Assembly: GCA_017303555.1 (NCBI GenBank)
Contig: JAFLCN010000001.1
Location: 62,001-126,000 of the forward strand
From: Planctomycetota bacterium
GTDB lineage: Bacteria > Planctomycetota > Phycisphaerae > Phycisphaerales > UBA1924
DNA: 64,000 nucleotides
Reading direction: 5' to 3'
The stretch's first letter is position 1; the number at the start of each line of letters is the position of its first letter. Of the stretch, positions 1 through 64,000 are shown piece after piece. The translations under genes and the position numbers were made by a program. Under the pieces are notes generated by a model, which was not told where the DNA came from, did not search any database, and saw only the letters and a list, made by a program, of their open reading frames with translations.

Positions 1-1
1 A

Positions 2-967
2 GACCGGCTGATCCTGGTTGGGCCGCGCGATCTGATTCAGGATTACCTGACCGAACGAGCCGTTCGTGACGAGCGGATCGAGATCGAGCACGCGTCCGAA
101 GTGATCAGCATGGAAGAAAGCCCCGCCAAGGCGGTGCGTTCCAAGAAAGACAGCTCGATCGTCAAGATGGCGCTCTTGGGGAGCGAGAAGGCTCCGGAAT
201 CGGGCCCGGGCGCGCGAGCGGACGTTGTTCTCAGCGCGGGCAACACCGGCGCGTGCGTTTCCGCGGGCATCATGCACATGAAGCGCATGCCGAAGGTTCA
301 CCGGCCCGGCATCGCGGTGACCGTTCCGGCGTTTAAGGGCCCGGTCGTGATGATCGACTGCGGCGCCAATCCGGAGCCCAAGCCGACGCATCTCTGGCAG
401 TACGCGGTCATGGCGGCGGAACTGGCCCGCACCGTGCACGGGATCGAAAACCCGCGTGTCGCGCAGATGAACATCGGCAGCGAAGAGGCCAAGGGCACCG
501 AGACGATCAAGCAGACGCGCGACCTGCTCCGCGCGACGCCGGGATTGAACTACGTCGGATACGTGGAAGGCCGCGACCTTTTCGACGGCAACGCCGACGT
601 GATCGTGACCGACGGGTTTGTCGGGAACACCCTGCTCAAGATGGCCGAGGGGCTCGCGAAATCGATTTTTTCGGCGCTCGCGACCGAGATCATGACGCAG
701 GATCCGGGCCTGATGCTGCAGATCGAGCCGGTCTTCAAGCAGATCTGGAAGAAGAACGACTATCACGAGCACGGCGGCGCGCCTCTGCTGGGCGTCAACG
801 GCGCAATGTTCATCGCGCACGGCTCGAGCGAAGCCAAGACGATCAAGAACGCGATCCGCAACGCCCGCAAGTTTGTAAGCAGCGGCGTGAATCAGGTGAT
901 CGCCAAACGCCTCGAAGAAGTGAGCTTTGTCGCGGGCAATCTCGCGGAAGCCGGCACCGAGGCTTAA
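2..967 (+). CDS. plsX: Phosphate acyltransferase PlsX (5' end outside window)
   Basis: PlsX makes acyl-phosphate from acyl-ACP for the first acylation of glycerol-3-phosphate, as a peripheral membrane enzyme. The frame is open from base 2, so the gene starts upstream. About 321 residues are present and the family usually has 330-350, so only a short N-terminus is missing. Family hallmarks seen are EESPAKAVRSKKDSSI, LSAGNTGA, IDCGANPEPKP, NIGSEEAKGTE and DGFVGNTLLKMAEG. An internal GTG at 101 would cut into the conserved region and is not the true start. fabH follows after 56 bases on the same strand, the common plsX-fabH order. Confidence 0.96.
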   Translation, partial: DRLILVGPRDLIQDYLTERAVRDERIEIEHASEVISMEESPAKAVRSKKDSSIVKMALLGSEKAPESGPGARADVVLSAGNTGACVSAGIMHMKRMPKVHRPGIAVTVPAFKGPVVMIDCGANPEPKPTHLWQYAVMAAELARTVHGIENPRVAQMNIGSEEAKGTETIKQTRDLLRATPGLNYVGYVEGRDLFDGNADVIVTDGFVGNTLLKMAEGLAKSIFSALATEIMTQDPGLMLQIEPVFKQIWKKNDYHEHGGAPLLGVNGAMFIAHGSSEAKTIKNAIRNARKFVSSGVNQVIAKRLEEVSFVAGNLAEAGTEA

Positions 968-1023
968 GCGGATCGCGGCCTGGCCGAACTACGGGCCCCG
1001 ACGGCGCGTAGACTTGCACACTC

Positions 1024-2049
1024 ATGTCCAGTGGAACAACATCCGGCCGGCGTCCGATCGGCGTTCGCATCGCGGGAACAGGTTCGGCCCTTCCGGACCG
1101 TCGTCTGACCAACGCCGATCTTGAAAAACTGATGACCACCTCGGACGAGTGGATCGTCCAGCGCACCGGCATCCGCGAGCGCCGGATCATCGATCGCTCG
1201 CAGGGTGGCTCGACAAGCCAGCTCGCGGCGGACGCCCTGAAGGCGGCTCTGGCCGATGCCCGGCTGCAGGCGACCGACCTCGACCTCATCATCGTCGCCA
1301 CCATGACCGCCGAGATGTCTTGCCCGGCATCGGCCTCGCTGGTTGCAAACATGGTCGGGGCCGGGAATTGCGGTGCCTTTGACCTCACCGCCGCGTGCTC
1401 GGGCTTTGTGTACGGGCTGAATGTGGCGCACGATCTCATCAAGGGTGGTTCGTACCGCACGATCGGCCTGATCGGTGCCGATGCGCTCTCGACCCTCATG
1501 GACTATTCCGATGCGGGTCGCTCGACGGCGATCATTTTCGGCGACGCGGCGGGGGCGGTGATCCTCAAGGCGACCGACGACACGAGCAAAGGCCTGCTGG
1601 CTCAGGCGATGCACTCCGACGGCAAGGGGTGGAAAGAGATCTATGTGCCGCGCTGCGCCCAGGATTTCCCGCCCGGGGTCGAGGCCGATGCCGGCAAGTT
1701 CGACCACGTGCAGATGAACGGCGCCTCGGTCTTCAAGTTCGCCGTCGGCACCTTCCCCGAGCTGATCGAACAGACGCTCGAATCCGCCAAGGTCGCGGCG
1801 ACGGACATCGACATGTACGTCTGCCACCAGAGCAACCATCGCATTCTCACCGCGGCGCGGGAGCGGTTCGGTGTGGCCGAAGACAAGCTGTACATCAATA
1901 TCGACCGGTACGGCAACACCGTCGCGGCATCGGTCCCGCTCTGCTTTGACGAGCTCCGCAAGTCCGGTCGCGTTCGTGACGGGCAGAAGGTCATGTTCGT
2001 CGCGTTCGGAGGCGGGTTGACGTGGGGCAGCAGCCTCTGGCAATTGTGA
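1024..2049 (+). CDS. fabH: 3-oxoacyl-ACP synthase III (FabH)
   Basis: FabH starts type II fatty acid synthesis by condensing acetyl-CoA with malonyl-ACP in the cytoplasm. The 341-residue protein has normal length. The catalytic triad is visible as Cys125 (AACSGF), His268 (CHQSNHR) and Asn298 (YGNTVA). The N-terminal GTGSALPDRRLTN and DEWIVQRTGIRERR segments are typical. No Shine-Dalgarno site precedes the ATG; a TAGACT hexamer lies nine bases upstream, which may mean a leaderless message. It sits between plsX and fabD on the same strand. Confidence 0.97.
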   Translation: MSSGTTSGRRPIGVRIAGTGSALPDRRLTNADLEKLMTTSDEWIVQRTGIRERRIIDRSQGGSTSQLAADALKAALADARLQATDLDLIIVATMTAEMSCPASASLVANMVGAGNCGAFDLTAACSGFVYGLNVAHDLIKGGSYRTIGLIGADALSTLMDYSDAGRSTAIIFGDAAGAVILKATDDTSKGLLAQAMHSDGKGWKEIYVPRCAQDFPPGVEADAGKFDHVQMNGASVFKFAVGTFPELIEQTLESAKVAATDIDMYVCHQSNHRILTAARERFGVAEDKLYINIDRYGNTVAASVPLCFDELRKSGRVRDGQKVMFVAFGGGLTWGSSLWQL

Positions 2050-2071
2050 ATCCGGAGCCGCCCGCGTTCCC

Positions 2072-2077
2072 TACAAT
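2072..2077 (+). promoter_or_regulatory. Putative -10 element (TACAAT) just before fabD
   Basis: TACAAT lies six bases before the fabD ATG with no Shine-Dalgarno site between. This fits a -10 element driving a leaderless message. No clear -35 was found. Confidence 0.45.
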
Positions 2078-2083
2078 GGGCGC

Positions 2084-3022
2084 ATGAGCACTCCGCTCGT
2101 CATTTTGTGCCCCGGACAGGGCGCTCAGGCCGTTGGCATGGGGCGGGCTTTCGCCGAAAGGTCGCCCGAGGCCAAAGCGGTTTTCGATCGCGCCGACCAG
2201 ATTCTGGGCGATGCGCTCGGTTTGCCTTTGAGCCGCCTCTGCTTCGAGGGCCCGGCGGATCGACTCAACAAGACCGACGCCAGCCAACCCGCGATCTACG
2301 TCACTTCGATGGCGTGCTACGCGGCGCTCAAATCGCAATGGAACTACGGCAACGGCGAGGCCCCGATCGTTGCCGCGGCGGGCCTTTCGCTCGGCGAGTA
2401 CACGGCGCTCGCAATCGCGGGCGCCATGAGCTTCGAAGACGGGCTCAAGCTCGTCATGCTTCGCGGGCGGGCGATGCAGGACGCCGCGGAAGCCAGCGAA
2501 GGCGGGATGGTCGCGTTGATCGGCGCGGACGAAACTCAGGCTCAGCAGGTCTGCGATAGGGCTCGCGGGTCGGACGTTCTTGTTTGCGCCAATTTCAACG
2601 CCCCGGGCCAGATCGTGCTTTCGGGATCGAAAGCCGCGTGCGAGCGGGCGGCGCCGATCGCGTCCGAGATGGGCCTGCGTGCGACGCCGCTGGTCGTCGC
2701 CGGCGCATTCCACTCGCCGCTGATGCAACCCGCGGCGGATCGGCTGTCGAAGGCACTTTCGGAGGTGTCGATCAAGGCCCCGCGTTGCCCCGTGTACGCG
2801 AACGTGACCGCGTTGCCGCACGCGAACGATCCGTCGAGCATCCGCGCACGCCTGGTTGAACAATTGACCAGCCCGGTGCGCTGGGCCCAGTCGTGCGCCG
2901 CGATCGGTGGTGCGCAAGCGGGCAAAGCGGAATTCCATGAACTCGCGCCGGGCCGCACGCTCGCGGGCCTTTATCGCCGGATCGACAAGAACGTCAAAGT
3001 CGCTGCTCACGATGAGCCGTGA
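2084..3022 (+). CDS. fabD: Malonyl-CoA:ACP transacylase (FabD)
   Basis: FabD moves malonyl from CoA to acyl carrier protein, supplying extender units for fatty acid synthesis. The 312-residue length is standard. Visible motifs are GQGAQ at residues 11-15, the nucleophile Ser102 in GLSLGEYTA, Arg127 in MLRGRA, and the catalytic His210 in GAFHSPLM. It starts 34 bases after fabH. The putative promoter just upstream suggests it may also be transcribed separately from plsX-fabH. Confidence 0.97.
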   Translation: MSTPLVILCPGQGAQAVGMGRAFAERSPEAKAVFDRADQILGDALGLPLSRLCFEGPADRLNKTDASQPAIYVTSMACYAALKSQWNYGNGEAPIVAAAGLSLGEYTALAIAGAMSFEDGLKLVMLRGRAMQDAAEASEGGMVALIGADETQAQQVCDRARGSDVLVCANFNAPGQIVLSGSKAACERAAPIASEMGLRATPLVVAGAFHSPLMQPAADRLSKALSEVSIKAPRCPVYANVTALPHANDPSSIRARLVEQLTSPVRWAQSCAAIGGAQAGKAEFHELAPGRTLAGLYRRIDKNVKVAAHDEP

Positions 3023-3046
3023 ACCTTTTTCTCCGCAGGAACTCGC

Positions 3047-3628
3047 ATGCGATCGAACTCCTACTGGACGATTCTCCCACTCTCGCTCGCGCTGGTTGCG
3101 GGCACGGCAATCCTGCCCGGCTGCGGCGAAAAGAAGCCGCCGCCCAAGCCGGTTGCCCCCCCACCTCCTCCGCCCCCGCCTGCGCCGAAGCAGATCGATG
3201 TGGGCACGCTGCTGCAGACGAGCAAGGCGGACAAGCGCGTGCAGTTCCCGCAGGAGAAGGCTCCCGTGGACGACACCGTCGCGCTCGCGGTGATCAACCT
3301 GGCCAGCGCGATCGCCAAGGGTGATTCCAAGGCCATGGGCGGCATGATGATCAACGTCGGCAAGGACGTGCTCGATCAACTGGTTGCGAGCGGTCAGTGG
3401 GATGAATCGACCTCGAAGATCGAGGCGGTGCGCGTCGTCGAACTGATTGCCCCGACCGCCAAGCCCGAGAGCTTCAATGTCTCGTTCGCGGTGCAGGAGC
3501 CGGGCGTCGCGTACCTTGTGCGTTTCATCGGCACGCTCGACAACGGCAGGTATGTCTTCACGGGCATGCCCGGCGGTCGCAAGACGCACGCGCGGGCGAA
3601 TCAGTTCGATGACGGCATCTTTGACTGA
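3047..3628 (+). CDS. Small proline-rich lipoprotein inside the fab cluster
   Basis: This 193-residue protein has a lipoprotein signal peptide with lipobox LPGC (Cys26), then a Pro/Lys-rich linker at about residues 29-47 and a globular domain of about 140 residues. It is probably exported and lipid-anchored. I do not recognise the domain, and no catalytic motif is evident. It lies between fabD (24 bases before) and fabG (15 or 30 bases after, depending on the fabG start), so it probably shares their transcript. A weak ribosome site (CAGGA) precedes the ATG. A role at the envelope is inference from context only. Confidence 0.85.
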   Translation: MRSNSYWTILPLSLALVAGTAILPGCGEKKPPPKPVAPPPPPPPPAPKQIDVGTLLQTSKADKRVQFPQEKAPVDDTVALAVINLASAIAKGDSKAMGGMMINVGKDVLDQLVASGQWDESTSKIEAVRVVELIAPTAKPESFNVSFAVQEPGVAYLVRFIGTLDNGRYVFTGMPGGRKTHARANQFDDGIFD

Positions 3629-3658
3629 CGCTTCGGGAGCTTTTTGAGCAGAACAACC

Positions 3659-4405
3659 ATGACAGAAAACGCAAAGAGAGTTGCAGTCGTGACCGGCGCA
3701 TCCCGCGGCATCGGCCGCTCGATCGCGCAGCGCCTCGCCAAAGACGGCCGGCACGTCGTTCTGGTCGCCCGCACGGAATCGGCGCTGAACGACGTCAAAC
3801 ACGGGATCGAGGCCAACGGGGGGAGCGCCTCGGTGCTCGCGGCGGACATCGCCGATCCGAAGGCCTTTGCTTCGGCGATCGAGAAGATCGCCGAGACGCA
3901 CGGGCGGCTCGACATTCTGGTGAACAACGCAGGGATCACCAAGGACGGCCTGGCGCTCCGCATGAGCGACGAGGACTGGAACGCGGTGATCGGTACGAAC
4001 CTGACGAGCGCGTTCGTTGCCATTCGTGCCGCGGCACGCGCGATGATGAAGGGCAAGTTCGGGCGCATCGTCAACATCTCGTCCACCAGCGGAGTGGTCG
4101 GGAACGCCGGGCAGGCGAACTACGCCGCGGCCAAGAGCGGGCTGATGGGCCTGAGCAAGTCGATCGCACGCGAACTCGGCGGGAAGAACATCACCTGCAA
4201 CGTCGTCGCGCCCGGCTACATCGAGACGGACATGACGCAGAACCTGCCTCAGCAGGTGAAGGATCATGTGATGGGCATGATCGCCGTGAAGCGTTTCGGC
4301 ACCGGGGAAGACATCGCCGCGGCGGTTTCGTACGCGACGAGCGACGAAGCGGGCTTCTTCACCGGGCAGACCATCGTTGTTGACGGCGGAATGACAATGG
4401 CTTGA
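3659..4405 (+). CDS. fabG: 3-oxoacyl-ACP reductase (FabG)
   Basis: FabG is the NADPH-dependent beta-ketoacyl-ACP reductase of fatty acid synthesis and a short-chain dehydrogenase. The cofactor motif TGASRGIG is at residues 12-19, NNAG at 89-92, and the catalytic residues are Asn114, Ser142, Tyr155 and Lys159 (YAAAK). It ends in the usual VDGGMTMA. The ATG at 3659 gives the normal N-terminus. An in-frame TTG at 3644, only four bases after a GGGAG, is an alternative adding five residues. No acpP or fabF follows, unlike many fab clusters. Confidence 0.96.
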   Translation: MTENAKRVAVVTGASRGIGRSIAQRLAKDGRHVVLVARTESALNDVKHGIEANGGSASVLAADIADPKAFASAIEKIAETHGRLDILVNNAGITKDGLALRMSDEDWNAVIGTNLTSAFVAIRAAARAMMKGKFGRIVNISSTSGVVGNAGQANYAAAKSGLMGLSKSIARELGGKNITCNVVAPGYIETDMTQNLPQQVKDHVMGMIAVKRFGTGEDIAAAVSYATSDEAGFFTGQTIVVDGGMTMA

Positions 4406-4421
4406 TGCCCCGCCGATCGGG

Positions 4422-4937
4422 TCAGAAATCGGATGTGGCTCGCGTCAGGAATCGGTCGTAGCCGGCTTGCGACGGCAAGCCCATGAGGATCGCACCGATC
4501 GCGATCACCGGCGCTGCGAGCCCCCACCAACCAAGCGGCGGGCCGCCCAAGAAAAGCGTGATGACGCCGAGCAGCCCAAATGATTCGGCGATCGCCGTTC
4601 TCGAAATAACCAGCGTGCTGTAGCGCGACCAGATTGCCTGTTCCTTCGATGCAACATCGCCGGTTCCGCGCCAGGCAGCCCTTGCCGCGCCGAGGCTGGC
4701 ACGTCCGAGCACGGCGGAGACCACAAGCCCTCCGAAGCCGACCACGCCGGTGAGGCCGAGCAACATCGTCGCGAGATCGGCCTGGGGAGTCCTGCTTGGC
4801 GGACCGGGCGTGGTCGCGGGCGACTTGTTTTCGAGCGTGAGGAAGATTGTTACCACTGCGAAGATCAGCATGCCCGCAGACATCGCGAAACTGATGAGAC
4901 GGAGCATGTTCATGTTGGTCGGTGTGGATCCGGACAT
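4422..4937 (-). CDS. Small integral membrane protein, unknown function
   Basis: This 171-residue protein has about four hydrophobic segments: near the N-terminus (residues about 14-34), about 60-80, and a pair near the C-terminus rich in Gly, Leu and Trp. The ATG at 4937 is chosen because CAGGAG lies seven bases upstream. A longer reading to 5009 has no such support and starts with an Arg-rich stretch. It converges on fabG with a 16-base gap. I do not recognise the family. Confidence 0.75.
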   Translation of the reverse strand: MSGSTPTNMNMLRLISFAMSAGMLIFAVVTIFLTLENKSPATTPGPPSRTPQADLATMLLGLTGVVGFGGLVVSAVLGRASLGAARAAWRGTGDVASKEQAIWSRYSTLVISRTAIAESFGLLGVITLFLGGPPLGWWGLAAPVIAIGAILMGLPSQAGYDRFLTRATSDF

Positions 4938-5034
4938 TGGAACACTCCTGTTTCGGATCGGGGAGCACAACGCGCGGGGGGGGGCGATCGCGAAACGTCG
5001 TGATGGCATCTATCTCTTGACGGCAGGGCCAGAT

Positions 5035-5538
5035 TCAATACACCAGGTAGCTCATGTGCAGTTCGGCGTGACGCAGGTTTCCCTTGATCCACTCTTCGTG
5101 CGTCATTTCACCAAAGAGCACGCTGCGCTGGGTGGGGCGCTCTCGCTTGAGCCGTTCCATCGAGGTGCGAAAGTGCCGAACGCCGTCTTCGAACGCGACG
5201 GCCTGCGTCGCGAGCGTGCCGCCCTGAATTCCCGGGATCTTCACGCCCCGGGGCATCCGGTCGTTCAGGAACTTGTTTTTCTGGAACTTCAGAATGAACC
5301 GGATGATCCACGGCGGGTTCAGCTTTGGAGGGAAGCCGTCGTAGGAATAGTCGATCCAGGTTGCGAGATGATCGAAGACCGTTCCGGCCGACCAGTTCCC
5401 GATCTGCTTCAATCGCCCTTCGCGCTCGGCTTTCTCGATCCGATCCGCCTCGGCGAGTGCATCATCCGGCGTGTTGAATCGCAGATCTCGAGCTTCTCCC
5501 GGAGCGACGCGGACCTTCGCGGTATCGACCGTTTCCAT
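5035..5538 (-). CDS. DUF1569 family protein (DinB-like fold)
   Basis: The 167-residue protein resembles the DUF1569 family, which is related to DinB-like four-helix bundles. The GNWSAGTVFDHLATW segment and the C-terminal HAELHMSYLVY match the pattern of that family, including conserved histidines that could bind metal. The cellular role is unknown. A TAGGAT hexamer six bases before the ATG suggests a leaderless message. Confidence 0.8.
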   Translation of the reverse strand: METVDTAKVRVAPGEARDLRFNTPDDALAEADRIEKAEREGRLKQIGNWSAGTVFDHLATWIDYSYDGFPPKLNPPWIIRFILKFQKNKFLNDRMPRGVKIPGIQGGTLATQAVAFEDGVRHFRTSMERLKRERPTQRSVLFGEMTHEEWIKGNLRHAELHMSYLVY

Positions 5539-5544
5539 CCCGTT

Positions 5545-5550
5545 ATCCTA
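5545..5550 (-). promoter_or_regulatory. Putative -10 element (TAGGAT) before the DUF1569 gene
   Basis: On the minus strand TAGGAT is followed by exactly six bases and the ATG at 5538. This is the same arrangement as at fabD. Confidence 0.35.
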
Positions 5551-5723
5551 ACAGAGCCCCGCTCCGCTCGATTTCGTCTCGCCTTTTTTGTCGCGAAGCA
5601 ACATTTCGTCTTGGTTGCCGTTCCGCTTTCGGAGAGAATGTTTCCCGGGGCTGATGCCCCGCGCGGCTGTTTCGGTTTCCGCCCGAATCATCCGAGCATA
5701 TTGGGACGAGAGGGAGAGAAATC

Positions 5724-6365
5724 ATGTTTGCAAGGTTCTTTGTTGCCGCCTGCGCGGCGGGGTTGGTCGCGTCTACATCCGGCGCGGCGATCGTATCGGT
5801 TTCCGGACAGGTCACGCAGATTGCGCAGCCGCTCAATGCCCAGTTGAACGCGCTGACGAATCCGGCGACGGCATACTGCTGGGACGAGGTGCAGAACTTT
5901 GCCCTCGATCGCGTCGTTGCAATCGATGCGTTCGCACCCGGAACGTACAACCAGACGGGCGATCTCGTTTCCGCGTCGCTGGGCGTGGGAACGGTGGTTC
6001 GCAGCCATTACATCCACTTCGACATTCAGCCGCAATCCGGCAGCGCGACAGTGCAGGGGCGTGTGCGATTCGACTCGAACATCATCGGCGTGATTGTGGT
6101 GAATGAGGCCGGCGCGCGGCACCTCGACGACTCGGATTTCCTCGGCGCCCCGACGCTCTTCACGCACGGAAACGACTACCGAGGTCTCGAGTTTGCAACC
6201 GATGCTTTCCGCATCACCATCCTGGGCGATGCCATCGAGTTTGATCTCACAATCACGCAGCCGGGAGATTACATCCGAATCCTGACGCAGGGGGACATCC
6301 CGACGCCGGGTTCGCTCGCGGTCGGGACGCTCGGCTTGCTTTGCATTGCCCGCAGGAAGCGTTGA
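5724..6365 (+). CDS. Exported protein with PEP-CTERM-like tail, copy 1 of a tandem pair
   Basis: This 213-residue protein has a signal peptide (cleavage near SGAA, about residue 20), a mostly beta domain of about 165 residues, and a C-terminal tail of Pro-x-Pro-Gly, a hydrophobic stretch and ARRKR. The tail resembles the PEP-CTERM sorting signals of Phycisphaerae, which are cleaved and sorted at the surface. The domain has RSHYIHFD, IIGVIV and RHLDDSDFLGAPTLF, shared almost exactly with the next gene. A purine-rich AGGGAGAG lies just upstream of the ATG. Function is unknown. Confidence 0.85.
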   Translation: MFARFFVAACAAGLVASTSGAAIVSVSGQVTQIAQPLNAQLNALTNPATAYCWDEVQNFALDRVVAIDAFAPGTYNQTGDLVSASLGVGTVVRSHYIHFDIQPQSGSATVQGRVRFDSNIIGVIVVNEAGARHLDDSDFLGAPTLFTHGNDYRGLEFATDAFRITILGDAIEFDLTITQPGDYIRILTQGDIPTPGSLAVGTLGLLCIARRKR

Positions 6366-6395
6366 GGGCGGAACTTGTGATGTGAATTCGTGGAG

Positions 6396-6427
6396 CGCGG
6401 CGGTCGTGCGGGCCGCCGCGACTCTTT
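6396..6427 (+). terminator. Hairpin after the first PEP-CTERM-like gene
   Basis: An 8-bp stem CGCGGCGG/CCGCCGCG with a nine-base loop is followed by ACTCTTTCT. The T-tract is short, so this is a weak intrinsic terminator candidate. Confidence 0.45.
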
Positions 6428-6546
6428 CTGTGCCGAACCGAATTCCCCCGGTTCAACTCCGCTTGCAAAGGCGCGTGACTTTGTGCGACAATAGCGAGCG
6501 GTGCCGGATTCCGCCCCGGCCGTTGAACACTCGTGAGGAGAGAGAC

Positions 6547-7185
6547 ATGAAGACGACTTGCTTTGCTGCCGCGGCGGTCGCCGCGCTCGCCGCGTCGGGC
6601 TCAGATGCCGCGATCCTGGGCACGTTCGGCCAGGTGACGCAGATCGCGCAGCCCGCCGATGCGCAGCTCGATGTGCTGACGACGACGTCCTTTGCGTACT
6701 GCTGGAACGAGGTGCAGGATGTGGCGCTTTCCCAAGACGTCTGGGTCAACGCCTTCGCCCCCGGAAACTACAACTCGCCCGGTTCGCTCACCAACACGCA
6801 GATCGCCCAGGGAACGCGGGTCCGGAGCCACTACATCCACTTCGACGCCCCGCCCGGCGGCAGCGGCGCGATCCAGGGTTTCGTCAAGTTCGATCGCCCG
6901 ATCATCGGCGTCATCGTGCTGAACACGCCCGGCTTCCGTCACCTCGATGACTCCGATTTCCTCGGCGCGCCCACGCTCTTCACCAGCGGGTCTGATTTCC
7001 GGGGCATGGAGATGACGAACGACTCGTTCACCATCACCGCTTCCGGCGACACGCTCCAGTTTTCCATGGGCATCTCGCAGCCCGGCGACTTCATCCGTGT
7101 GCTGACCGAGGGTGATGTACCCGCACCCGGGGTTCTCACGCTCGGGGCGCTGTCGATCGCACTGGGTTCCCGACGCAGGCGGTGA
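6547..7185 (+). CDS. Exported protein with PEP-CTERM-like tail, copy 2 of a tandem pair
   Basis: The 212-residue protein is a close paralogue of the preceding gene, sharing GQVTQIAQP, the AYCWNEVQD region, RSHYIHFD and HLDDSDFLGAPTLF. It has a signal peptide (Ala-rich, cleavage after about residue 21) and the tail VPAPG, a hydrophobic stretch and SRRRR. The ATG at 6547 is preceded by GAGGAGAG. The frame stays open further upstream, but that part has no signal peptide and crosses the hairpin after copy 1. The pair is best explained by tandem duplication. Confidence 0.86.
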   Translation: MKTTCFAAAAVAALAASGSDAAILGTFGQVTQIAQPADAQLDVLTTTSFAYCWNEVQDVALSQDVWVNAFAPGNYNSPGSLTNTQIAQGTRVRSHYIHFDAPPGGSGAIQGFVKFDRPIIGVIVLNTPGFRHLDDSDFLGAPTLFTSGSDFRGMEMTNDSFTITASGDTLQFSMGISQPGDFIRVLTEGDVPAPGVLTLGALSIALGSRRRR

Positions 7186-7194
7186 CCGTTCCGC

Positions 7195-9507
7195 TCACTT
7201 TGGCTGCCCCAGGGTCCGCCCGAAGAAGTCAGCGATGCGCTCGTTCAGCCGGAGCACCATCTCGGGCTTGGTGACCATGTGCGTTTGTCCGGCGAGCGGC
7301 ACGAACTCGAACTGTTTCCCTTCACGGAACAATTTGTCGGCGAGCTTGAGCGAATGCACGAAATAAACGTTGTCGTCCGCCGTGCCCTGGATCACCAGCA
7401 ACGGCACACGCAGGTCTTGGCAGTACGTCAGCACATCCGAAGCGTCGTACCCGTCCTTGTTGGCATCGGGCAGCCCCATGTACCGCTCGGTGTAGTGCGT
7501 GTCGTAATCGCGCCAATCGGTGACCGGGGCACCGGAAACTCCGGCCTTGAACACATCCGGGCGGCGCATCGCGGCCATGGATGAGAAGTACCCACCGAAC
7601 GACCAGCCGTACACGCCGATCCGATCGCGATCCATCTCCGGATACTTCTTGCACAGAGCCTCGATTGCATCGCACTGATCGGCCAGCGGCACATCGATGA
7701 AGTTGCCGACACCATCCTTCTTCAGCACGCGCGACCATTCCCGCCCGCGCCGGGGCGTGCCGCGTCCATCGATGCTGACGACGATGAAACCCTGATCCGC
7801 GAACCACTGATTCTGGAGATACGCCCGCGCATTCGCGTTCACCTGATTCGCGCCGGGTCCGCCGTAGACAAAGTCGAGCACCGGGTATTTCTTCTTCGGG
7901 TCAAAGTCGCGCGGACGGACGATCACCGCCGCGTACTCACGCCCATTCGCCTGCACCCGCAACCACTCGGGCTTCGGCACGATCGAAGGCGTCGCGGCAA
8001 CCGAGCGAATCTGGCCCACGCGGGTGCCATCTTCAAGACCCGGCTTTCCCTTGAACACATCGAGAACCTGTGACCCGTCGCGATTGCGCCCCGCCACCAC
8101 CCACAATGTCATCGCGTCGTTCGTCGTCACTCCGAACTGCCCGCCCTCGTCTGTCTGGCTGCGTGAAGTCGGCGCCGTGACTGGCCGCACTTCACCGGTC
8201 TTGAGATCAAGCCGAAGCACCTGCATCTGCGCGCTGTCGTCGGCGGGCACCGCCGTCAGGAGAGCGACGTCGGCCTTGTCGCAGACATCGTTCAGTCCTT
8301 CGATCTGCCAACCGGGCATGGCGAATTTCTTCTGAAGCGTGCCGTCGGACCCCCTTGCCTGCAGCTCCCAGCCGTCGGTCTCGCCTTGTTCTGTCAGCCA
8401 AAGGAACCGCTTTCCTTCCGGCAGCCACGCGGGGATGTCGTGTTCAAGTCCGATCCACGCGGCGTCCTTCTCTGTAATCAGCGGACGCGTCTCGCCCGTG
8501 TCGGTGTCCACACGCAGCAGCACCTGCTCGGTCTGCTCGCGATTCTGTACGAGAATCGTCGGCACGCCGTGCTTGGGCCATTCGACCCGCGCGAGGTACG
8601 GAAACTTCGAGCGATCCCACTTCACCGCCATCGCAGGCTTCTTTTCGCTGCCGATGTCCGCTGAAAGCCACAGCAGGACCTCGGAATTCGCCTTGCCCGC
8701 GCGCGGATACTTCCACGGCTGCGGCGCCTTGGCCGGATCGGCCGGATCCGGGATATAGAACGTCTCGAGCGCGGTGTTGTCGGTCTGCTGGTACATCAAC
8801 CGGCGCGAATCCGGCGACCACCAGAAGCCGTGCATGCGCTTCATCTCTTCCTGCGCCGCAAACTCGGCTTCGCCGTAACTCACATTCTCTTTCGCTTGCG
8901 GGCTGATTCGGCGCGGCTCGCCCACCGTTGCCGGGCTGATCCAGAGTTCACCATCGCGCACGAAGCCCACGTGGTTGCCGTCCGGTGACAAACGCGGGTC
9001 AATCGCGGACCCGCCGGTGCTGATCTCGGTTGCCCGGACCGGTCCGCCCGATTCAATCGCCGCAGTCAGAACGCGAAAGAGCCGTCCGCTCAGAGGCACC
9101 AGCAATGCCTTGCCGTCTTTCGACAATTGAAACGACGCGATGCCGCGGCTGCTCATCCGCATGCGCTCGCGCCGCGCCAATTCCTCCGCCGTCAATTTCT
9201 CATCGCCCTTGCCCAGCAGGTCGGCCGCGCTCAGCACGCGACGCTCCTTGCCCGTCGCGGCATCGAACATCCACAGTTCCTGAGAGAAGCTCTCCGGTCC
9301 TTCGCTGCGCAGAAAGAGCACCGCGTTGCCATCCGGCGTCACCTTGAACGCGCCGGGTTCGCCGAGACGAAAGCGGTTTGTCTTGGCAAACTGCTCAAGA
9401 AAACTATCGGGCTGGACATTGCCGGCTTGGTCCATAGATGGTTCCGCAAAGGTTGTTGCCGAGAGGAGTCCGATTGCCAAGGCCGCCCAGATGGAAGTCG
9501 TGCGCAT
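7195..9507 (-). CDS. Exported S9 family prolyl oligopeptidase, dipeptidyl-peptidase IV type
   Basis: The 770-residue serine peptidase has a signal peptide (cleavage near TFA-EP), an eight-bladed-propeller type N-terminal region at about residues 30-530, and a C-terminal alpha/beta hydrolase domain. The catalytic residues are Ser in GWSFGGY (about 635), Asp in GTADDN (about 709) and His in GQTHM (about 743). DPP IV enzymes release Xaa-Pro dipeptides. The double Glu in FAAQEEM is the usual N-terminus-binding pair of this group. The ATG at 9507 is preceded by TACGCT and six bases, with no Shine-Dalgarno site. Confidence 0.93.
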   Translation of the reverse strand: MRTTSIWAALAIGLLSATTFAEPSMDQAGNVQPDSFLEQFAKTNRFRLGEPGAFKVTPDGNAVLFLRSEGPESFSQELWMFDAATGKERRVLSAADLLGKGDEKLTAEELARRERMRMSSRGIASFQLSKDGKALLVPLSGRLFRVLTAAIESGGPVRATEISTGGSAIDPRLSPDGNHVGFVRDGELWISPATVGEPRRISPQAKENVSYGEAEFAAQEEMKRMHGFWWSPDSRRLMYQQTDNTALETFYIPDPADPAKAPQPWKYPRAGKANSEVLLWLSADIGSEKKPAMAVKWDRSKFPYLARVEWPKHGVPTILVQNREQTEQVLLRVDTDTGETRPLITEKDAAWIGLEHDIPAWLPEGKRFLWLTEQGETDGWELQARGSDGTLQKKFAMPGWQIEGLNDVCDKADVALLTAVPADDSAQMQVLRLDLKTGEVRPVTAPTSRSQTDEGGQFGVTTNDAMTLWVVAGRNRDGSQVLDVFKGKPGLEDGTRVGQIRSVAATPSIVPKPEWLRVQANGREYAAVIVRPRDFDPKKKYPVLDFVYGGPGANQVNANARAYLQNQWFADQGFIVVSIDGRGTPRRGREWSRVLKKDGVGNFIDVPLADQCDAIEALCKKYPEMDRDRIGVYGWSFGGYFSSMAAMRRPDVFKAGVSGAPVTDWRDYDTHYTERYMGLPDANKDGYDASDVLTYCQDLRVPLLVIQGTADDNVYFVHSLKLADKLFREGKQFEFVPLAGQTHMVTKPEMVLRLNERIADFFGRTLGQPK

Positions 9508-9513
9508 GGACCA

Positions 9514-9519
9514 AGCGTA
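9514..9519 (-). promoter_or_regulatory. Putative -10 element (TACGCT) before the S9 peptidase
   Basis: Minus-strand TACGCT, six bases, then ATG at 9507. The same hexamer recurs before a glycosyltransferase, a TlpA-like gene and glgB in this window. Confidence 0.45.
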
Positions 9520-9567
9520 CCGACCGCGGGCGCATCGGTTCCACACTTGCTTTCCGTCGATCCGGCC

Positions 9568-10794
9568 TCAGTAGTGGTCCGACATCCAGGGCGTCCCGCC
9601 CGAAAAAACGCCCCCCAACACATCCAGCGATTTCTCGTCGCCGGCACACAAGCCGATCGCCGAGGCCTGCCGCGGCGAATACAGACCGCTGTACATCGCC
9701 GCGAACCCGCGGATGCCGCAGGAAATGCCCACCCGCTCGCTGCCGGTCGACTTGCGGACGCTCGCGCGTCCATCCTCCAGATCAAGCCGCCAATTGCCGG
9801 TATTGGCCGGAATGGTTTCGTCGGTGATGTTCAGCACCACGCTCGCCCGCACGCCGGGCGAATAGCCGCGTGCTTCAAGCGCTTTCTTGATATCCACTAC
9901 CCGCAGCATCCAGAAATCCTTGAGTTTCACTTCGTACCGCTGCTGGGGCAACAGCGTGAGCAACGGATGGAGCGGGCCGCCGCCGAGTGTTACGAAATCC
10001 GCCATCGGCTCGTAATCGGCGAGGAAGGCAATCAACTGACGCCCGGCTTCGGGCGTCGTAAAGGCCAAGTCGGATAGCTGCAATTCCTGACGAATGGAAT
10101 GCGCATCCCTCGTCTGCTCCATGAACAGATAGCCCGCGAGCCCGCCTCGCTCATCGAGCACGCCGTAACCCTGCGACTTCCCGTCCACACGCTCCTTGAT
10201 GCGCTTCCAGATGTATTCGGTGCGATCGAGCATGCCGTTGTACACCGACGCGTACGTGCGATAGCACGCTTCGATCCGCTTCTGATCGGACTCTTTCAGC
10301 ACGATGGTGTTCCGCGCCTTCGAGCCCCCCAGCAGCCGCGATACCGGAACCCTTGTGATGAAGCGATGCCCGGCCTGCTCGAAACCCGATTGCCGATAGA
10401 GCGCCTGCGTCGAGCAGTACAGCCCGCCGATCGCTTCGCCCCGGTCGTGCATCTCGCGCACGCACGCTTCCATCATGCGGCGGGCGTGCCCCTTGCCCCG
10501 CGATTCGGGCGCTGTTGCCACGCCGGCAATGCCGCACAAGGGCACGCGCTTGCCCCCGAAGTACTGCCCCATCTCGATCCGCCGCAGGCACGCGGGAATC
10601 GTCTTCCCTTCGCGCAGCACCCGGATGTTCTCAAGCCCGTTGTCCTTGACCCATTTGGTGCTGCGTTCGAGCGTGCCAGCAAAGGCGAGCGTGATGAGGC
10701 GTGCCACTTCGGCGATGTCGGAACGTTTCGCCACCTCGAACGTTGCGCCCCCTGCGATCCGCGACTTGACTGGCTTCTTCTTCGAGCTTGGCAA
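9568..10794 (-). CDS. Eis-like GNAT acetyltransferase with SCP2-like C-terminus
   Basis: The 408-residue protein matches the length and build of Eis-type acetyltransferases: an N-terminal GNAT domain with the acetyl-CoA loop GVATAPESRGKGHARRMM (about residues 91-108), a second GNAT-like fold, and a sterol-carrier-like C-terminal domain ending in a free carboxylate (PWMSDHY). Eis enzymes acetylate amines, including aminoglycosides; the substrate here is unknown. The TTG at 10794 is chosen because GGGGAGG lies five bases upstream and gives the family length. A longer reading would overlap the upstream GNAT gene. The two genes are 16 bases apart. Confidence 0.86.
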   Translation of the reverse strand: MPSSKKKPVKSRIAGGATFEVAKRSDIAEVARLITLAFAGTLERSTKWVKDNGLENIRVLREGKTIPACLRRIEMGQYFGGKRVPLCGIAGVATAPESRGKGHARRMMEACVREMHDRGEAIGGLYCSTQALYRQSGFEQAGHRFITRVPVSRLLGGSKARNTIVLKESDQKRIEACYRTYASVYNGMLDRTEYIWKRIKERVDGKSQGYGVLDERGGLAGYLFMEQTRDAHSIRQELQLSDLAFTTPEAGRQLIAFLADYEPMADFVTLGGGPLHPLLTLLPQQRYEVKLKDFWMLRVVDIKKALEARGYSPGVRASVVLNITDETIPANTGNWRLDLEDGRASVRKSTGSERVGISCGIRGFAAMYSGLYSPRQASAIGLCAGDEKSLDVLGGVFSGGTPWMSDHY

Positions 10795-10810
10795 CGTGGC
10801 CTCCCCTTCT

Positions 10811-11305
10811 TCAATCCCGCTTGTACGACTCGCGATCCACCACTTCCATGTACCGGGCCGGATCGGGTGTGGCTGCGAAACCGAATTGAGCGTACAAGCC
10901 TTGTGCATCTCGTGTCATGAGACAAAGCCGGCGCATTCCCTGTAATTCCGGGTGCTCGACAATCGCCTTCATGAGCATCTTCGAAAGCCCTCGCCCGCGA
11001 TACTCCTCCAGCACGAACACATCCGCAATGTACCCGTACGTGGCCTTGTCGGTGATGACGCGTGCAAAACCGACCTGCTTCCGAAGCCCCCTCCCCGTGG
11101 GAGGGGGTTGGGGGTGGGTTCGAGACGCTTCCGATCCTCCATCAATCACCTTGCCAATCTCGTACACCCCGAAGCACATCGAGTTCTCGATGGCCCTTTC
11201 CACTCTCGCCCGGGCGATTCCGGGCGACCAATAGCACGTGCTCAAGAATGCAAAGATCGCATCGACATCAAGAAGGGCCTTCTCGGTCGAGATCTGAAAG
11301 TTCAT
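10811..11305 (-). CDS. GNAT family N-acetyltransferase with a repeat-encoded insertion
   Basis: This 164-residue acetyltransferase has the acetyl-CoA site VFVLEEYRGRGLSKMLM and the following YAQFGFAA motif. A low-complexity stretch of roughly 22 residues (HPQPPPTGRG within it, about residues 60-80) interrupts the domain between the ENSMCFGVYE strand and the VGFARV strand. It is encoded by a C/G-rich palindromic repeat, and the frame stays open across it. The ATG at 11305 gives the standard N-terminus. The downstream Eis-like gene is probably co-transcribed. Confidence 0.87.
   Translation of the reverse strand: MNFQISTEKALLDVDAIFAFLSTCYWSPGIARARVERAIENSMCFGVYEIGKVIDGGSEASRTHPQPPPTGRGLRKQVGFARVITDKATYGYIADVFVLEEYRGRGLSKMLMKAIVEHPELQGMRRLCLMTRDAQGLYAQFGFAATPDPARYMEVVDRESYKRD
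11078..11135. repeat. Palindromic interspersed repeat inserted in frame
   Basis: A perfect 9-bp inverted repeat CCCCCTCCC/GGGAGGGGG with loop CGT is at 11087-11107, followed by a G/T-rich run (GTTGGGGGTGGGTT). Elements of this composition (encoding PPTGRG-like peptides) are scattered through many bacterial genomes. Its outer limits are approximate because only one copy is visible here. Confidence 0.6.
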
Positions 11306-11514
11306 AGGTTGATCGCCCCTGGACACGGCGGCACGGTATGAACCCATTTCGTGCTTGATCTCCGGTTGCGACCCGCAACGCCAAACCCTCATCGCTTTTC
11401 ACCAATCCCTGATTCGTTGCGGGCCGAGCGAACCGATCATGCTCCGAAACCGCTATAGCCCTGTCGGAACTCGCAACGGATCTGCACCCCCAATGAACCC
11501 GCCCGGAGTTGCCG

Positions 11515-12405
11515 ATGGCCACCCCGAAGCTCAATCGCCGCTCCCGCAGGTGGTCCGTCCGGCGTATCATCGCGATCTTCACTCTGGCGGGGCTTGGCAC
11601 GACTCTTGCCATCTGCGGCACCGCAATCGCAATCAACCTCACCGATCCCGCGGACTATTTCTACACCAGGCCACAGAAAGTGCCAGCGGTCTTTCCCGCG
11701 AAGAACTACAGCTACGCCATCCCCTTCCCGGGCAAGACCCGGGCTGAAGGAGGATTAGGTGCGGTCGGCCAAACCTGGCGCGCCGGGATGACCAGTTTCA
11801 CCGCGACGTACATGCAGAATGCGCTCGCGGCGGAACTGCGCGCGGGCCAGTCCGGGCCGTATCGCTCGCACCTTGCTTCCTGGGCGCCGATTCTCTATGG
11901 CCAGCATGGTGGCCAACGCCTCGAAGGAATGTGGGGCGTCACGTTCTGCGGCGACCGCAACACCACCAACTGCGAGTGGCGTCTCTACGGCGTGGGTTGG
12001 CCCCTGATCGCGTTTCGAGGAGAAGCGGCCCACATCACGACCTGGGAATACGACGACGCTCATCCCACTCTCCCGCCAAAGACCATCGATGTCTGGACGG
12101 GTTCGGCCGGCGCGTTTCTTGTGCCCAAGGACCAGCGCACGACAAGGGTGAGATACCTCCGGGCTCTCGACCTCGTCACCGCTGTGCCCTACACACCGAC
12201 CGTTGGCCTTGTTGGCAACACCGCAGCCTTCGGCTCGCTCTGGTTTCTCGCGGTTCGGGGCAGGGCCACGCTCCGCGACATTCGTGCGTGGCAACGGCTG
12301 AAGAAGTCCCGCTGCCCCTCGTGCGGCTACTCGCTCATCGGGCTCGAAGGCACCCGCTGTCCAGAATGCGGAACGGTCCCGACACGAAATGCCGATGCGC
12401 ATTGA
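11515..12405 (+). CDS. Membrane-anchored protein with C-terminal double-CxxC zinc ribbon
   Basis: The 296-residue protein has a basic N-terminus and one transmembrane helix (about residues 18-40), an unrecognised domain of about 190 residues, a second hydrophobic stretch (about 220-245), and a C-terminal CPSCGYSLIGL plus CPECG zinc-ribbon motif. The ribbon is shared with the membrane protein at 17387-18169, although the rest is unrelated. The ATG at 11515 has GGAG six bases upstream and is preferred over a TTG two codons earlier. Function is unknown. Confidence 0.78.
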   Translation: MATPKLNRRSRRWSVRRIIAIFTLAGLGTTLAICGTAIAINLTDPADYFYTRPQKVPAVFPAKNYSYAIPFPGKTRAEGGLGAVGQTWRAGMTSFTATYMQNALAAELRAGQSGPYRSHLASWAPILYGQHGGQRLEGMWGVTFCGDRNTTNCEWRLYGVGWPLIAFRGEAAHITTWEYDDAHPTLPPKTIDVWTGSAGAFLVPKDQRTTRVRYLRALDLVTAVPYTPTVGLVGNTAAFGSLWFLAVRGRATLRDIRAWQRLKKSRCPSCGYSLIGLEGTRCPECGTVPTRNADAH

Positions 12406-12407
12406 AC

Positions 12408-12860
12408 TCACGCCGGCTTCGACTGCCACATCACCTGATAGATCTTCCATTTCCCATCCACCTTCGCCAGATGGAAGTAGTCGATCCCCCACTGCGCCGT
12501 CAGCTTCGCGCTGGCGGTCTTATCGAGCACCTCGAAGATCTCGATTTCTTTCGGCGCATCCTTCGGCAGCTTGCCCGACTTGTTGTACTTCGCCGCCGTC
12601 TCCAGCAATTGCTGATACGTCATCGCCTCACCGTCGCGATACTCGGTTTCGGCCTTACCCCGGAAGAAACCGAGCTTCGCCATCGACGGGTCCACGCTCT
12701 TCTCGATGCGTTCGGGTTGCACTTCGTAACACGCCTCGACGTAATCGAGCACCGCCTCCCGCACGAGCACCTCATCGCGATTCGGCGCACGCACCGATGC
12801 GCCCGCCACGAGAGCCGCACCAACACAGACTACCCCGATCGCAATCGCCATTTTCATCAT
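12408..12860 (-). CDS. Secreted NTF2-like protein (putative lumazine-binding family)
   Basis: This 150-residue protein has a signal peptide (cleavage near residue 21) and an NTF2-like fold. The REAVLDYVEACYE start, TYQQLLETAAKYN middle and DYFHLAKVDGKWKIYQVMW end resemble the putative lumazine-binding family (PF12893, from memory), whose members are mostly uncharacterised. Two ATG codons are adjacent; AAGGAG lies four bases before the first and seven before the second (12857), so either may be used. It is 150 bases downstream of the atpD terminator. Confidence 0.8.
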   Translation of the reverse strand: MMKMAIAIGVVCVGAALVAGASVRAPNRDEVLVREAVLDYVEACYEVQPERIEKSVDPSMAKLGFFRGKAETEYRDGEAMTYQQLLETAAKYNKSGKLPKDAPKEIEIFEVLDKTASAKLTAQWGIDYFHLAKVDGKWKIYQVMWQSKPA

Positions 12861-13010
12861 GATGCTCCTTGAACGACCGTCCGCACGATGCGCATGCCCA
12901 CGCCGCATCCGACACTTGTAATTACGGCACCTCCGCAAGTTGCGGCAATCGCGTGCAAGTCGATCCGCTGACTCCCGCCCGAACCGCGTCGCCGTTCCCC
13001 ACGCCCCAAC

Positions 13011-13039
13011 GAAAAACCCCCGGCCTTCGCCGGGGGTTT
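13011..13039 (-). terminator. Intrinsic terminator of atpD
   Basis: A perfect 11-bp stem (AAACCCCCGGC/GCCGGGGGTTT) with a four-base loop is followed on the minus strand by further T residues. It lies about 48 bases after the atpD stop. Confidence 0.88.
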
Positions 13040-13086
13040 GTGAATTCCTATCTGCCGCTCTGCAAATCTGCGGCTCTGCTTCTTTC

Positions 13087-14907
<1,821 letters not shown>

Positions 14908-15651
14908 ATGCACACCTTCACCAATATCGCGACTGCGTCTCTTCTGATCTCTGCCGCAGGCCTTGCCGCCTTCGCGCCGGAAGGGCCGACGACAAGCCCG
15001 GCGGCCCCCGCAACGACCTCGCCGGCACCTGCCCCAGCACAGCCGGCTGCGTCCAAGGCCGCGAAGCCGGCCGGTCCGGGTCCGGTGATCGCCTCGACCG
15101 GTGTTGTGGAAAGCGCGAAAAAGATGGGCGACACCGCCCCGGACTTCTCGCTCCCCGACGCTCAGGGAGGCACGTTCGTGCTCAAAGATGCGCTGGCCAA
15201 GGGACCTGTCGTCCTCACCTGGTTCCGAGGCGAGTGGTGCCCGTTCTGCAACAAGCAACTCATCGGCATGCAGGAACGCATGAAGGACTTTGAAGCCGCG
15301 GGCGCGACCGTGGTCGCCATCAGCCCGCAGACGATGGACCACACCCAGGCGACGGCCACCAAAGACAACGTGAAATTCCACATGCTGAGCGACGAGGGCT
15401 TCAAGGTCGGCGAGATGTACGGCGTGAAGTACGAGATGCCCGAAGCGATGAAGGAACAACTCAAGAAGTACAACCTCGACCTGTCGAAGTACAACGGGGG
15501 CGAAGGCAACGCGCTACCCCTCACGGCCACGTACGTGATCGATCAACAGGGAACGATCACCTACGCGTTTCTCGATCCGGATTACACCAAGCGTGCATCG
15601 CCGGATGCCCTTCTCGCGGCCGTGAACGAGATCAAAGCCAGGAAGAAGTAG
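14908..15651 (+). CDS. Exported peroxiredoxin-like (AhpC/TSA) protein
   Basis: The 247-residue protein has a signal sequence (residues about 1-22), an Ala/Pro-rich linker to about residue 60, and an AhpC/TSA thioredoxin-fold domain. The active site is GEWCPFC with Cys111 and Cys114, a CxxC arrangement typical of peroxiredoxin-like redoxins rather than classical 2-Cys AhpC. It probably acts in the periplasm or at the membrane against peroxides or disulfides. The linker could tether it away from the membrane if the signal is not cleaved. Confidence 0.88.
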   Translation: MHTFTNIATASLLISAAGLAAFAPEGPTTSPAAPATTSPAPAPAQPAASKAAKPAGPGPVIASTGVVESAKKMGDTAPDFSLPDAQGGTFVLKDALAKGPVVLTWFRGEWCPFCNKQLIGMQERMKDFEAAGATVVAISPQTMDHTQATATKDNVKFHMLSDEGFKVGEMYGVKYEMPEAMKEQLKKYNLDLSKYNGGEGNALPLTATYVIDQQGTITYAFLDPDYTKRASPDALLAAVNEIKARKK

Positions 15652-15665
15652 CCTCGCGATCGCGG

Positions 15666-16760
15666 TCAGCGATTCTCAGGCTTCGGCACGTCACCGACGA
15701 CAGCGAATTTCTTGCCGTCGAACGTGCAAACCCCTTTGCGGGTCCCAAACCAGAGCTTTCCGTCTCGATCCTCGTAGATCGCCGAGACCGCCTCGTCGTT
15801 CAGGCCGTCTTTGAACGTGAAGTTGCGTCTCCCGTCAGCGTTGATGCGCCACACCCCCGAGTCGAACGCCGCGATCCACAAGTTGCCCGCGCGATCTTCG
15901 ACGATCGCGTGCGGATCGCCGATCGTCCCCGGCATCCGAATCAGCCCGCCCTGGAGCCACGTCCGGTTGCCGATCCCGTTGTCGTCGCCGTAGTTTCGGA
16001 GCTCCTTGCCGTCGTAGCGGAACAGCCCAACACCGCTGTTGCCCATCCAGACGTCGCCCCGCGAATCCTGAAAGACCGCCCGGACCGCCGCGGCGTCGAG
16101 TTCCTTCTCAACGTACCGCGTGAACGATTTTCCGTCGTAGCGGTAGACGCCGCGGGTCTCGGTGCCGAACCAGATCGCGCCGTCCCTGCCCCGATGCACC
16201 GAGTACACGGCGTACGCGTTCAATCCCCGCGCGTTCCAGTTCGGATCCTCGCGCCGACGCGCGACCTCGGCCTCATCCAATGGCAAGCCGAGAAACGTCA
16301 CGGCGGTTCCGTCATACACGAGCACGCCGTTCTCCGACGGAAAGAGCAGACTCCCGCTCGGTGGCAGGCTGTCGCGCTTCTCCGCCTTCGACGCTTCGAT
16401 CCGCGCAAACGTCTTCCCATCAAACCGGCAAAGCCCGTCGCGCGACGTGATCCACAAGTCACCCTTCGCATCTTCCTGCACCGTCCGCACGAAATTACTC
16501 GGCAGGCCTTCTTTCTCGGTGAAGTACGTGAACGTTCTCCCGTCGTAGCGGCAGAGCCCTTCGCCGTCGGTGGCGAACCACATGTTGCCGTGCTTGTCCT
16601 GGGTGATCCATCGGACGTGGGCGCCGAGTGCCAACCTGTTCTCCCCGCGCAGCACGGTTTCCGTCGCTTGACCGCCAGAGCTCGCGTGACCGGCCGGCGT
16701 CTGTGCGATGCCCGGCGCCGCAATGAACAGCACCGCGATGAGAGCTGATTTCGCGCGCAT
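15666..16760 (-). CDS. Exported beta-propeller protein (two-component regulator propeller repeats)
   Basis: The 364-residue protein has a signal peptide (cleavage after about residue 19) and about seven repeats of the Reg_prop type, such as GNMWFATDGEGLCRYDGRTF and GDLWITSRDGLCRFDGKTF. In hybrid sensor kinases such repeats form a ligand-sensing propeller. Here the propeller stands alone with no kinase or transmembrane part. AGGAGG lies just before the ATG. It converges on the peroxiredoxin-like gene with a 14-base gap. The ligand is unknown. Confidence 0.87.
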   Translation of the reverse strand: MRAKSALIAVLFIAAPGIAQTPAGHASSGGQATETVLRGENRLALGAHVRWITQDKHGNMWFATDGEGLCRYDGRTFTYFTEKEGLPSNFVRTVQEDAKGDLWITSRDGLCRFDGKTFARIEASKAEKRDSLPPSGSLLFPSENGVLVYDGTAVTFLGLPLDEAEVARRREDPNWNARGLNAYAVYSVHRGRDGAIWFGTETRGVYRYDGKSFTRYVEKELDAAAVRAVFQDSRGDVWMGNSGVGLFRYDGKELRNYGDDNGIGNRTWLQGGLIRMPGTIGDPHAIVEDRAGNLWIAAFDSGVWRINADGRRNFTFKDGLNDEAVSAIYEDRDGKLWFGTRKGVCTFDGKKFAVVGDVPKPENR

Positions 16761-16814
16761 AAGGCCTCCTCAAATGCAATTCAGCGACCAAGAGTTCCAA
16801 GCGGACAACCGCCA

Positions 16815-17381
16815 TCAAGCGCGCGAAATCGCGGTCAGGTTCGCAAACACCCGATCATCCACAAACTTCCCGTCCTTCAAAAACTTCTGCCGCAGGATGC
16901 CCTCTTCCACAAAGCCGATCTTCCGCAGCACCTTCATCGAGGCTTCGTTCCCGTCGAAGACTCCCGCTTCGAGCCGGTTCACGCCGAGCTCCTGCTGCGC
17001 AAACGCCACGACCACCCGAGCCGCCTCCGTCGCGTAGCCATTTCCCCAGTACGAAACCCCGAGCCAGTATCCGAACTCCGCACGCTTGTGCTTGGGCGTT
17101 CCGACAAGCCCCATCGCCCCGATCAGCTCATTAGTGGATTTCAGCCGCAGGCCGAACGCCATCGTCCAGTCCTCACGCCATCGCTCCCAGAACCCATTGA
17201 GTTTGGTGATCCACTCTTCCGCGTGCTTGAGCTCGTACGGATGGGGAATCAGCAGCGTCACGTCATAAATCCGCTTGTCTCCCGCCAGCGCCGCAACGCG
17301 CGCGGCATCCGACATTTCGAGCGCCCGAAGAACAAGACGCTGGCTATCCAGAACCGGCCTGTGCGATTCGTCCAGATCCAT
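16815..17381 (-). CDS. RimJ/RimL-type GNAT acetyltransferase
   Basis: The 188-residue protein has the features of the RimJ/RimL group: an N-terminal TQRLVLRAL-like start (SQRLVLRAL), GYWLGVSYWGNGYATEA as the acetyl-CoA site, and the NEASMKVLRKIGF motif. These enzymes acetylate N-terminal residues of ribosomal proteins or small molecules; the target here cannot be told. The ATG at 17381 is preceded by TATCGT and seven bases, and starts five bases after the end of the upstream membrane gene. Confidence 0.88.
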   Translation of the reverse strand: MDLDESHRPVLDSQRLVLRALEMSDAARVAALAGDKRIYDVTLLIPHPYELKHAEEWITKLNGFWERWREDWTMAFGLRLKSTNELIGAMGLVGTPKHKRAEFGYWLGVSYWGNGYATEAARVVVAFAQQELGVNRLEAGVFDGNEASMKVLRKIGFVEEGILRQKFLKDGKFVDDRVFANLTAISRA

Positions 17382-17386
17382 CACCC

Positions 17387-18169
17387 TCACGATAGCCGAT
17401 TGCCGCCGTCGCGCCGGATCGCTCCGCACTCTGGGCACGCTAGCCGCGTCCCGATCGCAAGTCCGCACAGGTCATATCCGCAGGAACCGCAGCAGTCGGG
17501 CGTTTGTTCCGACATCCGGATCCGTTCCGCTCTGCACGCGATCACCGATGTCCAGACAATCGCCGCATAGAAGACCGCAACGTCGATCTGCTTCGGACAC
17601 TCCCAAGGTATCGAGATGTTGTAGATATTTGTTCCGTGCCACACCACGATCGAGGCAATCCCCAGAAATGCGACCGGCCAGACCACCAGCCAGCTGCGCC
17701 AGAACACCATCAGCACGATCACCGTGCCGACCAGCGTCAACCGACCCGCAACGACATGGATGCCCGGAACAATCTCCATCGTCTCGAAGAACTCTTGGTG
17801 GATCCGCTGCGCCGCGATCGCCCAGGCAATCAGCAATCCCCAATCCCACCAGCGGGCCCGCCGCGGCCGAAACCAGTCAAATACCAACAGCAACAAGATT
17901 GCCCACACCCCAAACTCCGGCTCGAACAGTGTGTACGACTGAAACGAAAGCACGTTGAGCAGGTGCCGAAGAAGCGGCCATCCCAATATTCGATACAGCA
18001 CTGGAATGGAAGGCACCAGCACATCGGTCCCGAGCGCAAACGCCAGCAGCCCCGTCGCGAGTACCGGTGTCAGCAACCAGCCCCGCCACGTCCAGCCGAG
18101 AATCGTCCGGTCCCACCTCACGCCGCGTTGACCATTGGTCGTCCCGCACATGCCGCGGCTCCGCTGCAT
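17387..18169 (-). CDS. Polytopic membrane protein with C-terminal double-CxxC zinc ribbon
   Basis: The 260-residue protein has five or six predicted transmembrane helices through residue about 215, then a cytosolic tail with CGSCGYDLCGL and CPECG. The tail is the same type of ribbon as at the end of the protein at 11515-12405. Function is unknown. The GNAT gene follows immediately. An ATG at 18151 is an alternative start. Confidence 0.75.
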   Translation of the reverse strand: MQRSRGMCGTTNGQRGVRWDRTILGWTWRGWLLTPVLATGLLAFALGTDVLVPSIPVLYRILGWPLLRHLLNVLSFQSYTLFEPEFGVWAILLLLVFDWFRPRRARWWDWGLLIAWAIAAQRIHQEFFETMEIVPGIHVVAGRLTLVGTVIVLMVFWRSWLVVWPVAFLGIASIVVWHGTNIYNISIPWECPKQIDVAVFYAAIVWTSVIACRAERIRMSEQTPDCCGSCGYDLCGLAIGTRLACPECGAIRRDGGNRLS

Positions 18170-18281
18170 TCAATCGCCCAAGCCGATTCGCGATCCGGCC
18201 TCTCGAGTTGCCGATTCACCAAAGTTTTGCAAGACTCGCCCGCCTCCCGCTCAAACACGGTGCGGCTTACCCTTCCACCCT

Positions 18282-19565
18282 ATGAAGATCCACGAGCACC
18301 AGGCCCGCGACCTCCTCCACTCCTACAAGATCCCCGTTCCGCCGGGCCGCATGATCGAGTCGGTCGAGCACGCCGCCGACGCGTTCGCGCAGGCTGTTGC
18401 GGGCAGCCCGACTGGTGAAGTCGTGATCAAGGCTCAGGTTCATGCCGGCGGGCGCGGCAAGGCGGGCTTTGTGAAGCTGGTCAAGACCAAGGAAGATGCG
18501 GTGACTGCCGCCAAGTTCATGCTGACCAACCGCATGAAGTCGCCCCAGACTCCGCCCGAAGGGCTCGAGGTCAAGAAAGTCCTCATCGCGCAGGCTGCCG
18601 AGATCGCCAAGCGCGGTGCATCCGGCCACGAAGAGTTTTACTTGGCCATCACCACCGACCGCAAGAGCCGGCGCAACATCCTCATCGCCTCGCGCGAAGG
18701 CGGCGTCGAGATCGAGCAGGTCGCGCACGATCGACCGGACGCGATCATCAAAGTGCCGCTGCACCCCTTGCTCGGCCTGCAGGGATTCCAGGCGCGCGAA
18801 GTCGCCTTCAAGCTCGGCTTCAAGGGCAAGCAGATCAACCAGGCCGTCGCCGTGATGACCGCGCTTTCGAAGCTCTTTGTCGAGAAGGACTGCACGCTCG
18901 CCGAGATCAACCCGCTCGTCCTCACGCCACCGACGAAAGACCACCCCGACGGCCAGGTGATCGCGATTGATGCCAAGTTCTCCTTCGATGAGAACGGCCT
19001 CTTCCGCCACCCAGAGATTGCCTCGCTCGCCGACAGCGCCGAGGAAAACCCGGCCGAGATCCGCGCCCAGAAATACGGCCTCTCCTACGTCGCGCTCGAC
19101 GGCCAGATCGGCTGCCTCGTCAACGGCGCCGGCCTTGCCATGGCCACCATGGACATCATCAAGCTCGAGGGCCAGAAGCTGCTCGACGCGAAAGGCATCA
19201 AAGACAAGACCATCGAGCCCGCCAACTTCCTCGATGTCGGCGGCAGCGCCACCGAAGAAGCCGTCACCGAAGCCTTCAGCATCATCCTCTCCGATGATCG
19301 CGTCAAAGGCATCATGGTGAACATCTTCGGCGGCATCATGAAGTGCGATGTCATCGCCCAAGGCATCATCAACGCCGCGCGAGGCTTCAAGAACAAGGAC
19401 GGAAGCACCGGCTTCAAAGTCCCGCTCGTTGTCCGCCTCGAAGGCACCAACGTCGAAGCCGGCCGCAAGTTGCTGCAAGATGCAAAGGGTTCACTCCCGA
19501 CGCTTCAGGCCGCGACGGATCTCTCTGATGCCGCAAAGAAGGTTGTTGCGGCGGTTGCGGGCTGA
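18282..19565 (+). CDS. sucC: Succinate-CoA ligase (ADP-forming) beta subunit
   Basis: SucC with SucD converts succinyl-CoA to succinate with ATP or GTP formation in the citric acid cycle. The 427-residue protein starts with the typical [12 protein letters not shown] and has the ATP-grasp region ([19 protein letters not shown]), [12 protein letters not shown], and the C-terminal [12 protein letters not shown] and [12 protein letters not shown]. It is some 30-40 residues longer than the usual 385-395. sucD, normally next, is not in the window. No Shine-Dalgarno site is seen; TACCCT lies eight bases before the ATG. Confidence 0.95.
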
Positions 19566-19623
19566 TTTCGGCTGAAGCAAACGGTGGTTCAAGGCCGTCC
19601 GACCGGTTGAATGTGCCGTTCGA

Positions 19624-19629
19624 TACCAT
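19624..19629 (+). promoter_or_regulatory. Putative -10 element (TACCAT) before the trypsin-like lipoprotein
   Basis: TACCAT, six bases, then the GTG start at 19636, with no Shine-Dalgarno site. Confidence 0.35.
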
Positions 19630-19635
19630 GGCGTC

Positions 19636-20586
19636 GTGTTCACCCCGACCAGCCATTTCGTATCCGTTTACGTCCATCGTTGCGCCGCGCTTTCGTGCGT
19701 GATCGCGCTCCTCGGACTCGGCGGCTGCACCTTCGGATCAAACGCACCCGAAGTCCGCCAGCGTGAAGCAGCGCTGATTCCACTCGACCTGTACCAACTC
19801 GCGCCATACGTCGCGGTCGCAGTATCACCTCTGCACACCAGTTTCGAAGACGACCACATTGAGTTCACGAGCGAGAACGGCGGCACCGGAACCTTGCTTC
19901 CGAACAACCAGATGCTGACCGCGGCACACACTTTCAGGAAGGGCTTCGACCTTGCCAAGAAGCCGCAGGAAAACAGCTTCACGGTTCCCAATCCGCACGG
20001 AGGCGAGCCCCTTCAAATGACGATCGCTGCGTACGTCTATCCGATCTTGATCAACAGCAGCGCCCAGTTTGCATCCGTCGTTGCATTCGAGCCTGCGGAC
20101 CGGGCCAACGGAGATTGGGTTCTGTTTTCCTTGAAGGCCCCCCATCCACCAATCCTCGATGGCTCGCTCGCGAACTCTCCGCTCTCCATTCGATTCGACG
20201 GGACGAAAATGATCAAGCGAGGCACGCCGCTCTACTGCCTCGGCTTTCCCAAAACTCCCGGCACAAACACCGGCATCACGAGCTTCCCCCGTTCAATGAC
20301 GATCGTGCAGGGAACAGCATCTCGCGATCTCGGTGCCGACGAAGAAATCGAAGCGGACACCGACACAGAAATCGACATGCGCGGCATGTCGGGCGGTCCG
20401 GTCGGTACGTACGACTTCTGGAACCGCGAATTCACCGTCGTTGGTACAGCCACGCACGGATCGGTCGGCTTTCGATTTCTGGGCCAACGCGTCTGGTCGC
20501 CACAGTTTGTCGCTTCGCGCATTCCGCCCGTCGCTCTGCAGCGGCTTGCCGGACCAAAATCACCAGCACCTCCGACCGGCAAGTGA
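19636..20586 (+). CDS. Trypsin-like serine protease lipoprotein
   Basis: The 316-residue protein has a lipoprotein signal with lipobox LGGC (Cys31) and a trypsin-like domain. The catalytic triad is readable as His98 in LTAAHTF, Asp160 in NGDWVLFSL and Ser252 in GMSGGPV. Proteases of this type cleave extracytoplasmic proteins. It starts with GTG, in a frame that gives a complete lipoprotein signal. Overall similarity to named families is low, so the peptidase assignment rests on the triad and its spacing. Confidence 0.82.
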   Translation: MFTPTSHFVSVYVHRCAALSCVIALLGLGGCTFGSNAPEVRQREAALIPLDLYQLAPYVAVAVSPLHTSFEDDHIEFTSENGGTGTLLPNNQMLTAAHTFRKGFDLAKKPQENSFTVPNPHGGEPLQMTIAAYVYPILINSSAQFASVVAFEPADRANGDWVLFSLKAPHPPILDGSLANSPLSIRFDGTKMIKRGTPLYCLGFPKTPGTNTGITSFPRSMTIVQGTASRDLGADEEIEADTDTEIDMRGMSGGPVGTYDFWNREFTVVGTATHGSVGFRFLGQRVWSPQFVASRIPPVALQRLAGPKSPAPPTGK

Positions 20587-20639
20587 ACCGATAGGCAAGT
20601 GCCCCGCGCAACTTGCGCAGCTCAGTCGCGCTCGCAAAC

Positions 20640-20653
20640 TGTTCGTACGAACA
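20640..20653. promoter_or_regulatory. Perfect palindrome upstream of the arylsulfatase
   Basis: TGTTCGTACGAACA is a perfect 14-bp palindrome in the 274-base gap before the sulfatase gene. It could be an operator. It does not match the Gram-positive LexA box, whose half-sites face the other way. Confidence 0.45.
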
Positions 20654-20707
20654 CTCTGATCCTTGGCGCCGTTGTGCGCGCCCGCGAGCGGAACAACACC
20701 GACACCG

Positions 20708-20723
20708 GTGCAATAAATTGCAC
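20708..20723. promoter_or_regulatory. Second inverted repeat upstream of the arylsulfatase
   Basis: GTGCAATAAATTGCAC is a perfect 7+2+7 inverted repeat. A further TTGCACAC copy follows within 20 bases, so the half-site is present three times. A dimeric regulator site is plausible. Confidence 0.5.
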
Positions 20724-20860
20724 ACGCAAGACTTGCACACTTCGCGCTCGCGAACTTTCGCGTTCCGCTTCTACCAGCTCCAAACCCTTCGCAAATTCCT
20801 GTAATCTCATCCGCACTGTCCCAGGAGGGACTCTGAACTCCATTGAAAAAGGAACGCGCG

Positions 20861-22552
20861 ATGAAGATTCACGGACTCGGCCTCTCGCTAGTCACGGCCT
20901 CGGTCGTGATGTTTGCCGGCGCTGCCGTCGCAAACGCACAAGCTCCCGCGGCGAAGAAACCCAACATCCTCGTCATCATGGGTGATGATGTCGGCTGGTT
21001 CAACATCGGGGCGTATCACCAGGGCATCATGTCGGGCAAGACGCCCAACCTCGACAAGCTCGCCTCGCAGGGCATGCGCTTCACCGACTACTACGCCGAA
21101 GCATCGTGTACAGCCGGCCGCGCCAATTTCATCACAGGCGAGATCCCGCTCCGCACCGGCCTGACCACCGTCGGTCAGGCCGGCGCCGATGTGGGAATGC
21201 CCGCAAAGGCCTGCACCATCGCCACCGCGCTCAAGGCTCAGGGCTACGCCACCGGCCAGTTCGGCAAGAACCACCTGGGCGATCTGAACAAGTACCTCCC
21301 CACGCTCCACGGCTTCGATGAGTTCTTCGGCTACCTGTACCACCTCGACGCCATGTCGGATCCGTACTGGTACTCGTTCCCGCAGGATGAGGAGTTCTAC
21401 AAGACGTACGGCCCGCGCAGCCTCGTCCACTGCTGGGCGACCGACACCGACGATCCGACCGAAGTGCCGCGCTGGGGCAAAGTCGGCAAGCAGAAGGTTG
21501 TCGATGAAGGACCGCTCCCGCCCTTCCCCGACATGAAGAACGTGCCCAACATGCACGATCTTCCCTTCCTCAAAGCCAAATACGACATGACCACTTTCGA
21601 CGAAGTGCTCGTCAAGTCGTCGTGCGAATTCATGGACAAGGCCAAGAAGGACGGCAAGCCCTTCTTCGTCTGGCACAACACCACGCGCATGCACGTCTGG
21701 ACTTTCCTCTCCGAAAAGTACAGCTCGATGCAGAACAGCAAGACCAACTACGGCCTTGAAGAAGCCGGCATGGCGCAGCTCGATGACAACATCGGCGTCC
21801 TCCTCAAGCATCTCGACGACATCGGTGAGGCCGACAACACCATCGTCATCTTCACCACCGACAACGGCGCCGAAGTCTTCACCTGGCCCGACGGCGGCAT
21901 GACTCCGTTCCGTGCCACCAAGGGCACGGTCTGGGAAGGCGGTTTCCGCGTTCCGTGCATCGCACGCTGGCCCGGCAAGATCAAGCCCGGTTCCGTCGAG
22001 AACGGCATGATCTCCGGTCTTGATTGGTTCCCCACCCTGCTCGCCGCGGCAGGCAACCCCAACATCACCGATCAGCTCCTCAAGGGAGTCAAACTCGGCG
22101 ATCGTGAATACAAGAACCATCTCGACGGCTACGACCAGACCGCACTCCTCACCGGCCAGGGCCCGTCGGCCCGGCGCGAGCTCTTCTACTTCGGCGGCGC
22201 GCAGCTCGGCGCGGTGCGCATCGACGAGTTCAAGTTCCAGTTCTACCAGCAGCCCTGGGGCTGGCCCGGTGAGAAGATCACCACCGACATGCCCACGATG
22301 GTCAACCTCCGCCAGGATCCCTTCGAGCGCACCCCTTCTACCCGCGGCGAATCGACCAACAACATGGCCGGCGGCTACATGAACGACTTCTACGCCCGCG
22401 AATTCTGGCGCTTCGTCATGGTCCAGCAGTACGTCGGCAAGCTCGCCATGACCGCCATCGACTTCCCCCCGATGCAGGACCCCGCATCGTTCAATCTCGA
22501 TGCGGTCAAGAAGAAGATCGACGCCATGATCCGCGAGCATAATGGCCAGTAA
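20861..22552 (+). CDS. Exported arylsulfatase (sulfatase family S1)
   Basis: The 563-residue protein has a signal peptide (cleavage after about residue 25, NAQA) and a type I sulfatase domain. The metal-binding start ILVIMGDDVGW, the formylglycine site CTAGR (Cys83), and GQFGKNHLGD and TTDNGAE motifs are present. Position 3 of the site is Ala instead of the common Pro, which is allowed in the C/S-x-P/A-x-R rule. It would cleave sulfate esters, perhaps of polysaccharides, but the substrate is unknown. AAGGA lies before the ATG. Two palindromes upstream and a strong terminator downstream suggest a single regulated gene. Confidence 0.94.
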   Translation: MKIHGLGLSLVTASVVMFAGAAVANAQAPAAKKPNILVIMGDDVGWFNIGAYHQGIMSGKTPNLDKLASQGMRFTDYYAEASCTAGRANFITGEIPLRTGLTTVGQAGADVGMPAKACTIATALKAQGYATGQFGKNHLGDLNKYLPTLHGFDEFFGYLYHLDAMSDPYWYSFPQDEEFYKTYGPRSLVHCWATDTDDPTEVPRWGKVGKQKVVDEGPLPPFPDMKNVPNMHDLPFLKAKYDMTTFDEVLVKSSCEFMDKAKKDGKPFFVWHNTTRMHVWTFLSEKYSSMQNSKTNYGLEEAGMAQLDDNIGVLLKHLDDIGEADNTIVIFTTDNGAEVFTWPDGGMTPFRATKGTVWEGGFRVPCIARWPGKIKPGSVENGMISGLDWFPTLLAAAGNPNITDQLLKGVKLGDREYKNHLDGYDQTALLTGQGPSARRELFYFGGAQLGAVRIDEFKFQFYQQPWGWPGEKITTDMPTMVNLRQDPFERTPSTRGESTNNMAGGYMNDFYAREFWRFVMVQQYVGKLAMTAIDFPPMQDPASFNLDAVKKKIDAMIREHNGQ

Positions 22553-22603
22553 TTGGGCCCAGCAGCACCGATTCTGTCGTCAATCACCATCGCAGTTTGC
22601 AGA

Positions 22604-22635
22604 GCGGCATCATGATGATGCCGCCCTGTTTTTTT
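22604..22635 (+). terminator. Intrinsic terminator of the arylsulfatase gene
   Basis: A 9-bp stem GCGGCATCA/TGATGCCGC with a three-base loop is followed by CCTGTTTTTTTC. It lies about 50 bases after the stop codon. Confidence 0.88.
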
Positions 22636-22737
22636 CTGGAAAGCACCACACTCCGGAAGTCGTCCTCCGCACGGTACAGTGTGCGCCACGGCAATCGTGC
22701 GAAGTCGAGTCATGAATACCCAACCCCAGCGAGCGAC

Positions 22738-24180
22738 ATGACAGCGGCATTTCTCCTTCTGCTGATCGGCGCCGCGATCGAGATCGCCATACTCGCCCGC
22801 GTCATGCTGCGCCCCCACCGCGAGCCCGCCTCGCGCATCGCCTGGGTCGCCGTCATCCTCGCCCTCCCGCTGGTCGGAGTCATCGCGTACGTCTTCTTCG
22901 GTGAGGTCAACATCGGGCGCGCCCGCCTTCGCCGCCTTCGCGCTGTTGAAGCACGCACTCCCACGCCCGATCCAAGCACCGCATCCGATCTCGCCAACAT
23001 GCGGGCCGATGTGCCCGATCGATCCTCGCACCTCTTCAACGTCGGCAAGTCGATCTCCGGATTCGACCCGATCGCGGGCAACTCCGCCCGCTTGATGGCC
23101 GACTCCAACGCCGCCGTCGATTCCATCGTTGCCGACATCGACGCCGCGAAAGACCACGTCCACATCAACTTCTACATCTGGCTCGAAGACAACAACGGCA
23201 AGCGCGTCGCGCAATCGCTCATTCGTGCCGCCAAGCGAGGCGTCGCCTGCCGCGCCATGGTCGATGGGCTGGGCTCGCGCCTCATGCTCCGCTCGCACAC
23301 CTGGCGCGAAATGAAAGCCGCCGGCGTCAAGCTCGGCATCGCCCTCGGCATCAAGCATCCGATCCTGCTCGCGCCCGTCCGCCGCTTTGATCTCCGCAAC
23401 CACCGCAAGATCGTCGTCATAGACAACTCCATCACCTACTGCGGCAGCCAGAACTGCGCCGACCCCGAGTTCCGCATCAAAGCCAAGTTCGCCCCCTGGG
23501 TCGACGCCCTCATGCGCTTCGAGGGGCCGATCGCCCAGCAGAACCAGCGTCTCTTCGCCATCGACTGGATGAGCGCCACCGGCGAAGACATCGACAATCT
23601 GCTCCGTCTTCCGCTCCGTGCCCCAAACCCCGGCTTCATCGCGCAGGTCATTGGCACCGGCCCCACCGTCCGCTTCTCGGCGATGCCCGAAGTTTTCGAA
23701 TCACTCATCTTCGCTGCGCGTCGCGAGCTCACAATCTCCACGCCTTACTACGTCCCCGATGAATCGCTGCAAAGCGCCCTTTGCTCTTCCGCGTACCGAG
23801 GAGTGAAAACCACGCTCATCCTCCCCGCCCGAAACGATTCCTGGATCGTCGGCGGCGCCAGCCGCAGCTACTACGCTGACCTGCTCGAAGCCGGCGTCAT
23901 CCTCTATGAGTACGTCGGGGGCCTCCTCCACGCCAAGACGCTCACCCTCGATGGCGAGATCACACTCATCGGCTCCGCCAACATGGACCGGCGCAGCCTC
24001 GATCTCAACTACGAAAACAACATCCTCTTCCGCGACGAAGCCATGACAATCGCTCTCCGCGAGCGTCAGCAGCAGTACATCGCCAAGTCCAACCTCATCA
24101 CCCGCAAGATGGTCGAGGCCTGGCCCATGCACCTCCGCCTCTGGAACAACACGCTCGCGACGCTCGGGCCGATTCTCTGA
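22738..24180 (+). CDS. cls: Cardiolipin synthase (phospholipase D family)
   Basis: The 480-residue protein has two N-terminal transmembrane helices (about residues 3-22 and 35-55) and two PLD domains with HKD motifs: NHRKIVVID (about residue 221) and HAKTLTLDG (about residue 398). Such enzymes form cardiolipin from phosphatidylglycerol at the inner membrane. The ATG at 22738 places the first helix at the N-terminus as in the family; the open frame upstream includes the sulfatase terminator and is not coding. The start has no clear Shine-Dalgarno site. Confidence 0.94.
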   Translation: MTAAFLLLLIGAAIEIAILARVMLRPHREPASRIAWVAVILALPLVGVIAYVFFGEVNIGRARLRRLRAVEARTPTPDPSTASDLANMRADVPDRSSHLFNVGKSISGFDPIAGNSARLMADSNAAVDSIVADIDAAKDHVHINFYIWLEDNNGKRVAQSLIRAAKRGVACRAMVDGLGSRLMLRSHTWREMKAAGVKLGIALGIKHPILLAPVRRFDLRNHRKIVVIDNSITYCGSQNCADPEFRIKAKFAPWVDALMRFEGPIAQQNQRLFAIDWMSATGEDIDNLLRLPLRAPNPGFIAQVIGTGPTVRFSAMPEVFESLIFAARRELTISTPYYVPDESLQSALCSSAYRGVKTTLILPARNDSWIVGGASRSYYADLLEAGVILYEYVGGLLHAKTLTLDGEITLIGSANMDRRSLDLNYENNILFRDEAMTIALRERQQQYIAKSNLITRKMVEAWPMHLRLWNNTLATLGPIL

Positions 24181-24355
24181 ACCGGCTCGCCCCAAAGTGG
24201 AAACGCCCTTTCCGGCAGCGTGCGCGCCCAGTGGCGTAATTCACGCTCAAGTCGGGGCATCCATTCGAGCCGAGGCGCTACCTCGCGAACTATCCTGATT
24301 CCGTCTCCGCGCCTCATCCGCACAGACCTCGCCACAAACGATCGGAGCCGACTCC

Positions 24356-25099
24356 ATGACAAAGCAAAATTGCCACCCACACTCGCGCCGTTCCGCCGGA
24401 ACTCGAACGCGCGCCGCGCTCATCGCACTCTCACTCGGCACGATCTTCGTCGGCGCATCGCACGCCGACCTCTTCGGCCTGGGCATCCTCGGCCCCAAGG
24501 GCAACGACAACGCGCAGAAGCAGCAGAACATCCAGGATGAGAGTTCCCAGATGCTGAGCGAGCTCTACACGACCAATCCCGAGTTGCAACAAAAGATCGC
24601 CAGCGCCGCCGGATACGCAACCTTCAAGAAAACCGACATCCATCTCTTCCTCGTCGCCTCCGGCAACGGCTACGGCATGCTGAAGGACAATTCGACCGGC
24701 CAGATCACCTACATGGACGTTGCCTCGCTCGGGGGCGGCATCGGCCTGGGCGTGAAAGACCTCCGTGTCGTCTTCATCTTCACCGATCCCGCCGTGATGC
24801 AGCAGTTCCTCTCGCAGGGCTGGCAGTTCGGCACCAATGCCGACGCCAACGCCCAGGTGAACAACACCGGAGTTGGCGCGAACCAATCCACGCAGGCCAA
24901 CATCGATTTCAGCGAGGGCACCGTGCAGGGCACATCCTCTACGAGCACGAGCGCCGGTTCGGGCCCCGGCAACTCCACCGGCCAGAACGTCGCCGCGGGC
25001 AGCGGGATGCTGATCTACCAGTTCACCCAGAACGGCGTCGCTCTCCAGGCCACCGTCTCCGGCACCAAGTACTGGGTCGATTCCGAACTCAACAACTAG
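24356..25099 (+). CDS. Exported SYLF/Ysc84-domain protein
   Basis: The 247-residue protein has a long signal peptide (cleavage near SHA-DL, about residue 37) and a domain resembling the SYLF lipid-binding family: KIASAAGYATFKK, GNGYGMLKDN and GGGIGLGVKDLRVVFIF match its glycine-rich pattern. In eukaryotes SYLF proteins bind phosphoinositides; bacterial members are poorly known. A Ser/Thr/Gly-rich segment (about residues 190-210) interrupts the C-terminal half. GGAG lies before the ATG. Confidence 0.78.
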   Translation: MTKQNCHPHSRRSAGTRTRAALIALSLGTIFVGASHADLFGLGILGPKGNDNAQKQQNIQDESSQMLSELYTTNPELQQKIASAAGYATFKKTDIHLFLVASGNGYGMLKDNSTGQITYMDVASLGGGIGLGVKDLRVVFIFTDPAVMQQFLSQGWQFGTNADANAQVNNTGVGANQSTQANIDFSEGTVQGTSSTSTSAGSGPGNSTGQNVAAGSGMLIYQFTQNGVALQATVSGTKYWVDSELNN

Positions 25100-25163
25100 G
25101 CCCGACGCACAAACCACACTCCGTCTCCGCCAACGCACACCCAGCCCTCAACAGGATGAAATC

Positions 25164-25718
25164 ATGAAACTCGGACTCCTCGGCACTCTCGCAGTCACCG
25201 CCATCGCCGGCTCGGTCGTTGTCTCCATGGCTTCTTCTCGCGAGCCCGCTCCCGCATCGACTCCCGCCCCGACAGCTCCGGCCACGGACGCGAGCAGGCC
25301 CAGCAACCTCGAGCAGATTCTCGCCGCGTTCCGCACCGATCTCAACGCGAGCAAGGTCGCAACGCTGAACCGGGTCATGAAAATGACGCCCGAAGAGGCC
25401 GCCAAGTTCTGGCCGATCTATCAGAAGTACGAGAAGGAACTCACCGCTGTCGGTGATCGGCGCGTCGCGCTCATCAAAGAGTTTGTCACCCTCTCGAACG
25501 AGGGCAAGCTCAACGACACCAACGCCGCCACGCTCTCCGCCGGCTGGCTCCAGGGCGAACAGGATCGCCTCGATCTCTGGAAGAAATACAACAAGGAAAT
25601 CAGCGCGGCACTCTCGCCCATCCGCGGCGCGCAGTTCCTTCAGGTCGAGCACCAGATCGCGCTGCTCGTTGATATCAACGTCGCGTCCGCGATGCCCCAG
25701 GTCGGCGCAGCGAAGTAA
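25164..25718 (+). CDS. Exported helical protein, CpxP/Spy-like, unknown function
   Basis: The 184-residue protein has a signal peptide, an Ala/Pro/Thr-rich linker (about residues 28-45) and a largely helical domain containing MKMTPEEAAKFWPIYQKYEKEL. The arrangement resembles periplasmic Spy/CpxP-type proteins, but the match is weak and the LTxxQ motif is not clear. AGGATG precedes the ATG by six bases. It follows the SYLF gene by 64 bases and may be co-transcribed. Confidence 0.72.
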   Translation: MKLGLLGTLAVTAIAGSVVVSMASSREPAPASTPAPTAPATDASRPSNLEQILAAFRTDLNASKVATLNRVMKMTPEEAAKFWPIYQKYEKELTAVGDRRVALIKEFVTLSNEGKLNDTNAATLSAGWLQGEQDRLDLWKKYNKEISAALSPIRGAQFLQVEHQIALLVDINVASAMPQVGAAK

Positions 25719-25750
25719 TCCGGCCCGCCCCGAGCATCCGGACGCATCGC

Positions 25751-26674
25751 TTACTTCGCAAGCGACCGCTCGATCTTCTCGAGCCGAGCTTCGAGTTCCG
25801 CGATCTTCGCGTCCTTCTCGCATTCGACCCGCTGGATCTCCGTCCGCAAGCGCTCCGCGTGCGTCGCCTTCAATTCCGCGATCTCGCGGTCCTTTTCGCT
25901 GCGCAGATCACGCAGCGCTTCGACCAGCAGCGCCGTCGTGCCCCGCTCGGTGACGTACCGCATCCCCTGCTCATCGCACTCGATCCACTCGGGAAAGACG
26001 CTCTCGACATCCTGCGCGAGGAACCCGACCATCGGTCCCGACGCGACGTTGCGCTCGGCGACCGCTTCATCCGTGTACTCAAACTCCACGCCGCGCAGCT
26101 CGAGCAGCCGATCGAGCGTGCCGCGCTGCACGTTGCGGATGTCCTTTTTCAGCCTCGCATCCGACATCACCGACCATGTGCCCGTCCGGTTCGCCGCCGT
26201 CCCGTTCACCGCGAGCAGGAACGAGCCGGTCTGTGTCGTCCCGATGCCGACATTCCCGTTCGGCATGACATTGATTCCCCGCGTGTTGCTCGAGTACGAG
26301 CTGCCCACCACGATGAACCGCGGCTGCTGCAACTGCCCGTCGGCCGTCACCTCGATGTACCGCGATTGTCCGTTCCCAAAGACCGGAACACCGAAATCGA
26401 GCGCCACCGAGAACGTGCCGCGATCCGTGATGTTCACCTCCGAGCCGTTCCCTTCGCTCCCGTCGAACACCACGGCCTGCCCGAGCTGGTTGCCCTCGAT
26501 CACCGAATCCCACAGCGTGAACGACATCGGAGTCGGTCCGCTCAAGCTCCCCTTCGCCTGTTCGAGCACGCCCTGAAAGACAAAGGTCGTCTGCGGTCCC
26601 GCGGCAGCGCTCGCCACAAGCCAAAGGCTGAAGCACGCGGCCAGCGAGCGGACAAACGAGTTCGGGGTGAGCAT
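25751..26674 (-). CDS. Exported tail-fibre-like protein with S74 chaperone domain
   Basis: The 307-residue protein has a signal peptide (cleavage after about residue 25), an N-terminal beta module (TTFVFQGVL, GNQLG, GTFSVALDFG, RYIEV; about residues 28-120), a short beta region, and a C-terminal S74 domain (SDARLKKDIRN, GFLAQDVESVFPEW; about 190-265) ending in a coiled coil of about 50 residues. S74 domains trimerise phage tail spikes and then self-cleave. The N-terminal module is shared with the collagen-like protein at 27946. No other phage gene is nearby, so a cellular surface fibre is more likely than a prophage remnant. Confidence 0.85.
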   Translation of the reverse strand: MLTPNSFVRSLAACFSLWLVASAAAGPQTTFVFQGVLEQAKGSLSGPTPMSFTLWDSVIEGNQLGQAVVFDGSEGNGSEVNITDRGTFSVALDFGVPVFGNGQSRYIEVTADGQLQQPRFIVVGSSYSSNTRGINVMPNGNVGIGTTQTGSFLLAVNGTAANRTGTWSVMSDARLKKDIRNVQRGTLDRLLELRGVEFEYTDEAVAERNVASGPMVGFLAQDVESVFPEWIECDEQGMRYVTERGTTALLVEALRDLRSEKDREIAELKATHAERLRTEIQRVECEKDAKIAELEARLEKIERSLAK

Positions 26675-26802
26675 GTTCGAGATCTCCGGTGCAGGGGCAA
26701 AGCCCCCCTTCGATCTCGACCCGTTCGACTCCCCGCATCAGGCCCGCTCCGGATTTACCGGCCGATGCATGATCTGCCCGCGCAGACCTTGCCTTTTCCT
26801 CT

Positions 26803-27516
26803 TTAGTCCCAGTCCTCCGGCTCGCCCTCGCCGATCCGGATTTCAACCCCGATCAGTGGCAATCGCGTCGTCTGGCCCACCTCGTTGTAGTTCCTGTAGA
26901 TCCTGTAGCAGAATCCCAAAATCAGCAGTGCCGCGAGCGCCCCGATGACCGGCCGCGTCGAGACGATCGCGTTCTCCGCCTCGACCGCCCGTTTTCCGTC
27001 CACCATGCTCAGTCCGATCAGTTCGCGATGCCGCAACGTGTGCAGCGCGATACCGAGCAGGTGCCCCGCGATCAACCCGATCATCACGTACGCCAGAACC
27101 TCATGGAGCTGGCGCAGATTCCGCATCCCAGCGCCCACGCACAGGCCGATGGCGACCTGCGCCAGCGTCAATCCGAGCATCGCGAAGATCACCCACGCCG
27201 CGCCGGGGTTGTGTCCGGCGAAGTGCGTCTCCCGAAAGCCGGCCGCGTCCTTCATGTACGCAAGCAGTCGCCGGGGCCCGAAAGCAAACGCCGAAAACCG
27301 CGCCGGACTCGTTCCGCAGATGCCCCACACAATCCGCAGCAGCACGACGAACCCGAGCGTCAACCCGATCAGCGCATGGAAGGGGAACACCTTTCCCGAT
27401 TGCGATGTCAGCAGCGCGATCACCAGGGCCGCGATCCACCCGCCGGAGAAACTCCAATGGAAGACCCGCACCGGCCAATCCCAGATTCTCGTGCCGCGCC
27501 GCTTCAGGAACTTCAT
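26803..27516 (-). CDS. Membrane-bound cytochrome b (b561 / hydrogenase b-type)
   Basis: The 237-residue protein has five or so transmembrane helices. The start WDWPVRVFHWSF, HALIGLTLG in helix 2, and QLHEVLAYVMIGLIAGHLLGIALH-like helix residues provide the histidines that would bind two hemes, as in bacterial cytochrome b561 and hydrogenase b subunits. A fifth hydrophobic stretch sits near the C-terminus. It would pass electrons between quinone and a periplasmic partner, but no partner gene is adjacent. The ATG at 27516 gives the typical start; an ATG at 27555 would add 13 residues. Confidence 0.88.
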   Translation of the reverse strand: MKFLKRRGTRIWDWPVRVFHWSFSGGWIAALVIALLTSQSGKVFPFHALIGLTLGFVVLLRIVWGICGTSPARFSAFAFGPRRLLAYMKDAAGFRETHFAGHNPGAAWVIFAMLGLTLAQVAIGLCVGAGMRNLRQLHEVLAYVMIGLIAGHLLGIALHTLRHRELIGLSMVDGKRAVEAENAIVSTRPVIGALAALLILGFCYRIYRNYNEVGQTTRLPLIGVEIRIGEGEPEDWD

Positions 27517-27945
27517 CACTGGTTTCACTCCCGGAATCGTTGCCTTGCCCCGCATGCTTCACATGCCGCGCACAAGTCACGAACAAGCCACGGACAATTT
27601 TTCGCAGAACAAAGGTACCGATCGGTCTTGGAGCGCGCACGGCACCTGCGCAGTTCACCCGATCGCCGCGCGCCCGGCCGCGCGCGGATTCTCCGACTCA
27701 ATTTTTTTTCGATTTTCGCCTGCGAGCTCACCACTTTCCGCTCCGCTCTGGTAACGTGACGCCTCGGGTTCGGGGCGAATCTGTTCTGATTCGGGGGGTT
27801 ACGGGGTTTGGGTTTCCATCCAATTCTGCATCACGCGCTCGGGCGCGTGCTCTCGTTTCGGCACCACTTCACCCGGACATGTCCGTGCGCGGCGTTCTCG
27901 CCCGCGCACTCTGTTCCTTCCATCTTTTTTGGAGTTGGTGAAGAT
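27517..27945. other. Divergent intergenic region before the collagen-like gene
   Basis: This 429-base region has no convincing gene. It holds a GC hairpin (CCGCGCGC/GCGCGCGG at 27666-27687), an eight-T run at 27702-27709, and a second hairpin CACGCGC-TCGG-GCGCGTG at 27832-27849 in the presumed leader of the collagen-like gene. The first hairpin is followed 14 bases later by the T run, too far for a standard terminator. Confidence 0.55.
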
Positions 27946-30900
27946 ATGAAACGTTCGCAGAAGCACATTCAAGCTCTGGCTCTCGCGTGCGGTCTTGCCA
28001 TCGGACTCGGCGCTGCCGGACCGCTCGTGCGCCCCGTCCTGGCGCAGACTCCCGTCACTTCCAGCTTCGTCTACCAGGGCGAACTGCGAAACGGCGCCAG
28101 CGTCGTCGCGGAAACCGATCTGCGTTTCCGCCTCTACGACGCCGTCATCGGCGGCAACCAGATCGGCGTCGAACTCGGCGTCAACAACCTCACGCTCGTC
28201 CGCGGCCGCTTCAGCGTCACGCTCGATTTCGGCCCCGGCGCTTTCGCTGGCGATGAACGCTATCTCGAAATCGATGTCCGCTCTCCCGCCGGTGGTATGG
28301 GCCCGTATTCCACGCTCTCTCCCCGCCAGCGCATCGCCGTTGCGCCCTACGCCGCGTACGCGCTGAACGGAAACCCCGGCCCGGCAGGACCGCAAGGTAT
28401 CCCGGGCCCCATCGGGCCGCAGGGCGTCCCCGGAAATGACGGTGCGGTTGGGCCTGCCGGACCCGCTGGTCCTCAGGGAGTTCCGGGAAATGATGGCGCT
28501 GTCGGGCCCGCTGGACCTGCTGGTCCTCAGGGTTTGCAGGGAGTGCAAGGCCCGCAAGGTGACCCCGGTCTTGCCGGTCCGCAGGGAGTTCCCGGCCCGC
28601 AGGGTCCGCAAGGTCTGCAAGGTCCGGCGGGCCTCATCGGCCCGATGGGTCCGCAAGGTCTTCAAGGCGACCCGGGCATCAACGCTTCGCCCTACATCGT
28701 CGATGCCGGCGGCTCGGGCACGCACACGACAATTCAGGGCGCGATCGATGCCGCCGTCGGTGATGGATTCGGTGCGGGCAATCCAACCACGGTGCTCGTG
28801 CGCAACGGCTCGTACAACGAAAACGTCACGCTGGCCCCGGGCATCAATCTTCAGTCGGCCACGGCGGGCAAGTCGTTTGCCACTGCGATCAACGGCTCCG
28901 TCTCGCTCAGCGGCGAAGGCGTCGTCAGCATGAACGGCATCGATGTCAACGCCCCCACCAACTCCGACGCGATCACCGTCAACGGCGGCGCGTTCACGCA
29001 GTTGTATCTGTCCGACAGCGTCGCATACGCCAGCGGCACGGGCCGCTCGCTCGTGTTGAGCGCCGCAAGCAGCGCTTCGGGTGTCATCATCGACAACGTC
29101 AACTTCCGCTCCGTCGGTGGCGGCACCGGCACGCCCGTTGTCATCGGCTCGGGCACACTTCAGGGACGCAGCGGCACCTTCTGGCCCACCTCACCCGCGA
29201 CGCCCGCGATCGCCGCATCCGGAGGCGCGGTGTATCTGCAGACTGCTGATGTCTTCGGTCAAGTTGATCTCAGCGGCAACGCCGCGTTCAGCATCGGCAA
29301 CTCGCAGATCCGCTCGGGCAATCAGCCCGGCGTGCTCGACAACACCAGCGCCGACGTGCTCGTCGCGGACACTGGCTTCAACACCTTCACGGCAGGCAAC
29401 GTCGCGACCAACAACGGCGTGGGCGGCCTGTACTACACGCAGCTCACCTACACGCTCCCCGGTCAGGGCATGCCCCCGGGTGCGGTGCTCTTGCCCGGCT
29501 CCGGACCCGCTGGTCCGGCAGGCCCGCAAGGCCCGCAGGGAATTCAGGGCGTCGCAGGTCCGGCTGGCCCGCAAGGTGTGCAGGGCGTTCCCGGCAACGA
29601 TGGTGGAGTTGGTCCCGCCGGTCCGCAAGGTCCGCAGGGCAACCCCGGGCTCGCCGGGCCGCAAGGCGTGCAGGGACCACAGGGTGATCCGGGCGCGCAG
29701 GGCCCGATTGGGCCCATGGGGCCGCAGGGTCCGCAAGGGCCACAGGGCGTGCCGGGCACCAACGGCATCAATGGAGCTCGATACATCGTTGATGCTGGAG
29801 GCTTGGGAACGCAAACCACGATCCAGGCCGCGATCGATCAGGCAGTGGCGGACGGATACGGCGCAAGCAACCCCACCACCATCCTCGTTCGCAACGGAAC
29901 CTACGCAGAGAACCTCAATCTTGCCGCGGGCGTTCATCTCGCTTCGGCCACTGCCGGAAAGAACTTCGCGACTCAGGTGAACGGCAACACGGTCTTTGCC
30001 CCATCGGTGGGCGGCAACATCACGATCGTCGGGATCGAGTTTGCCGCTTCAACGGGCGATACGTTCACCATCAGCTCGCCGGCGTCCGGCGTTCAGGTGT
30101 ACATGGTTGATGCGGGCGTCACCGCAGCAGCCGGCGCGAACGATGCGGTCAAGATCGACACGACACTGGGTGGTCCCACCCCGGGGCTGATCGCGGACAA
30201 TTCCATTTTCCGTACGCAGGCTGGCGCGACGGGCTATCCGGTCGACATCCTGAGCGGAACGCTGCAGGGTCGAGGCAACACATTCTCTCCGCCCACCAAC
30301 GGGGTGGCGATTAACGTCGGTGCCGCGGGCCGCTCGTGGCTGCGGGACAGCGACATCTTCGGTCAGGCAATCGTCGGCTCGACCGCGTATTCGGCGACTT
30401 CGACGGTCTTCGAAGCCCGCAGCAGCCAGATCCGTCCGGGCAATCAGCCAAGCGTGATCGACAACACCGCGAGCCGCATCCTCATCGCCGACACGATGCT
30501 CGGTTCTCCGGGCGGTTCGTTTGTCGGCGATGCGTTCACCAACAACGGCTCCGGTGATGTGTGGTACGGAGGCGTGAAGTTCGTTCCGTCCAACACGCTC
30601 GCGATCCCCGCAGGCTCGACGCTGATCAGCATCGACTCCGGCCCGCAGGGCCCCGTCGGACCGCAGGGTCCCGCTGGTCCGCAGGGACCTGCTGGTCCCC
30701 AGGGCATCCAAGGTTTGGCAGGTCCGCAGGGCAGCCCCGGACTTGCAGGGCCTCAGGGTGTGCCAGGTGACCCCGGCGCGACAGGACCGCAGGGCCCGCA
30801 AGGAGTTCAGGGTGTTCAAGGTGTTGCGGGACCCAGCGGCCCCCAAGGCCCGGCCGGACCGGGGCTGAGCAATCTCTCCAGTTCAGTTTCGGGCGCGATC

Positions 30901-31320
30901 AACCAAACTCTGGTGGCGACTCCTGTTCAAACGCGATTCGTTCCGCTCACGCCATCCGGGAATCTTTCCACCACGGTGACGCTTACCGCAGGTCAACGCG
31001 TTCTGATCGAGGTTTCGGGGGCCTTCGGCGGAGGGACTGGGGGCACAGCCGGCGTGACAGGTTTTGGCCCATGCGTCCGCGATACCAGTGGCTCGACAAT
31101 CACTATGCTGGCAACGGACAACGCAATCACGATGACGCAGAATCGTCAGACTGTACTGACGCGTCAGTGGCTGTACTCGGTTCCGGCAGATGGCACATAC
31201 GAGATCGGTGGCTGCTACAGCGCGGGTGGAAGCAGCTCGGGCACTTGGCCCGCCATCACATACTCCAGCACAACCATGACGAACGGGCTCGGCACCGTCA
31301 CCATTCTGGTGTTCAACTAA
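27946..31320 (+). CDS. Large exported collagen-like surface protein
   Basis: The 1124-residue protein has a signal peptide (cleavage near VLAQT, about residue 31) and an N-terminal beta module ([31 protein letters not shown]). Three collagen-like Gly-x-y blocks follow at about residues 143-245, 520-610 and 899-973, separated by two homologous beta-rich domains of about 270-290 residues, each starting YIVDAGG, with TTIQxAID. A C-terminal beta domain of 150 residues ends the protein. Blocks are rich in GPQ and GPAGP. Collagen-like proteins form trimeric rods, so a surface fibre is likely. Neither sorting tail is present. GGAG lies 11 bases before the ATG. Confidence 0.92.
28372..28680 (+). repeat. 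Collagen-like block 1
   Basis: Uninterrupted Gly-x-y triplets encoded by 9-base-periodic DNA, rich in GPQG and GPAG. A six-triplet unit starting [10 protein letters not shown] is repeated in tandem. Confidence 0.9.
29503..29775 (+). repeat. Collagen-like block 2
   Basis: Gly-x-y triplets with the same preferred GPQ codons as block 1, followed by the second YIVDAGG beta domain. Confidence 0.9.
30640..30863 (+). repeat. Collagen-like block 3
   Basis: Gly-x-y triplets preceding the C-terminal domain, opening with repeated [10 protein letters not shown] units. Confidence 0.9.
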
Positions 31321-31395
31321 GCGAGCGCAACTCGCGAAAGTGGCACACATCAGCGTGCGCTGTTCGCATCTGATACTCCAACTGAGTACACCAGC

Positions 31396-32334
31396 ATGAA
31401 ACAAAACAAACACATTCAGCATGCACTTCTGGGCGCTGCGGCCCTGCTGGCAACTTCGCCGGCATCCGCCCGTCCAGTCCCCCTTTGCGAAACCACCGTC
31501 TTCACCCCGTTCGATGTGCCCGCGTTGCAGAACAACAACGACGGGCCCGCGATCGAGATCGGGATGAAGTTCAGTTCGACCGTTGCGGGCAATGTCGTCG
31601 GCGCGCGCTACTACATGGGCGCGAGCAACAACGGTGTCTGCACCGCGACACTCTGGACCAGCGCGGGTGTGCCGCTGGCTTCGGCGGTTTTCCCGCCGTT
31701 TGCCGGGCCGGGCTGGAACGAGGTGATGTTCTCGAGCCCGATTCCCATCAACGCCAATCAGACGTACGTGATCTCGACCCTGTCCGCCAACGGCTGGTAC
31801 GAGGCCTCGTACAACGTCTTCGATTCCCCCGTTCTCAGCCCGCCCCTGCGGGGTTTGGCCGGGGGTGAGGACGGTCCGAACGGCGTGTACATGTACGGAG
31901 GCGGGTTCCCGACCAACGGCTTCCTCAATTCCAGTTACTTCGTCGACGTCGTCTTCGAGAGTCCGTGCGATGACTATGACCTGTCGTGGCACACCATCGA
32001 CTGCGGCGGGGGCACCAGCACCAGCGGATTCTTCACGCTCAACGGCACTTCGGGACAGCCCGACGCCGGACGCCTGACGGGCGGGACCTTCACACTGGTC
32101 GGCGGGTACTGGGGCGCCGCCGGAGGGGCGCCCTCGTGCCCGGCCGATTTCAACGACGACGGCCTCGTGGACGATGCCGACTTCGTGCTCTTCGCCGGTT
32201 GGTACGACATTCTGGACTGCGCGGCACCCGAAATGACGCCGGGTTGCCCCGCCGACCTGAACGCAGACAACGAGGTCAACGATCTGGACTTCGTGATCTT
32301 CGCCAACGCCTACGACGAACTGCTCTGCCCATAA
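31396..32334 (+). CDS. Secreted DUF4082-type protein with dockerin-like tail
   Basis: The 312-residue protein has a signal peptide (cleavage near ASA-RP, about residue 26), a DUF4082-like beta domain (about 35-190; GMKFSSTVAGNVVGARYY, VCTATLW, WNEVMFSSPIPI), a linker, and a C-terminal tail of about 65 residues with two calcium-loop motifs (DFNDDGLVDDADF and DLNADNEVNDLDF) bounded by cysteines. This matches what is called a GC-type dockerin domain in Phycisphaerae (name from memory). DUF4082 often accompanies carbohydrate-active proteins. The tail probably anchors or sorts the protein. A strong terminator follows. Confidence 0.88.
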   Translation: MKQNKHIQHALLGAAALLATSPASARPVPLCETTVFTPFDVPALQNNNDGPAIEIGMKFSSTVAGNVVGARYYMGASNNGVCTATLWTSAGVPLASAVFPPFAGPGWNEVMFSSPIPINANQTYVISTLSANGWYEASYNVFDSPVLSPPLRGLAGGEDGPNGVYMYGGGFPTNGFLNSSYFVDVVFESPCDDYDLSWHTIDCGGGTSTSGFFTLNGTSGQPDAGRLTGGTFTLVGGYWGAAGGAPSCPADFNDDGLVDDADFVLFAGWYDILDCAAPEMTPGCPADLNADNEVNDLDFVIFANAYDELLCP

Positions 32335-32361
32335 GCAGACGCTTCTATGAGGTTCGATTCA

Positions 32362-32396
32362 CCGCCCGCGCTGACGCGGGCGGTTTTCTTTTTTTT
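32362..32396 (+). terminator. Strong intrinsic terminator
   Basis: A perfect 9-bp stem CCGCCCGCG/CGCGGGCGG with loop CTGA is followed by TTTTCTTTTTTTT. It lies 27 bases after the stop of the DUF4082 gene. Confidence 0.95.
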
Positions 32397-32419
32397 GAGA
32401 CGCACGTTTGCAATCCCGG

Positions 32420-33682
32420 TCAGCGGGGCGGCGCCTCGAGATCGAAACGGCGGCTGAGCGTGGTCGCGATCGGCGGGTACATCATCTCGAAACGCCATCC
32501 AGTGAACTCGTCGATCGGCTTCCCGAGTTTGGACGTCACGTCCGAAACCATCGCCGAGTACCACGACATATACGGGCAGAGCGTGCCCGCCAGACCGCCG
32601 GGGAGTCGCTGTGTCTGTTCCGCCAGGGGGAGCGATTGACGCTCGAAGTCCGCCTCGTTGTTCACGTGCGGGAAAAGAAGCCGGTCGAGAAGCTGCGTCT
32701 TGGGCGCGTGTGTGACGTTCAGATCCCGGTGGATGAACATGTCGAACATCACGCGTTCAACCGGCAGGTTGAGCAGCACCATGAACCCGGCCGTCTCGGG
32801 CGTGGCGGAATAGCGCTCGTACAACTGGCGCAAACGCGTGCCGAAGACGCACGTTGTCAGCCCTTCGTTGCCCACCGGGCCCGATGCGAGCTCGAAACGC
32901 CGGTAATCGCCCGATTCGACGACCTGGATATCGGGTTCGGGCGGGTTGGAGAAACGCTTATAGACCTGCGCGCGACCCTCGCCCGGGCCGCTCGGATCGA
33001 TCGGTTCCTTTCGGAATCGGACCGCTTCGCCGGTGGACTTATGCACCGCCTCGTAGCTCAGGGGCACCGCCTGGGTGCGCAGACGCCGGAAGCCGACAAA
33101 GCCGTTCACGTGACCGGCATCGAGCATGTTCGGATCATCGGGAGACGGATAGACAAAGACGGTGACGAAGCGGGTGCGAGCCTGCACGCCCCAGACGCCG
33201 CAGGCGCCTTCGAAAAGTTTGCGCCGCGCCTTTTCCGCCTCCGCCGTCGCCTTCACGTCTCCGTGATTGGCCATCAGCATCGCCAGCGTCTTGCGATCAC
33301 CGGAGCACGCGGCCAGCGCCGCCTCGAACTCGTCGAGCGCCGCGAGCGTGGAGCCGATGGCATTCTCCGGCGCACCCTTGCGCCGGCAGGCCTCCAGGAA
33401 CTTGGCCATGCTCTGCACCCCCGGAACGTCGCTTGCCGCCAACGTGGGGTTGGACTCCTGGACCATCCTGGTGAGTCTCCAGGTCAGGCCACGATTGATT
33501 CCAAGCTCCCGCGCGGACTCGCGCGTCTTGGTCGGATCGACCCCGACCAATGCAAACAGACTGGCCACCTCGGCCCGGGCGCGGTGAAAGGCGGTAATGA
33601 CGCTTTCAAGCGTGGCTCCGCGGGGTGCGGCGAAGTGATCCGTGTGTTCTCGGACGTTCGATTCGGGAGCAGCGGTAGACAT
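32420..33682 (-). CDS. Uncharacterised protein with a possible N-terminal HTH
   Basis: I do not recognise the 420-residue family. Residues 53-75 (TRESARELGINRGLTWRLTR) look like a helix-turn-helix. The rest is an alpha/beta domain of about 300 residues with no signal peptide or membrane segment, so it is cytoplasmic. The ATG at 33682 has AGAGG five bases upstream; the open frame beyond it runs through the promoter region and is not coding. The gene is transcribed away from a 216-base region full of TGTCA/TGACA half-sites, which fits a regulator acting on its own promoter and the divergent PEP-CTERM-like gene. That is inference. Confidence 0.72.
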   Translation of the reverse strand: MSTAAPESNVREHTDHFAAPRGATLESVITAFHRARAEVASLFALVGVDPTKTRESARELGINRGLTWRLTRMVQESNPTLAASDVPGVQSMAKFLEACRRKGAPENAIGSTLAALDEFEAALAACSGDRKTLAMLMANHGDVKATAEAEKARRKLFEGACGVWGVQARTRFVTVFVYPSPDDPNMLDAGHVNGFVGFRRLRTQAVPLSYEAVHKSTGEAVRFRKEPIDPSGPGEGRAQVYKRFSNPPEPDIQVVESGDYRRFELASGPVGNEGLTTCVFGTRLRQLYERYSATPETAGFMVLLNLPVERVMFDMFIHRDLNVTHAPKTQLLDRLLFPHVNNEADFERQSLPLAEQTQRLPGGLAGTLCPYMSWYSAMVSDVTSKLGKPIDEFTGWRFEMMYPPIATTLSRRFDLEAPPR

Positions 33683-33711
33683 GAAGCCTCTTTTCAGTAG
33701 GAAAGCCTGCC

Positions 33712-33729
33712 GTGTCAATCGGGTGACAC
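33712..33729. promoter_or_regulatory. Inverted repeat GTGTCA-N6-TGACAC
   Basis: A perfect 6-bp inverted repeat with a six-base spacer, 30 bases upstream of the 420-residue protein gene. It is one of several TGTCA/TGACA sites between 33712 and 33800. Confidence 0.5.
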
Positions 33730-33782
33730 AGCGAAAAGTATACCATGACACAATCTGGACACGAGTTAGATTGTCAAAGATT

Positions 33783-33798
33783 TTGTCAATATTGACAC
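33783..33798. promoter_or_regulatory. Palindrome TGTCAATATTGACA
   Basis: A perfect 14-bp palindrome (33784-33797) preceded by another TTGTCAA at 33771-33777. Its half-site is the same as in the repeat at 33712. The region is AT-rich for this genome and divergent, so a shared operator is plausible. Confidence 0.55.
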
Positions 33799-33898
33799 TT
33801 GACGTGACGTTCTGATTCCAGTAATCTCCTGTCGCCGCAGTGATGGGGACGTGTGTTTCCGCTCGGCGCGAATTGAGTGCTTTCGAGGAGAAGAGACC

Positions 33899-34549
33899 AT
33901 GCATCGGACCTGCGTTTCCGCCGCGGCTGTCGCTGCCGCCCTGACCATCGCGTCGTTTTCCGGCGCGGCGATCACGATCACCCAGAACACGGCTGCGGCC
34001 CCGACCTATTCCACGGTGCTGAATTTCGATCAGCCTGGCTCGCCGACCGGCACACCGATCGCGAGCAACTCGTTTGCCGCGTGGGGCCTTTCGAACTTTG
34101 GCACGGGTGACAACCCGAACGCGATCAACGTCAGCCAGGTGAACACCACCCCCGGTTTCGGGTGGCTTGGCACCGGCAACGTGGCCCACGGCACGTGGGG
34201 TCTGTACATGAACTTCTCGAGCCAGTTGACGTCCTTCTCGGGTCAGTACTGGGACGACTCGGGCCCCGGCACGTTCTTCGGCGGCGGCGCCGCGATCGGC
34301 GTCTATCGCGACAACGTTGAAGTCGCGAACTTTTTCGTTTCCAATCCGGCGTTCAATCCGGTCGGAGCCTCGTGGTTCAATATCACGACTTCCGACGGTG
34401 ACACCTTTGACGAGATCCGTTTCGTCGGGTTCGGGTTCTTCCCGACCTCGTACGTGGACAACCTCTCGTGGGATTCGGTGCCTGCCCCCTCGACGTTCGG
34501 CCTGCTCGCGTTGAGCGGCATCGTCGCCGGCCGTCGCCGTCGCGCCTGA
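33899..34549 (+). CDS. Exported protein with PEP-CTERM-like tail
   Basis: The 216-residue protein has a signal peptide (cleavage after about residue 23), a beta-sandwich-like domain with LNFDQPGSP near its start and FDEIRFVGFGF near its end, and the tail VPAPS, a hydrophobic stretch and AGRRRRA. The domain pattern is common in PEP-CTERM-tagged proteins of unknown function. GAGGAG precedes the ATG by eight or nine bases. It is divergent from the putative HTH protein, with the palindromes in between. Confidence 0.85.
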   Translation: MHRTCVSAAAVAAALTIASFSGAAITITQNTAAAPTYSTVLNFDQPGSPTGTPIASNSFAAWGLSNFGTGDNPNAINVSQVNTTPGFGWLGTGNVAHGTWGLYMNFSSQLTSFSGQYWDDSGPGTFFGGGAAIGVYRDNVEVANFFVSNPAFNPVGASWFNITTSDGDTFDEIRFVGFGFFPTSYVDNLSWDSVPAPSTFGLLALSGIVAGRRRRA

Positions 34550-34570
34550 GAACTTCCACCGCTCTCCGAA

Positions 34571-34604
34571 GCGCGTCGCCGAAAGGCGATGCGCCTCTTT
34601 CGTT
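34571..34604 (+). terminator. Hairpin after the PEP-CTERM-like gene
   Basis: Stem GCGCGTCGCC/GGCGATGCGC with one G-T pair and loop GAAA, followed by CTCTTTCGTT. Moderate terminator candidate. Confidence 0.6.
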
Positions 34605-34642
34605 CTGTTCCGCACCCTCACGCACCTCTCGGATACAAGCAC

Positions 34643-35941
34643 ATGAATCGTCCGCTCCACGTGGCTCTATTGGCCGCTTCCGCCATCGCCTCGGTCCGCA
34701 CATTCGGCGCGCCGTGGATCGAAGAGATCCCGCCGGGGTTCTACGTGTGCGACCTCTCCTATGACGGTTCGGTCGCGGCGGGCAACATTGTCGGCGACGG
34801 CTCGTACGAGACGTTCCGCTGGACGCGCGCGGGCAGCGTTGAGTTCTTGGGTCTCGCCTCGGTTCCCGAGATCGGAGCGGGCGGCGGATCGCCGGATATT
34901 TCGTACAACGGCGACTGCATCTCCGCATCGATTCTCAGCTCGGACAGAAACCTCACGCTCGGTCACTGGAACATCAACAGCGGATGGTCGGAGGCTTTCC
35001 CGCCCTTGCCGTCGCACGTGTACTCGCAGGATCAGACGTACGGCTCGGCGTGGGGAATGTCGGGCGATGGAAAGCATGTAACGGGCTACTACATCTCCGC
35101 GAATCTTGCATCGGGCGTGCAGGCCTGCTCGTGGGCACCGGGCGGCGTCGTCACTGATCTTCCTGCCACCCGCGCCCGCGTCAACGCGGCGAGCTATGAC
35201 GGGTCGGTCGTGGGCGGCTGGGAGGACTCCGGATTTGGTCCGTGGATCCCCACGGTCTGGCGGAACGGCGTGAAATACCCGCTCAGCGGTTCGCTCGGGT
35301 CGACGCAAGCCAACAGCATCAATATCGACGGCAGCATCGTCGTCGGTGATGCGCCGGATGAATGGGGCGGGATGAAGGTCGCGACAATCTGGCGCTGGAA
35401 TGGCGTCGAATACACGCAGCAAGATTGCGGTTACCTCCCGGAGACTTCGTACTCGCTCGGCGGTTCGCGTTTCACGGGCGTGACCGACGACGGCGCGATC
35501 GCGGTTGGGTCGAACCAATTGGCCTTCAATCCGGGCCAAGGGGTCAAAGCGATCATCTGGACCGAAGCGACCGGGCTTGTCAGCGGCGATGACTTCATCG
35601 CATCACTCGGCCTTGAGCTTCCAGAGAACTTTGAGCTGCGCGACTTTCAGGCCATTTCACCGGACGGCTCGGTGATTGCGGCCGCCGGCATGAACTCGGA
35701 TTGGTTTACCTTCCAGACAATCCTCATCCATCTCCGCGAGCCGTGCCCCGCGGACACGAACAACGACCGCCAGGTTGACGACGCGGATTTCGTTTCGTTC
35801 GCGGGCGCGTACGACATGCTCGATTGCTCGGCTCCGGGTATGCCGCTTCGTTGCCCCTCGGACCTGAACCGCGACGGCATGGTGGACGACGCAGACTTCG
35901 TGCTCTTCGCCGGCGCGTACGACGTGCTCGTTTGCGATTGA
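34643..35941 (+). CDS. Secreted HAF-repeat protein with dockerin-like tail, paralogue A
   Basis: The 432-residue protein has a signal peptide (cleavage near FGA-PW, about residue 23), about six repeats of the extracellular HAF type (SYDGSVAAGN, FRWTRAGSVEFLG, DGSVVGGWED), and a two-loop dockerin-like tail (DTNNDRQVDDADF, DLNRDGMVDDADF) with flanking cysteines. HAF repeats probably form a beta-propeller. It is paralogous along its whole length to the next gene. Its function is unknown; surface binding is a guess. Confidence 0.86.
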   Translation: MNRPLHVALLAASAIASVRTFGAPWIEEIPPGFYVCDLSYDGSVAAGNIVGDGSYETFRWTRAGSVEFLGLASVPEIGAGGGSPDISYNGDCISASILSSDRNLTLGHWNINSGWSEAFPPLPSHVYSQDQTYGSAWGMSGDGKHVTGYYISANLASGVQACSWAPGGVVTDLPATRARVNAASYDGSVVGGWEDSGFGPWIPTVWRNGVKYPLSGSLGSTQANSINIDGSIVVGDAPDEWGGMKVATIWRWNGVEYTQQDCGYLPETSYSLGGSRFTGVTDDGAIAVGSNQLAFNPGQGVKAIIWTEATGLVSGDDFIASLGLELPENFELRDFQAISPDGSVIAAAGMNSDWFTFQTILIHLREPCPADTNNDRQVDDADFVSFAGAYDMLDCSAPGMPLRCPSDLNRDGMVDDADFVLFAGAYDVLVCD

Positions 35942-35965
35942 GTGCCGACCGACTTCTCTCCCATC

Positions 35966-35999
35966 AGAGCCGACTCGCCTGACCGCGGTGCGGCTCTTT
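35966..35999 (+). terminator. Hairpin between the two HAF paralogues
   Basis: Stem AGAGCCG/CGGCTCT with an 18-base loop and TTTC after it. Moderate terminator candidate located 25 bases after the stop. Confidence 0.5.
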
Positions 36000-36043
36000 C
36001 GAAGCAGACCTTCCTCGGCACACCAACTTTTCGGAGTCAGCTC

Positions 36044-37330
36044 ATGTTGAAGCGGTATAGCAGCGCTCTTGTTTTCTCCATCGCCGGTTTCTGCATGGCA
36101 GGCCCGAGCGTGACGTACATCAAGCCGGGGTATCTGGCGGGGAGCTTGTCGTACGACGGCACGGCTGCCGCTGGAAACGTCGTTTCGGACGGAAGCTACG
36201 AGACCTTCCGCTGGACTTCGTCGGACGGAGCGGCGCGGCTCGGCATGGCCTCGTATCCGGTGATCAGCCGCGCATCGGGCACGCCGGATATCTCCTTCAA
36301 CGGCAAGCGTGTGTCGGCTTCGATCGTGAGCAGCGATTTCCAGCTCACGCAGGGGCTTTGGGACGTCGTTTCGGGCTGGACGGAGCTGATGCCCCCAGAA
36401 GCGCCCGGCGGCGCGCTGGTCGATGACGGATACGGATCGGCGTGGGGCTTGTCGGGCAACGGAGAATGCGTCACCGGCTTTTTCTGGTCGGCGAGCTACC
36501 GGGCGCAGGCATCCATCTGGTCGAGTTCGAATGGAGTGACCGCGCTGGGCCAGATCGACGGACGCAGCGCTCGCGCCAACGCGACGAGCTACGACGGCGG
36601 TGTGTGCGGCGGCTGGGAAGAGAATGAATGGGGTTCCTGGATGCCTCGCGCCTGGCGGAACGGCACCAAGTATGAACTCCACAACGAAGACGGCGGCGTC
36701 AATCAGGTTGAAGCTGTGAATGCCGATGGCAGCGTGCTCGGCGGAAGCAGCCGTGACAACGAAGTTGCCTACAACGTTGCCACGCTCTGGTACTGGAACG
36801 GCGCTTCGTACGACACGGTGCAGCTCGGCGCGCTGATCGACGCGTACCCCGAGCAAACCACTGCGGCGATCATGGGCGTTAGCGCTGATGGCTCTATCGC
36901 CGTGGGCGTACACATGGCTTTCTGGGGATCGACCACCGGGATCGTGTGGACGGCGTCCACAGGCTTGATCCCCGCGACGGACTACTTTGCTTTGATCGGC
37001 GCTCCGATCCCGGCGACGTACGCAGTCCTCGACTGCTCGGCGATCTCGGCGGACGGCTCGGCGATCGCGGCAACGCTGATGGACACGACGACCTTCCAGA
37101 CGCGCACCGCCATCGTTCGTTCGCGCGCGGTGTGCCCCGGTGATCTGAACAACGACGGACAAGTGGACGATGCCGATTTCGTCTCGTTCGCGGCGCAGTA
37201 CGACGTGTTGGACTGCGCCGACAGCGCGATGCCCGGTTACTGCCGCGGCGACATGAACAACGACGGTTTCGTTGACGACGCCGACTTTGTTCTGTTCGCG
37301 CAGGCGTACGACCAGCTTGTCTGTCCGTGA
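36044..37330 (+). CDS. Secreted HAF-repeat protein with dockerin-like tail, paralogue B
   Basis: The 428-residue protein closely follows paralogue A: PGYLAGSLSYDGTAAAGNVV, SDGSYETFRW, SGNGECVTG, SYDGGVCGGWEENEWG, then two tail loops DLNNDGQVDDADF and DMNNDGFVDDADF. The signal peptide ends near residue 19. GGAG lies seven bases before the ATG at 36044. Divergence is strongest in the middle repeats, as expected after an old tandem duplication. Confidence 0.87.
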   Translation: MLKRYSSALVFSIAGFCMAGPSVTYIKPGYLAGSLSYDGTAAAGNVVSDGSYETFRWTSSDGAARLGMASYPVISRASGTPDISFNGKRVSASIVSSDFQLTQGLWDVVSGWTELMPPEAPGGALVDDGYGSAWGLSGNGECVTGFFWSASYRAQASIWSSSNGVTALGQIDGRSARANATSYDGGVCGGWEENEWGSWMPRAWRNGTKYELHNEDGGVNQVEAVNADGSVLGGSSRDNEVAYNVATLWYWNGASYDTVQLGALIDAYPEQTTAAIMGVSADGSIAVGVHMAFWGSTTGIVWTASTGLIPATDYFALIGAPIPATYAVLDCSAISADGSAIAATLMDTTTFQTRTAIVRSRAVCPGDLNNDGQVDDADFVSFAAQYDVLDCADSAMPGYCRGDMNNDGFVDDADFVLFAQAYDQLVCP

Positions 37331-37337
37331 CTGTTCC

Positions 37338-37378
37338 GGCATGCCCGGGGTTTCCGCCCTCGGGCACGCCACGTTTTC
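37338..37378 (+). terminator. Terminator after HAF paralogue B
   Basis: An imperfect stem (GGC-A-TGCCCG / CGGGCA-C-GCC with inner GGG/CCC pairs) is followed by ACGTTTTCC, eight bases after the stop codon. Confidence 0.6.
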
Positions 37379-37407
37379 CGTGTTTCATTTACCAAAAGGA
37401 GTGAGAG

Positions 37408-38055
37408 ATGAAGAAGTTGATTGGTTCGGCCGCGGTCGCGGCGATGCTCGCGGCGGGCGCGAACGCCGCCATCGTGAAGGTTGATATCTACGGCGAGGTC
37501 GAGTGGAACGGCATCCGCACCGGAGTTCTGAACAACTCCGTCGTCACCGGCGGCTCGGCGGTGCACATTTCGTTCCTGCTCGATTCGACGCAGTTCGTGA
37601 ACGATCCGGACTTTCCGACCCGGGGGTACTTCATCGACCATGCCTCGTTCTCGGCCTCGTACGGCTCGGTGACGGTCGGCATGCAGAATCCGTACCCGTA
37701 TCCCTCGGCTCCGTTCTTTGTTGTTCGCAACAACGACCCGATGGTGGACGGGTTCTTCCTCTCGAACGGGACCGCATGGCCGTTCGCTCCGACGACCGAC
37801 GTCCCCGGCATCTTCGAGAACTTCGGGACCGCGTTCGAAGTTTCGTACGACGTCGATCGTCTCTCGTCACTCGACATCATGGGAGCGCTCGGCAGCTACG
37901 ACTACACGGGCATGAGCACGTTCTACATGGCCACGGTCGATGGGGGCATGGACGCGATGGGCATCCTGTACACCGGGATGACCATCTCCGAAGTCCCGGC
38001 CCCGGCCACGATGGGCCTGCTGCTGCCGCTGGCATTTGCGCGTCGGCGCCGCTGA
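37408..38055 (+). CDS. Exported protein with PEP-CTERM-like tail
   Basis: The 215-residue protein has a signal peptide (MKKLIGSAAVAAMLAAGANA), an unrecognised beta-rich domain, and the tail VPAPA, a hydrophobic stretch and ARRRR. AAAAGGAGTGAGAG gives a strong ribosome site. A strong terminator follows at 38085. The function is unknown. Confidence 0.86.
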   Translation: MKKLIGSAAVAAMLAAGANAAIVKVDIYGEVEWNGIRTGVLNNSVVTGGSAVHISFLLDSTQFVNDPDFPTRGYFIDHASFSASYGSVTVGMQNPYPYPSAPFFVVRNNDPMVDGFFLSNGTAWPFAPTTDVPGIFENFGTAFEVSYDVDRLSSLDIMGALGSYDYTGMSTFYMATVDGGMDAMGILYTGMTISEVPAPATMGLLLPLAFARRRR

Positions 38056-38084
38056 ACGTGATCTGAACAGAATTGCATGGCAAT

Positions 38085-38113
38085 GGGCGACCGCACATGC
38101 GGTCGCCCTTTTT
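38085..38113 (+). terminator. Strong intrinsic terminator
   Basis: Perfect 10-bp stem GGGCGACCGC/GCGGTCGCCC, loop ACAT, then TTTTT. Confidence 0.93.
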
Positions 38114-38348
38114 CATGGCGTTTCGTTCAAGCACGAATGCCATTGAAGCTTTCGCTTGAAACAATTCTCGGACTTCGGTGAGGGAAAGCCTCGATTCGCT
38201 GAAACAAACTCGGCATTCTCTCCGAATAGCCCGCCGGCACTCGGGGAAAAAGCGATAATTCGGGTCGATTGGCGACATGTTCGCGCACGAACGAGCGGCG
38301 CGCGGTGCGAATGTGGCGAAGGCCGACAGATCTTCTTGGGGTCTCGAG

Positions 38349-41042
38349 ATGCGGAATCAATTCTTTGCAGTACTGGTCAGCGCGGCAGCGGCGGGAATCG
38401 GCGGACCTGCGTTCGGTCAGTCCGGCTGCGACGGGCGGTTCATCGATGGGATCGGAATCCCGGGGGTGAATGCAAACCGATCGATTCAGGCGAGCGTGTC
38501 CTGGGATCCGGATGGTCCTGGACCGGCCGAACCGTTGCTGGTCGTGTCCACAGACGGCGCCGGCGCGGGTTACTCGTTCGGTGGGCGGGTCTTCGCGTAC
38601 GACGGTTTGGCGTGGCGCCCGCTGGGCCTGGGCTTTGGATCAACAAGCCAGGTGGTGACATCACTCGCCGTCTTCCGAGGCGAGCTCTACGCAGCCGGGA
38701 ACTTTGATCAAGGTGAGCGGCCCGGAACCGTCCTTCGCGGGCTGGCACGGTGGGACGGCGCAGCGTGGCAGCCCGTACCCGGCAATCCGTCACTCTCGGG
38801 TTTCCAAACTCTCTTTGTGTACAACGGTGAATTGATCGCCGCGACCGCATCGGCACAGCTCACGATCGATGGACAGAACGCCGGAGGCGCGGCCAGCTTT
38901 GACGGCACCGCGTGGCACAGAATCGGTCAGGCACCCGTCGGCATTCGCTGCTTCGGCACGTACGGCAACGATCTCATTGCGGGAGGAATCTTCGGCGCGT
39001 ACAACGGCACGACGTTCAACAACATTGCGCGCTGGGATGGGAACTCGTGGCAACCGATGGGTGCGCCGAACGCGGGAACGAGCGGTCCGGTGATGGCTTT
39101 GCAGGAATTTCAGGGTTCGTTGTTCGTCGGAGGCGAGTTCAACCAGGCGGGCGGCTTTGGGTACTCGGGCCTTGCACGGTGGAACGGCTCGTCGTGGTCG
39201 GCCAATGTCGGCAGTAATTTCAACGGCTTTGTCTATTCGCTGCTCGAACGATCCGGTGTCCTCTACGCGGGCGGTTCGTTCAGCACGATCGGAGGCAAGT
39301 CGCTCTACTACATTGCCGCGCTCGACTCCGGAGGTTGGCGCCGGGCCGCAAACGGCGAGATTTCCACGAACTTCAACAGCAAGGTGCAGTCCCTTGCTTC
39401 GGTTGGCGGTCGAATCTTCGGAGCCGGGTCCTTTCCCGGAGTGAATGTCGCGGGATTCGGCGGCGGATTCGGCAGCATCGCCTCGTTCTCGGAAGACCCG
39501 AGTGTCCCGTTCTCACCGTTGACTTCACTGAAAGGCATGCTGCTGAACGGCTTTGCGCACCTCGGCGGATCGCTGTACGCCTACGGGATACTGACGTACG
39601 ACTTCAACAACTTGAAGAGCCCGACCGTTGCCAAGCTGGTCCACGGTGAATGGCAACTCGCGGGCGGTTCGCTGACGTCGGATGAGTACTTTGGCGATGG
39701 CCCAACCTTCGCGCGACTCCGCGCCGCGGTCGAGTACCAGGACAAGCTTGTGTTTGCCGGGATCTTTTCGAGTGTTGACGGCGTTCCTGCGCGAGCCGTC
39801 GCTGCGTTTGATGGAGCGAGCTGGAGCGCGGTCGTCCCCTCGGCACTGTGGCCGGCCATAGTCTCTCTGCACTCCGTTGCGGTGTTTGACGGTTCGCTTA
39901 TTTTGGGCGGGGAGTTCCAGGGCGCCGCAGCGGTCGAGGGCCCGGTCAGCAACATCGCTCGCTGGGATGGTGGGCAACTGCACGCGATGGGGACAATTCC
40001 GAGCCGTGTGCGGATCATTCGAAATCTCGAAGGTCGGCTCTACGCCGGCACAGACCAGGACGCATTTCAGTGGAACGGCACCGCATGGGTCGCCCTGCGT
40101 TCATCCGCGAACGTTGGACTTGAAAATGTGAATGACTTCATTCTCTACAAGGGAACGCTCATCGCCGAAGCCGACGGGCGCGCCGCACGCTGGGACGGCA
40201 TTTCGTGGACAAACCTGAACGTCGGCGGCTCGAGCGAGCTCGGCGGTCTGATCGAGTACGACGGGCAGCTCTTCCGATTCGGCAGCATCGGCGGCTCCAA
40301 CCCGGTGAGCTTCAATATCCGGAGTTGGACCGGCACGAACCCCTGGCGCGGCGTGGGAAGCGTTCCCGACTACCGGCCCACTCTCACGGGCAATTCGATG
40401 ATGACGCTCAATTGCGCGATTGTGCACGACGGTGAACTGTACTTTGGCGGCTTCGTCGGCACTCCTGCCCCGGGCGGCTACACCTTCGGCTCGCCCAAAG
40501 GTGTCGTCGTCTCACGTTTCACTTCCGATACGCTCCCCCGCTTCGACGGCCAGCCGATCGATCAGGTCTTCACTCTGAATCGGGAAGCGCGTTTGCAGGC
40601 GTCCCTTGTCGCTGGAGTTGAACGGCCGAGCCAGATCATCTTCCAATGGCGCCGCAACGGCGTGCCGATCACCAACGGCTCCGGCGGCGCATCCGCAGGA
40701 GGCGGCACGGTGCAGGGTGCGACAAGCGCAACGCTTCACATCGATGGCGTGCAGGCCTCCGACGCGGGCGAGTACGACGTCGTCGCGACCGGATGCGGCT
40801 CGCAAGCTTCCGCTGCCGGCGACATCCGGATCCGGCTCATCCCGCAGGACATCAACGCCGACGGGTTGGTCAACGATGAAGACTTCGCCCTCTTCGCGAA
40901 CGATTACGACATCATGCTCTGCGCCGCGTCGGAGATGCCCTACTCCTGTCCGTCGGACTTCAACGGCGACGGGCTTGTCGATGATTCGGACTTCGTGCTG
41001 TTCGTCCCCGCGTATGAAACCCTTCTCGCCGGCGGCAACTGA
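38349..41042 (+). CDS. Large secreted beta-propeller protein with Ig-like domain and dockerin-like tail
   Basis: The 897-residue protein has a signal peptide (cleavage near AFG-QS, about residue 24), a long repeat region (about 30-740) with units of the form ARWDGxxWxxxG, then VxALxxFxGxLFVGGxF, an Ig-like domain (about 765-830; FQWRRNGVPI, DAGEYDVVATGC), and the dockerin-like tail (DINADGLVNDEDF, DFNGDGLVDDSDF). The repeats look like kelch or delta-60 type blades and number enough for two propellers. The ATG at 38349 gives the signal peptide; no strong ribosome site is visible. A terminator follows at once. Confidence 0.87.
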   Translation: MRNQFFAVLVSAAAAGIGGPAFGQSGCDGRFIDGIGIPGVNANRSIQASVSWDPDGPGPAEPLLVVSTDGAGAGYSFGGRVFAYDGLAWRPLGLGFGSTSQVVTSLAVFRGELYAAGNFDQGERPGTVLRGLARWDGAAWQPVPGNPSLSGFQTLFVYNGELIAATASAQLTIDGQNAGGAASFDGTAWHRIGQAPVGIRCFGTYGNDLIAGGIFGAYNGTTFNNIARWDGNSWQPMGAPNAGTSGPVMALQEFQGSLFVGGEFNQAGGFGYSGLARWNGSSWSANVGSNFNGFVYSLLERSGVLYAGGSFSTIGGKSLYYIAALDSGGWRRAANGEISTNFNSKVQSLASVGGRIFGAGSFPGVNVAGFGGGFGSIASFSEDPSVPFSPLTSLKGMLLNGFAHLGGSLYAYGILTYDFNNLKSPTVAKLVHGEWQLAGGSLTSDEYFGDGPTFARLRAAVEYQDKLVFAGIFSSVDGVPARAVAAFDGASWSAVVPSALWPAIVSLHSVAVFDGSLILGGEFQGAAAVEGPVSNIARWDGGQLHAMGTIPSRVRIIRNLEGRLYAGTDQDAFQWNGTAWVALRSSANVGLENVNDFILYKGTLIAEADGRAARWDGISWTNLNVGGSSELGGLIEYDGQLFRFGSIGGSNPVSFNIRSWTGTNPWRGVGSVPDYRPTLTGNSMMTLNCAIVHDGELYFGGFVGTPAPGGYTFGSPKGVVVSRFTSDTLPRFDGQPIDQVFTLNREARLQASLVAGVERPSQIIFQWRRNGVPITNGSGGASAGGGTVQGATSATLHIDGVQASDAGEYDVVATGCGSQASAAGDIRIRLIPQDINADGLVNDEDFALFANDYDIMLCAASEMPYSCPSDFNGDGLVDDSDFVLFVPAYETLLAGGN

Positions 41043-41068
41043 GTTCCATTCAATGCTCCGCTTCCGAC

Positions 41069-41097
41069 AAGGAGCGTTCCGGGAACGCTCCTTTTTC
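41069..41097 (+). terminator. Strong intrinsic terminator
   Basis: Stem AAGGAGCGTTCC/GGAACGCTCCTT with a tight loop, followed by TTTC; 26 bases after the stop of the propeller gene. Confidence 0.88.
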
Positions 41098-41117
41098 ATG
41101 CGGTCCAATGATCGGCC

Positions 41118-41576
41118 ATGGCTTCGAAGACATTTACCGCGACGATCCTGCAGGATGACAACACCACCATGACGGGATTCGAGATCCCGTTCGATCCCAA
41201 ATCGGTCTTCGGCAAGACGCGGGCTCCGGTGGTCGTTGCGATCGGCAAGCACACGTACCGATCGACCATATCCGCGATGGGCGGCTGCTGGATGATCCCG
41301 CTCCGCAAGAGCAATCGGAACGCCGCCGGCGTCGAAGCGGGCGACACGGTACAGGTCACACTGACACTGGACGACAAGCCCAGAACGGTCACGCCGCCGA
41401 AGGATCTGCTCGGCGCGCTGAAGAAGGCCAAGCTGCACGATGTCTTCGCCAAGCTCGCGTACACGCATCAGCGCGAGCACGTGGAGGCGATCGAACAGGC
41501 CAAGAAGCCCGAGACGCGCGAGCGACGGATCCGCGCGTGCATCGACATGGTGCGTGCGAAATCGAACAAACGTTGA
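41118..41576 (+). CDS. DUF1905 / YdeI-OmdA family protein
   Basis: The 152-residue cytoplasmic protein joins a DUF1905 domain (about residues 1-90; FEIPFDPKSVFGKTRAPV and ISAMGGCWMIPLRK) to an OmdA-type helical C-terminus (about 95-150; FAKLAYTHQREHVEAIEQAKKPETRERRI-like). YdeI-type proteins were linked to bacteriocin or stress resistance; the biochemistry is unknown. It converges on the next gene with a gap of only three bases. Confidence 0.85.
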   Translation: MASKTFTATILQDDNTTMTGFEIPFDPKSVFGKTRAPVVVAIGKHTYRSTISAMGGCWMIPLRKSNRNAAGVEAGDTVQVTLTLDDKPRTVTPPKDLLGALKKAKLHDVFAKLAYTHQREHVEAIEQAKKPETRERRIRACIDMVRAKSNKR

Positions 41577-41579
41577 ACG

Positions 41580-44237
41580 CTACGGGCAGACGAGCTCGTT
41601 GTACGCCACGATGAAGATCGTGAAGTCCGCGTCGTCCACCACACCGTCCTGGTTGAAATCAGCCGGGCAGGCCGGGGGCATGAACGGATCGGCGCAGTCC
41701 AGCATGTTGTACGGCCCGATGAAGAGCGTGAAGTCGGTGTCGTCTACCACGCCGTCCAGGTTCAGATCGCACGGGCACGTGGTGGGCAGTCGGAATGCCG
41801 CGCGGATCAGGGCTTGCCGGAATCCCGCGTTCGTGTTGACGGTGACGCTGAACGACGCGGCATGCCCGGACAGGAACGTGCCACGTCCATCGCGACCCGT
41901 CCGTGCCGCGGGCGAGTTTCCGGGCGAAAAGACCTGCGCAATCGTTCCTGAAAGGCCGGGCGCGAGCTCGATCGCGTCGCCCGGCGAAGCAAGAGCCGTG
42001 AGGCCCTCCGCCGAAACGACATACATCCCCTGCTGAGCGCTGGTGGTCGGCGTCGCGGAGATCATCGCATTTCCGCCATCGCACGCCACGAGCGACAGGT
42101 CGTTCACGGCGCGGCAGACCGCGTATCCGGGAAGCTTGGTGACGCCTCCACGCACGAGCGACGTCACGCCCGACGATGAGGCGCGGAGCAGCGCGGTCGC
42201 AGAAGCCTGGTTCTCGACGATCGTCGCAACAAACAGGACATCCCCGCTCGGCAGCAGCGCAAAGCCCCGGCTCGGGATGAAATCCTGGATGGTGCGCGCC
42301 GCGATGCCGTCAACCATCCCGCCCGTACGGGCCAGGACCACCACCGAGGATTGCGTGCCCGTGCAGAGCACGGTCGCGCCCGAAGTGATCGGCGCAAAAA
42401 ACGCCACCGAATGCCCCTCCGATGCGGTATCCAGCACATCGGCAAACAGCACCCCGTTCGGTTCGCCGGGCACCTGCGTGCCGCTGCTGACAACGAGGGT
42501 CGAACTCGCCGGGGGCGGCCCGCCGAGCAGGAGGGCACGCGGACCGAGCGAGTCGGTCAGATTTCCCTTGCGGACGATCGCGCCCGAATCGGTGTACGCG
42601 ATGAGCCTGGGATTGGCAAGCTGGGTGATGCCCGGCGGGAACGCGAGCGAGGAGCGTGTCAGCGTGCCGCTCACGGTCGCGAACGCGGCGACTCCGGTGT
42701 TGCCGCCGGAGATGACCGACTGCAGCGCGTACGAGTTCGCGCCGTTGAGGAAGGGCTCGCTCGAACTGCTTGTCTGCGGATCGAAGACGCCGCCGCCCGT
42801 CTGCGGGGCCGGATCGCCGGACTGCGCCAGCACGGCCGGCGCGTTCATCGTTCCGCCGTAATAAAGGAACTTGTTGATCGGACCGGGGAAATAGGCACGC
42901 AGATCCCGAATGGCGATTCGGCCCGAGGATGTGAGGCGGAAGAGCGAGGGCTGAAGAAATGGCGCGGCATCGGCGAATGCAATCGGCGAGAGCACGCCGG
43001 GAACGCCCGCGTAGCACGATCCCATGCCGTTCTGAAGGGGGGCATCGAACGCGAGCATGCCGTCGGTCCGCAGATCCTTGGGAGCGAACAGGCTTCCGAA
43101 CGGCTGCGGTGCGCCGGTCGCCTGGCCTCCCTGATAGGCAACGACGCCGAGCGAGACCGACCCGATCGAAGTCGGCGGGGTGCATGTAACCCTCAGGTCC
43201 GCCACCCAGCCCTCAAGATCGCCCTCGGAATCAAGACCGATACCCGCGACCACGTTGCCATCGTCTGAAACGGCGTTGGCACGCAGAAGCGTCCAGCCGG
43301 TCAGATCGTGGCCGTTCGAGATCAGGAGCTGCTGCAGATCACGCGTTCCGTGCTGCGCATCCCAGATAAAGGCCTTGCCGTTGGATTCACCGACGATGAT
43401 TCCGCCGTTGGCGCTCGCGTCCGAAGCTTCGCCAAAGTTGGACGACCCCGGCAGCATCGGGATCGCAACCATCCCGCTCTGGGCGCTCCAGCGGAACGGT
43501 CGGTGTTGGAACTGGCCGGGCGAATCCTCGACGTTCGCACGCCCCACGACGACGGCGCCGTCGGCGCTGATCCCGACCGCGAAGGACGCGTTTCCTCCGG
43601 GCAGGAAACCAATCCCCTGGGTTTCGCCTTCGGGAGTCCAACGCGCCGCCTGATCGATGTTGATCGAAGGCTGCGGCGGGTAGCCGTATCCGTTGCCGGG
43701 CTCGAAGAAGTTGCAGGAGATCGCCGCGGCGTTCCCGTCGCCGTTCATTCTCGCCGCCCGCAGCGAGGTGTAGCCGGGGATGTTCGGAAAATCGGCCGGG
43801 GATTCGAGACCGGCGTAGCGCGTCGTCTCGCTCATGAAGACCGAGCCGTCGTCGTTGACATCGAGGAGCGGCGGAGTCAGCGAACCGATGTTCGGTCCGG
43901 GCGGGACCCACCAGAAGCCCTGCGAATCACCGCCGCCGACGATGAACGCGCCGTTCGCGTTGGTGGCGTAGGCGCGAGCGCGGGTCTCGCCGTCGTAGAG
44001 CCCGAGTTGCTCAACAGGCTGCCCGCCGAGGCGGCGGATCGGTCGGAAATCTGCAAACCCGCCGGCGAGCACGCCGTAGCCCGCGACGACGGTCCCGTCC
44101 GCGTTCAGATCGGTGGGAAGCACGTAGCCGAGCCCCGAATTCGGCGTGTTGAGCGGTTCGAAACCGGCGAACTGGGCAAGGGTGCAGGTTGAGCCGGCGG
44201 CAGCAGTCAGTGCCGCGGCGAAGAAGGCTTTTCGCAT
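41580..44237 (-). CDS. Large secreted HAF-like protein with dockerin-like tail
   Basis: The 885-residue protein has a signal peptide (cleavage after about residue 21), an N-terminal HAF-type repeat region (about 30-340; NADGTVVAGYGV, SADGAVVVGRAN, SDDGNVVAGIGL), a larger unrecognised beta-rich region with GDPAPQTGGG and similar segments (about 350-810), and a dockerin-like tail (DLNLDGVVDDTDF, DFNQDGVVDDADF). GGAGG lies before the ATG at 44237. Function is unknown. Confidence 0.85.
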   Translation of the reverse strand: MRKAFFAAALTAAAGSTCTLAQFAGFEPLNTPNSGLGYVLPTDLNADGTVVAGYGVLAGGFADFRPIRRLGGQPVEQLGLYDGETRARAYATNANGAFIVGGGDSQGFWWVPPGPNIGSLTPPLLDVNDDGSVFMSETTRYAGLESPADFPNIPGYTSLRAARMNGDGNAAAISCNFFEPGNGYGYPPQPSINIDQAARWTPEGETQGIGFLPGGNASFAVGISADGAVVVGRANVEDSPGQFQHRPFRWSAQSGMVAIPMLPGSSNFGEASDASANGGIIVGESNGKAFIWDAQHGTRDLQQLLISNGHDLTGWTLLRANAVSDDGNVVAGIGLDSEGDLEGWVADLRVTCTPPTSIGSVSLGVVAYQGGQATGAPQPFGSLFAPKDLRTDGMLAFDAPLQNGMGSCYAGVPGVLSPIAFADAAPFLQPSLFRLTSSGRIAIRDLRAYFPGPINKFLYYGGTMNAPAVLAQSGDPAPQTGGGVFDPQTSSSSEPFLNGANSYALQSVISGGNTGVAAFATVSGTLTRSSLAFPPGITQLANPRLIAYTDSGAIVRKGNLTDSLGPRALLLGGPPPASSTLVVSSGTQVPGEPNGVLFADVLDTASEGHSVAFFAPITSGATVLCTGTQSSVVVLARTGGMVDGIAARTIQDFIPSRGFALLPSGDVLFVATIVENQASATALLRASSSGVTSLVRGGVTKLPGYAVCRAVNDLSLVACDGGNAMISATPTTSAQQGMYVVSAEGLTALASPGDAIELAPGLSGTIAQVFSPGNSPAARTGRDGRGTFLSGHAASFSVTVNTNAGFRQALIRAAFRLPTTCPCDLNLDGVVDDTDFTLFIGPYNMLDCADPFMPPACPADFNQDGVVDDADFTIFIVAYNELVCP

Positions 44238-44337
44238 CTCGTTCCTCCGAGCGTTGCAGCGTAACAGCCCTTGCCCAACTGACAAGCAGAATTTGGCGGG
44301 TGCCGAAACGGGTTTCGAACGGCGGGATTGGCCGGAT

Positions 44338-45135
44338 TCAGGTCCGCGGTGCCGCGTCTGATAAGTCGGATGCGAGCGCGATCTCGAAGCGGCTGAGGAG
44401 CGTGACTTTCAATCGGTATTTCTGATCCAGTCCGCGCCGGTGGAGAGCTTCCCGCACGGCACGAGCCGAGTTTTCGATCTGTTCAAGCCGGCGTGCCGTC
44501 GAGATCGATCGCTCGTGAACCCGGTAGCAGTAGAGCGGCTTTGGGAGGTAGACAAACGGCGTGATCTCGCTCGCACGCAGGCAGAAGTCGTAGTCGGGGC
44601 TGGCGGTGAGTTGGGGATTGATACCGCCCGCCTTCTCGTAGATCTCCGAGCGAAAGAGCCGGAACTGAAACGAGATCAGGTTGGTCAGGAGCGCCTCGGG
44701 CGAGAACGGCCGCTTGGAGCATTCGCCCCGAGCGATCGTCTCCGATTTTTCGTTGATGATGATGTGGTCGGTGTAGACCAGCCCCGCCTGCGGGTGCTGC
44801 AGCAGCGCGTTCCGCGTTTCTTCGACGGCGGACCGCACCAGAAGATCATCGCTGTCGAGCCAGCCGATGAAGGCGGGCTTTGGATGGAGAGCCAGGACGA
44901 TCTCGTGCGCCCGACGGAGTGTGCCGACGACGCCCCGCTTGGGTTCGCGGAAAAGACGCACGCGCGGATCGGTCGCCGCGATCCTTTCCACAATCTCGGG
45001 CGAGCGATCGGTGGAGCCATCGTCCACGACAACGACATCCAGATCTCGAAATGTCTGCGTCAGCAGGCTCCGCACCGCCGCCTCGACGAACTCCGCGCGA
45101 TTGAACAGCGTCATGATGATCGCGACTTCGGCCAC
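44338..45135 (-). CDS. Family 2 glycosyltransferase
   Basis: The 265-residue cytoplasmic enzyme has the GT2 fold: IIMTLFNRAEFVEAAVRSL at the start, DDGS at 38-41, the metal-binding DSDD at 94-97, and the acceptor-side SPDYDFCLR motif. It would move a sugar from a nucleotide donor onto a glycan; donor and acceptor cannot be told. The GTG start is preceded by TACGCT and six bases. There is no glycan cluster around it. Confidence 0.9.
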   Translation of the reverse strand: MAEVAIIMTLFNRAEFVEAAVRSLLTQTFRDLDVVVVDDGSTDRSPEIVERIAATDPRVRLFREPKRGVVGTLRRAHEIVLALHPKPAFIGWLDSDDLLVRSAVEETRNALLQHPQAGLVYTDHIIINEKSETIARGECSKRPFSPEALLTNLISFQFRLFRSEIYEKAGGINPQLTASPDYDFCLRASEITPFVYLPKPLYCYRVHERSISTARRLEQIENSARAVREALHRRGLDQKYRLKVTLLSRFEIALASDLSDAAPRT

Positions 45136-45141
45136 GGGCCG

Positions 45142-45147
45142 AGCGTA
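45142..45147 (-). promoter_or_regulatory. Putative -10 element (TACGCT) before the GT2 gene
   Basis: Minus-strand TACGCT, six bases, then the GTG at 45135. Identical in hexamer and spacing to the S9 peptidase gene. Confidence 0.45.
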
Positions 45148-45257
45148 TCACGGTTTTCGGACGGCCCGGGAGGCGCCCAACAATCCGAGTTGAAGAGAAC
45201 GCGAGGGGCCGGCGAGGCGTACCGGAACTGGGTGCACCGCGGGGAAAGGCGAGCGGC

Positions 45258-45581
45258 ATGAAGAATCGCAACAGAACGCCGAAGGTACTGGCGGCCGTGA
45301 TCGTCTCGTTTGCTGCGGCAGCATCCATCGGCGCGCCCGGCCCGCAACGGGGCACGGGCACGTGGATCGAACCGGCCGACGCCGCCGACCTGGATTTCGA
45401 TGGCCTCGTCGATGATGCCGATTTTGTGCTTTTCTCGCTCCAATACGACGCACTTGAGTGCAACGCCCCGAACATGCCCGATGAGTGCAGCGCGGATATC
45501 AACCACGACGGCCAGGTAGACGACGCAGACTTTGTGATCTTCGTTCGCGAGTACAACCGGATTCTCCCCGCAGTTTCCTGA
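45258..45581 (+). CDS. Stand-alone secreted dockerin-like protein
   Basis: The 107-residue protein is little more than a signal peptide (about residues 1-26), a short spacer and one dockerin-like module with loops DLDFDGLVDDADF and DINHDGQVDDADF, the linking YDALEC segment, and the end YNRILPAVS. It lacks the usual first CP and final LxC cysteines but keeps two internal ones. No catalytic or binding domain is attached. AAAGG lies before the ATG. It could be a competitor, adaptor or calcium-binding protein; this is speculation. Confidence 0.82.
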   Translation: MKNRNRTPKVLAAVIVSFAAAASIGAPGPQRGTGTWIEPADAADLDFDGLVDDADFVLFSLQYDALECNAPNMPDECSADINHDGQVDDADFVIFVREYNRILPAVS

Positions 45582-45630
45582 CATCTCGCGATCGCCCCGA
45601 AGGGGTCCACCGGACCGATCCGGCTTTTCC

Positions 45631-45636
45631 TACACT
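45631..45636 (+). promoter_or_regulatory. Putative -10 element (TACACT) before the 86-residue protein
   Basis: TACACT, six bases, then ATG at 45643, with no Shine-Dalgarno site. Confidence 0.4.
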
Positions 45637-45642
45637 CCGCCC

Positions 45643-45903
45643 ATGCTCGCCGCCTTCCAACGTTTTCAGCCCGGTCAGCGCGTCCGCGTGACACAGCAGA
45701 TTCCCCGCCAGTCGTTCGGTGGCGGCACGATGACCACCACGATCGAGGGCGAGGTCCTTCGCTTTTATCAGGGCAAGACCGGCTCGTGGTTTGCCCACTC
45801 GAAGGACGACAAGCTCTGGCTTGATCGCCTCGAGATGAAGAAGGACAGCGGCGAGATCGTCACGATCAATCTCGATCAGTACTCGCATATTGATGTGGTC
45901 TGA
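45643..45903 (+). CDS. Small conserved-looking cytoplasmic protein, unknown function
   Basis: The 86-residue protein has a beta-rich, SH3-like look: QPGQRVRVTQQIPR, TTIEGEVLRFYQGKTGSWFAH, LWLDRLEMKKDSGEIVTINLDQYSHIDVV. No signal peptide is present. Reading-frame composition and the promoter spacing support it as a real gene. I do not recognise a named family. Confidence 0.75.
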   Translation: MLAAFQRFQPGQRVRVTQQIPRQSFGGGTMTTTIEGEVLRFYQGKTGSWFAHSKDDKLWLDRLEMKKDSGEIVTINLDQYSHIDVV

Positions 45904-45923
45904 GAGAGCAGCAGAGCGAACCG

Positions 45924-46928
45924 CTACGTGATTGTCCAGCGCACGGCCACCAGCGCCAGCACGCTGATGTACACCCACAGAATGACCGCGAGCGCGAGCG
46001 GGCGGATCCCGACGCTGGCGAGCGCCCCGCGGCTGAGACCCAGGCCGACGAGGAAGAGCGCCACGCTCATGCCCCGGCGGGCGATTGTCGTGAGCACGGG
46101 CATCCACTCTGCTATTGCCGCGATGTAGGTTCCGGCGATGCTTGCGAGTACGAAGAGGACGATGAACCATGGAATGGGCAGGCGGCCGCGGCTTTCTTGC
46201 CCTTTGAGTGAGAAGCGGAAGAACCAGGCCGCGGCGAGCGCGATGGGCACGATCCACAGCGTGCGCGACAACTTCACGGCAGTGGCGATGTGCAGCGCCT
46301 CATCGCCGTATTTTCCCGCGGCACCAACCACGCTGGAAACGTCATGGATCGCGACCGCGCTCCAGACACCGAACTGGTGCTGCGAAAGCCCGAGCCAGTG
46401 ACCCAGCGGCGGAAAGACCCAAAGTCCGACCGCATTCAGAATGAACACCACGCCGATCGCAACGGACATGTGGGTGCTGGTCGCGCGGATGGTCGAGCCG
46501 ACGGCCGCGATTGCCGAGCCGCCGCAGATCGCCGTGCCGGAGGAGATAAGCGTTGCGAGTTTCTGATCGACGCGCATCCAAAGGGCGAGAACGATGCCGA
46601 GCGCGAACGTCGCCACGATGGTGCCGAACGCGAACGCAAGCCCGGTGACCCCGGCACGCCAGAGTTCGTGCAGGTTCATCGTCGCGCCGAGCAAGACCAC
46701 GCAGACCTGGATCAGAATCCGCGAAGACTTCTTGACGACATCTCCGGGGGGCGCAAGGCCCAGCAGGGCGATGATCACACCGAGCGCCAGCGAATACTCG
46801 GGACGCATGAACGGCGTCGCGCACAGGGCCGCCGCTCCGACGCAAATGACCCATCGAAAGGGGGCCGGTGGTTCGGATCGCGGGGCCGAAATTGGCGAAT
46901 CTGATTTCTCGATGGGGCGATGGTACAC
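45924..46928 (-). CDS. YeiH-family putative sulfate exporter (UPF0324)
   Basis: The 334-residue membrane protein has about ten helices and the family signature LISSGTAICGGSAIAAVGS, plus WSAVAIHDVSSVVGAAGKYG. YeiH-type proteins are thought to export anions such as sulfate, though few are tested. The GTG at 46928 has GGGAGCGGGG just upstream and avoids overlap with the divergent gene; an ATG at 46982 would add 18 residues and overlap it. A link with the arylsulfatase (sulfate release) is possible but they are 24 kb apart. Confidence 0.87.
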   Translation of the reverse strand: MYHRPIEKSDSPISAPRSEPPAPFRWVICVGAAALCATPFMRPEYSLALGVIIALLGLAPPGDVVKKSSRILIQVCVVLLGATMNLHELWRAGVTGLAFAFGTIVATFALGIVLALWMRVDQKLATLISSGTAICGGSAIAAVGSTIRATSTHMSVAIGVVFILNAVGLWVFPPLGHWLGLSQHQFGVWSAVAIHDVSSVVGAAGKYGDEALHIATAVKLSRTLWIVPIALAAAWFFRFSLKGQESRGRLPIPWFIVLFVLASIAGTYIAAIAEWMPVLTTIARRGMSVALFLVGLGLSRGALASVGIRPLALAVILWVYISVLALVAVRWTIT

Positions 46929-46951
46929 AACCCCGCTCCCAACAATCGGGC

Positions 46952-48214
46952 ATGACCACGCCGAAAGCCGATCCGCGACCAATCATTCCAGCGCATCCCC
47001 CACTCGCATCGCACTGGATGCACGATCCTTCGATCGTCTTTCTCAACCACGGTTCGTTCGGTGGCTGCCCCCGCGAGGTGCTTGCTGCGCAGGATGTGAT
47101 CCGGGCGCGGATGGAAGCTGAGCCCGTCCGGTTCTTCGTCGAGGAGTTGCAGGGCCTGATGGACAAGACCCGCGATGCGGTTGCGGGCTTTGTCGATTGC
47201 GACTGGGATGATCTGGCCTTCCTGCCCAACGCGACAACCGGCGTCGCTGTGGCGCTCGAAAACATCGGCCTGAAACCGGGCGACGAGATTCTTGCGAATG
47301 ACCACGAATACCCGGCCTGCCTCAACAACGCACGAAGGATCGCAGAGCGCGCCGGGGCAAAGGTGGTCATCCCCAGACTGCCGTGGCCTGTGCCCCTTGA
47401 TCGGGGCGAGCAGTCGGTGATCGATGCGATCCTGGCGGGCGTCACGCAACGCACGCGCGTCGCACTCATCAGTCACGTGACAAGCCCGAGCGGGCTGGTC
47501 ATGCCGATCGAGAAACTCACCGCAGCGTTCAAAGCCCGAGGCATCCTCACGCTCATCGATGGCGCACACGCCCCGGGCATGGTCGAGGGCCTGTCCATAC
47601 GGAAACTCGATCCGGATTTCTACACGGCGAATTGCCACAAGTGGGTCTGCTCGCCGAAAGGCTCCGCGTTGCTCTACGTGCGAAAGGCACTCCAGAAGAA
47701 TTTCCGTCCGCTCGTGCTCAGCAATAACGCGGAGCTGCCCAAGACGGGCAGATCGCAGTTCCTGACCGAGTTCGACTACATCGGCACCAGCGATTACTCC
47801 GCGATTCTGGCGATTCCTGCCGCGATCAGTTCCATGAGTGCGATGCTGCCGAGCGGCTTCGCGGCCGTGATGCGCCACAACCGCGACCTGACGCTCCGCG
47901 CCCGGCGCCTCATCACCGAAGCGATCGGCTCTACACCCGTCGCGCCCGAGAGCATGATCGGCTCGATCGCTTCCATCTTCCTGCCGCCCCGAGGCGACGG
48001 CGCTCCGCCTTCGACGCGTCCGCCCACCAGCCGCTATGGCGATTCGCTCCAGGAACGCCTGATCGATCGGTGGAAGATCCAGGTTCCCGTGTGGGGCGTT
48101 CCCGGCACGCCCCAGCGTGTTTTGCGCATCAGCGCTCAGCTCTACAACTCATTCGAGCAGTACGAGTATCTCCTGCACGCCCTCCGGCACGAACTCGCGG
48201 CAGAACACCTCTGA
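46952..48214 (+). CDS. Class V aminotransferase-fold PLP enzyme, isopenicillin-N-epimerase-like
   Basis: The 420-residue enzyme has the class V fold: FLNHGSFGGCP at the start, DDLAFLPNATTGV for cofactor phosphate, IDGAHAPG with the cofactor Asp, and the Schiff-base lysine in NCHKWVCSPKGS (about residue 230). Related enzymes include CefD-type epimerases and cysteine desulfurase-like proteins. The substrate is unknown. The ATG at 46952 is 23 bases from the divergent YeiH gene start. Confidence 0.88.
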   Translation: MTTPKADPRPIIPAHPPLASHWMHDPSIVFLNHGSFGGCPREVLAAQDVIRARMEAEPVRFFVEELQGLMDKTRDAVAGFVDCDWDDLAFLPNATTGVAVALENIGLKPGDEILANDHEYPACLNNARRIAERAGAKVVIPRLPWPVPLDRGEQSVIDAILAGVTQRTRVALISHVTSPSGLVMPIEKLTAAFKARGILTLIDGAHAPGMVEGLSIRKLDPDFYTANCHKWVCSPKGSALLYVRKALQKNFRPLVLSNNAELPKTGRSQFLTEFDYIGTSDYSAILAIPAAISSMSAMLPSGFAAVMRHNRDLTLRARRLITEAIGSTPVAPESMIGSIASIFLPPRGDGAPPSTRPPTSRYGDSLQERLIDRWKIQVPVWGVPGTPQRVLRISAQLYNSFEQYEYLLHALRHELAAEHL

Positions 48215-48221
48215 CTCCTGA

Positions 48222-48227
48222 TACGCT
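48222..48227 (+). promoter_or_regulatory. Putative -10 element (TACGCT) before glgB
   Basis: TACGCT, seven bases, then the TTG start at 48235; this supports the non-ATG start. Confidence 0.4.
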
Positions 48228-48234
48228 CTGCTCG

Positions 48235-50322
48235 TTGACCGACAAACGCAAGCCAACTCAGCCCGGCACCGGCCTGATCGACAGCGATCCATGGCTCGAG
48301 CCATTCCGTGCCGCGCTCGCCGAACGTCATGCCAGATTTCTGAAGGCCAAGGCGACTCTGCTCGGCGCGAGCGATGAACACGCGGCGTCCGCATCGCTCA
48401 AGGCCTTTGCAAACGGCCACCAGCACTTCGGTTTCACCCGCGGCAGCAAAGACGGTAAACCCGGTATCTGGTTCCGTGAGTGGGCTCCCGGCGCCACCCG
48501 CGTCGCGCTCATCGGCGACTTCAACTTCTGGGACAAGCACACGCACGTGCTGACGTGCGATGACTTCGGCGTCTGGAGCATCTTCATTCCCGATGGCGGT
48601 CCCGCGCGGCTTGCGCATGATTCCAAGGTCAAAATCCACGTCGTCCACGCGGGCGGCGCGGCAGATCGCCTGCCCGCTTACATCCAGCGCGTCACGTTCG
48701 ATGCCAATGGCAGCAACGCCACCGGACGCGTCTGGCTGCCGCCGGAGTATGCGTGGAAGCATCCGATTCCGGGCGAGGCCCCGAAACCTGCCCGCGGCGT
48801 ACGCCCCCGCATCTATGAGGCCCACACGGGCATGGCGGTCGAAGAGGAACGCGTCGGGACGTTCGATGAGTTTCGAGAGGATGTTCTGCCGCGGATCGCG
48901 AAGGACGGCTATAACGCTGTCCAGTTGATGGCGGTGCAGGAACACCCGTATTACGGATCGTTCGGTTATCACGTGAGCAACTTCTTTGCGGTTTCTTCGC
49001 GTTTCGGCACGCCGGATGATTTCAAACGCCTCGTCGATGCCGCGCACGGGCTTGGGCTTTCGGTCTATCTCGATCTCGTCCACAGCCACGCCGTCAAGAA
49101 CACCGTCGAAGGCCTGAACCTGCTCGACGGCACCGACTATCAGTACTTCCACGCCGGTCCCCGCGGCAAGCACCCCGCGTGGGATTCGATGCTGTTTGAT
49201 TACAGCAAGTTCGAGGTTGTGCGGTTCCTGCTCAGCAACGTCCGCTTCTGGCTCGAAGATTTCAAGGTTGATGGCTTCCGGTTTGATGGCGTGACGAGCA
49301 TGCTCTATCTCGATCACGGCCTGGGCAAGGCGTTCACGTCGTACGACGACTACTTCAACGCCAACATCGATGAAGATGCCGTGACGTATCTCAAACTCGC
49401 AAACGAAGTCGCGCACGAGGTCAAGCCCGACGTCGTCACCATCGCCGAAGATGTGTCCGGCATGGCGGGCATGGCAAGACCCGTCGCGGAGGGCGGCCTC
49501 GGCTTCGACTATCGCCTCGCAATGGGCATCCCGGATTTCTGGATCAAAGTCCTCAAAGAAAAGCGTGATGAAGACTGGAGCATGGGAGAAGTCTTCCACA
49601 CGCTGACCAACCGGCGTGCCCACGAAGGCCACATCGCCTACGCCGAAAGCCACGATCAAGCGATGGTCGGCGACAAAACGCTCGCGTTCCGCCTCATGGA
49701 TGCCGAGATGTACACGCACATGAGCAAGACGACACCCAGCCTCGTCGTCGACCGCGGCATTGCGCTGCACAAGCTCATCCGCCTGCTCACCTTCTTCCTC
49801 GGCGGCGAAGGCTGGCTCAGCTTCATGGGCAACGAGTTCGGCCACCCGGAATGGATTGATTTTCCGCGCGAGGGCAACGGTTTTTCCTACAAGTACGCCC
49901 GGCGTCAGTGGTCCCTCTCCGAAGATCCGCTGCTCCGATACGGCGATCTTGGTGCGTTCGATCGGGCGCTGATGGCTCTCGACGATCGATTCGGAATCCT
50001 CGCCTCACCTCCGGCACGATCCATGCAGCTCGACGAACTCGGAAAGTGCATCGTCTTCGAGCGCGCCGGGCTGGTCGTCGCGGCCAATCTGAATCCGACG
50101 CATTCCCGCGCCGACTGGCGCGTCGGCGTGCCGCCGATCGGCCCCGTGGGAACTCACTTTCAAACGATCCTGAACACCGACGATTCGGCCTTCGGCGGGC
50201 ACGCGCTCGTGAAAGCAGAATCCCGGTATCCCTCCCAGAAAATCTCGTGGGATGAGTTCGAGCAGAGTGTGCGGCTGTATGTTCCAGCGCGATCGGCGCA
50301 GGTCATTTCGGCCGCGAATTAG
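48235..50322 (+). CDS. glgB: 1,4-alpha-glucan branching enzyme, eukaryote-like GH13_8 type
   Basis: GlgB makes alpha-1,6 branches in glycogen. The 695-residue protein has an N-terminal CBM48 domain (about 60-170; FREWAPGATRVALIGDFNFW), the GH13 barrel, and a C-terminal beta domain. The catalytic residues are Asp in GFRFDGVTSM (about 350), Glu in IAEDVSG (about 404) and Asp in ESHDQ (about 474). Length and motifs fit the eukaryotic-type branching enzymes found in some bacteria. A TTG start at 48235 is chosen from the family length; no ATG fits. The 3' end overlaps the convergent gene by 20 bases. No other glycogen gene is nearby. Confidence 0.94.
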   Translation: MTDKRKPTQPGTGLIDSDPWLEPFRAALAERHARFLKAKATLLGASDEHAASASLKAFANGHQHFGFTRGSKDGKPGIWFREWAPGATRVALIGDFNFWDKHTHVLTCDDFGVWSIFIPDGGPARLAHDSKVKIHVVHAGGAADRLPAYIQRVTFDANGSNATGRVWLPPEYAWKHPIPGEAPKPARGVRPRIYEAHTGMAVEEERVGTFDEFREDVLPRIAKDGYNAVQLMAVQEHPYYGSFGYHVSNFFAVSSRFGTPDDFKRLVDAAHGLGLSVYLDLVHSHAVKNTVEGLNLLDGTDYQYFHAGPRGKHPAWDSMLFDYSKFEVVRFLLSNVRFWLEDFKVDGFRFDGVTSMLYLDHGLGKAFTSYDDYFNANIDEDAVTYLKLANEVAHEVKPDVVTIAEDVSGMAGMARPVAEGGLGFDYRLAMGIPDFWIKVLKEKRDEDWSMGEVFHTLTNRRAHEGHIAYAESHDQAMVGDKTLAFRLMDAEMYTHMSKTTPSLVVDRGIALHKLIRLLTFFLGGEGWLSFMGNEFGHPEWIDFPREGNGFSYKYARRQWSLSEDPLLRYGDLGAFDRALMALDDRFGILASPPARSMQLDELGKCIVFERAGLVVAANLNPTHSRADWRVGVPPIGPVGTHFQTILNTDDSAFGGHALVKAESRYPSQKISWDEFEQSVRLYVPARSAQVISAAN

Positions 50323-51475
50323 GCTCGCCCCGCGACTGCTCCATTGCCGCAGCGCGGTATTTCACGAGTTCCGACTCGAGTTCCTTCTTTGCTTCGACGT
50401 CGCTCCCGGCAAGCCCGATCGCTCTTTCCTGGGTCGCGGCCGCAGCCGACGCATCACCCTTCAGAAACTCAACGCGCGCGAGCGTTGCGACCAGATCGAG
50501 TTTGTTTTCTGTCTCGATTTCGATGGAGCGATTGATTGCGCGCCGAGCGGTGTCGAGCATGTCCGATGGCGTCTGAATGTCCGGATCAACAATCGCCGAG
50601 GCCACCACATACAGGCCCGATGCGTTGTCCTTATAAACATCATCGATCAGACGATCCGCCCACCGACGCGCGCCAACGGAGTCGTGCTTTTCTGCAAGCA
50701 AGTAATTGATCGCTTTATAGGCCGGATCGTATCCGAATCGAGGCCAACGCCCGACAAACTCGGCCATCAGCGGAAGCGCTTCGTCCTTTTTCCCCGCGGA
50801 CCAGAGCGTTGACCACTTTTGCATGAGTGGCTGCGCCGCCAATCGTTCCTTTCGAGCTTCGGCGCGCCGGGCCATTGACTTCTCGAACTCCGCCTTAGCG
50901 TTCTCGATGTCAAACTCGCCCTTGAGCACAGCCTCGAGCGGAGTTTCCATAACCGCAGGATGCCCGATCCACGCGACGCGCCCCTTCTGATCGACAATGA
51001 ACGCCGTCGGTATTCCGGTTTGCTGCGCCGCTTGCATGTACGCGCTCGCCGTCTTCGCCGCAGCGCCGTCATACGCGACGGAATACTGCATTCGGTCCCC
51101 TTGACCCTTGACGAACTCACGCACCTTTGTGGAGGTCTTGTCGGAGTATTCTTTTTCCTCCCAAATGTTGACCCCGACGATTGTGATGGCATTCCCGTGC
51201 GCTCGTTGAATTTCCGAAAGGTGCGCAAACCGCTCCACGCACGGCCCGCACCAAGTCGCCCAGAACTCAACGACATAGACGCGCCCCGGCGTAAACGACT
51301 CCACTTCCTTTCCCTTGACGAACTCTTCCACTTGAATGGCAGGCGCCGCCGCTCCCGGAAACAGCGTGGCCTCTTCGTCGGCAGGCTGATCGCCACAATT
51401 GGCCGAAGCGATCCCTCCGCACGCGCAAAGCGCCGTGAAGCCCAGGACCACGAGCCGCATGGTGAGTTTCAACAT
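50303..51475 (-). CDS. Exported TlpA-like thioredoxin with C-terminal helical repeat region
   Basis: The 390-residue protein has a signal peptide (about residues 1-25), a TlpA/ResA-like thioredoxin domain (about 38-165) with the active site WCGPC near residue 76 and the cis-Pro loop TGIPTAF, and a helical C-terminal half (about 190-380) that may be TPR-like. It would reduce or transfer disulfides outside the cytoplasm. The ATG at 51475 is preceded by TACGCT and seven bases. It converges on glgB with a 20-base overlap. Confidence 0.88.
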   Translation of the reverse strand: MLKLTMRLVVLGFTALCACGGIASANCGDQPADEEATLFPGAAAPAIQVEEFVKGKEVESFTPGRVYVVEFWATWCGPCVERFAHLSEIQRAHGNAITIVGVNIWEEKEYSDKTSTKVREFVKGQGDRMQYSVAYDGAAAKTASAYMQAAQQTGIPTAFIVDQKGRVAWIGHPAVMETPLEAVLKGEFDIENAKAEFEKSMARRAEARKERLAAQPLMQKWSTLWSAGKKDEALPLMAEFVGRWPRFGYDPAYKAINYLLAEKHDSVGARRWADRLIDDVYKDNASGLYVVASAIVDPDIQTPSDMLDTARRAINRSIEIETENKLDLVATLARVEFLKGDASAAAATQERAIGLAGSDVEAKKELESELVKYRAAAMEQSRGEPNSRPK

Positions 51476-51482
51476 TCGTGCA

Positions 51483-51488
51483 AGCGTA
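51483..51488 (-). promoter_or_regulatory. Putative -10 element (TACGCT) before the TlpA-like gene
   Basis: Minus-strand TACGCT, seven bases, then ATG at 51475. Confidence 0.4.
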
Positions 51489-51721
51489 CCGGATCCACCG
51501 TGCTGCACCAGATTCGGACAGAACGTTCGATGCGTACGCCGCAAACCCGATCCCCAGCCGCGCTCCAGACACCAGAAAAGTTATCGCGCCACCCGCTTGG
51601 GCAGCGCCCATTGCCGCTCGTTCCAGGACCGAGAACTGCGATCTGCAATTTCTCACAACTCTCACTCTGCCACGATCGAAACCCGAACCGGTTCCGGTAT
51701 GCTCACTCTCCCGGAGCTCCC

Positions 51722-54700
51722 ATGACCCTGCGATTGACCCTTGCAATTCTCATTTCCGCTTTCGCGACAACCGCATCGCTCGCCGCCACCACACTGACAT
51801 GGACCGGCGCGGGCGACAACAAAACGTTCAGCTCCGCCTCCAACTGGTCGCCGGCAATGACGCCGGATGCGACCACCGATTGCGTCATTCCCGCCGGAGC
51901 GGCGGTCATTCAATTCGGGGGCGTCTCCACCGTCCGCAGCCTCACGGTTGCGCGCGATATCACCTTGAACTCCTGCAACTACCTGACCCTGACCAACGGG
52001 CTGGTGATACAAGCGGGCGTCACCGTGACTTTGGATCAGTCGAGTGGCTGCATCGCTTTGGCGTTCTCCGGCGGCCCGCAGTCGATCAGCGGCAACGGCA
52101 CTGTCTTCCTGAAGAACTCCGGCATCGGCAACCCTTCTTCCTTGCTCAACGTCTACAACGGCGCGGATCTTCGCATCGAGAGCGGCATCACCGTTCGGAT
52201 CGGCCCCGGAACCGGCAAGATCCTCATCGGAGTCAACACAGGTTGCCGACTCACAAACGCCGGCCTCTTGACCTTGCCGACAAGCAAGTCCTTGTCGATC
52301 GTCGGGTCGGGCTTCTTTGAAAACTCGGGAACAATCCAGGCGATCGCCTCCCGCATCGAACTCCTCACGCCCACCTGGCTCAACAGCGGAACCATCAGCC
52401 TGAACTCCGGTACGGTGATGCTCGGGGGCACGTACACCTCGTGGGGCAATGTCACGAAAACTGGCGCTTCACTGATCGAACTCGCCGGCCGCTATCTGAC
52501 GACACAGGTTCAGGCATCGAGCGCCACCGGCGATCTCGCGCTCGCGGGTGTCGAGCTGACGAACGCCACAATCAGCTCGATCGATGGTGCTCGGGTCGTG
52601 TCAAAGAACGTTTCCACGCTCGACGGCTGCACCGTCCTTTCCGATCTCGAAATAAACTGCGGCACGTGGATCATCCGCAACAATCTCACACTCAACAGCA
52701 AGCTCACGATCCGTTCCATTTCCTCGTGCGGAGACACACTGCGCTTCGAGGGCGCCACGCAGAGCCTCGCCGGCAGCGGCAGGATCGAACTACTGGATAC
52801 CGCAACGCTCAAAATCGCCGTCGACCCCGGCTGCGACGCGACCCTGTCCGAATCCATTCCCGTTCTATGCAACGCCTCGGCCGGCAAGGTCTCGTCGGTC
52901 TTCGCGACCATCGCGTCCGGAGCGACGTTCCGCCTGCGCACTCCACTGACGCTCCAGGGCGGAACGCTCAGCATCGCGGGCGCCGGCAAGTTCATCAACG
53001 AAACCCAGTTGAACATGCCGACCGGCGGCACGATGGTCATCGCCGGAACCCCGTGGGAAAACACCGGGACGATTGCCGCCGTCGACGCGACGGTCACGCT
53101 CGGGGGCGCGTACTCGACCTTTGCGAACTTCAGTCGCCTGGGGGGCTCGCTGACCCTCTCGGGCTCGTACTCCGGCGCCTTGCTCGAAACGGTGCCCACC
53201 ATCGGCCCCGTCCTGCTCAGAAACTTCTCCGCCTCGAATGCCGTTCTTCTCCCATCCGGCGGCAGCACCATCACCATCGCTGAATCTGTCGCGCTGCAGG
53301 CATGCACTCTCGCTGGACCAGCCCAGATCAGCAGCTGCGGATCGCTCACGATCACTTCCGGGCTCACATTCGCCAACAGCGCGCGCCTCACCGTCGCCCG
53401 AACGCCGAACAACTGCCCGTCCGATGCCATTCAGTTCAGCGGCGGCATCCAACTGCTCTCCGGCACCGGCGACATCTTCCTGACAACGGACGATCCGGCC
53501 GCTGTTCATCTGACGAACAGCGCCGTTGTCACGATCGGCCCCGGCGTCGCGCTCCGCCGCGGCAGCGGGTCAAACGGTGTCCTGGGCGTGACGATTGACG
53601 CCGGATGTCGACTCATCAATCAAGGTCTCATCGAGTCTTCCTCAGCGGGCTCCACGCTGAGCTTCCAGGGCGCCGGCGCTCTCGAAAACTCCGGGATCAT
53701 CGATATCTCCGCCGGCACCATCAAGCTTCTCAACAGCTCCTGGAGCAGTACCGGCCAGGTCAAGCTCGCGGGCGCTGGTTCACTTGTGCTTCAAGGCTCG
53801 CCCGCGTGGCTCGCCTCGATCGAGAAGAACGGCGGCACCGTTTCTCTGACCGGCCTCACCTCGGGCGGTGTTGTCGAGACGAACGACGCCATCGGCGATA
53901 TCGCCATCGATTCGGTCACGCTTACCGGAACGACGCTCCGCACCACCGGCGCCGCAAAGTTCATCTTCAGCGGACACAACGAGAAAATCCTCGACGCGTG
54001 CACGGTGGACGGGGCAATCGAAGTCACCAACGGTGCCGAGCTCAAGGTCCGCAACAATCTTGAGTTACTCGCTGGCTCCAACGTCAACATCTACACAGCC
54101 ACCTCCGGAACGGGTACTCCGAAGATGACCTTTCAGAACGCCGCTCAGTTGCTCAAGGGCACGGGCACGATCAACGCCGGAAGCGGAGTGATCGCGACAA
54201 CGATGCCGCTCCAGATCGAGCCCGGAATTGTCATACAGACCGTCGCCCGCGGAATCGGGAACAGCATCTCGTTTGCAATCGGAGCCTCCGGTCCACTCGT
54301 GAACTACGGAACCATCCGAAACAACTCGCCGGAGCGTTATCTCTACAGCGAAAGCGGGTCCGCCAGCAAATTCGACAATCGCGGAGTATTCGAGACTTCT
54401 TCTTCCATCACCTGGCGTGTCAAGGAATGGGCGAACTCCGGAATTATCCGCTGCTCTACAGGCGCCGACTTCTACCTTCAGGGCGCATTCTCCAACCCGG
54501 GCACGATTGAAAAAACCGGCGGCCGGCTCACCCTCGCCGGTCAATGCACCGCGGTCTCCCTCGACTGCTCCGCGATGGGAGGTGACGTTCTCCTCCGAGA
54601 CTTGAGCTGCACGGGCACAGTTCTCACCGGTTCCGCCGCAGGTCGCCCCGTCTTGCGTGACGAAGTGACACTTGATGCGTGTATCTTCAGCGGCGAGATC

Positions 54701-57700
54701 GCCGTTTCCACCGAGTGCAGCAACGTTCGAATCACGAACGGACTTTCACTCGCATCGGCGTATGTCACATTCCTGAACGACGGCAACTGCGGCCCGGCCT
54801 CCACATTCCATCTCTTCGGATCGCCCCAAACCATCGATGGCACCGGAACAATCGAAATTCGCGGACTCACCTTCGTTGCCGAGGGGCCGGCCACTCTCGG
54901 ACCCGGCGTGGAACTGCTCAGCCAGTCCACGGTTTCGTTGAGCACCGACCAGATTGGCCATTCGAGTGGGTCATCGCTCACGAGCTACGCGACAATCACG
55001 ATGAATCGGGCGCAGGCAACGATGAACCTCGGAGGCACGGCCTTCGTGAATCTCGGAAAAATCCGTGTTCTCGCCGGAACCATCAACCTCACTACGAACG
55101 GTTCAATGGGCGATGTGACTGTCGCGCCCGGCGGGAAGCTCTCTGTCTCAGGCAATTACAGCATCGATGCGCCGCTCAACATCGGCCCGGGAGGGTCGCT
55201 CTCACTCGGCGGAACATGGACCAACAACTCCATCGTTTCGGTCACCGACGCTCCGCTCACACTCGGCGGAACCTGGACCAACGCGGGCACGATCACCGCA
55301 CTGAACTCCTCTATCACCATCGGCGGGACGCCGGTACAAGAAGGCAACCTCCAATTCACGAACTCGCCCCGAACCTACACCGGCACGTACAAGGGATCGC
55401 TCATTGCCGCCACGCCTGAAACCGGCGACATCAAGCTCAGCAGTGCAACGCTCACAGGAACAACGCTGCGGACGAGCGGAGGAGCCCGCTTCATTTTTCA
55501 AGGGTCTTCCAACACGTTCAATAGCTGTACGATCGAGAACGATCTGACCTTCGATTTGTGCAACAGTCTCAATGTCAACGACGCATTGACACTCGTGGGC
55601 GGGGCACGCCTGATCTTCAGCGGATGCTCGTCGACTCCGCTCATTCTGTCCGGCGCGACCACCACTGTGTCGGGCACCGGCGGGCTCGTTTTCCGGGGCA
55701 CCGCTCCCGTTGTCACTGTGCAATTGCTGGGGGTTGCCAACGCGATCTTCTCAGAGGGAATTTCCGTCAGCTTCCCCGCCGACGCGACGACGTCGACGCT
55801 GCGATTCGCAACGTCTCCGAGCGGCACCATTGTTCTGCGGGGGCTGCTCTCCCTCGAACGTCCTTTCGGAAGCACGGCCTTCCAAGCCGGATTCAGCAAT
55901 CAAGGCGTCATCGATCTGCGGTCCGGCTCACTCGCCATCACCAACTTGCTCGGTCCCATCGGCAACATCGCTATCGCCCCCGGCGCGTCTCTTGTCCTCG
56001 ATGGCACATACACCATCAATCAGGATCTCGCCTTCTCGAATGGCGGCTCGCTCTCCCTCGCCGGCACATGGTCCAACAGCGCCCAGATCTCGATGGACGG
56101 CGGCCCGCTCACGCTCGGGGGCACCTGGACAAATTCTGGCTCGCTCCACGTCGCCAATTCCCTCTGGACCATCGGCGGAACATATTCCTCTCTCGGCAGC
56201 TACACAAGCTCGGGAAACTCCCTCGCCTACGCGGGAAACTACCCCTTCCCTTCGCTCATCGCAGACGCTTCCACCGGTGACATCCTTCTGCTCAACATCA
56301 ATCTCAAGAACGCCCGACTCGAAGCTCGCGATGCCGCACGCCTGGTTGTCGGCGCCGGCTCCACGCTCGGACTCGACAATTGCACCATCGCATCCGATCT
56401 CACCCTGAACTCGTGTTCGGCCGCCACCATCAGCAACGGCCTCACGCTCGAGAACAACGCAACGCTCATTCTCAAGAATCGCACCTGCACCAAGACCAGC
56501 CTCGCCTTTACCGGTCCGGAGCAGACGATCGGAGGCACCGGACGCATCCTCATCGCCGATCCCGCGAGCGTCGCCGATTTCCAGGTCGCGGGCACCTGCC
56601 TCAAGGTCAATATCGGAAGCGGCGTATCCCTCGTCTGCAAGCCGCCGGCCGGTGGACCCAATGCCTCCATTTCCGTCTCCGGTGGCCGCACACTGACCAA
56701 CCGCGGCCTGATCTCCTGCCAATTTTCCGGGACTTTCAGCATCACCGGCACGGGAACGTTTTCCAACGAAGCCACCGTCGAATCCGTTTCCGGCACATTT
56801 TCAATCAACCCCACCACCATCTCGAACTACACGGCCCCGAACTCAACGCTCTCCGGCGGCACGTGGCGTGCCATCAACGGTTCTCTGACTTTGGGCACGC
56901 GCTCGATCGTTCAGCTCGCGCCCAATACAACGCTCCGTCTTCAGGGCACCTCAATCACGACTCCAACGCTGGCACAGCTCAGCCAAAACGCCGGCACGCT
57001 CTCGTTGCAGGGCCGCACCCTGATCACGTCCGCTCCGTTCACAAACACCGGAATACTCGAACTCAATCCCGGCAGCGCGATCGATGCCGCCGCCGGCATC
57101 ACCCTGTCTCCATCGGGCACCGTGCGTTTGAACCTCGGTTCCCCGCAGGCGGCAGCAATCCGCGCCGGTTCCTCACTGGTCCTCGGCGGCAGTCTCAGCG
57201 TCGGCGTCTTGTCAGGCCCCGCGCCCGAACCCGGTTCGCTCCTCGCGTCGTTCGCATCGGCGGACGCGATTTCCGGTTCATTCGCGAGTGCGTGCTTTGA
57301 TCCGAATCCTCAGTCGATCGGCGTCTCCGTCCTGCTCAATCCGCCGACCGGCTTGCCCCCACAGGCGACTCTCGATCTGCTTTTCAACACGGATGGAGGG
57401 ACATTGCCTTCGATCCAGACTCAACCTTCGAACACGTCCGCGCAGCCCGACGCTCATTTCTCGGTCGCTGCCGCGCCCGTCTTGGTCCAGTATCGGTGGC
57501 GGCGCAATCTCGTGCCCCTCACCGACGGCCCGACCGGTTCGGGCTCGACCATCGTGGGCTCCGAAACCGCAGACCTCTCCGTCCACTTGGCGCACGCTTC
57601 CGATGCTGGCTTCTATGACTGTGTCGTCTCGAATGCCTGCGGCAGCACCATCAGCCAAGCTGCGGAACTCCGCGTTTGCCCCGGCGATCTCAACGCCGAC

Positions 57701-57874
57701 GGGTTCGTCGACGATTCCGATTTCATTGTCTTCGTCGCGGCGTACAACATCCTCGACTGCGCCGATCCCGGCATGGCGGTGGGCTGCCCCGCCGACCTCG
57801 ATTTGAGCGGCGCCGTCGACGACGCCGACTTTGTGATCTTCCTCGGTGCGTACAACCAGCTTCTTTGCCCCTGA
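51722..57874 (+). CDS. Giant secreted modular beta-solenoid-like protein with Ig-like domain and dockerin-like tail
   Basis: The 2050-residue protein has a signal peptide (cleavage near LAA-TT, about residue 21), seven long modules of about 220-285 residues, an Ig-like domain (about 1898-1984; YRWRRNLVPL, DAGFYDCVVSNACGS) and a dockerin-like tail (DLNADGFVDDSDF, DLDLSGAVDDADF). Modules are rich in Gly, Thr and Ser with strand-turn units such as LGGTWTNxG and IxNGLTL, like large adhesins and right-handed beta-helices. Most modules carry a cluster of three cysteines. GGAG lies before the ATG at 51722. A carboxypeptidase with the same tail follows 12 bases later. Confidence 0.88.
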   Translation: MTLRLTLAILISAFATTASLAATTLTWTGAGDNKTFSSASNWSPAMTPDATTDCVIPAGAAVIQFGGVSTVRSLTVARDITLNSCNYLTLTNGLVIQAGVTVTLDQSSGCIALAFSGGPQSISGNGTVFLKNSGIGNPSSLLNVYNGADLRIESGITVRIGPGTGKILIGVNTGCRLTNAGLLTLPTSKSLSIVGSGFFENSGTIQAIASRIELLTPTWLNSGTISLNSGTVMLGGTYTSWGNVTKTGASLIELAGRYLTTQVQASSATGDLALAGVELTNATISSIDGARVVSKNVSTLDGCTVLSDLEINCGTWIIRNNLTLNSKLTIRSISSCGDTLRFEGATQSLAGSGRIELLDTATLKIAVDPGCDATLSESIPVLCNASAGKVSSVFATIASGATFRLRTPLTLQGGTLSIAGAGKFINETQLNMPTGGTMVIAGTPWENTGTIAAVDATVTLGGAYSTFANFSRLGGSLTLSGSYSGALLETVPTIGPVLLRNFSASNAVLLPSGGSTITIAESVALQACTLAGPAQISSCGSLTITSGLTFANSARLTVARTPNNCPSDAIQFSGGIQLLSGTGDIFLTTDDPAAVHLTNSAVVTIGPGVALRRGSGSNGVLGVTIDAGCRLINQGLIESSSAGSTLSFQGAGALENSGIIDISAGTIKLLNSSWSSTGQVKLAGAGSLVLQGSPAWLASIEKNGGTVSLTGLTSGGVVETNDAIGDIAIDSVTLTGTTLRTTGAAKFIFSGHNEKILDACTVDGAIEVTNGAELKVRNNLELLAGSNVNIYTATSGTGTPKMTFQNAAQLLKGTGTINAGSGVIATTMPLQIEPGIVIQTVARGIGNSISFAIGASGPLVNYGTIRNNSPERYLYSESGSASKFDNRGVFETSSSITWRVKEWANSGIIRCSTGADFYLQGAFSNPGTIEKTGGRLTLAGQCTAVSLDCSAMGGDVLLRDLSCTGTVLTGSAAGRPVLRDEVTLDACIFSGEIAVSTECSNVRITNGLSLASAYVTFLNDGNCGPASTFHLFGSPQTIDGTGTIEIRGLTFVAEGPATLGPGVELLSQSTVSLSTDQIGHSSGSSLTSYATITMNRAQATMNLGGTAFVNLGKIRVLAGTINLTTNGSMGDVTVAPGGKLSVSGNYSIDAPLNIGPGGSLSLGGTWTNNSIVSVTDAPLTLGGTWTNAGTITALNSSITIGGTPVQEGNLQFTNSPRTYTGTYKGSLIAATPETGDIKLSSATLTGTTLRTSGGARFIFQGSSNTFNSCTIENDLTFDLCNSLNVNDALTLVGGARLIFSGCSSTPLILSGATTTVSGTGGLVFRGTAPVVTVQLLGVANAIFSEGISVSFPADATTSTLRFATSPSGTIVLRGLLSLERPFGSTAFQAGFSNQGVIDLRSGSLAITNLLGPIGNIAIAPGASLVLDGTYTINQDLAFSNGGSLSLAGTWSNSAQISMDGGPLTLGGTWTNSGSLHVANSLWTIGGTYSSLGSYTSSGNSLAYAGNYPFPSLIADASTGDILLLNINLKNARLEARDAARLVVGAGSTLGLDNCTIASDLTLNSCSAATISNGLTLENNATLILKNRTCTKTSLAFTGPEQTIGGTGRILIADPASVADFQVAGTCLKVNIGSGVSLVCKPPAGGPNASISVSGGRTLTNRGLISCQFSGTFSITGTGTFSNEATVESVSGTFSINPTTISNYTAPNSTLSGGTWRAINGSLTLGTRSIVQLAPNTTLRLQGTSITTPTLAQLSQNAGTLSLQGRTLITSAPFTNTGILELNPGSAIDAAAGITLSPSGTVRLNLGSPQAAAIRAGSSLVLGGSLSVGVLSGPAPEPGSLLASFASADAISGSFASACFDPNPQSIGVSVLLNPPTGLPPQATLDLLFNTDGGTLPSIQTQPSNTSAQPDAHFSVAAAPVLVQYRWRRNLVPLTDGPTGSGSTIVGSETADLSVHLAHASDAGFYDCVVSNACGSTISQAAELRVCPGDLNADGFVDDSDFIVFVAAYNILDCADPGMAVGCPADLDLSGAVDDADFVIFLGAYNQLLCP
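51950..56570 (+). repeat. Seven modular repeats within the giant secreted protein
   Basis: A recurring core (CT, about 11-13 residues, C, then IxNGLTL, a strand, C, and FxGxxQxxxGTG) begins near 51959, 52621, 53293, 53990, 54671, 55518 and 56371. The period is about 660-850 bases. The fourth copy has lost two of the three cysteines. Copies differ a lot, so duplication is old or selection is strong for divergence. Confidence 0.75.
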
Positions 57875-57886
57875 TGGAGCCGATCG

Positions 57887-59350
57887 ATGCCCCGTCCACG
57901 CCGGACTTTCCGAGCTTCCACCGCGGCCCGCGTGCTCGCACTCTTCACGTGCGCCGGCGTCGCATCCGCCGCCGCCAATCCGAATTTCGGCCCGGTGCCG
58001 TTGGATGAGCCGCACGACGGCTTCACCGTTGTTCGCGCCCGACTCAACTCCACGCGCGACGCCCGGCTGGTCGAATCACTCGCCCGCGACCGCTGGTCGT
58101 GCGGTGCCGGCGCACGCCGCGAAGCCGATTTCGAGATTCGCCGGACCGACCTTTCCCTTCTCGATGCGGGCGGCATCCGCTATCAGATCGTCGTCCCCGA
58201 TGTCGGCGAATTGCTCCGCGCCGATGAAGCCTCGCGCGTCGGCGTGTTTCAGGATCGTGGATTCTTTGATGAGTTCCAGGATTACGCCGGCATCAGCGGC
58301 TATGTGAACTCGCTGGTCTCCGCCTATCCCGCCTTTGCGCGGCGCGCTTCGCTCGGCTTGTCGCTCCAATCTCGCGAGATCTTTGCTCTCCGGCTCACCA
58401 GCCCGGTGCCCGCGATCGGCGCATCGCCCCGAAAGCCGGTCGTTGTCATCACCAGCCTTCAGCACGCCCGTGAGTGGATCACGCCCATGGGCACGCTCTT
58501 CACCGCGACCAGGATGTTGGAGACGTACGAGTCAGACAGCCGCGTCCGCGCCGCCCTCGATCGCTTCGAGATCGTCTTTGTCCCGATGTGCAACCCCGAC
58601 GGCTATGCGATGACATGGGGCGGCAGTCGCCTCTGGAGAAAGAACGCCCGCGCCAGCACCACCGGAGTCGGCTCGATTTTCGGTGTCGACAACAATCGCA
58701 ACTGGAGCGTCGGCTGGGGCCTCAATTCCGGTTCGAGTTCTTCAACCGGCAGCGAGGAATACCGGGGAACCGCCGCGTTCTCCGAGCCCGAGAATCAGGT
58801 CATCGCAAACTACGCATTGCTCACACCCAAGGTTGTCGCCTGGCTTGATGTTCACAGTTACGCCGCCAAGGCGCTCCGCACCTGGGCCTATCAGAACGCG
58901 CTCCCGCCGGGCCTGCCCACCTTCGATCGAATCGGTCACGCCATGGTCGATTCCATCTTCAGCGTCAGCGGAATCACCTATCAGTACGGCGGACCGGAGA
59001 TTCTCTATCTCGCGTCGGGCACCGCGCCCGACTGGGCCTACGGCACTTTCAATGCGCCCGCTTTCACGATCGAGTTGAACAGCCCGAGCGGCGGCTTCGT
59101 CCCCCCGGCCTCGTCCATCATTTCGTCCGGCAACGAGGCTGCCGCGGCAATCCTCGCGTTCGTCGGGTCGCTCTGCCCCGCCGATTTCAATCTCGACGGG
59201 GCCGTCGACGATGCCGATTTTCAGCTCTTCGTCGGCCCGTACGACGCGCTCCTTGACAACGCCTGCGACCTCACAGGTGACGGCCTGACCGACGATGCAG
59301 ACTTCGGCCTCTTTGTTGCCGCGTACGACACACTTGCGTGTCCGGGCTAG
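57887..59350 (+). CDS. Secreted M14 zinc carboxypeptidase with dockerin-like tail
   Basis: The 487-residue enzyme has a signal peptide (cleavage near ASA-AA), a propeptide-like region (about 40-130), and an M14 domain with zinc ligands in QHAREW (His about 192, Glu about 195) and DVHSYA (His about 323), the substrate-binding NPDGY and NNRNW motifs, and the catalytic Glu in TIELNS (about 396). It removes C-terminal residues from peptides. The tail (DFNLDGAVDDADF, DLTGDGLTDDADF) matches the other dockerin-like proteins. GGAG precedes the ATG. It is almost certainly co-transcribed with the giant protein. Confidence 0.93.
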   Translation: MPRPRRTFRASTAARVLALFTCAGVASAAANPNFGPVPLDEPHDGFTVVRARLNSTRDARLVESLARDRWSCGAGARREADFEIRRTDLSLLDAGGIRYQIVVPDVGELLRADEASRVGVFQDRGFFDEFQDYAGISGYVNSLVSAYPAFARRASLGLSLQSREIFALRLTSPVPAIGASPRKPVVVITSLQHAREWITPMGTLFTATRMLETYESDSRVRAALDRFEIVFVPMCNPDGYAMTWGGSRLWRKNARASTTGVGSIFGVDNNRNWSVGWGLNSGSSSSTGSEEYRGTAAFSEPENQVIANYALLTPKVVAWLDVHSYAAKALRTWAYQNALPPGLPTFDRIGHAMVDSIFSVSGITYQYGGPEILYLASGTAPDWAYGTFNAPAFTIELNSPSGGFVPPASSIISSGNEAAAAILAFVGSLCPADFNLDGAVDDADFQLFVGPYDALLDNACDLTGDGLTDDADFGLFVAAYDTLACPG

Positions 59351-59424
59351 CCGTTTCTACGAGCCGGCATCATGCGAACGTTCACGATTGCTTCTTGAAC
59401 ACGGCCATCGGCCTCGCGGGCAGT

Positions 59425-60621
59425 TCACAGCCGCATCCTCGTTGATGCAACCGCGATCCCCACAAGAAGCACGCCGATCAACCCCAGGCTCACCGACAAC
59501 GTAGAAACCTGCGCCACAAACCCGATCACCGGCGGACCAACCAATCCGCCCGCGTAGCCCAGCGTCGTCATCGCCGGCAGCGCGAGATGCGCGGGCATCG
59601 ACGTCTGCTTTCCCGCGGCAGAGAACATCACCGGCACGACATTCGATGCCCCCACTCCGACCAGCACAAACCCCGCGATCGATGCCCACACCCATGGCAC
59701 GCTCACGATCACGAAAAAGCCCGCCGCGGCAATCAACCCGCCGACCACAACCACTCGCCCGGGCCCCATCGCCTGCACCACGCGATCGCCGATCAGCCTG
59801 CAAACCGTCATCGCCGACGCGAACGCGATAAACCCGATGCCCGCGTGCGCCTTGTCCATCCCGCGAACGGTGCTCAGAAAAACCGCGCCCCATTCGAGTA
59901 TGGAACCCTCTGCAAGGAAGAGCACAAAGCAGCAGCACCCGAGCACAATGACGCGCCCGTGAGGCCAGGCAAGATGCGGGCCCTGATGATCGCCGCCCCC
60001 CGCCAGCAAAGCACGTGCGCACAACACCAGCAGCACGATGGAGATCGCAACAACAGCCAGCGAGGTGTGGAAGAGCGACACGCCCGAAGAAATCAGCAGG
60101 CTGGACAGCCCCGCCCCCGCGATTCCGCCCACGCTCCACAGCCCGTGGAACCCCGACATCATCGCGCGGTTCAATTGCCGCTCAACAAGCACCGCGTGAA
60201 TGTTCATCGCGACATCGACGATCCCGAGTGCCGCGCCGAACGACAGAAGCGCCACGGCCAAGACGTCCACGCGTCCGATGATCGTGACAAGGGGCAGCAT
60301 GCACCACGCGAGCGCCAACGACCCCGCGATCACCCGCCGGCACCCCAGCTTGCTCGTCATCGCCCCAGCCAGCGGCATCGCCGCGATCGAGCCGATGCCC
60401 AGGCAAAGCAAAAGCACACCGAGCTGCCCATCACTGAGTTCGAAACGGGCCTTGATGAACGGAATCAGCGGAGCCCACGCCGCAACGCAGACGCCAGAGA
60501 GAAAAAAGATGATGCGCGTGGCGGCGGCCGAAGAAAAGAAAGTGTTGGGCGAGGCATTCGCAGTCACAACGGACTGTAATGCGTTCCAACAGGGCTTCCG
60601 TTGAAATGCGAGCGTTTCCAC
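59425..60621 (-). CDS. Major facilitator superfamily transporter
   Basis: The 398-residue protein has about twelve transmembrane helices with the MFS pattern; LGCRRVIAGS after helix 2 is the loop 2-3 region and GFHGLWSVGG lies in the fifth helix. Such transporters move small solutes; the substrate is unknown, although the fold resembles sugar-permease-like MFS proteins. Start uncertain: a GTG at 60621 gives the longest form, while a GTG at 60567, preceded by TACAGT and five bases, would remove 18 residues and fits the promoter pattern seen elsewhere. Confidence 0.88.
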   Translation of the reverse strand: METLAFQRKPCWNALQSVVTANASPNTFFSSAAATRIIFFLSGVCVAAWAPLIPFIKARFELSDGQLGVLLLCLGIGSIAAMPLAGAMTSKLGCRRVIAGSLALAWCMLPLVTIIGRVDVLAVALLSFGAALGIVDVAMNIHAVLVERQLNRAMMSGFHGLWSVGGIAGAGLSSLLISSGVSLFHTSLAVVAISIVLLVLCARALLAGGGDHQGPHLAWPHGRVIVLGCCCFVLFLAEGSILEWGAVFLSTVRGMDKAHAGIGFIAFASAMTVCRLIGDRVVQAMGPGRVVVVGGLIAAAGFFVIVSVPWVWASIAGFVLVGVGASNVVPVMFSAAGKQTSMPAHLALPAMTTLGYAGGLVGPPVIGFVAQVSTLSVSLGLIGVLLVGIAVASTRMRL

Positions 60622-60726
60622 GCGGTTCAGTCAGCTTCCGCTCGTACCTGTTTGCGTCGTCTCGCCCCCACCCCCATCAAGGCGTCGCGCCTTCGCACCC
60701 CGCGAACTTCTCGTGTGCGACCGCCG

Positions 60727-60732
60727 TAGAAT
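60727..60732 (+). promoter_or_regulatory. Putative -10 element (TAGAAT) of ssrA
   Basis: TAGAAT lies 31 bases upstream of the mature tmRNA 5' end. The position fits a short precursor trimmed by RNase P. No convincing -35 is visible. Confidence 0.35.
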
Positions 60733-60854
60733 CTCGCGACTCTGTCGGATTTCTTTGACAACCGGGGCCGATCGGTTTCGACCGTGCATGATCCGTTGGT
60801 CGTGGCGCGTCCAGGAGCATGCTGGCCTGGTAAAAAGCATGTAAAAAATTGATT

Positions 60855-60884
60855 GCTAACAGCAATTACGCTCTCGCGGCCTAA
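60855..60884 (+). CDS. tmRNA proteolysis tag (ANSNYALAA)
   Basis: Codons read Ala-Asn-Ser-Asn-Tyr-Ala-Leu-Ala-Ala-stop. With the alanine carried by tmRNA itself the tag is ten residues. The ALAA end is the classical ClpXP degron. The tag is one residue shorter than that of E. coli. Confidence 0.93.
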   Translation, partial: ANSNYALAA

Positions 60885-61046
60885 TTAGGCCTCGCATTCC
60901 CGCGTCAACGCCTGCTAGGCGCGCGAATGAAAACAGCAGGCTGGTCCCGCTCCGGTGCTACCGGGGGGCGGGATGAGAAAACTCCGGGTGCTGGACTTGC
61001 GGGGATGCTGCTGAGGCAGCCTCGCAAGTCGAGATCAATACATCAG

Positions 61047-61109
61047 CTACACGCGTAGAGGCGACCATCTGACTGTCACGGCACGGGGGTTCAATTCCCC
61101 CCGGCTCCA
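61047..61109. other. Probable left attachment site within ssrA
   Basis: The integrase gene lies directly against ssrA and its last 20 codons are antisense to the tmRNA 3' end. Mobile elements commonly integrate into this part of ssrA and restore it. The exact core cannot be set because the other end is outside the window. Confidence 0.65.
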
Positions 61110-62342
61110 TTTTTGATCGTTTGCGCTTTCATCGGACTGCGAGCGCATCCCATTGTCCGGAGTGGACATACGTTCTGCGTTCACACTTTCCACCCGAACG
61201 CTTGTCCGCTCCAGAACACTCGATTCTGCTGGTGGCTGCGCCGCATTTTGCGCCGCCTCCCGCTTCGCCACTTTGTCGAAGAGTTCGTCGGGGATGCTGT
61301 TCGCGTAGTGCCGCCCGCTCACCGTGATTGAATGCCCGATCCATCGACTCACGGCGTACTGCGGGAAAGTCTGCGCCCATTCAATCTCGCACGAGCGCCT
61401 GAGAGTCTGCCAAACGTCCGCCCACGCCGGCACGCCCGCTCTTTCCGCGATCGCGCTGAGCGTTCGGCGATTCGCCCCCACTTCCACGAGCAGCGTCTCA
61501 CCTTCGCCCGCAGCGTCGTAGCGCTCTTGCAACAGCCGCATGAGCCGGGGATCAATCGGCACGATCCGATGCTCATGACCGGGGTGTCGCTCGGTCTTCG
61601 GTGAACGAACCCGCAAGCGTGCCTTGTCGAAGTCAACGTCGGCCCAGCAGAGCAGATGAGTCTCGGAAGGGGTGCGCAGTCCAGCCAACCGAGCCAAGCC
61701 CACCAGCAGCCGCCATTCGGCGTTCGGGCACGCCGCGAGCAGCGCTTCCGTTTCCTCCGCCGTCACGAACCGGGTGTTCTTTGTCGGAGTGACTCCGCCT
61801 TTGAGGTGCGCGAACGGGGAGCGGGAAAGCACCTCATTCCGCACCGCTTCACGGAAGATCGTTTTCGCGTTGCCGCAATGCGTCTTCACCGACGCTTCGG
61901 AGAGTCCCTTGCCCTTGAGACTCTCCCGCCACGCCGCAGCATCCTCCGGGGTGATTGTGTGAATCGCCCGATCCTTCCCGAATGCGTCGAGCAACTTCTC
62001 TTGCGTCTGTTCCAGTTTCCGCCGGCTCCCCGGCTTGAGTTCTGCGCGGGATGCCATGAAGGATTCGAGCCACGCACCCAGCCCACGCCCGGAGCGTTCC
62101 TTCACCAGCCCCACCGCCGCGAGCCGCTCGTGCAGCGCGTCGTCAATGTCGGCCAGCCATTCCGATGTTTCCTTGTCGATCGGACTCCGCGTGATTGTCG
62201 CGCTGAGCAGAGCCTCAACCTTTACACGCACTTGCTCCGCGTGCCGCACTTCCACCTTGCCAAGCCGAATCGTCTTGCGCTCATCACCGATCGCAAACTG
62301 AATCCGCTTGCGTCCGTTGGGATCTCGAATCACCGTTGCCAT
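61047..62342 (-). CDS. Tyrosine recombinase (integrase) of an ssrA-integrated element
   Basis: The 431-residue recombinase has an arm-binding N-terminus, a SAM-like core-binding domain (about 82-175) and a catalytic domain. Active-site residues are Arg223 (GLRTPSE), Lys249, Arg315 (QTLRR, with Gln at the usual His), His337 (WIGHS) and Tyr346 (RHYANS). It would integrate and excise the element at ssrA. The C-terminus (from about residue 412, WSRGELNPRAV) is encoded by antisense tmRNA sequence. AAGGA lies before the ATG at 62342. Confidence 0.92.
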   Translation of the reverse strand: MATVIRDPNGRKRIQFAIGDERKTIRLGKVEVRHAEQVRVKVEALLSATITRSPIDKETSEWLADIDDALHERLAAVGLVKERSGRGLGAWLESFMASRAELKPGSRRKLEQTQEKLLDAFGKDRAIHTITPEDAAAWRESLKGKGLSEASVKTHCGNAKTIFREAVRNEVLSRSPFAHLKGGVTPTKNTRFVTAEETEALLAACPNAEWRLLVGLARLAGLRTPSETHLLCWADVDFDKARLRVRSPKTERHPGHEHRIVPIDPRLMRLLQERYDAAGEGETLLVEVGANRRTLSAIAERAGVPAWADVWQTLRRSCEIEWAQTFPQYAVSRWIGHSITVSGRHYANSIPDELFDKVAKREAAQNAAQPPAESSVLERTSVRVESVNAERMSTPDNGMRSQSDESANDQKWSRGELNPRAVTVRWSPLRV

Positions 62343-62439
62343 GTTGAAAGTTCCTTCGGGCCGATGCCCGGTTGTCTGCATGAATTATGACACAGAGAGA
62401 CACGGCGCGCCATTAGGCGCGCGTTCGGGTCTGGAGTTG

Positions 62440-63630
62440 TCACCAGCCGGGAGGAAGATCGGGGCGAACATCGCCAACATCGCCAACGTCGCCATCCTCT
62501 CCGGGTTGGCGCTCTTGGCGATCTTCTCCCGCGTCGGGCAGACTCCAGAGCCACGCGCCGGGAGCGCGAACCGTCTTCACCTTGAGCACGCCCTTTGCCC
62601 GCTCAAGCGTTCGCTTGGCGAGTCCAGCGCTCTTGGCATCGTCGAGCACAGTCCGCGCCGGCGCGCCTGCAATGCCCGCCAGCCGGTCCCGGAGCCACTC
62701 CACCGCGTCGGCCAGTGCCGAACGGTCTTCGCTCGCACCGGGGCTTGCCGCCGCCAATGCGTCGTTCGCCCGGAGCAGCACCGGCTCATCGTCGAAGACA
62801 ATCCGGGGAGGCTCGCCCGCGATCCTGAATCCAAGTCCGTTTGCTTCGGGTCCGATGTTGCTCTTCACGCACAGGAAGAGACGGCGCTGCTCATCGTCCG
62901 GATCGCGCACCACGATGTAGCCGGTCCGCGCTGCACCGACAAAGCCGATCGAGCCGGTCATTCGGTGAAGCGCATTCGCGGATGCGGACTTATTGAGATG
63001 CTGCACGAGCACCACGGCCGCGCCTGTTTGTTCCGCGATCGCCTTCAACGGTGTCAACATCGCCCGCACTTCCGCGTTTGCGTTCGCGTCGGTTCGCCCG
63101 AGGTACGCGCTGATCGGGTCGATGATGATGAGTCGGCATTGCGGCACTCGTGCGATCGCCTGCTCCAGCGCGGGCAGGTCATCCGCAAGGGAAGGATGAG
63201 CGACCGCCGCACCGGGAACGCGCCGCACCCCATCGAGCAGCACGATCCGGGAGAGGTCCGCACCGTGCGCGATCAAGCGGGGCACGAGCACGCGGGAGGG
63301 ATCGTCTTCGGCGCTGAGCCAAAGCACGCCCCCGGCTTCGCACGAGCCGCCGTCGGGCCAGGAACCGCCCGTGGAGACGATCGCCGCGATCGCCGTTGTC
63401 AGGGTGGACTTACCCAAGCCGGGATCGCCGGCGACGATGCTCAGCATGCCGCCGGGAATGCGCCCGGGCCAGAGCCACACAACTTCCTCAACCGGAATAT
63501 CCGCCGCGTTACGGAGCACGGGACCGATGCTGGTGTCACCGGGTTGAGTGGTCCGAGCACGCGCGGGACGATGTTCGCCCCGGCGCGCCGCTTCAAGCCG
63601 AGAGACTGCGCTGGTGAGGTCGATGGTCAA
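62440..63630 (-). CDS. AAA family ATPase, RepA-like (mobile element)
   Basis: The 396-residue protein has a RecA-like ATPase domain: Walker A GDPGLGKST (about residues 67-75), Walker B LIIIDPISAYLG (about 167-178), and VLVQHLNKS. It fits the RepA/AAA_25 group of hexameric helicases found in plasmids and phage-like islands, so a role in element replication is likely. The C-terminus has a slippery GDVGDVGDV stretch. The start is TTG at 63630, overlapping the upstream stop (TTGA) and preceded by GGGAGG, so the two genes are translationally coupled. Confidence 0.85.
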   Translation of the reverse strand: MTIDLTSAVSRLEAARRGEHRPARARTTQPGDTSIGPVLRNAADIPVEEVVWLWPGRIPGGMLSIVAGDPGLGKSTLTTAIAAIVSTGGSWPDGGSCEAGGVLWLSAEDDPSRVLVPRLIAHGADLSRIVLLDGVRRVPGAAVAHPSLADDLPALEQAIARVPQCRLIIIDPISAYLGRTDANANAEVRAMLTPLKAIAEQTGAAVVLVQHLNKSASANALHRMTGSIGFVGAARTGYIVVRDPDDEQRRLFLCVKSNIGPEANGLGFRIAGEPPRIVFDDEPVLLRANDALAAASPGASEDRSALADAVEWLRDRLAGIAGAPARTVLDDAKSAGLAKRTLERAKGVLKVKTVRAPGAWLWSLPDAGEDRQERQPGEDGDVGDVGDVRPDLPPGW

Positions 63631-63929
63631 GCCGCACCTCCCATCGAAGCGAAGGGAAAGAGTCGATCGTCACCCGGGCGCGAACGCGGGAGCCGGCGGT
63701 CGAGGTCTTCGGCTACCGCAAACGCGATCCGCTCATCGGTCAGAGTTCGCGCATTGAGTCGATTGGCTATGACCTGATGAAGCGTCGGTAAGTCCGCACC
63801 GTCGAGCAGACCGAATCCGAATGCCTCATGCTCTGCGCGGTCGTCGAGCAGAGCACGCACCGCCGGCGCGTACCCAATGCTCCGGGCTTTCCTTGCGAGG
63901 TCTTCGGGGTCGATGTAGAATGCTGGCAT
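63627..63929 (-). CDS. Small protein of the mobile element, unknown function
   Basis: The 100-residue protein is mostly helical (DPEDLARKARSIGYAPAVRALLDD, TLHQVIANRLNARTL). No known domain is recognised. AGGGGGGCG precedes the ATG at 63929. A TTG at 63992 is a longer alternative. Its stop overlaps the start of the ATPase gene, so it belongs to the same operon. Gene order with integrase and RepA-like ATPase suggests an accessory or regulatory role. Confidence 0.7.
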   Translation of the reverse strand: MPAFYIDPEDLARKARSIGYAPAVRALLDDRAEHEAFGFGLLDGADLPTLHQVIANRLNARTLTDERIAFAVAEDLDRRLPRSRPGDDRLFPFASMGGAA

Positions 63930-64000
63930 GGATTGTCGCCCCCCTTGCGTGTCAGCGCGTGCGGGGCTTTTCGGGGTTGGTGGAGTTCTCAAGCCGCACC

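Follow-up and report, generated by a model that had tools for sequence, protein, structure and literature searches.

The window (the whole 64-kb stretch of planctomycete DNA analysed) contains eight genes encoding proteins that end in a common tail (Table 1). As the preliminary description had stated, two loops of the form D-x-[ND]-x-D-G-x-V-D-D-x-D-F lie at the C-terminus of all eight; the loop starts are 36 residues apart, or 28 in the case of the 57887 protein, rather than the 32 or so first given. The window tails are 54–65% identical to that of the first protein (31396), and the tail of the 41580 protein scores best in the whole genome. The front domains had been called unrelated, and this holds for the DUF4082 domain (6e-37), the M14 peptidase (5e-62), the Ig-like domains, the weakly matching propellers and the sub-threshold HAF repeat of the 41580 protein, but not for the 34589 and 35942 proteins, which are adjacent paralogues. 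Directly upstream of the tailed genes lies the gene for a large protein that looks exported and contains long collagen-like GPQG repeats (Pfam Collagen, 1.6e-35); it has no tail of its own. The 45258 protein is conserved in a genus mate, where it also lies beside HAF and propeller genes and also lacks a Cys-Pro end; a protein of this type could be a competitor, a plug or a part of the docking apparatus.

Table 1. Positions of the tailed proteins of the window and of other proteins discussed in the text
Sequence	Gene (strand)	Tail	Protein	Remarks
Window	6286-7182 (+)		Protein ending VPAPG-hydrophobic-SRRRR	Exosortase-type C-terminal signal
Window	27808-31320 (+)		Collagen-like repeat protein	No tail
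Window	31396-32334 (+)	32137-32331	DUF4082 protein	Four cysteines; ends CP-stop
Window	34589-35941 (+), likely start 34643	35744-35938	HAF-type, propeller-like protein	Four cysteines
Window	35942-37330 (+), likely start 36044	37133-37327	Paralogue of the 34589 protein	Four cysteines
Window	38277-41042 (+)	about 40839-41039	Propeller and Ig-like protein	No outer cysteine pair; ends GGN
Window	41580-44285 (-)	41583-41777	HAF-repeat protein	Four cysteines
Window	45258-45581 (+)		Signal peptide and dockerin-like module, no front domain	Outer cysteines missing, inner pair kept
Window	51722-57874 (+)	57677-57871	Solenoid-like repeat protein of about 2050 aa with Ig-like domain	Four cysteines
Window	57887-59350 (+)	about 59174-59347	M14 zinc carboxypeptidase	Short linker; outer cysteines and one inner
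L159	190-1017 (-)		Counterpart of the 45258 protein	Genus mate
L105 (G096)	3668-5371		Matrixin-type metalloprotease	Weak cohesin-like domain, EF-type loops
L356 (G000:C38)	near 38688		Protein in a 3083-residue open frame	Cysteine-free tail, sole outlier seen

The tail was first described as a set of eight, but the genome carries at least 176. A profile of the eight tails gave at least 152 matches in the genome (4.06 Mb, 94.5% complete), the best at 3e-34 and the others down to E = 2.8e-12. At least 166 distinct full-length tails were present in the surrounding stretches, and adding further loci and the matches of a second profile, a generic one, brought the count to at least 176; as both searches scored 150 candidates each, these counts fall short of the true number. 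With the places located by the generic probe outside the stretches read, the total is estimated at about 190 (overall range 170–200), corresponding to an estimated 5% or so of all genes, and a chance origin of the set is excluded. The tail runs up to the stop codon in 129 of 166 cases and ends one residue before it in another 24, with a Cys-Pro-stop terminus in 118. By a crude rule, 118 of the 156 complete tailed open reading frames (ORFs) have a signal-peptide-like start, which falls within the first 60 residues in 91/156, versus 78/676 control ORFs. Tailed genes are clustered, accounting for about 43 of the 59 genes called on one 116-kb stretch. Their products include proteases (S8, M10, M12A, M14, M64, trypsin), endonucleases, an alpha-amylase, GH53, peptidylarginine deiminase (PAD), sugar dehydrogenases, Ig-like proteins and propellers; Pfam searches of 146 tailed proteins returned chiefly proteases, propellers and Ig-like domains, with few glycosidases and many proteins without a Pfam match. 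Surface display of the tailed proteins, as initially suggested, is plausible, because signal-peptide-like starts are common and extracellular hydrolases are found among the cargo.

The resemblance of the tail to dockerins is borne out by structure comparison, with a good fold match. An AlphaFold2 model built on 96 tails, taken from the window proteins and from genus mates and led by the 41580 tail, reached a pLDDT of 95 and a pTM of 0.82; it took the place of a first model based on eight sequences, for which dockerin matches were weak. In VIA-align, the tail model matched dockerin 2y3n_B (Z 8.3, 1.3 Å over 54 residues) and all 25 of the entries listed were dockerin-bearing; the top Foldseek matches were also dockerins, none of them with E < 0.001. 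Dockerins ranked first when the sequence profile was compared with the PDB (3ul4_B, 6e-4, residues 2–59). Against the Dockerin_1 model (PF00404, gathering cut-off 22.9), the 45258 protein scored 23.3, and the other window proteins scored 10.7–15.3 or were unreported. The predicted calcium ligands are well kept across 352 repeats (D1 in 348, D5 in 335, D12 in 352 and N3 in 292). By its predicted fold, its position and its recognition pattern, the tail is a dockerin module.

Four consensus cysteines accompany the two loops: C1 and C3 precede loops 1 and 2, respectively, and C2 and C4 follow helices 1 and 2, C4 mostly having a final Pro after it. The flanking cysteines had been reported as absent only from the 45258 protein, which does lack the outer pair; the 38277 protein lacks it too, as does its counterpart at the syntenic position of a genus mate (L159), and both window proteins keep the inner pair, while the 57887 protein has the outer pair and a single inner cysteine. 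Among the 176 tails of this genome, the presence of C1 tracks that of C4 (p = 4e-7) and the presence of C2 tracks that of C3 (p = 2e-21), with p > 0.2 for the other pairings; the 191 tails of genus mates gave 6e-19 for C2-C3, 0.002 for C1-C4 and 0.1 or more for the others, paralogues being counted as independent in these statistics (367 tails in total) and a few of the patterns being parsing errors. C3 occurs without C2 in five tails of this genome. On the natural reading, these patterns of loss fit disulfides C1-C4, which would form a clasp at the chain ends, and C2-C3, which would span the linker insert. Solved dockerins have a terminal clasp of the stacking type (PMC5934362), in contrast to the presumed C1-C4 disulfide of the tail. 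The inner pair and the linker insert are probably derived in this genus, because sampled tails of other genera mostly have the outer pair only and the short-linker tails of the genus itself (e.g. the M14 tail) lack one or both inner cysteines. In two other genera (G217 and G224; e.g. L237, L243), many tails have a segment beginning NCDGST in place of the calcium loop, with extra cysteines in loop and helix, which makes them another structural variant of the dockerin loop.

In each of the nine genera examined, the tagged proteins carry a version of the tail peculiar to that genus. The four-cysteine Asp-Asp version saturates the eight genomes of the genus (8/8), and a single weak match was obtained in only 4 of 142 other genomes of the family; in a scan of named genomes, it was found in the Phycisphaerales MAGs JAEUJD, JAFEBN, JAFEBO, JAHBXG, JAIEUA and CANHCQ. 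Eight other genera, represented by one genome each, have from 88 to 150 or more tails of their own versions per genome. Homologues of the M14 carboxypeptidase illustrate this across the family: the enzyme is common to the genera and the tail is the version of the host genus. Where at least ten tails were available (seven genomes), their identity is 0.68 within a genome and 0.34 between genomes. The information on genus carried by each position (shuffle-corrected, maximum 2.8 bits) peaks at positions 11 and 10 of both repeats (1.55 and 1.52 bits), positions 14, 21 and 9 come next, and D12 carries no such information; in a jackknife by genome, positions 10 and 11 took the top two ranks in six of eight sets and ranks one and three in the remaining two. 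Within one tail, repeat 1 matches repeat 2 at positions 10–11 in 81% of cases, repeats drawn from the same genome in 72% and repeats from different genera in 8%. The commonest residues at these positions are D-A/S/T in the genus studied here, T/S-L in G266, T/I-D/E in G311, A-N in G224, D-F in G201, V/I-N in G217, F-F in G231, G-D in G285 (three tails) and F-A/S in G090 (two tails), the uniformity of the other genera being inflated, as their tails mostly come from lists of best-scoring matches. Less selected checks are provided by the stretches read for G231 and by a generic probe of the genome studied here; this probe, made without any tail of the genus, yielded almost only the Asp version and recovered several tails missed by the first profile. 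The sole outlier seen to the genus version is a cysteine-free tail in L356, with other residues at positions 10–11.

Positions 10 and 11 of both dockerin repeats are the established determinants of cohesin specificity (PMC8063739), and the symmetry of the repeats underlies a dual binding mode (PMC3413522). The tails have what is expected of functional dockerins, residues at 10–11 that are lineage-specific and symmetric in both repeats. Asp10 is present in 345 of the 352 repeats of the genome, encoded by GAC and GAT in a ratio of about 50:50, and positions 4, 7, 15, 18 and 22 are free to vary. The uniformity at Asp10 is not accounted for by recent gene conversion, because the Asp10 codons are mixed while neighbouring positions vary; as judged from these sequences, the constancy of Asp10 is the pattern expected from selection for a shared partner.

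Cohesins would be the obvious partners, and, in agreement with the earlier reading of the window, none is recognisable either there or elsewhere in the genome. Pfam cohesin (PF00963) has no match in this genome and is found in 26 of 198 genomes of the class, and a profile of 14 planctomycete cohesin domains gave no match at E <= 1 in any of the eight genomes of the genus; used as a positive control, the same profile found held-out genomes at 6e-16, 9e-15 and 4e-14. Six of seven other genomes of the family also had no match at E <= 1, the seventh having one at 0.26, and heavy users of the tag and cohesin carriers are mostly different genomes. The sole cohesin-like candidate seen in the family is a matrixin-type metalloprotease of G096, adjoining a subtilase with a GC-type dockerin, and no counterpart of it was seen in the genome studied here. 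The expectation that genomes carrying the tail should share a conserved partner was pursued for cohesins only, and none was found; a shared partner is still favoured, because each genus has uniform residues at positions 10–11 in both repeats. Tail-gene clusters contain no secretion machine (according to a gene list based on codon usage) and consist of mixed housekeeping genes, SprA_N has no match in 14 genomes and none in any control genome, and a BLAST comparison of untailed ORFs with genus mates was dominated by ORFs antisense to the tails.

The other partner considered at the outset was a sortase-like enzyme. All 14 genomes searched have an exosortase, and exosortase/PEP-CTERM sorting resembles the present case in that a C-terminal tag is carried by many exported proteins; here, however, tails with PAPG, a hydrophobic stretch and RRRR belong to other proteins, without the dockerin tail, which are likely to be the true substrates. 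Exosortase was rejected as an enzyme acting on the dockerin tail, as its substrates form a different set of proteins. A sortase-type reading of the tail itself is not supported either: the PEP-like motif, transmembrane helix and basic cluster of PEP-CTERM are replaced by a soluble helix and Cys-Pro. A protein with an exosortase-type end is encoded in the window (Table 1), and VPAPG-type proteins also adjoin tailed genes elsewhere (L042, L059, L062, L072, L081), so two unrelated C-terminal tags lie side by side in the genome.

Among the closest known systems is the NCBIfam model NF041540 (dockerin_GC, 'GC-type dockerin domain-anchored protein'), a homologous tail from the same planctomycete family, with a terminal Cys and two loops. 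It saturates 11 of 11 genomes of the family in a sample of the class, and, in the dockerin_GC comparison, the A6 and A5 profiles align over 55 columns (98.6%). The seven window proteins scanned score 14.4–20.5 bits, all below the curated cut-off of 29, and the tail of this genus differs from dockerin_GC in having Asp at position 10 and a linker lengthened by an insert of about 10 residues that bears two additional cysteines. A search for literature on the dockerin_GC family, or under the name 'GC-type dockerin', found no paper; the prior work found is the name of this model and the proposal of a 'planctosome', a cohesin/dockerin peptidase complex with M14 carboxypeptidases, for freshwater planctomycetes (PMC6461901). 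The likeness lies in planctomycete dockerins borne by peptidases, including M14 carboxypeptidases, whereas the planctosome model comprises cohesins and few components. Cellulosomal dockerins (PF00404; 2y3n, 3ul4, 2ozn) share with the tail the fold, two calcium loops, two-fold symmetry, a terminal clasp and recognition residues at 10–11 common to the enzymes of one species. Unlike them, the tail almost invariably forms the C-terminus of its protein and has no cohesin to match; its cargo consists mostly of proteases, nucleases and propellers rather than cellulases, and is not a set of plant-polysaccharide hydrolases carried on a scaffoldin, of which none was found.

The explanation favoured here, with a probability of roughly 60%, is that the tail functions as a dockerin, attaching exported proteins to a shared, lineage-specific receptor that lies outside the cytoplasm. 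Its directly supported elements are the fold of the tail as modelled, its genome-wide use, its terminal position, the cysteine pairing pattern, the genus-specific residues at 10–11, the symmetry of the repeats and the absence of a recognisable cohesin. Tailed proteins would be exported through Sec, undergo oxidative folding and take up calcium in two loops, each followed by a helix, the chain ends being locked by the putative C1-C4 clasp and, in most copies of the genus, the inserted linker by C2-C3. Both repeats would present the same recognition residues (here Asp and Ala/Ser/Thr), presumably allowing dual-mode binding, and the module would dock on one common receptor, probably at the cell surface. 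This receptor would have diverged between genera, with all 100–200 tags of a genome following it, resulting in a genus-specific key.

An alternative, which is unlikely, is that the tail is a C-terminal secretion or sorting signal, like the C-terminal domain of type IX secretion, through which an outer-membrane translocon takes periplasmic cargo to the surface. The strict terminal position and the lack of a cohesin would be expected, and one tail version per genome fits one translocon. Type IX cargo includes peptidylarginine deiminase, endonuclease I, astacin, subtilase, and lamin-tail and Ig_7 domains, and the cargo here resembles it. Against such a signal stand the lineage-specific residues, which occupy the positions of cohesin recognition in a dockerin fold and recur in both halves of the module. 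It is rather improbable that a cohesin-bearing scaffold is present and was missed, through an assembly gap or divergence past sequence detection: the dockerin fold, the recognisable cohesins of some genomes of the class and the complex proposed in PMC6461901 speak for it, but the profile that found its controls was silent in all eight genomes of the genus, in which a simultaneous gap is unlikely, and genomes rich in tags are mostly not those with cohesins. That the tail is a stabilising end cap with no receptor, which duplication has spread and gene conversion or recent ancestry has kept uniform within genomes, is very improbable. In its favour, tails are uniform within genomes, many of their genes are in tandem and the M14 tail has the short-linker form in 8/8 genomes of the genus, indicating that over short times a tail is passed on together with its cargo; against it, gene conversion would make every position alike, contrary to the mixed Asp10 codons and variable exposed neighbours, and divergence between genera is concentrated at 10–11.

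Docking on a common receptor leads to a more specific proposal, which is put forward tentatively: an address system on the scale of the proteome, in which a dockerin is read by a non-cohesin receptor and the genus key at positions 10–11 has changed on all 100–200 tags together. Dockerins would, in this family of bacteria without recognisable cohesins, be a tag for the whole exoproteome, with a lineage code readable at exactly the residues that set cohesin specificity. The code makes the receptor findable, as it is expected to be exported, to be present in all genera and to have a binding face that changes with positions 10–11. If the non-cohesin address system is real, the family represents a natural series of orthogonal tag-receptor pairs, and would offer many disulfide-stabilised, possibly orthogonal docking pairs.
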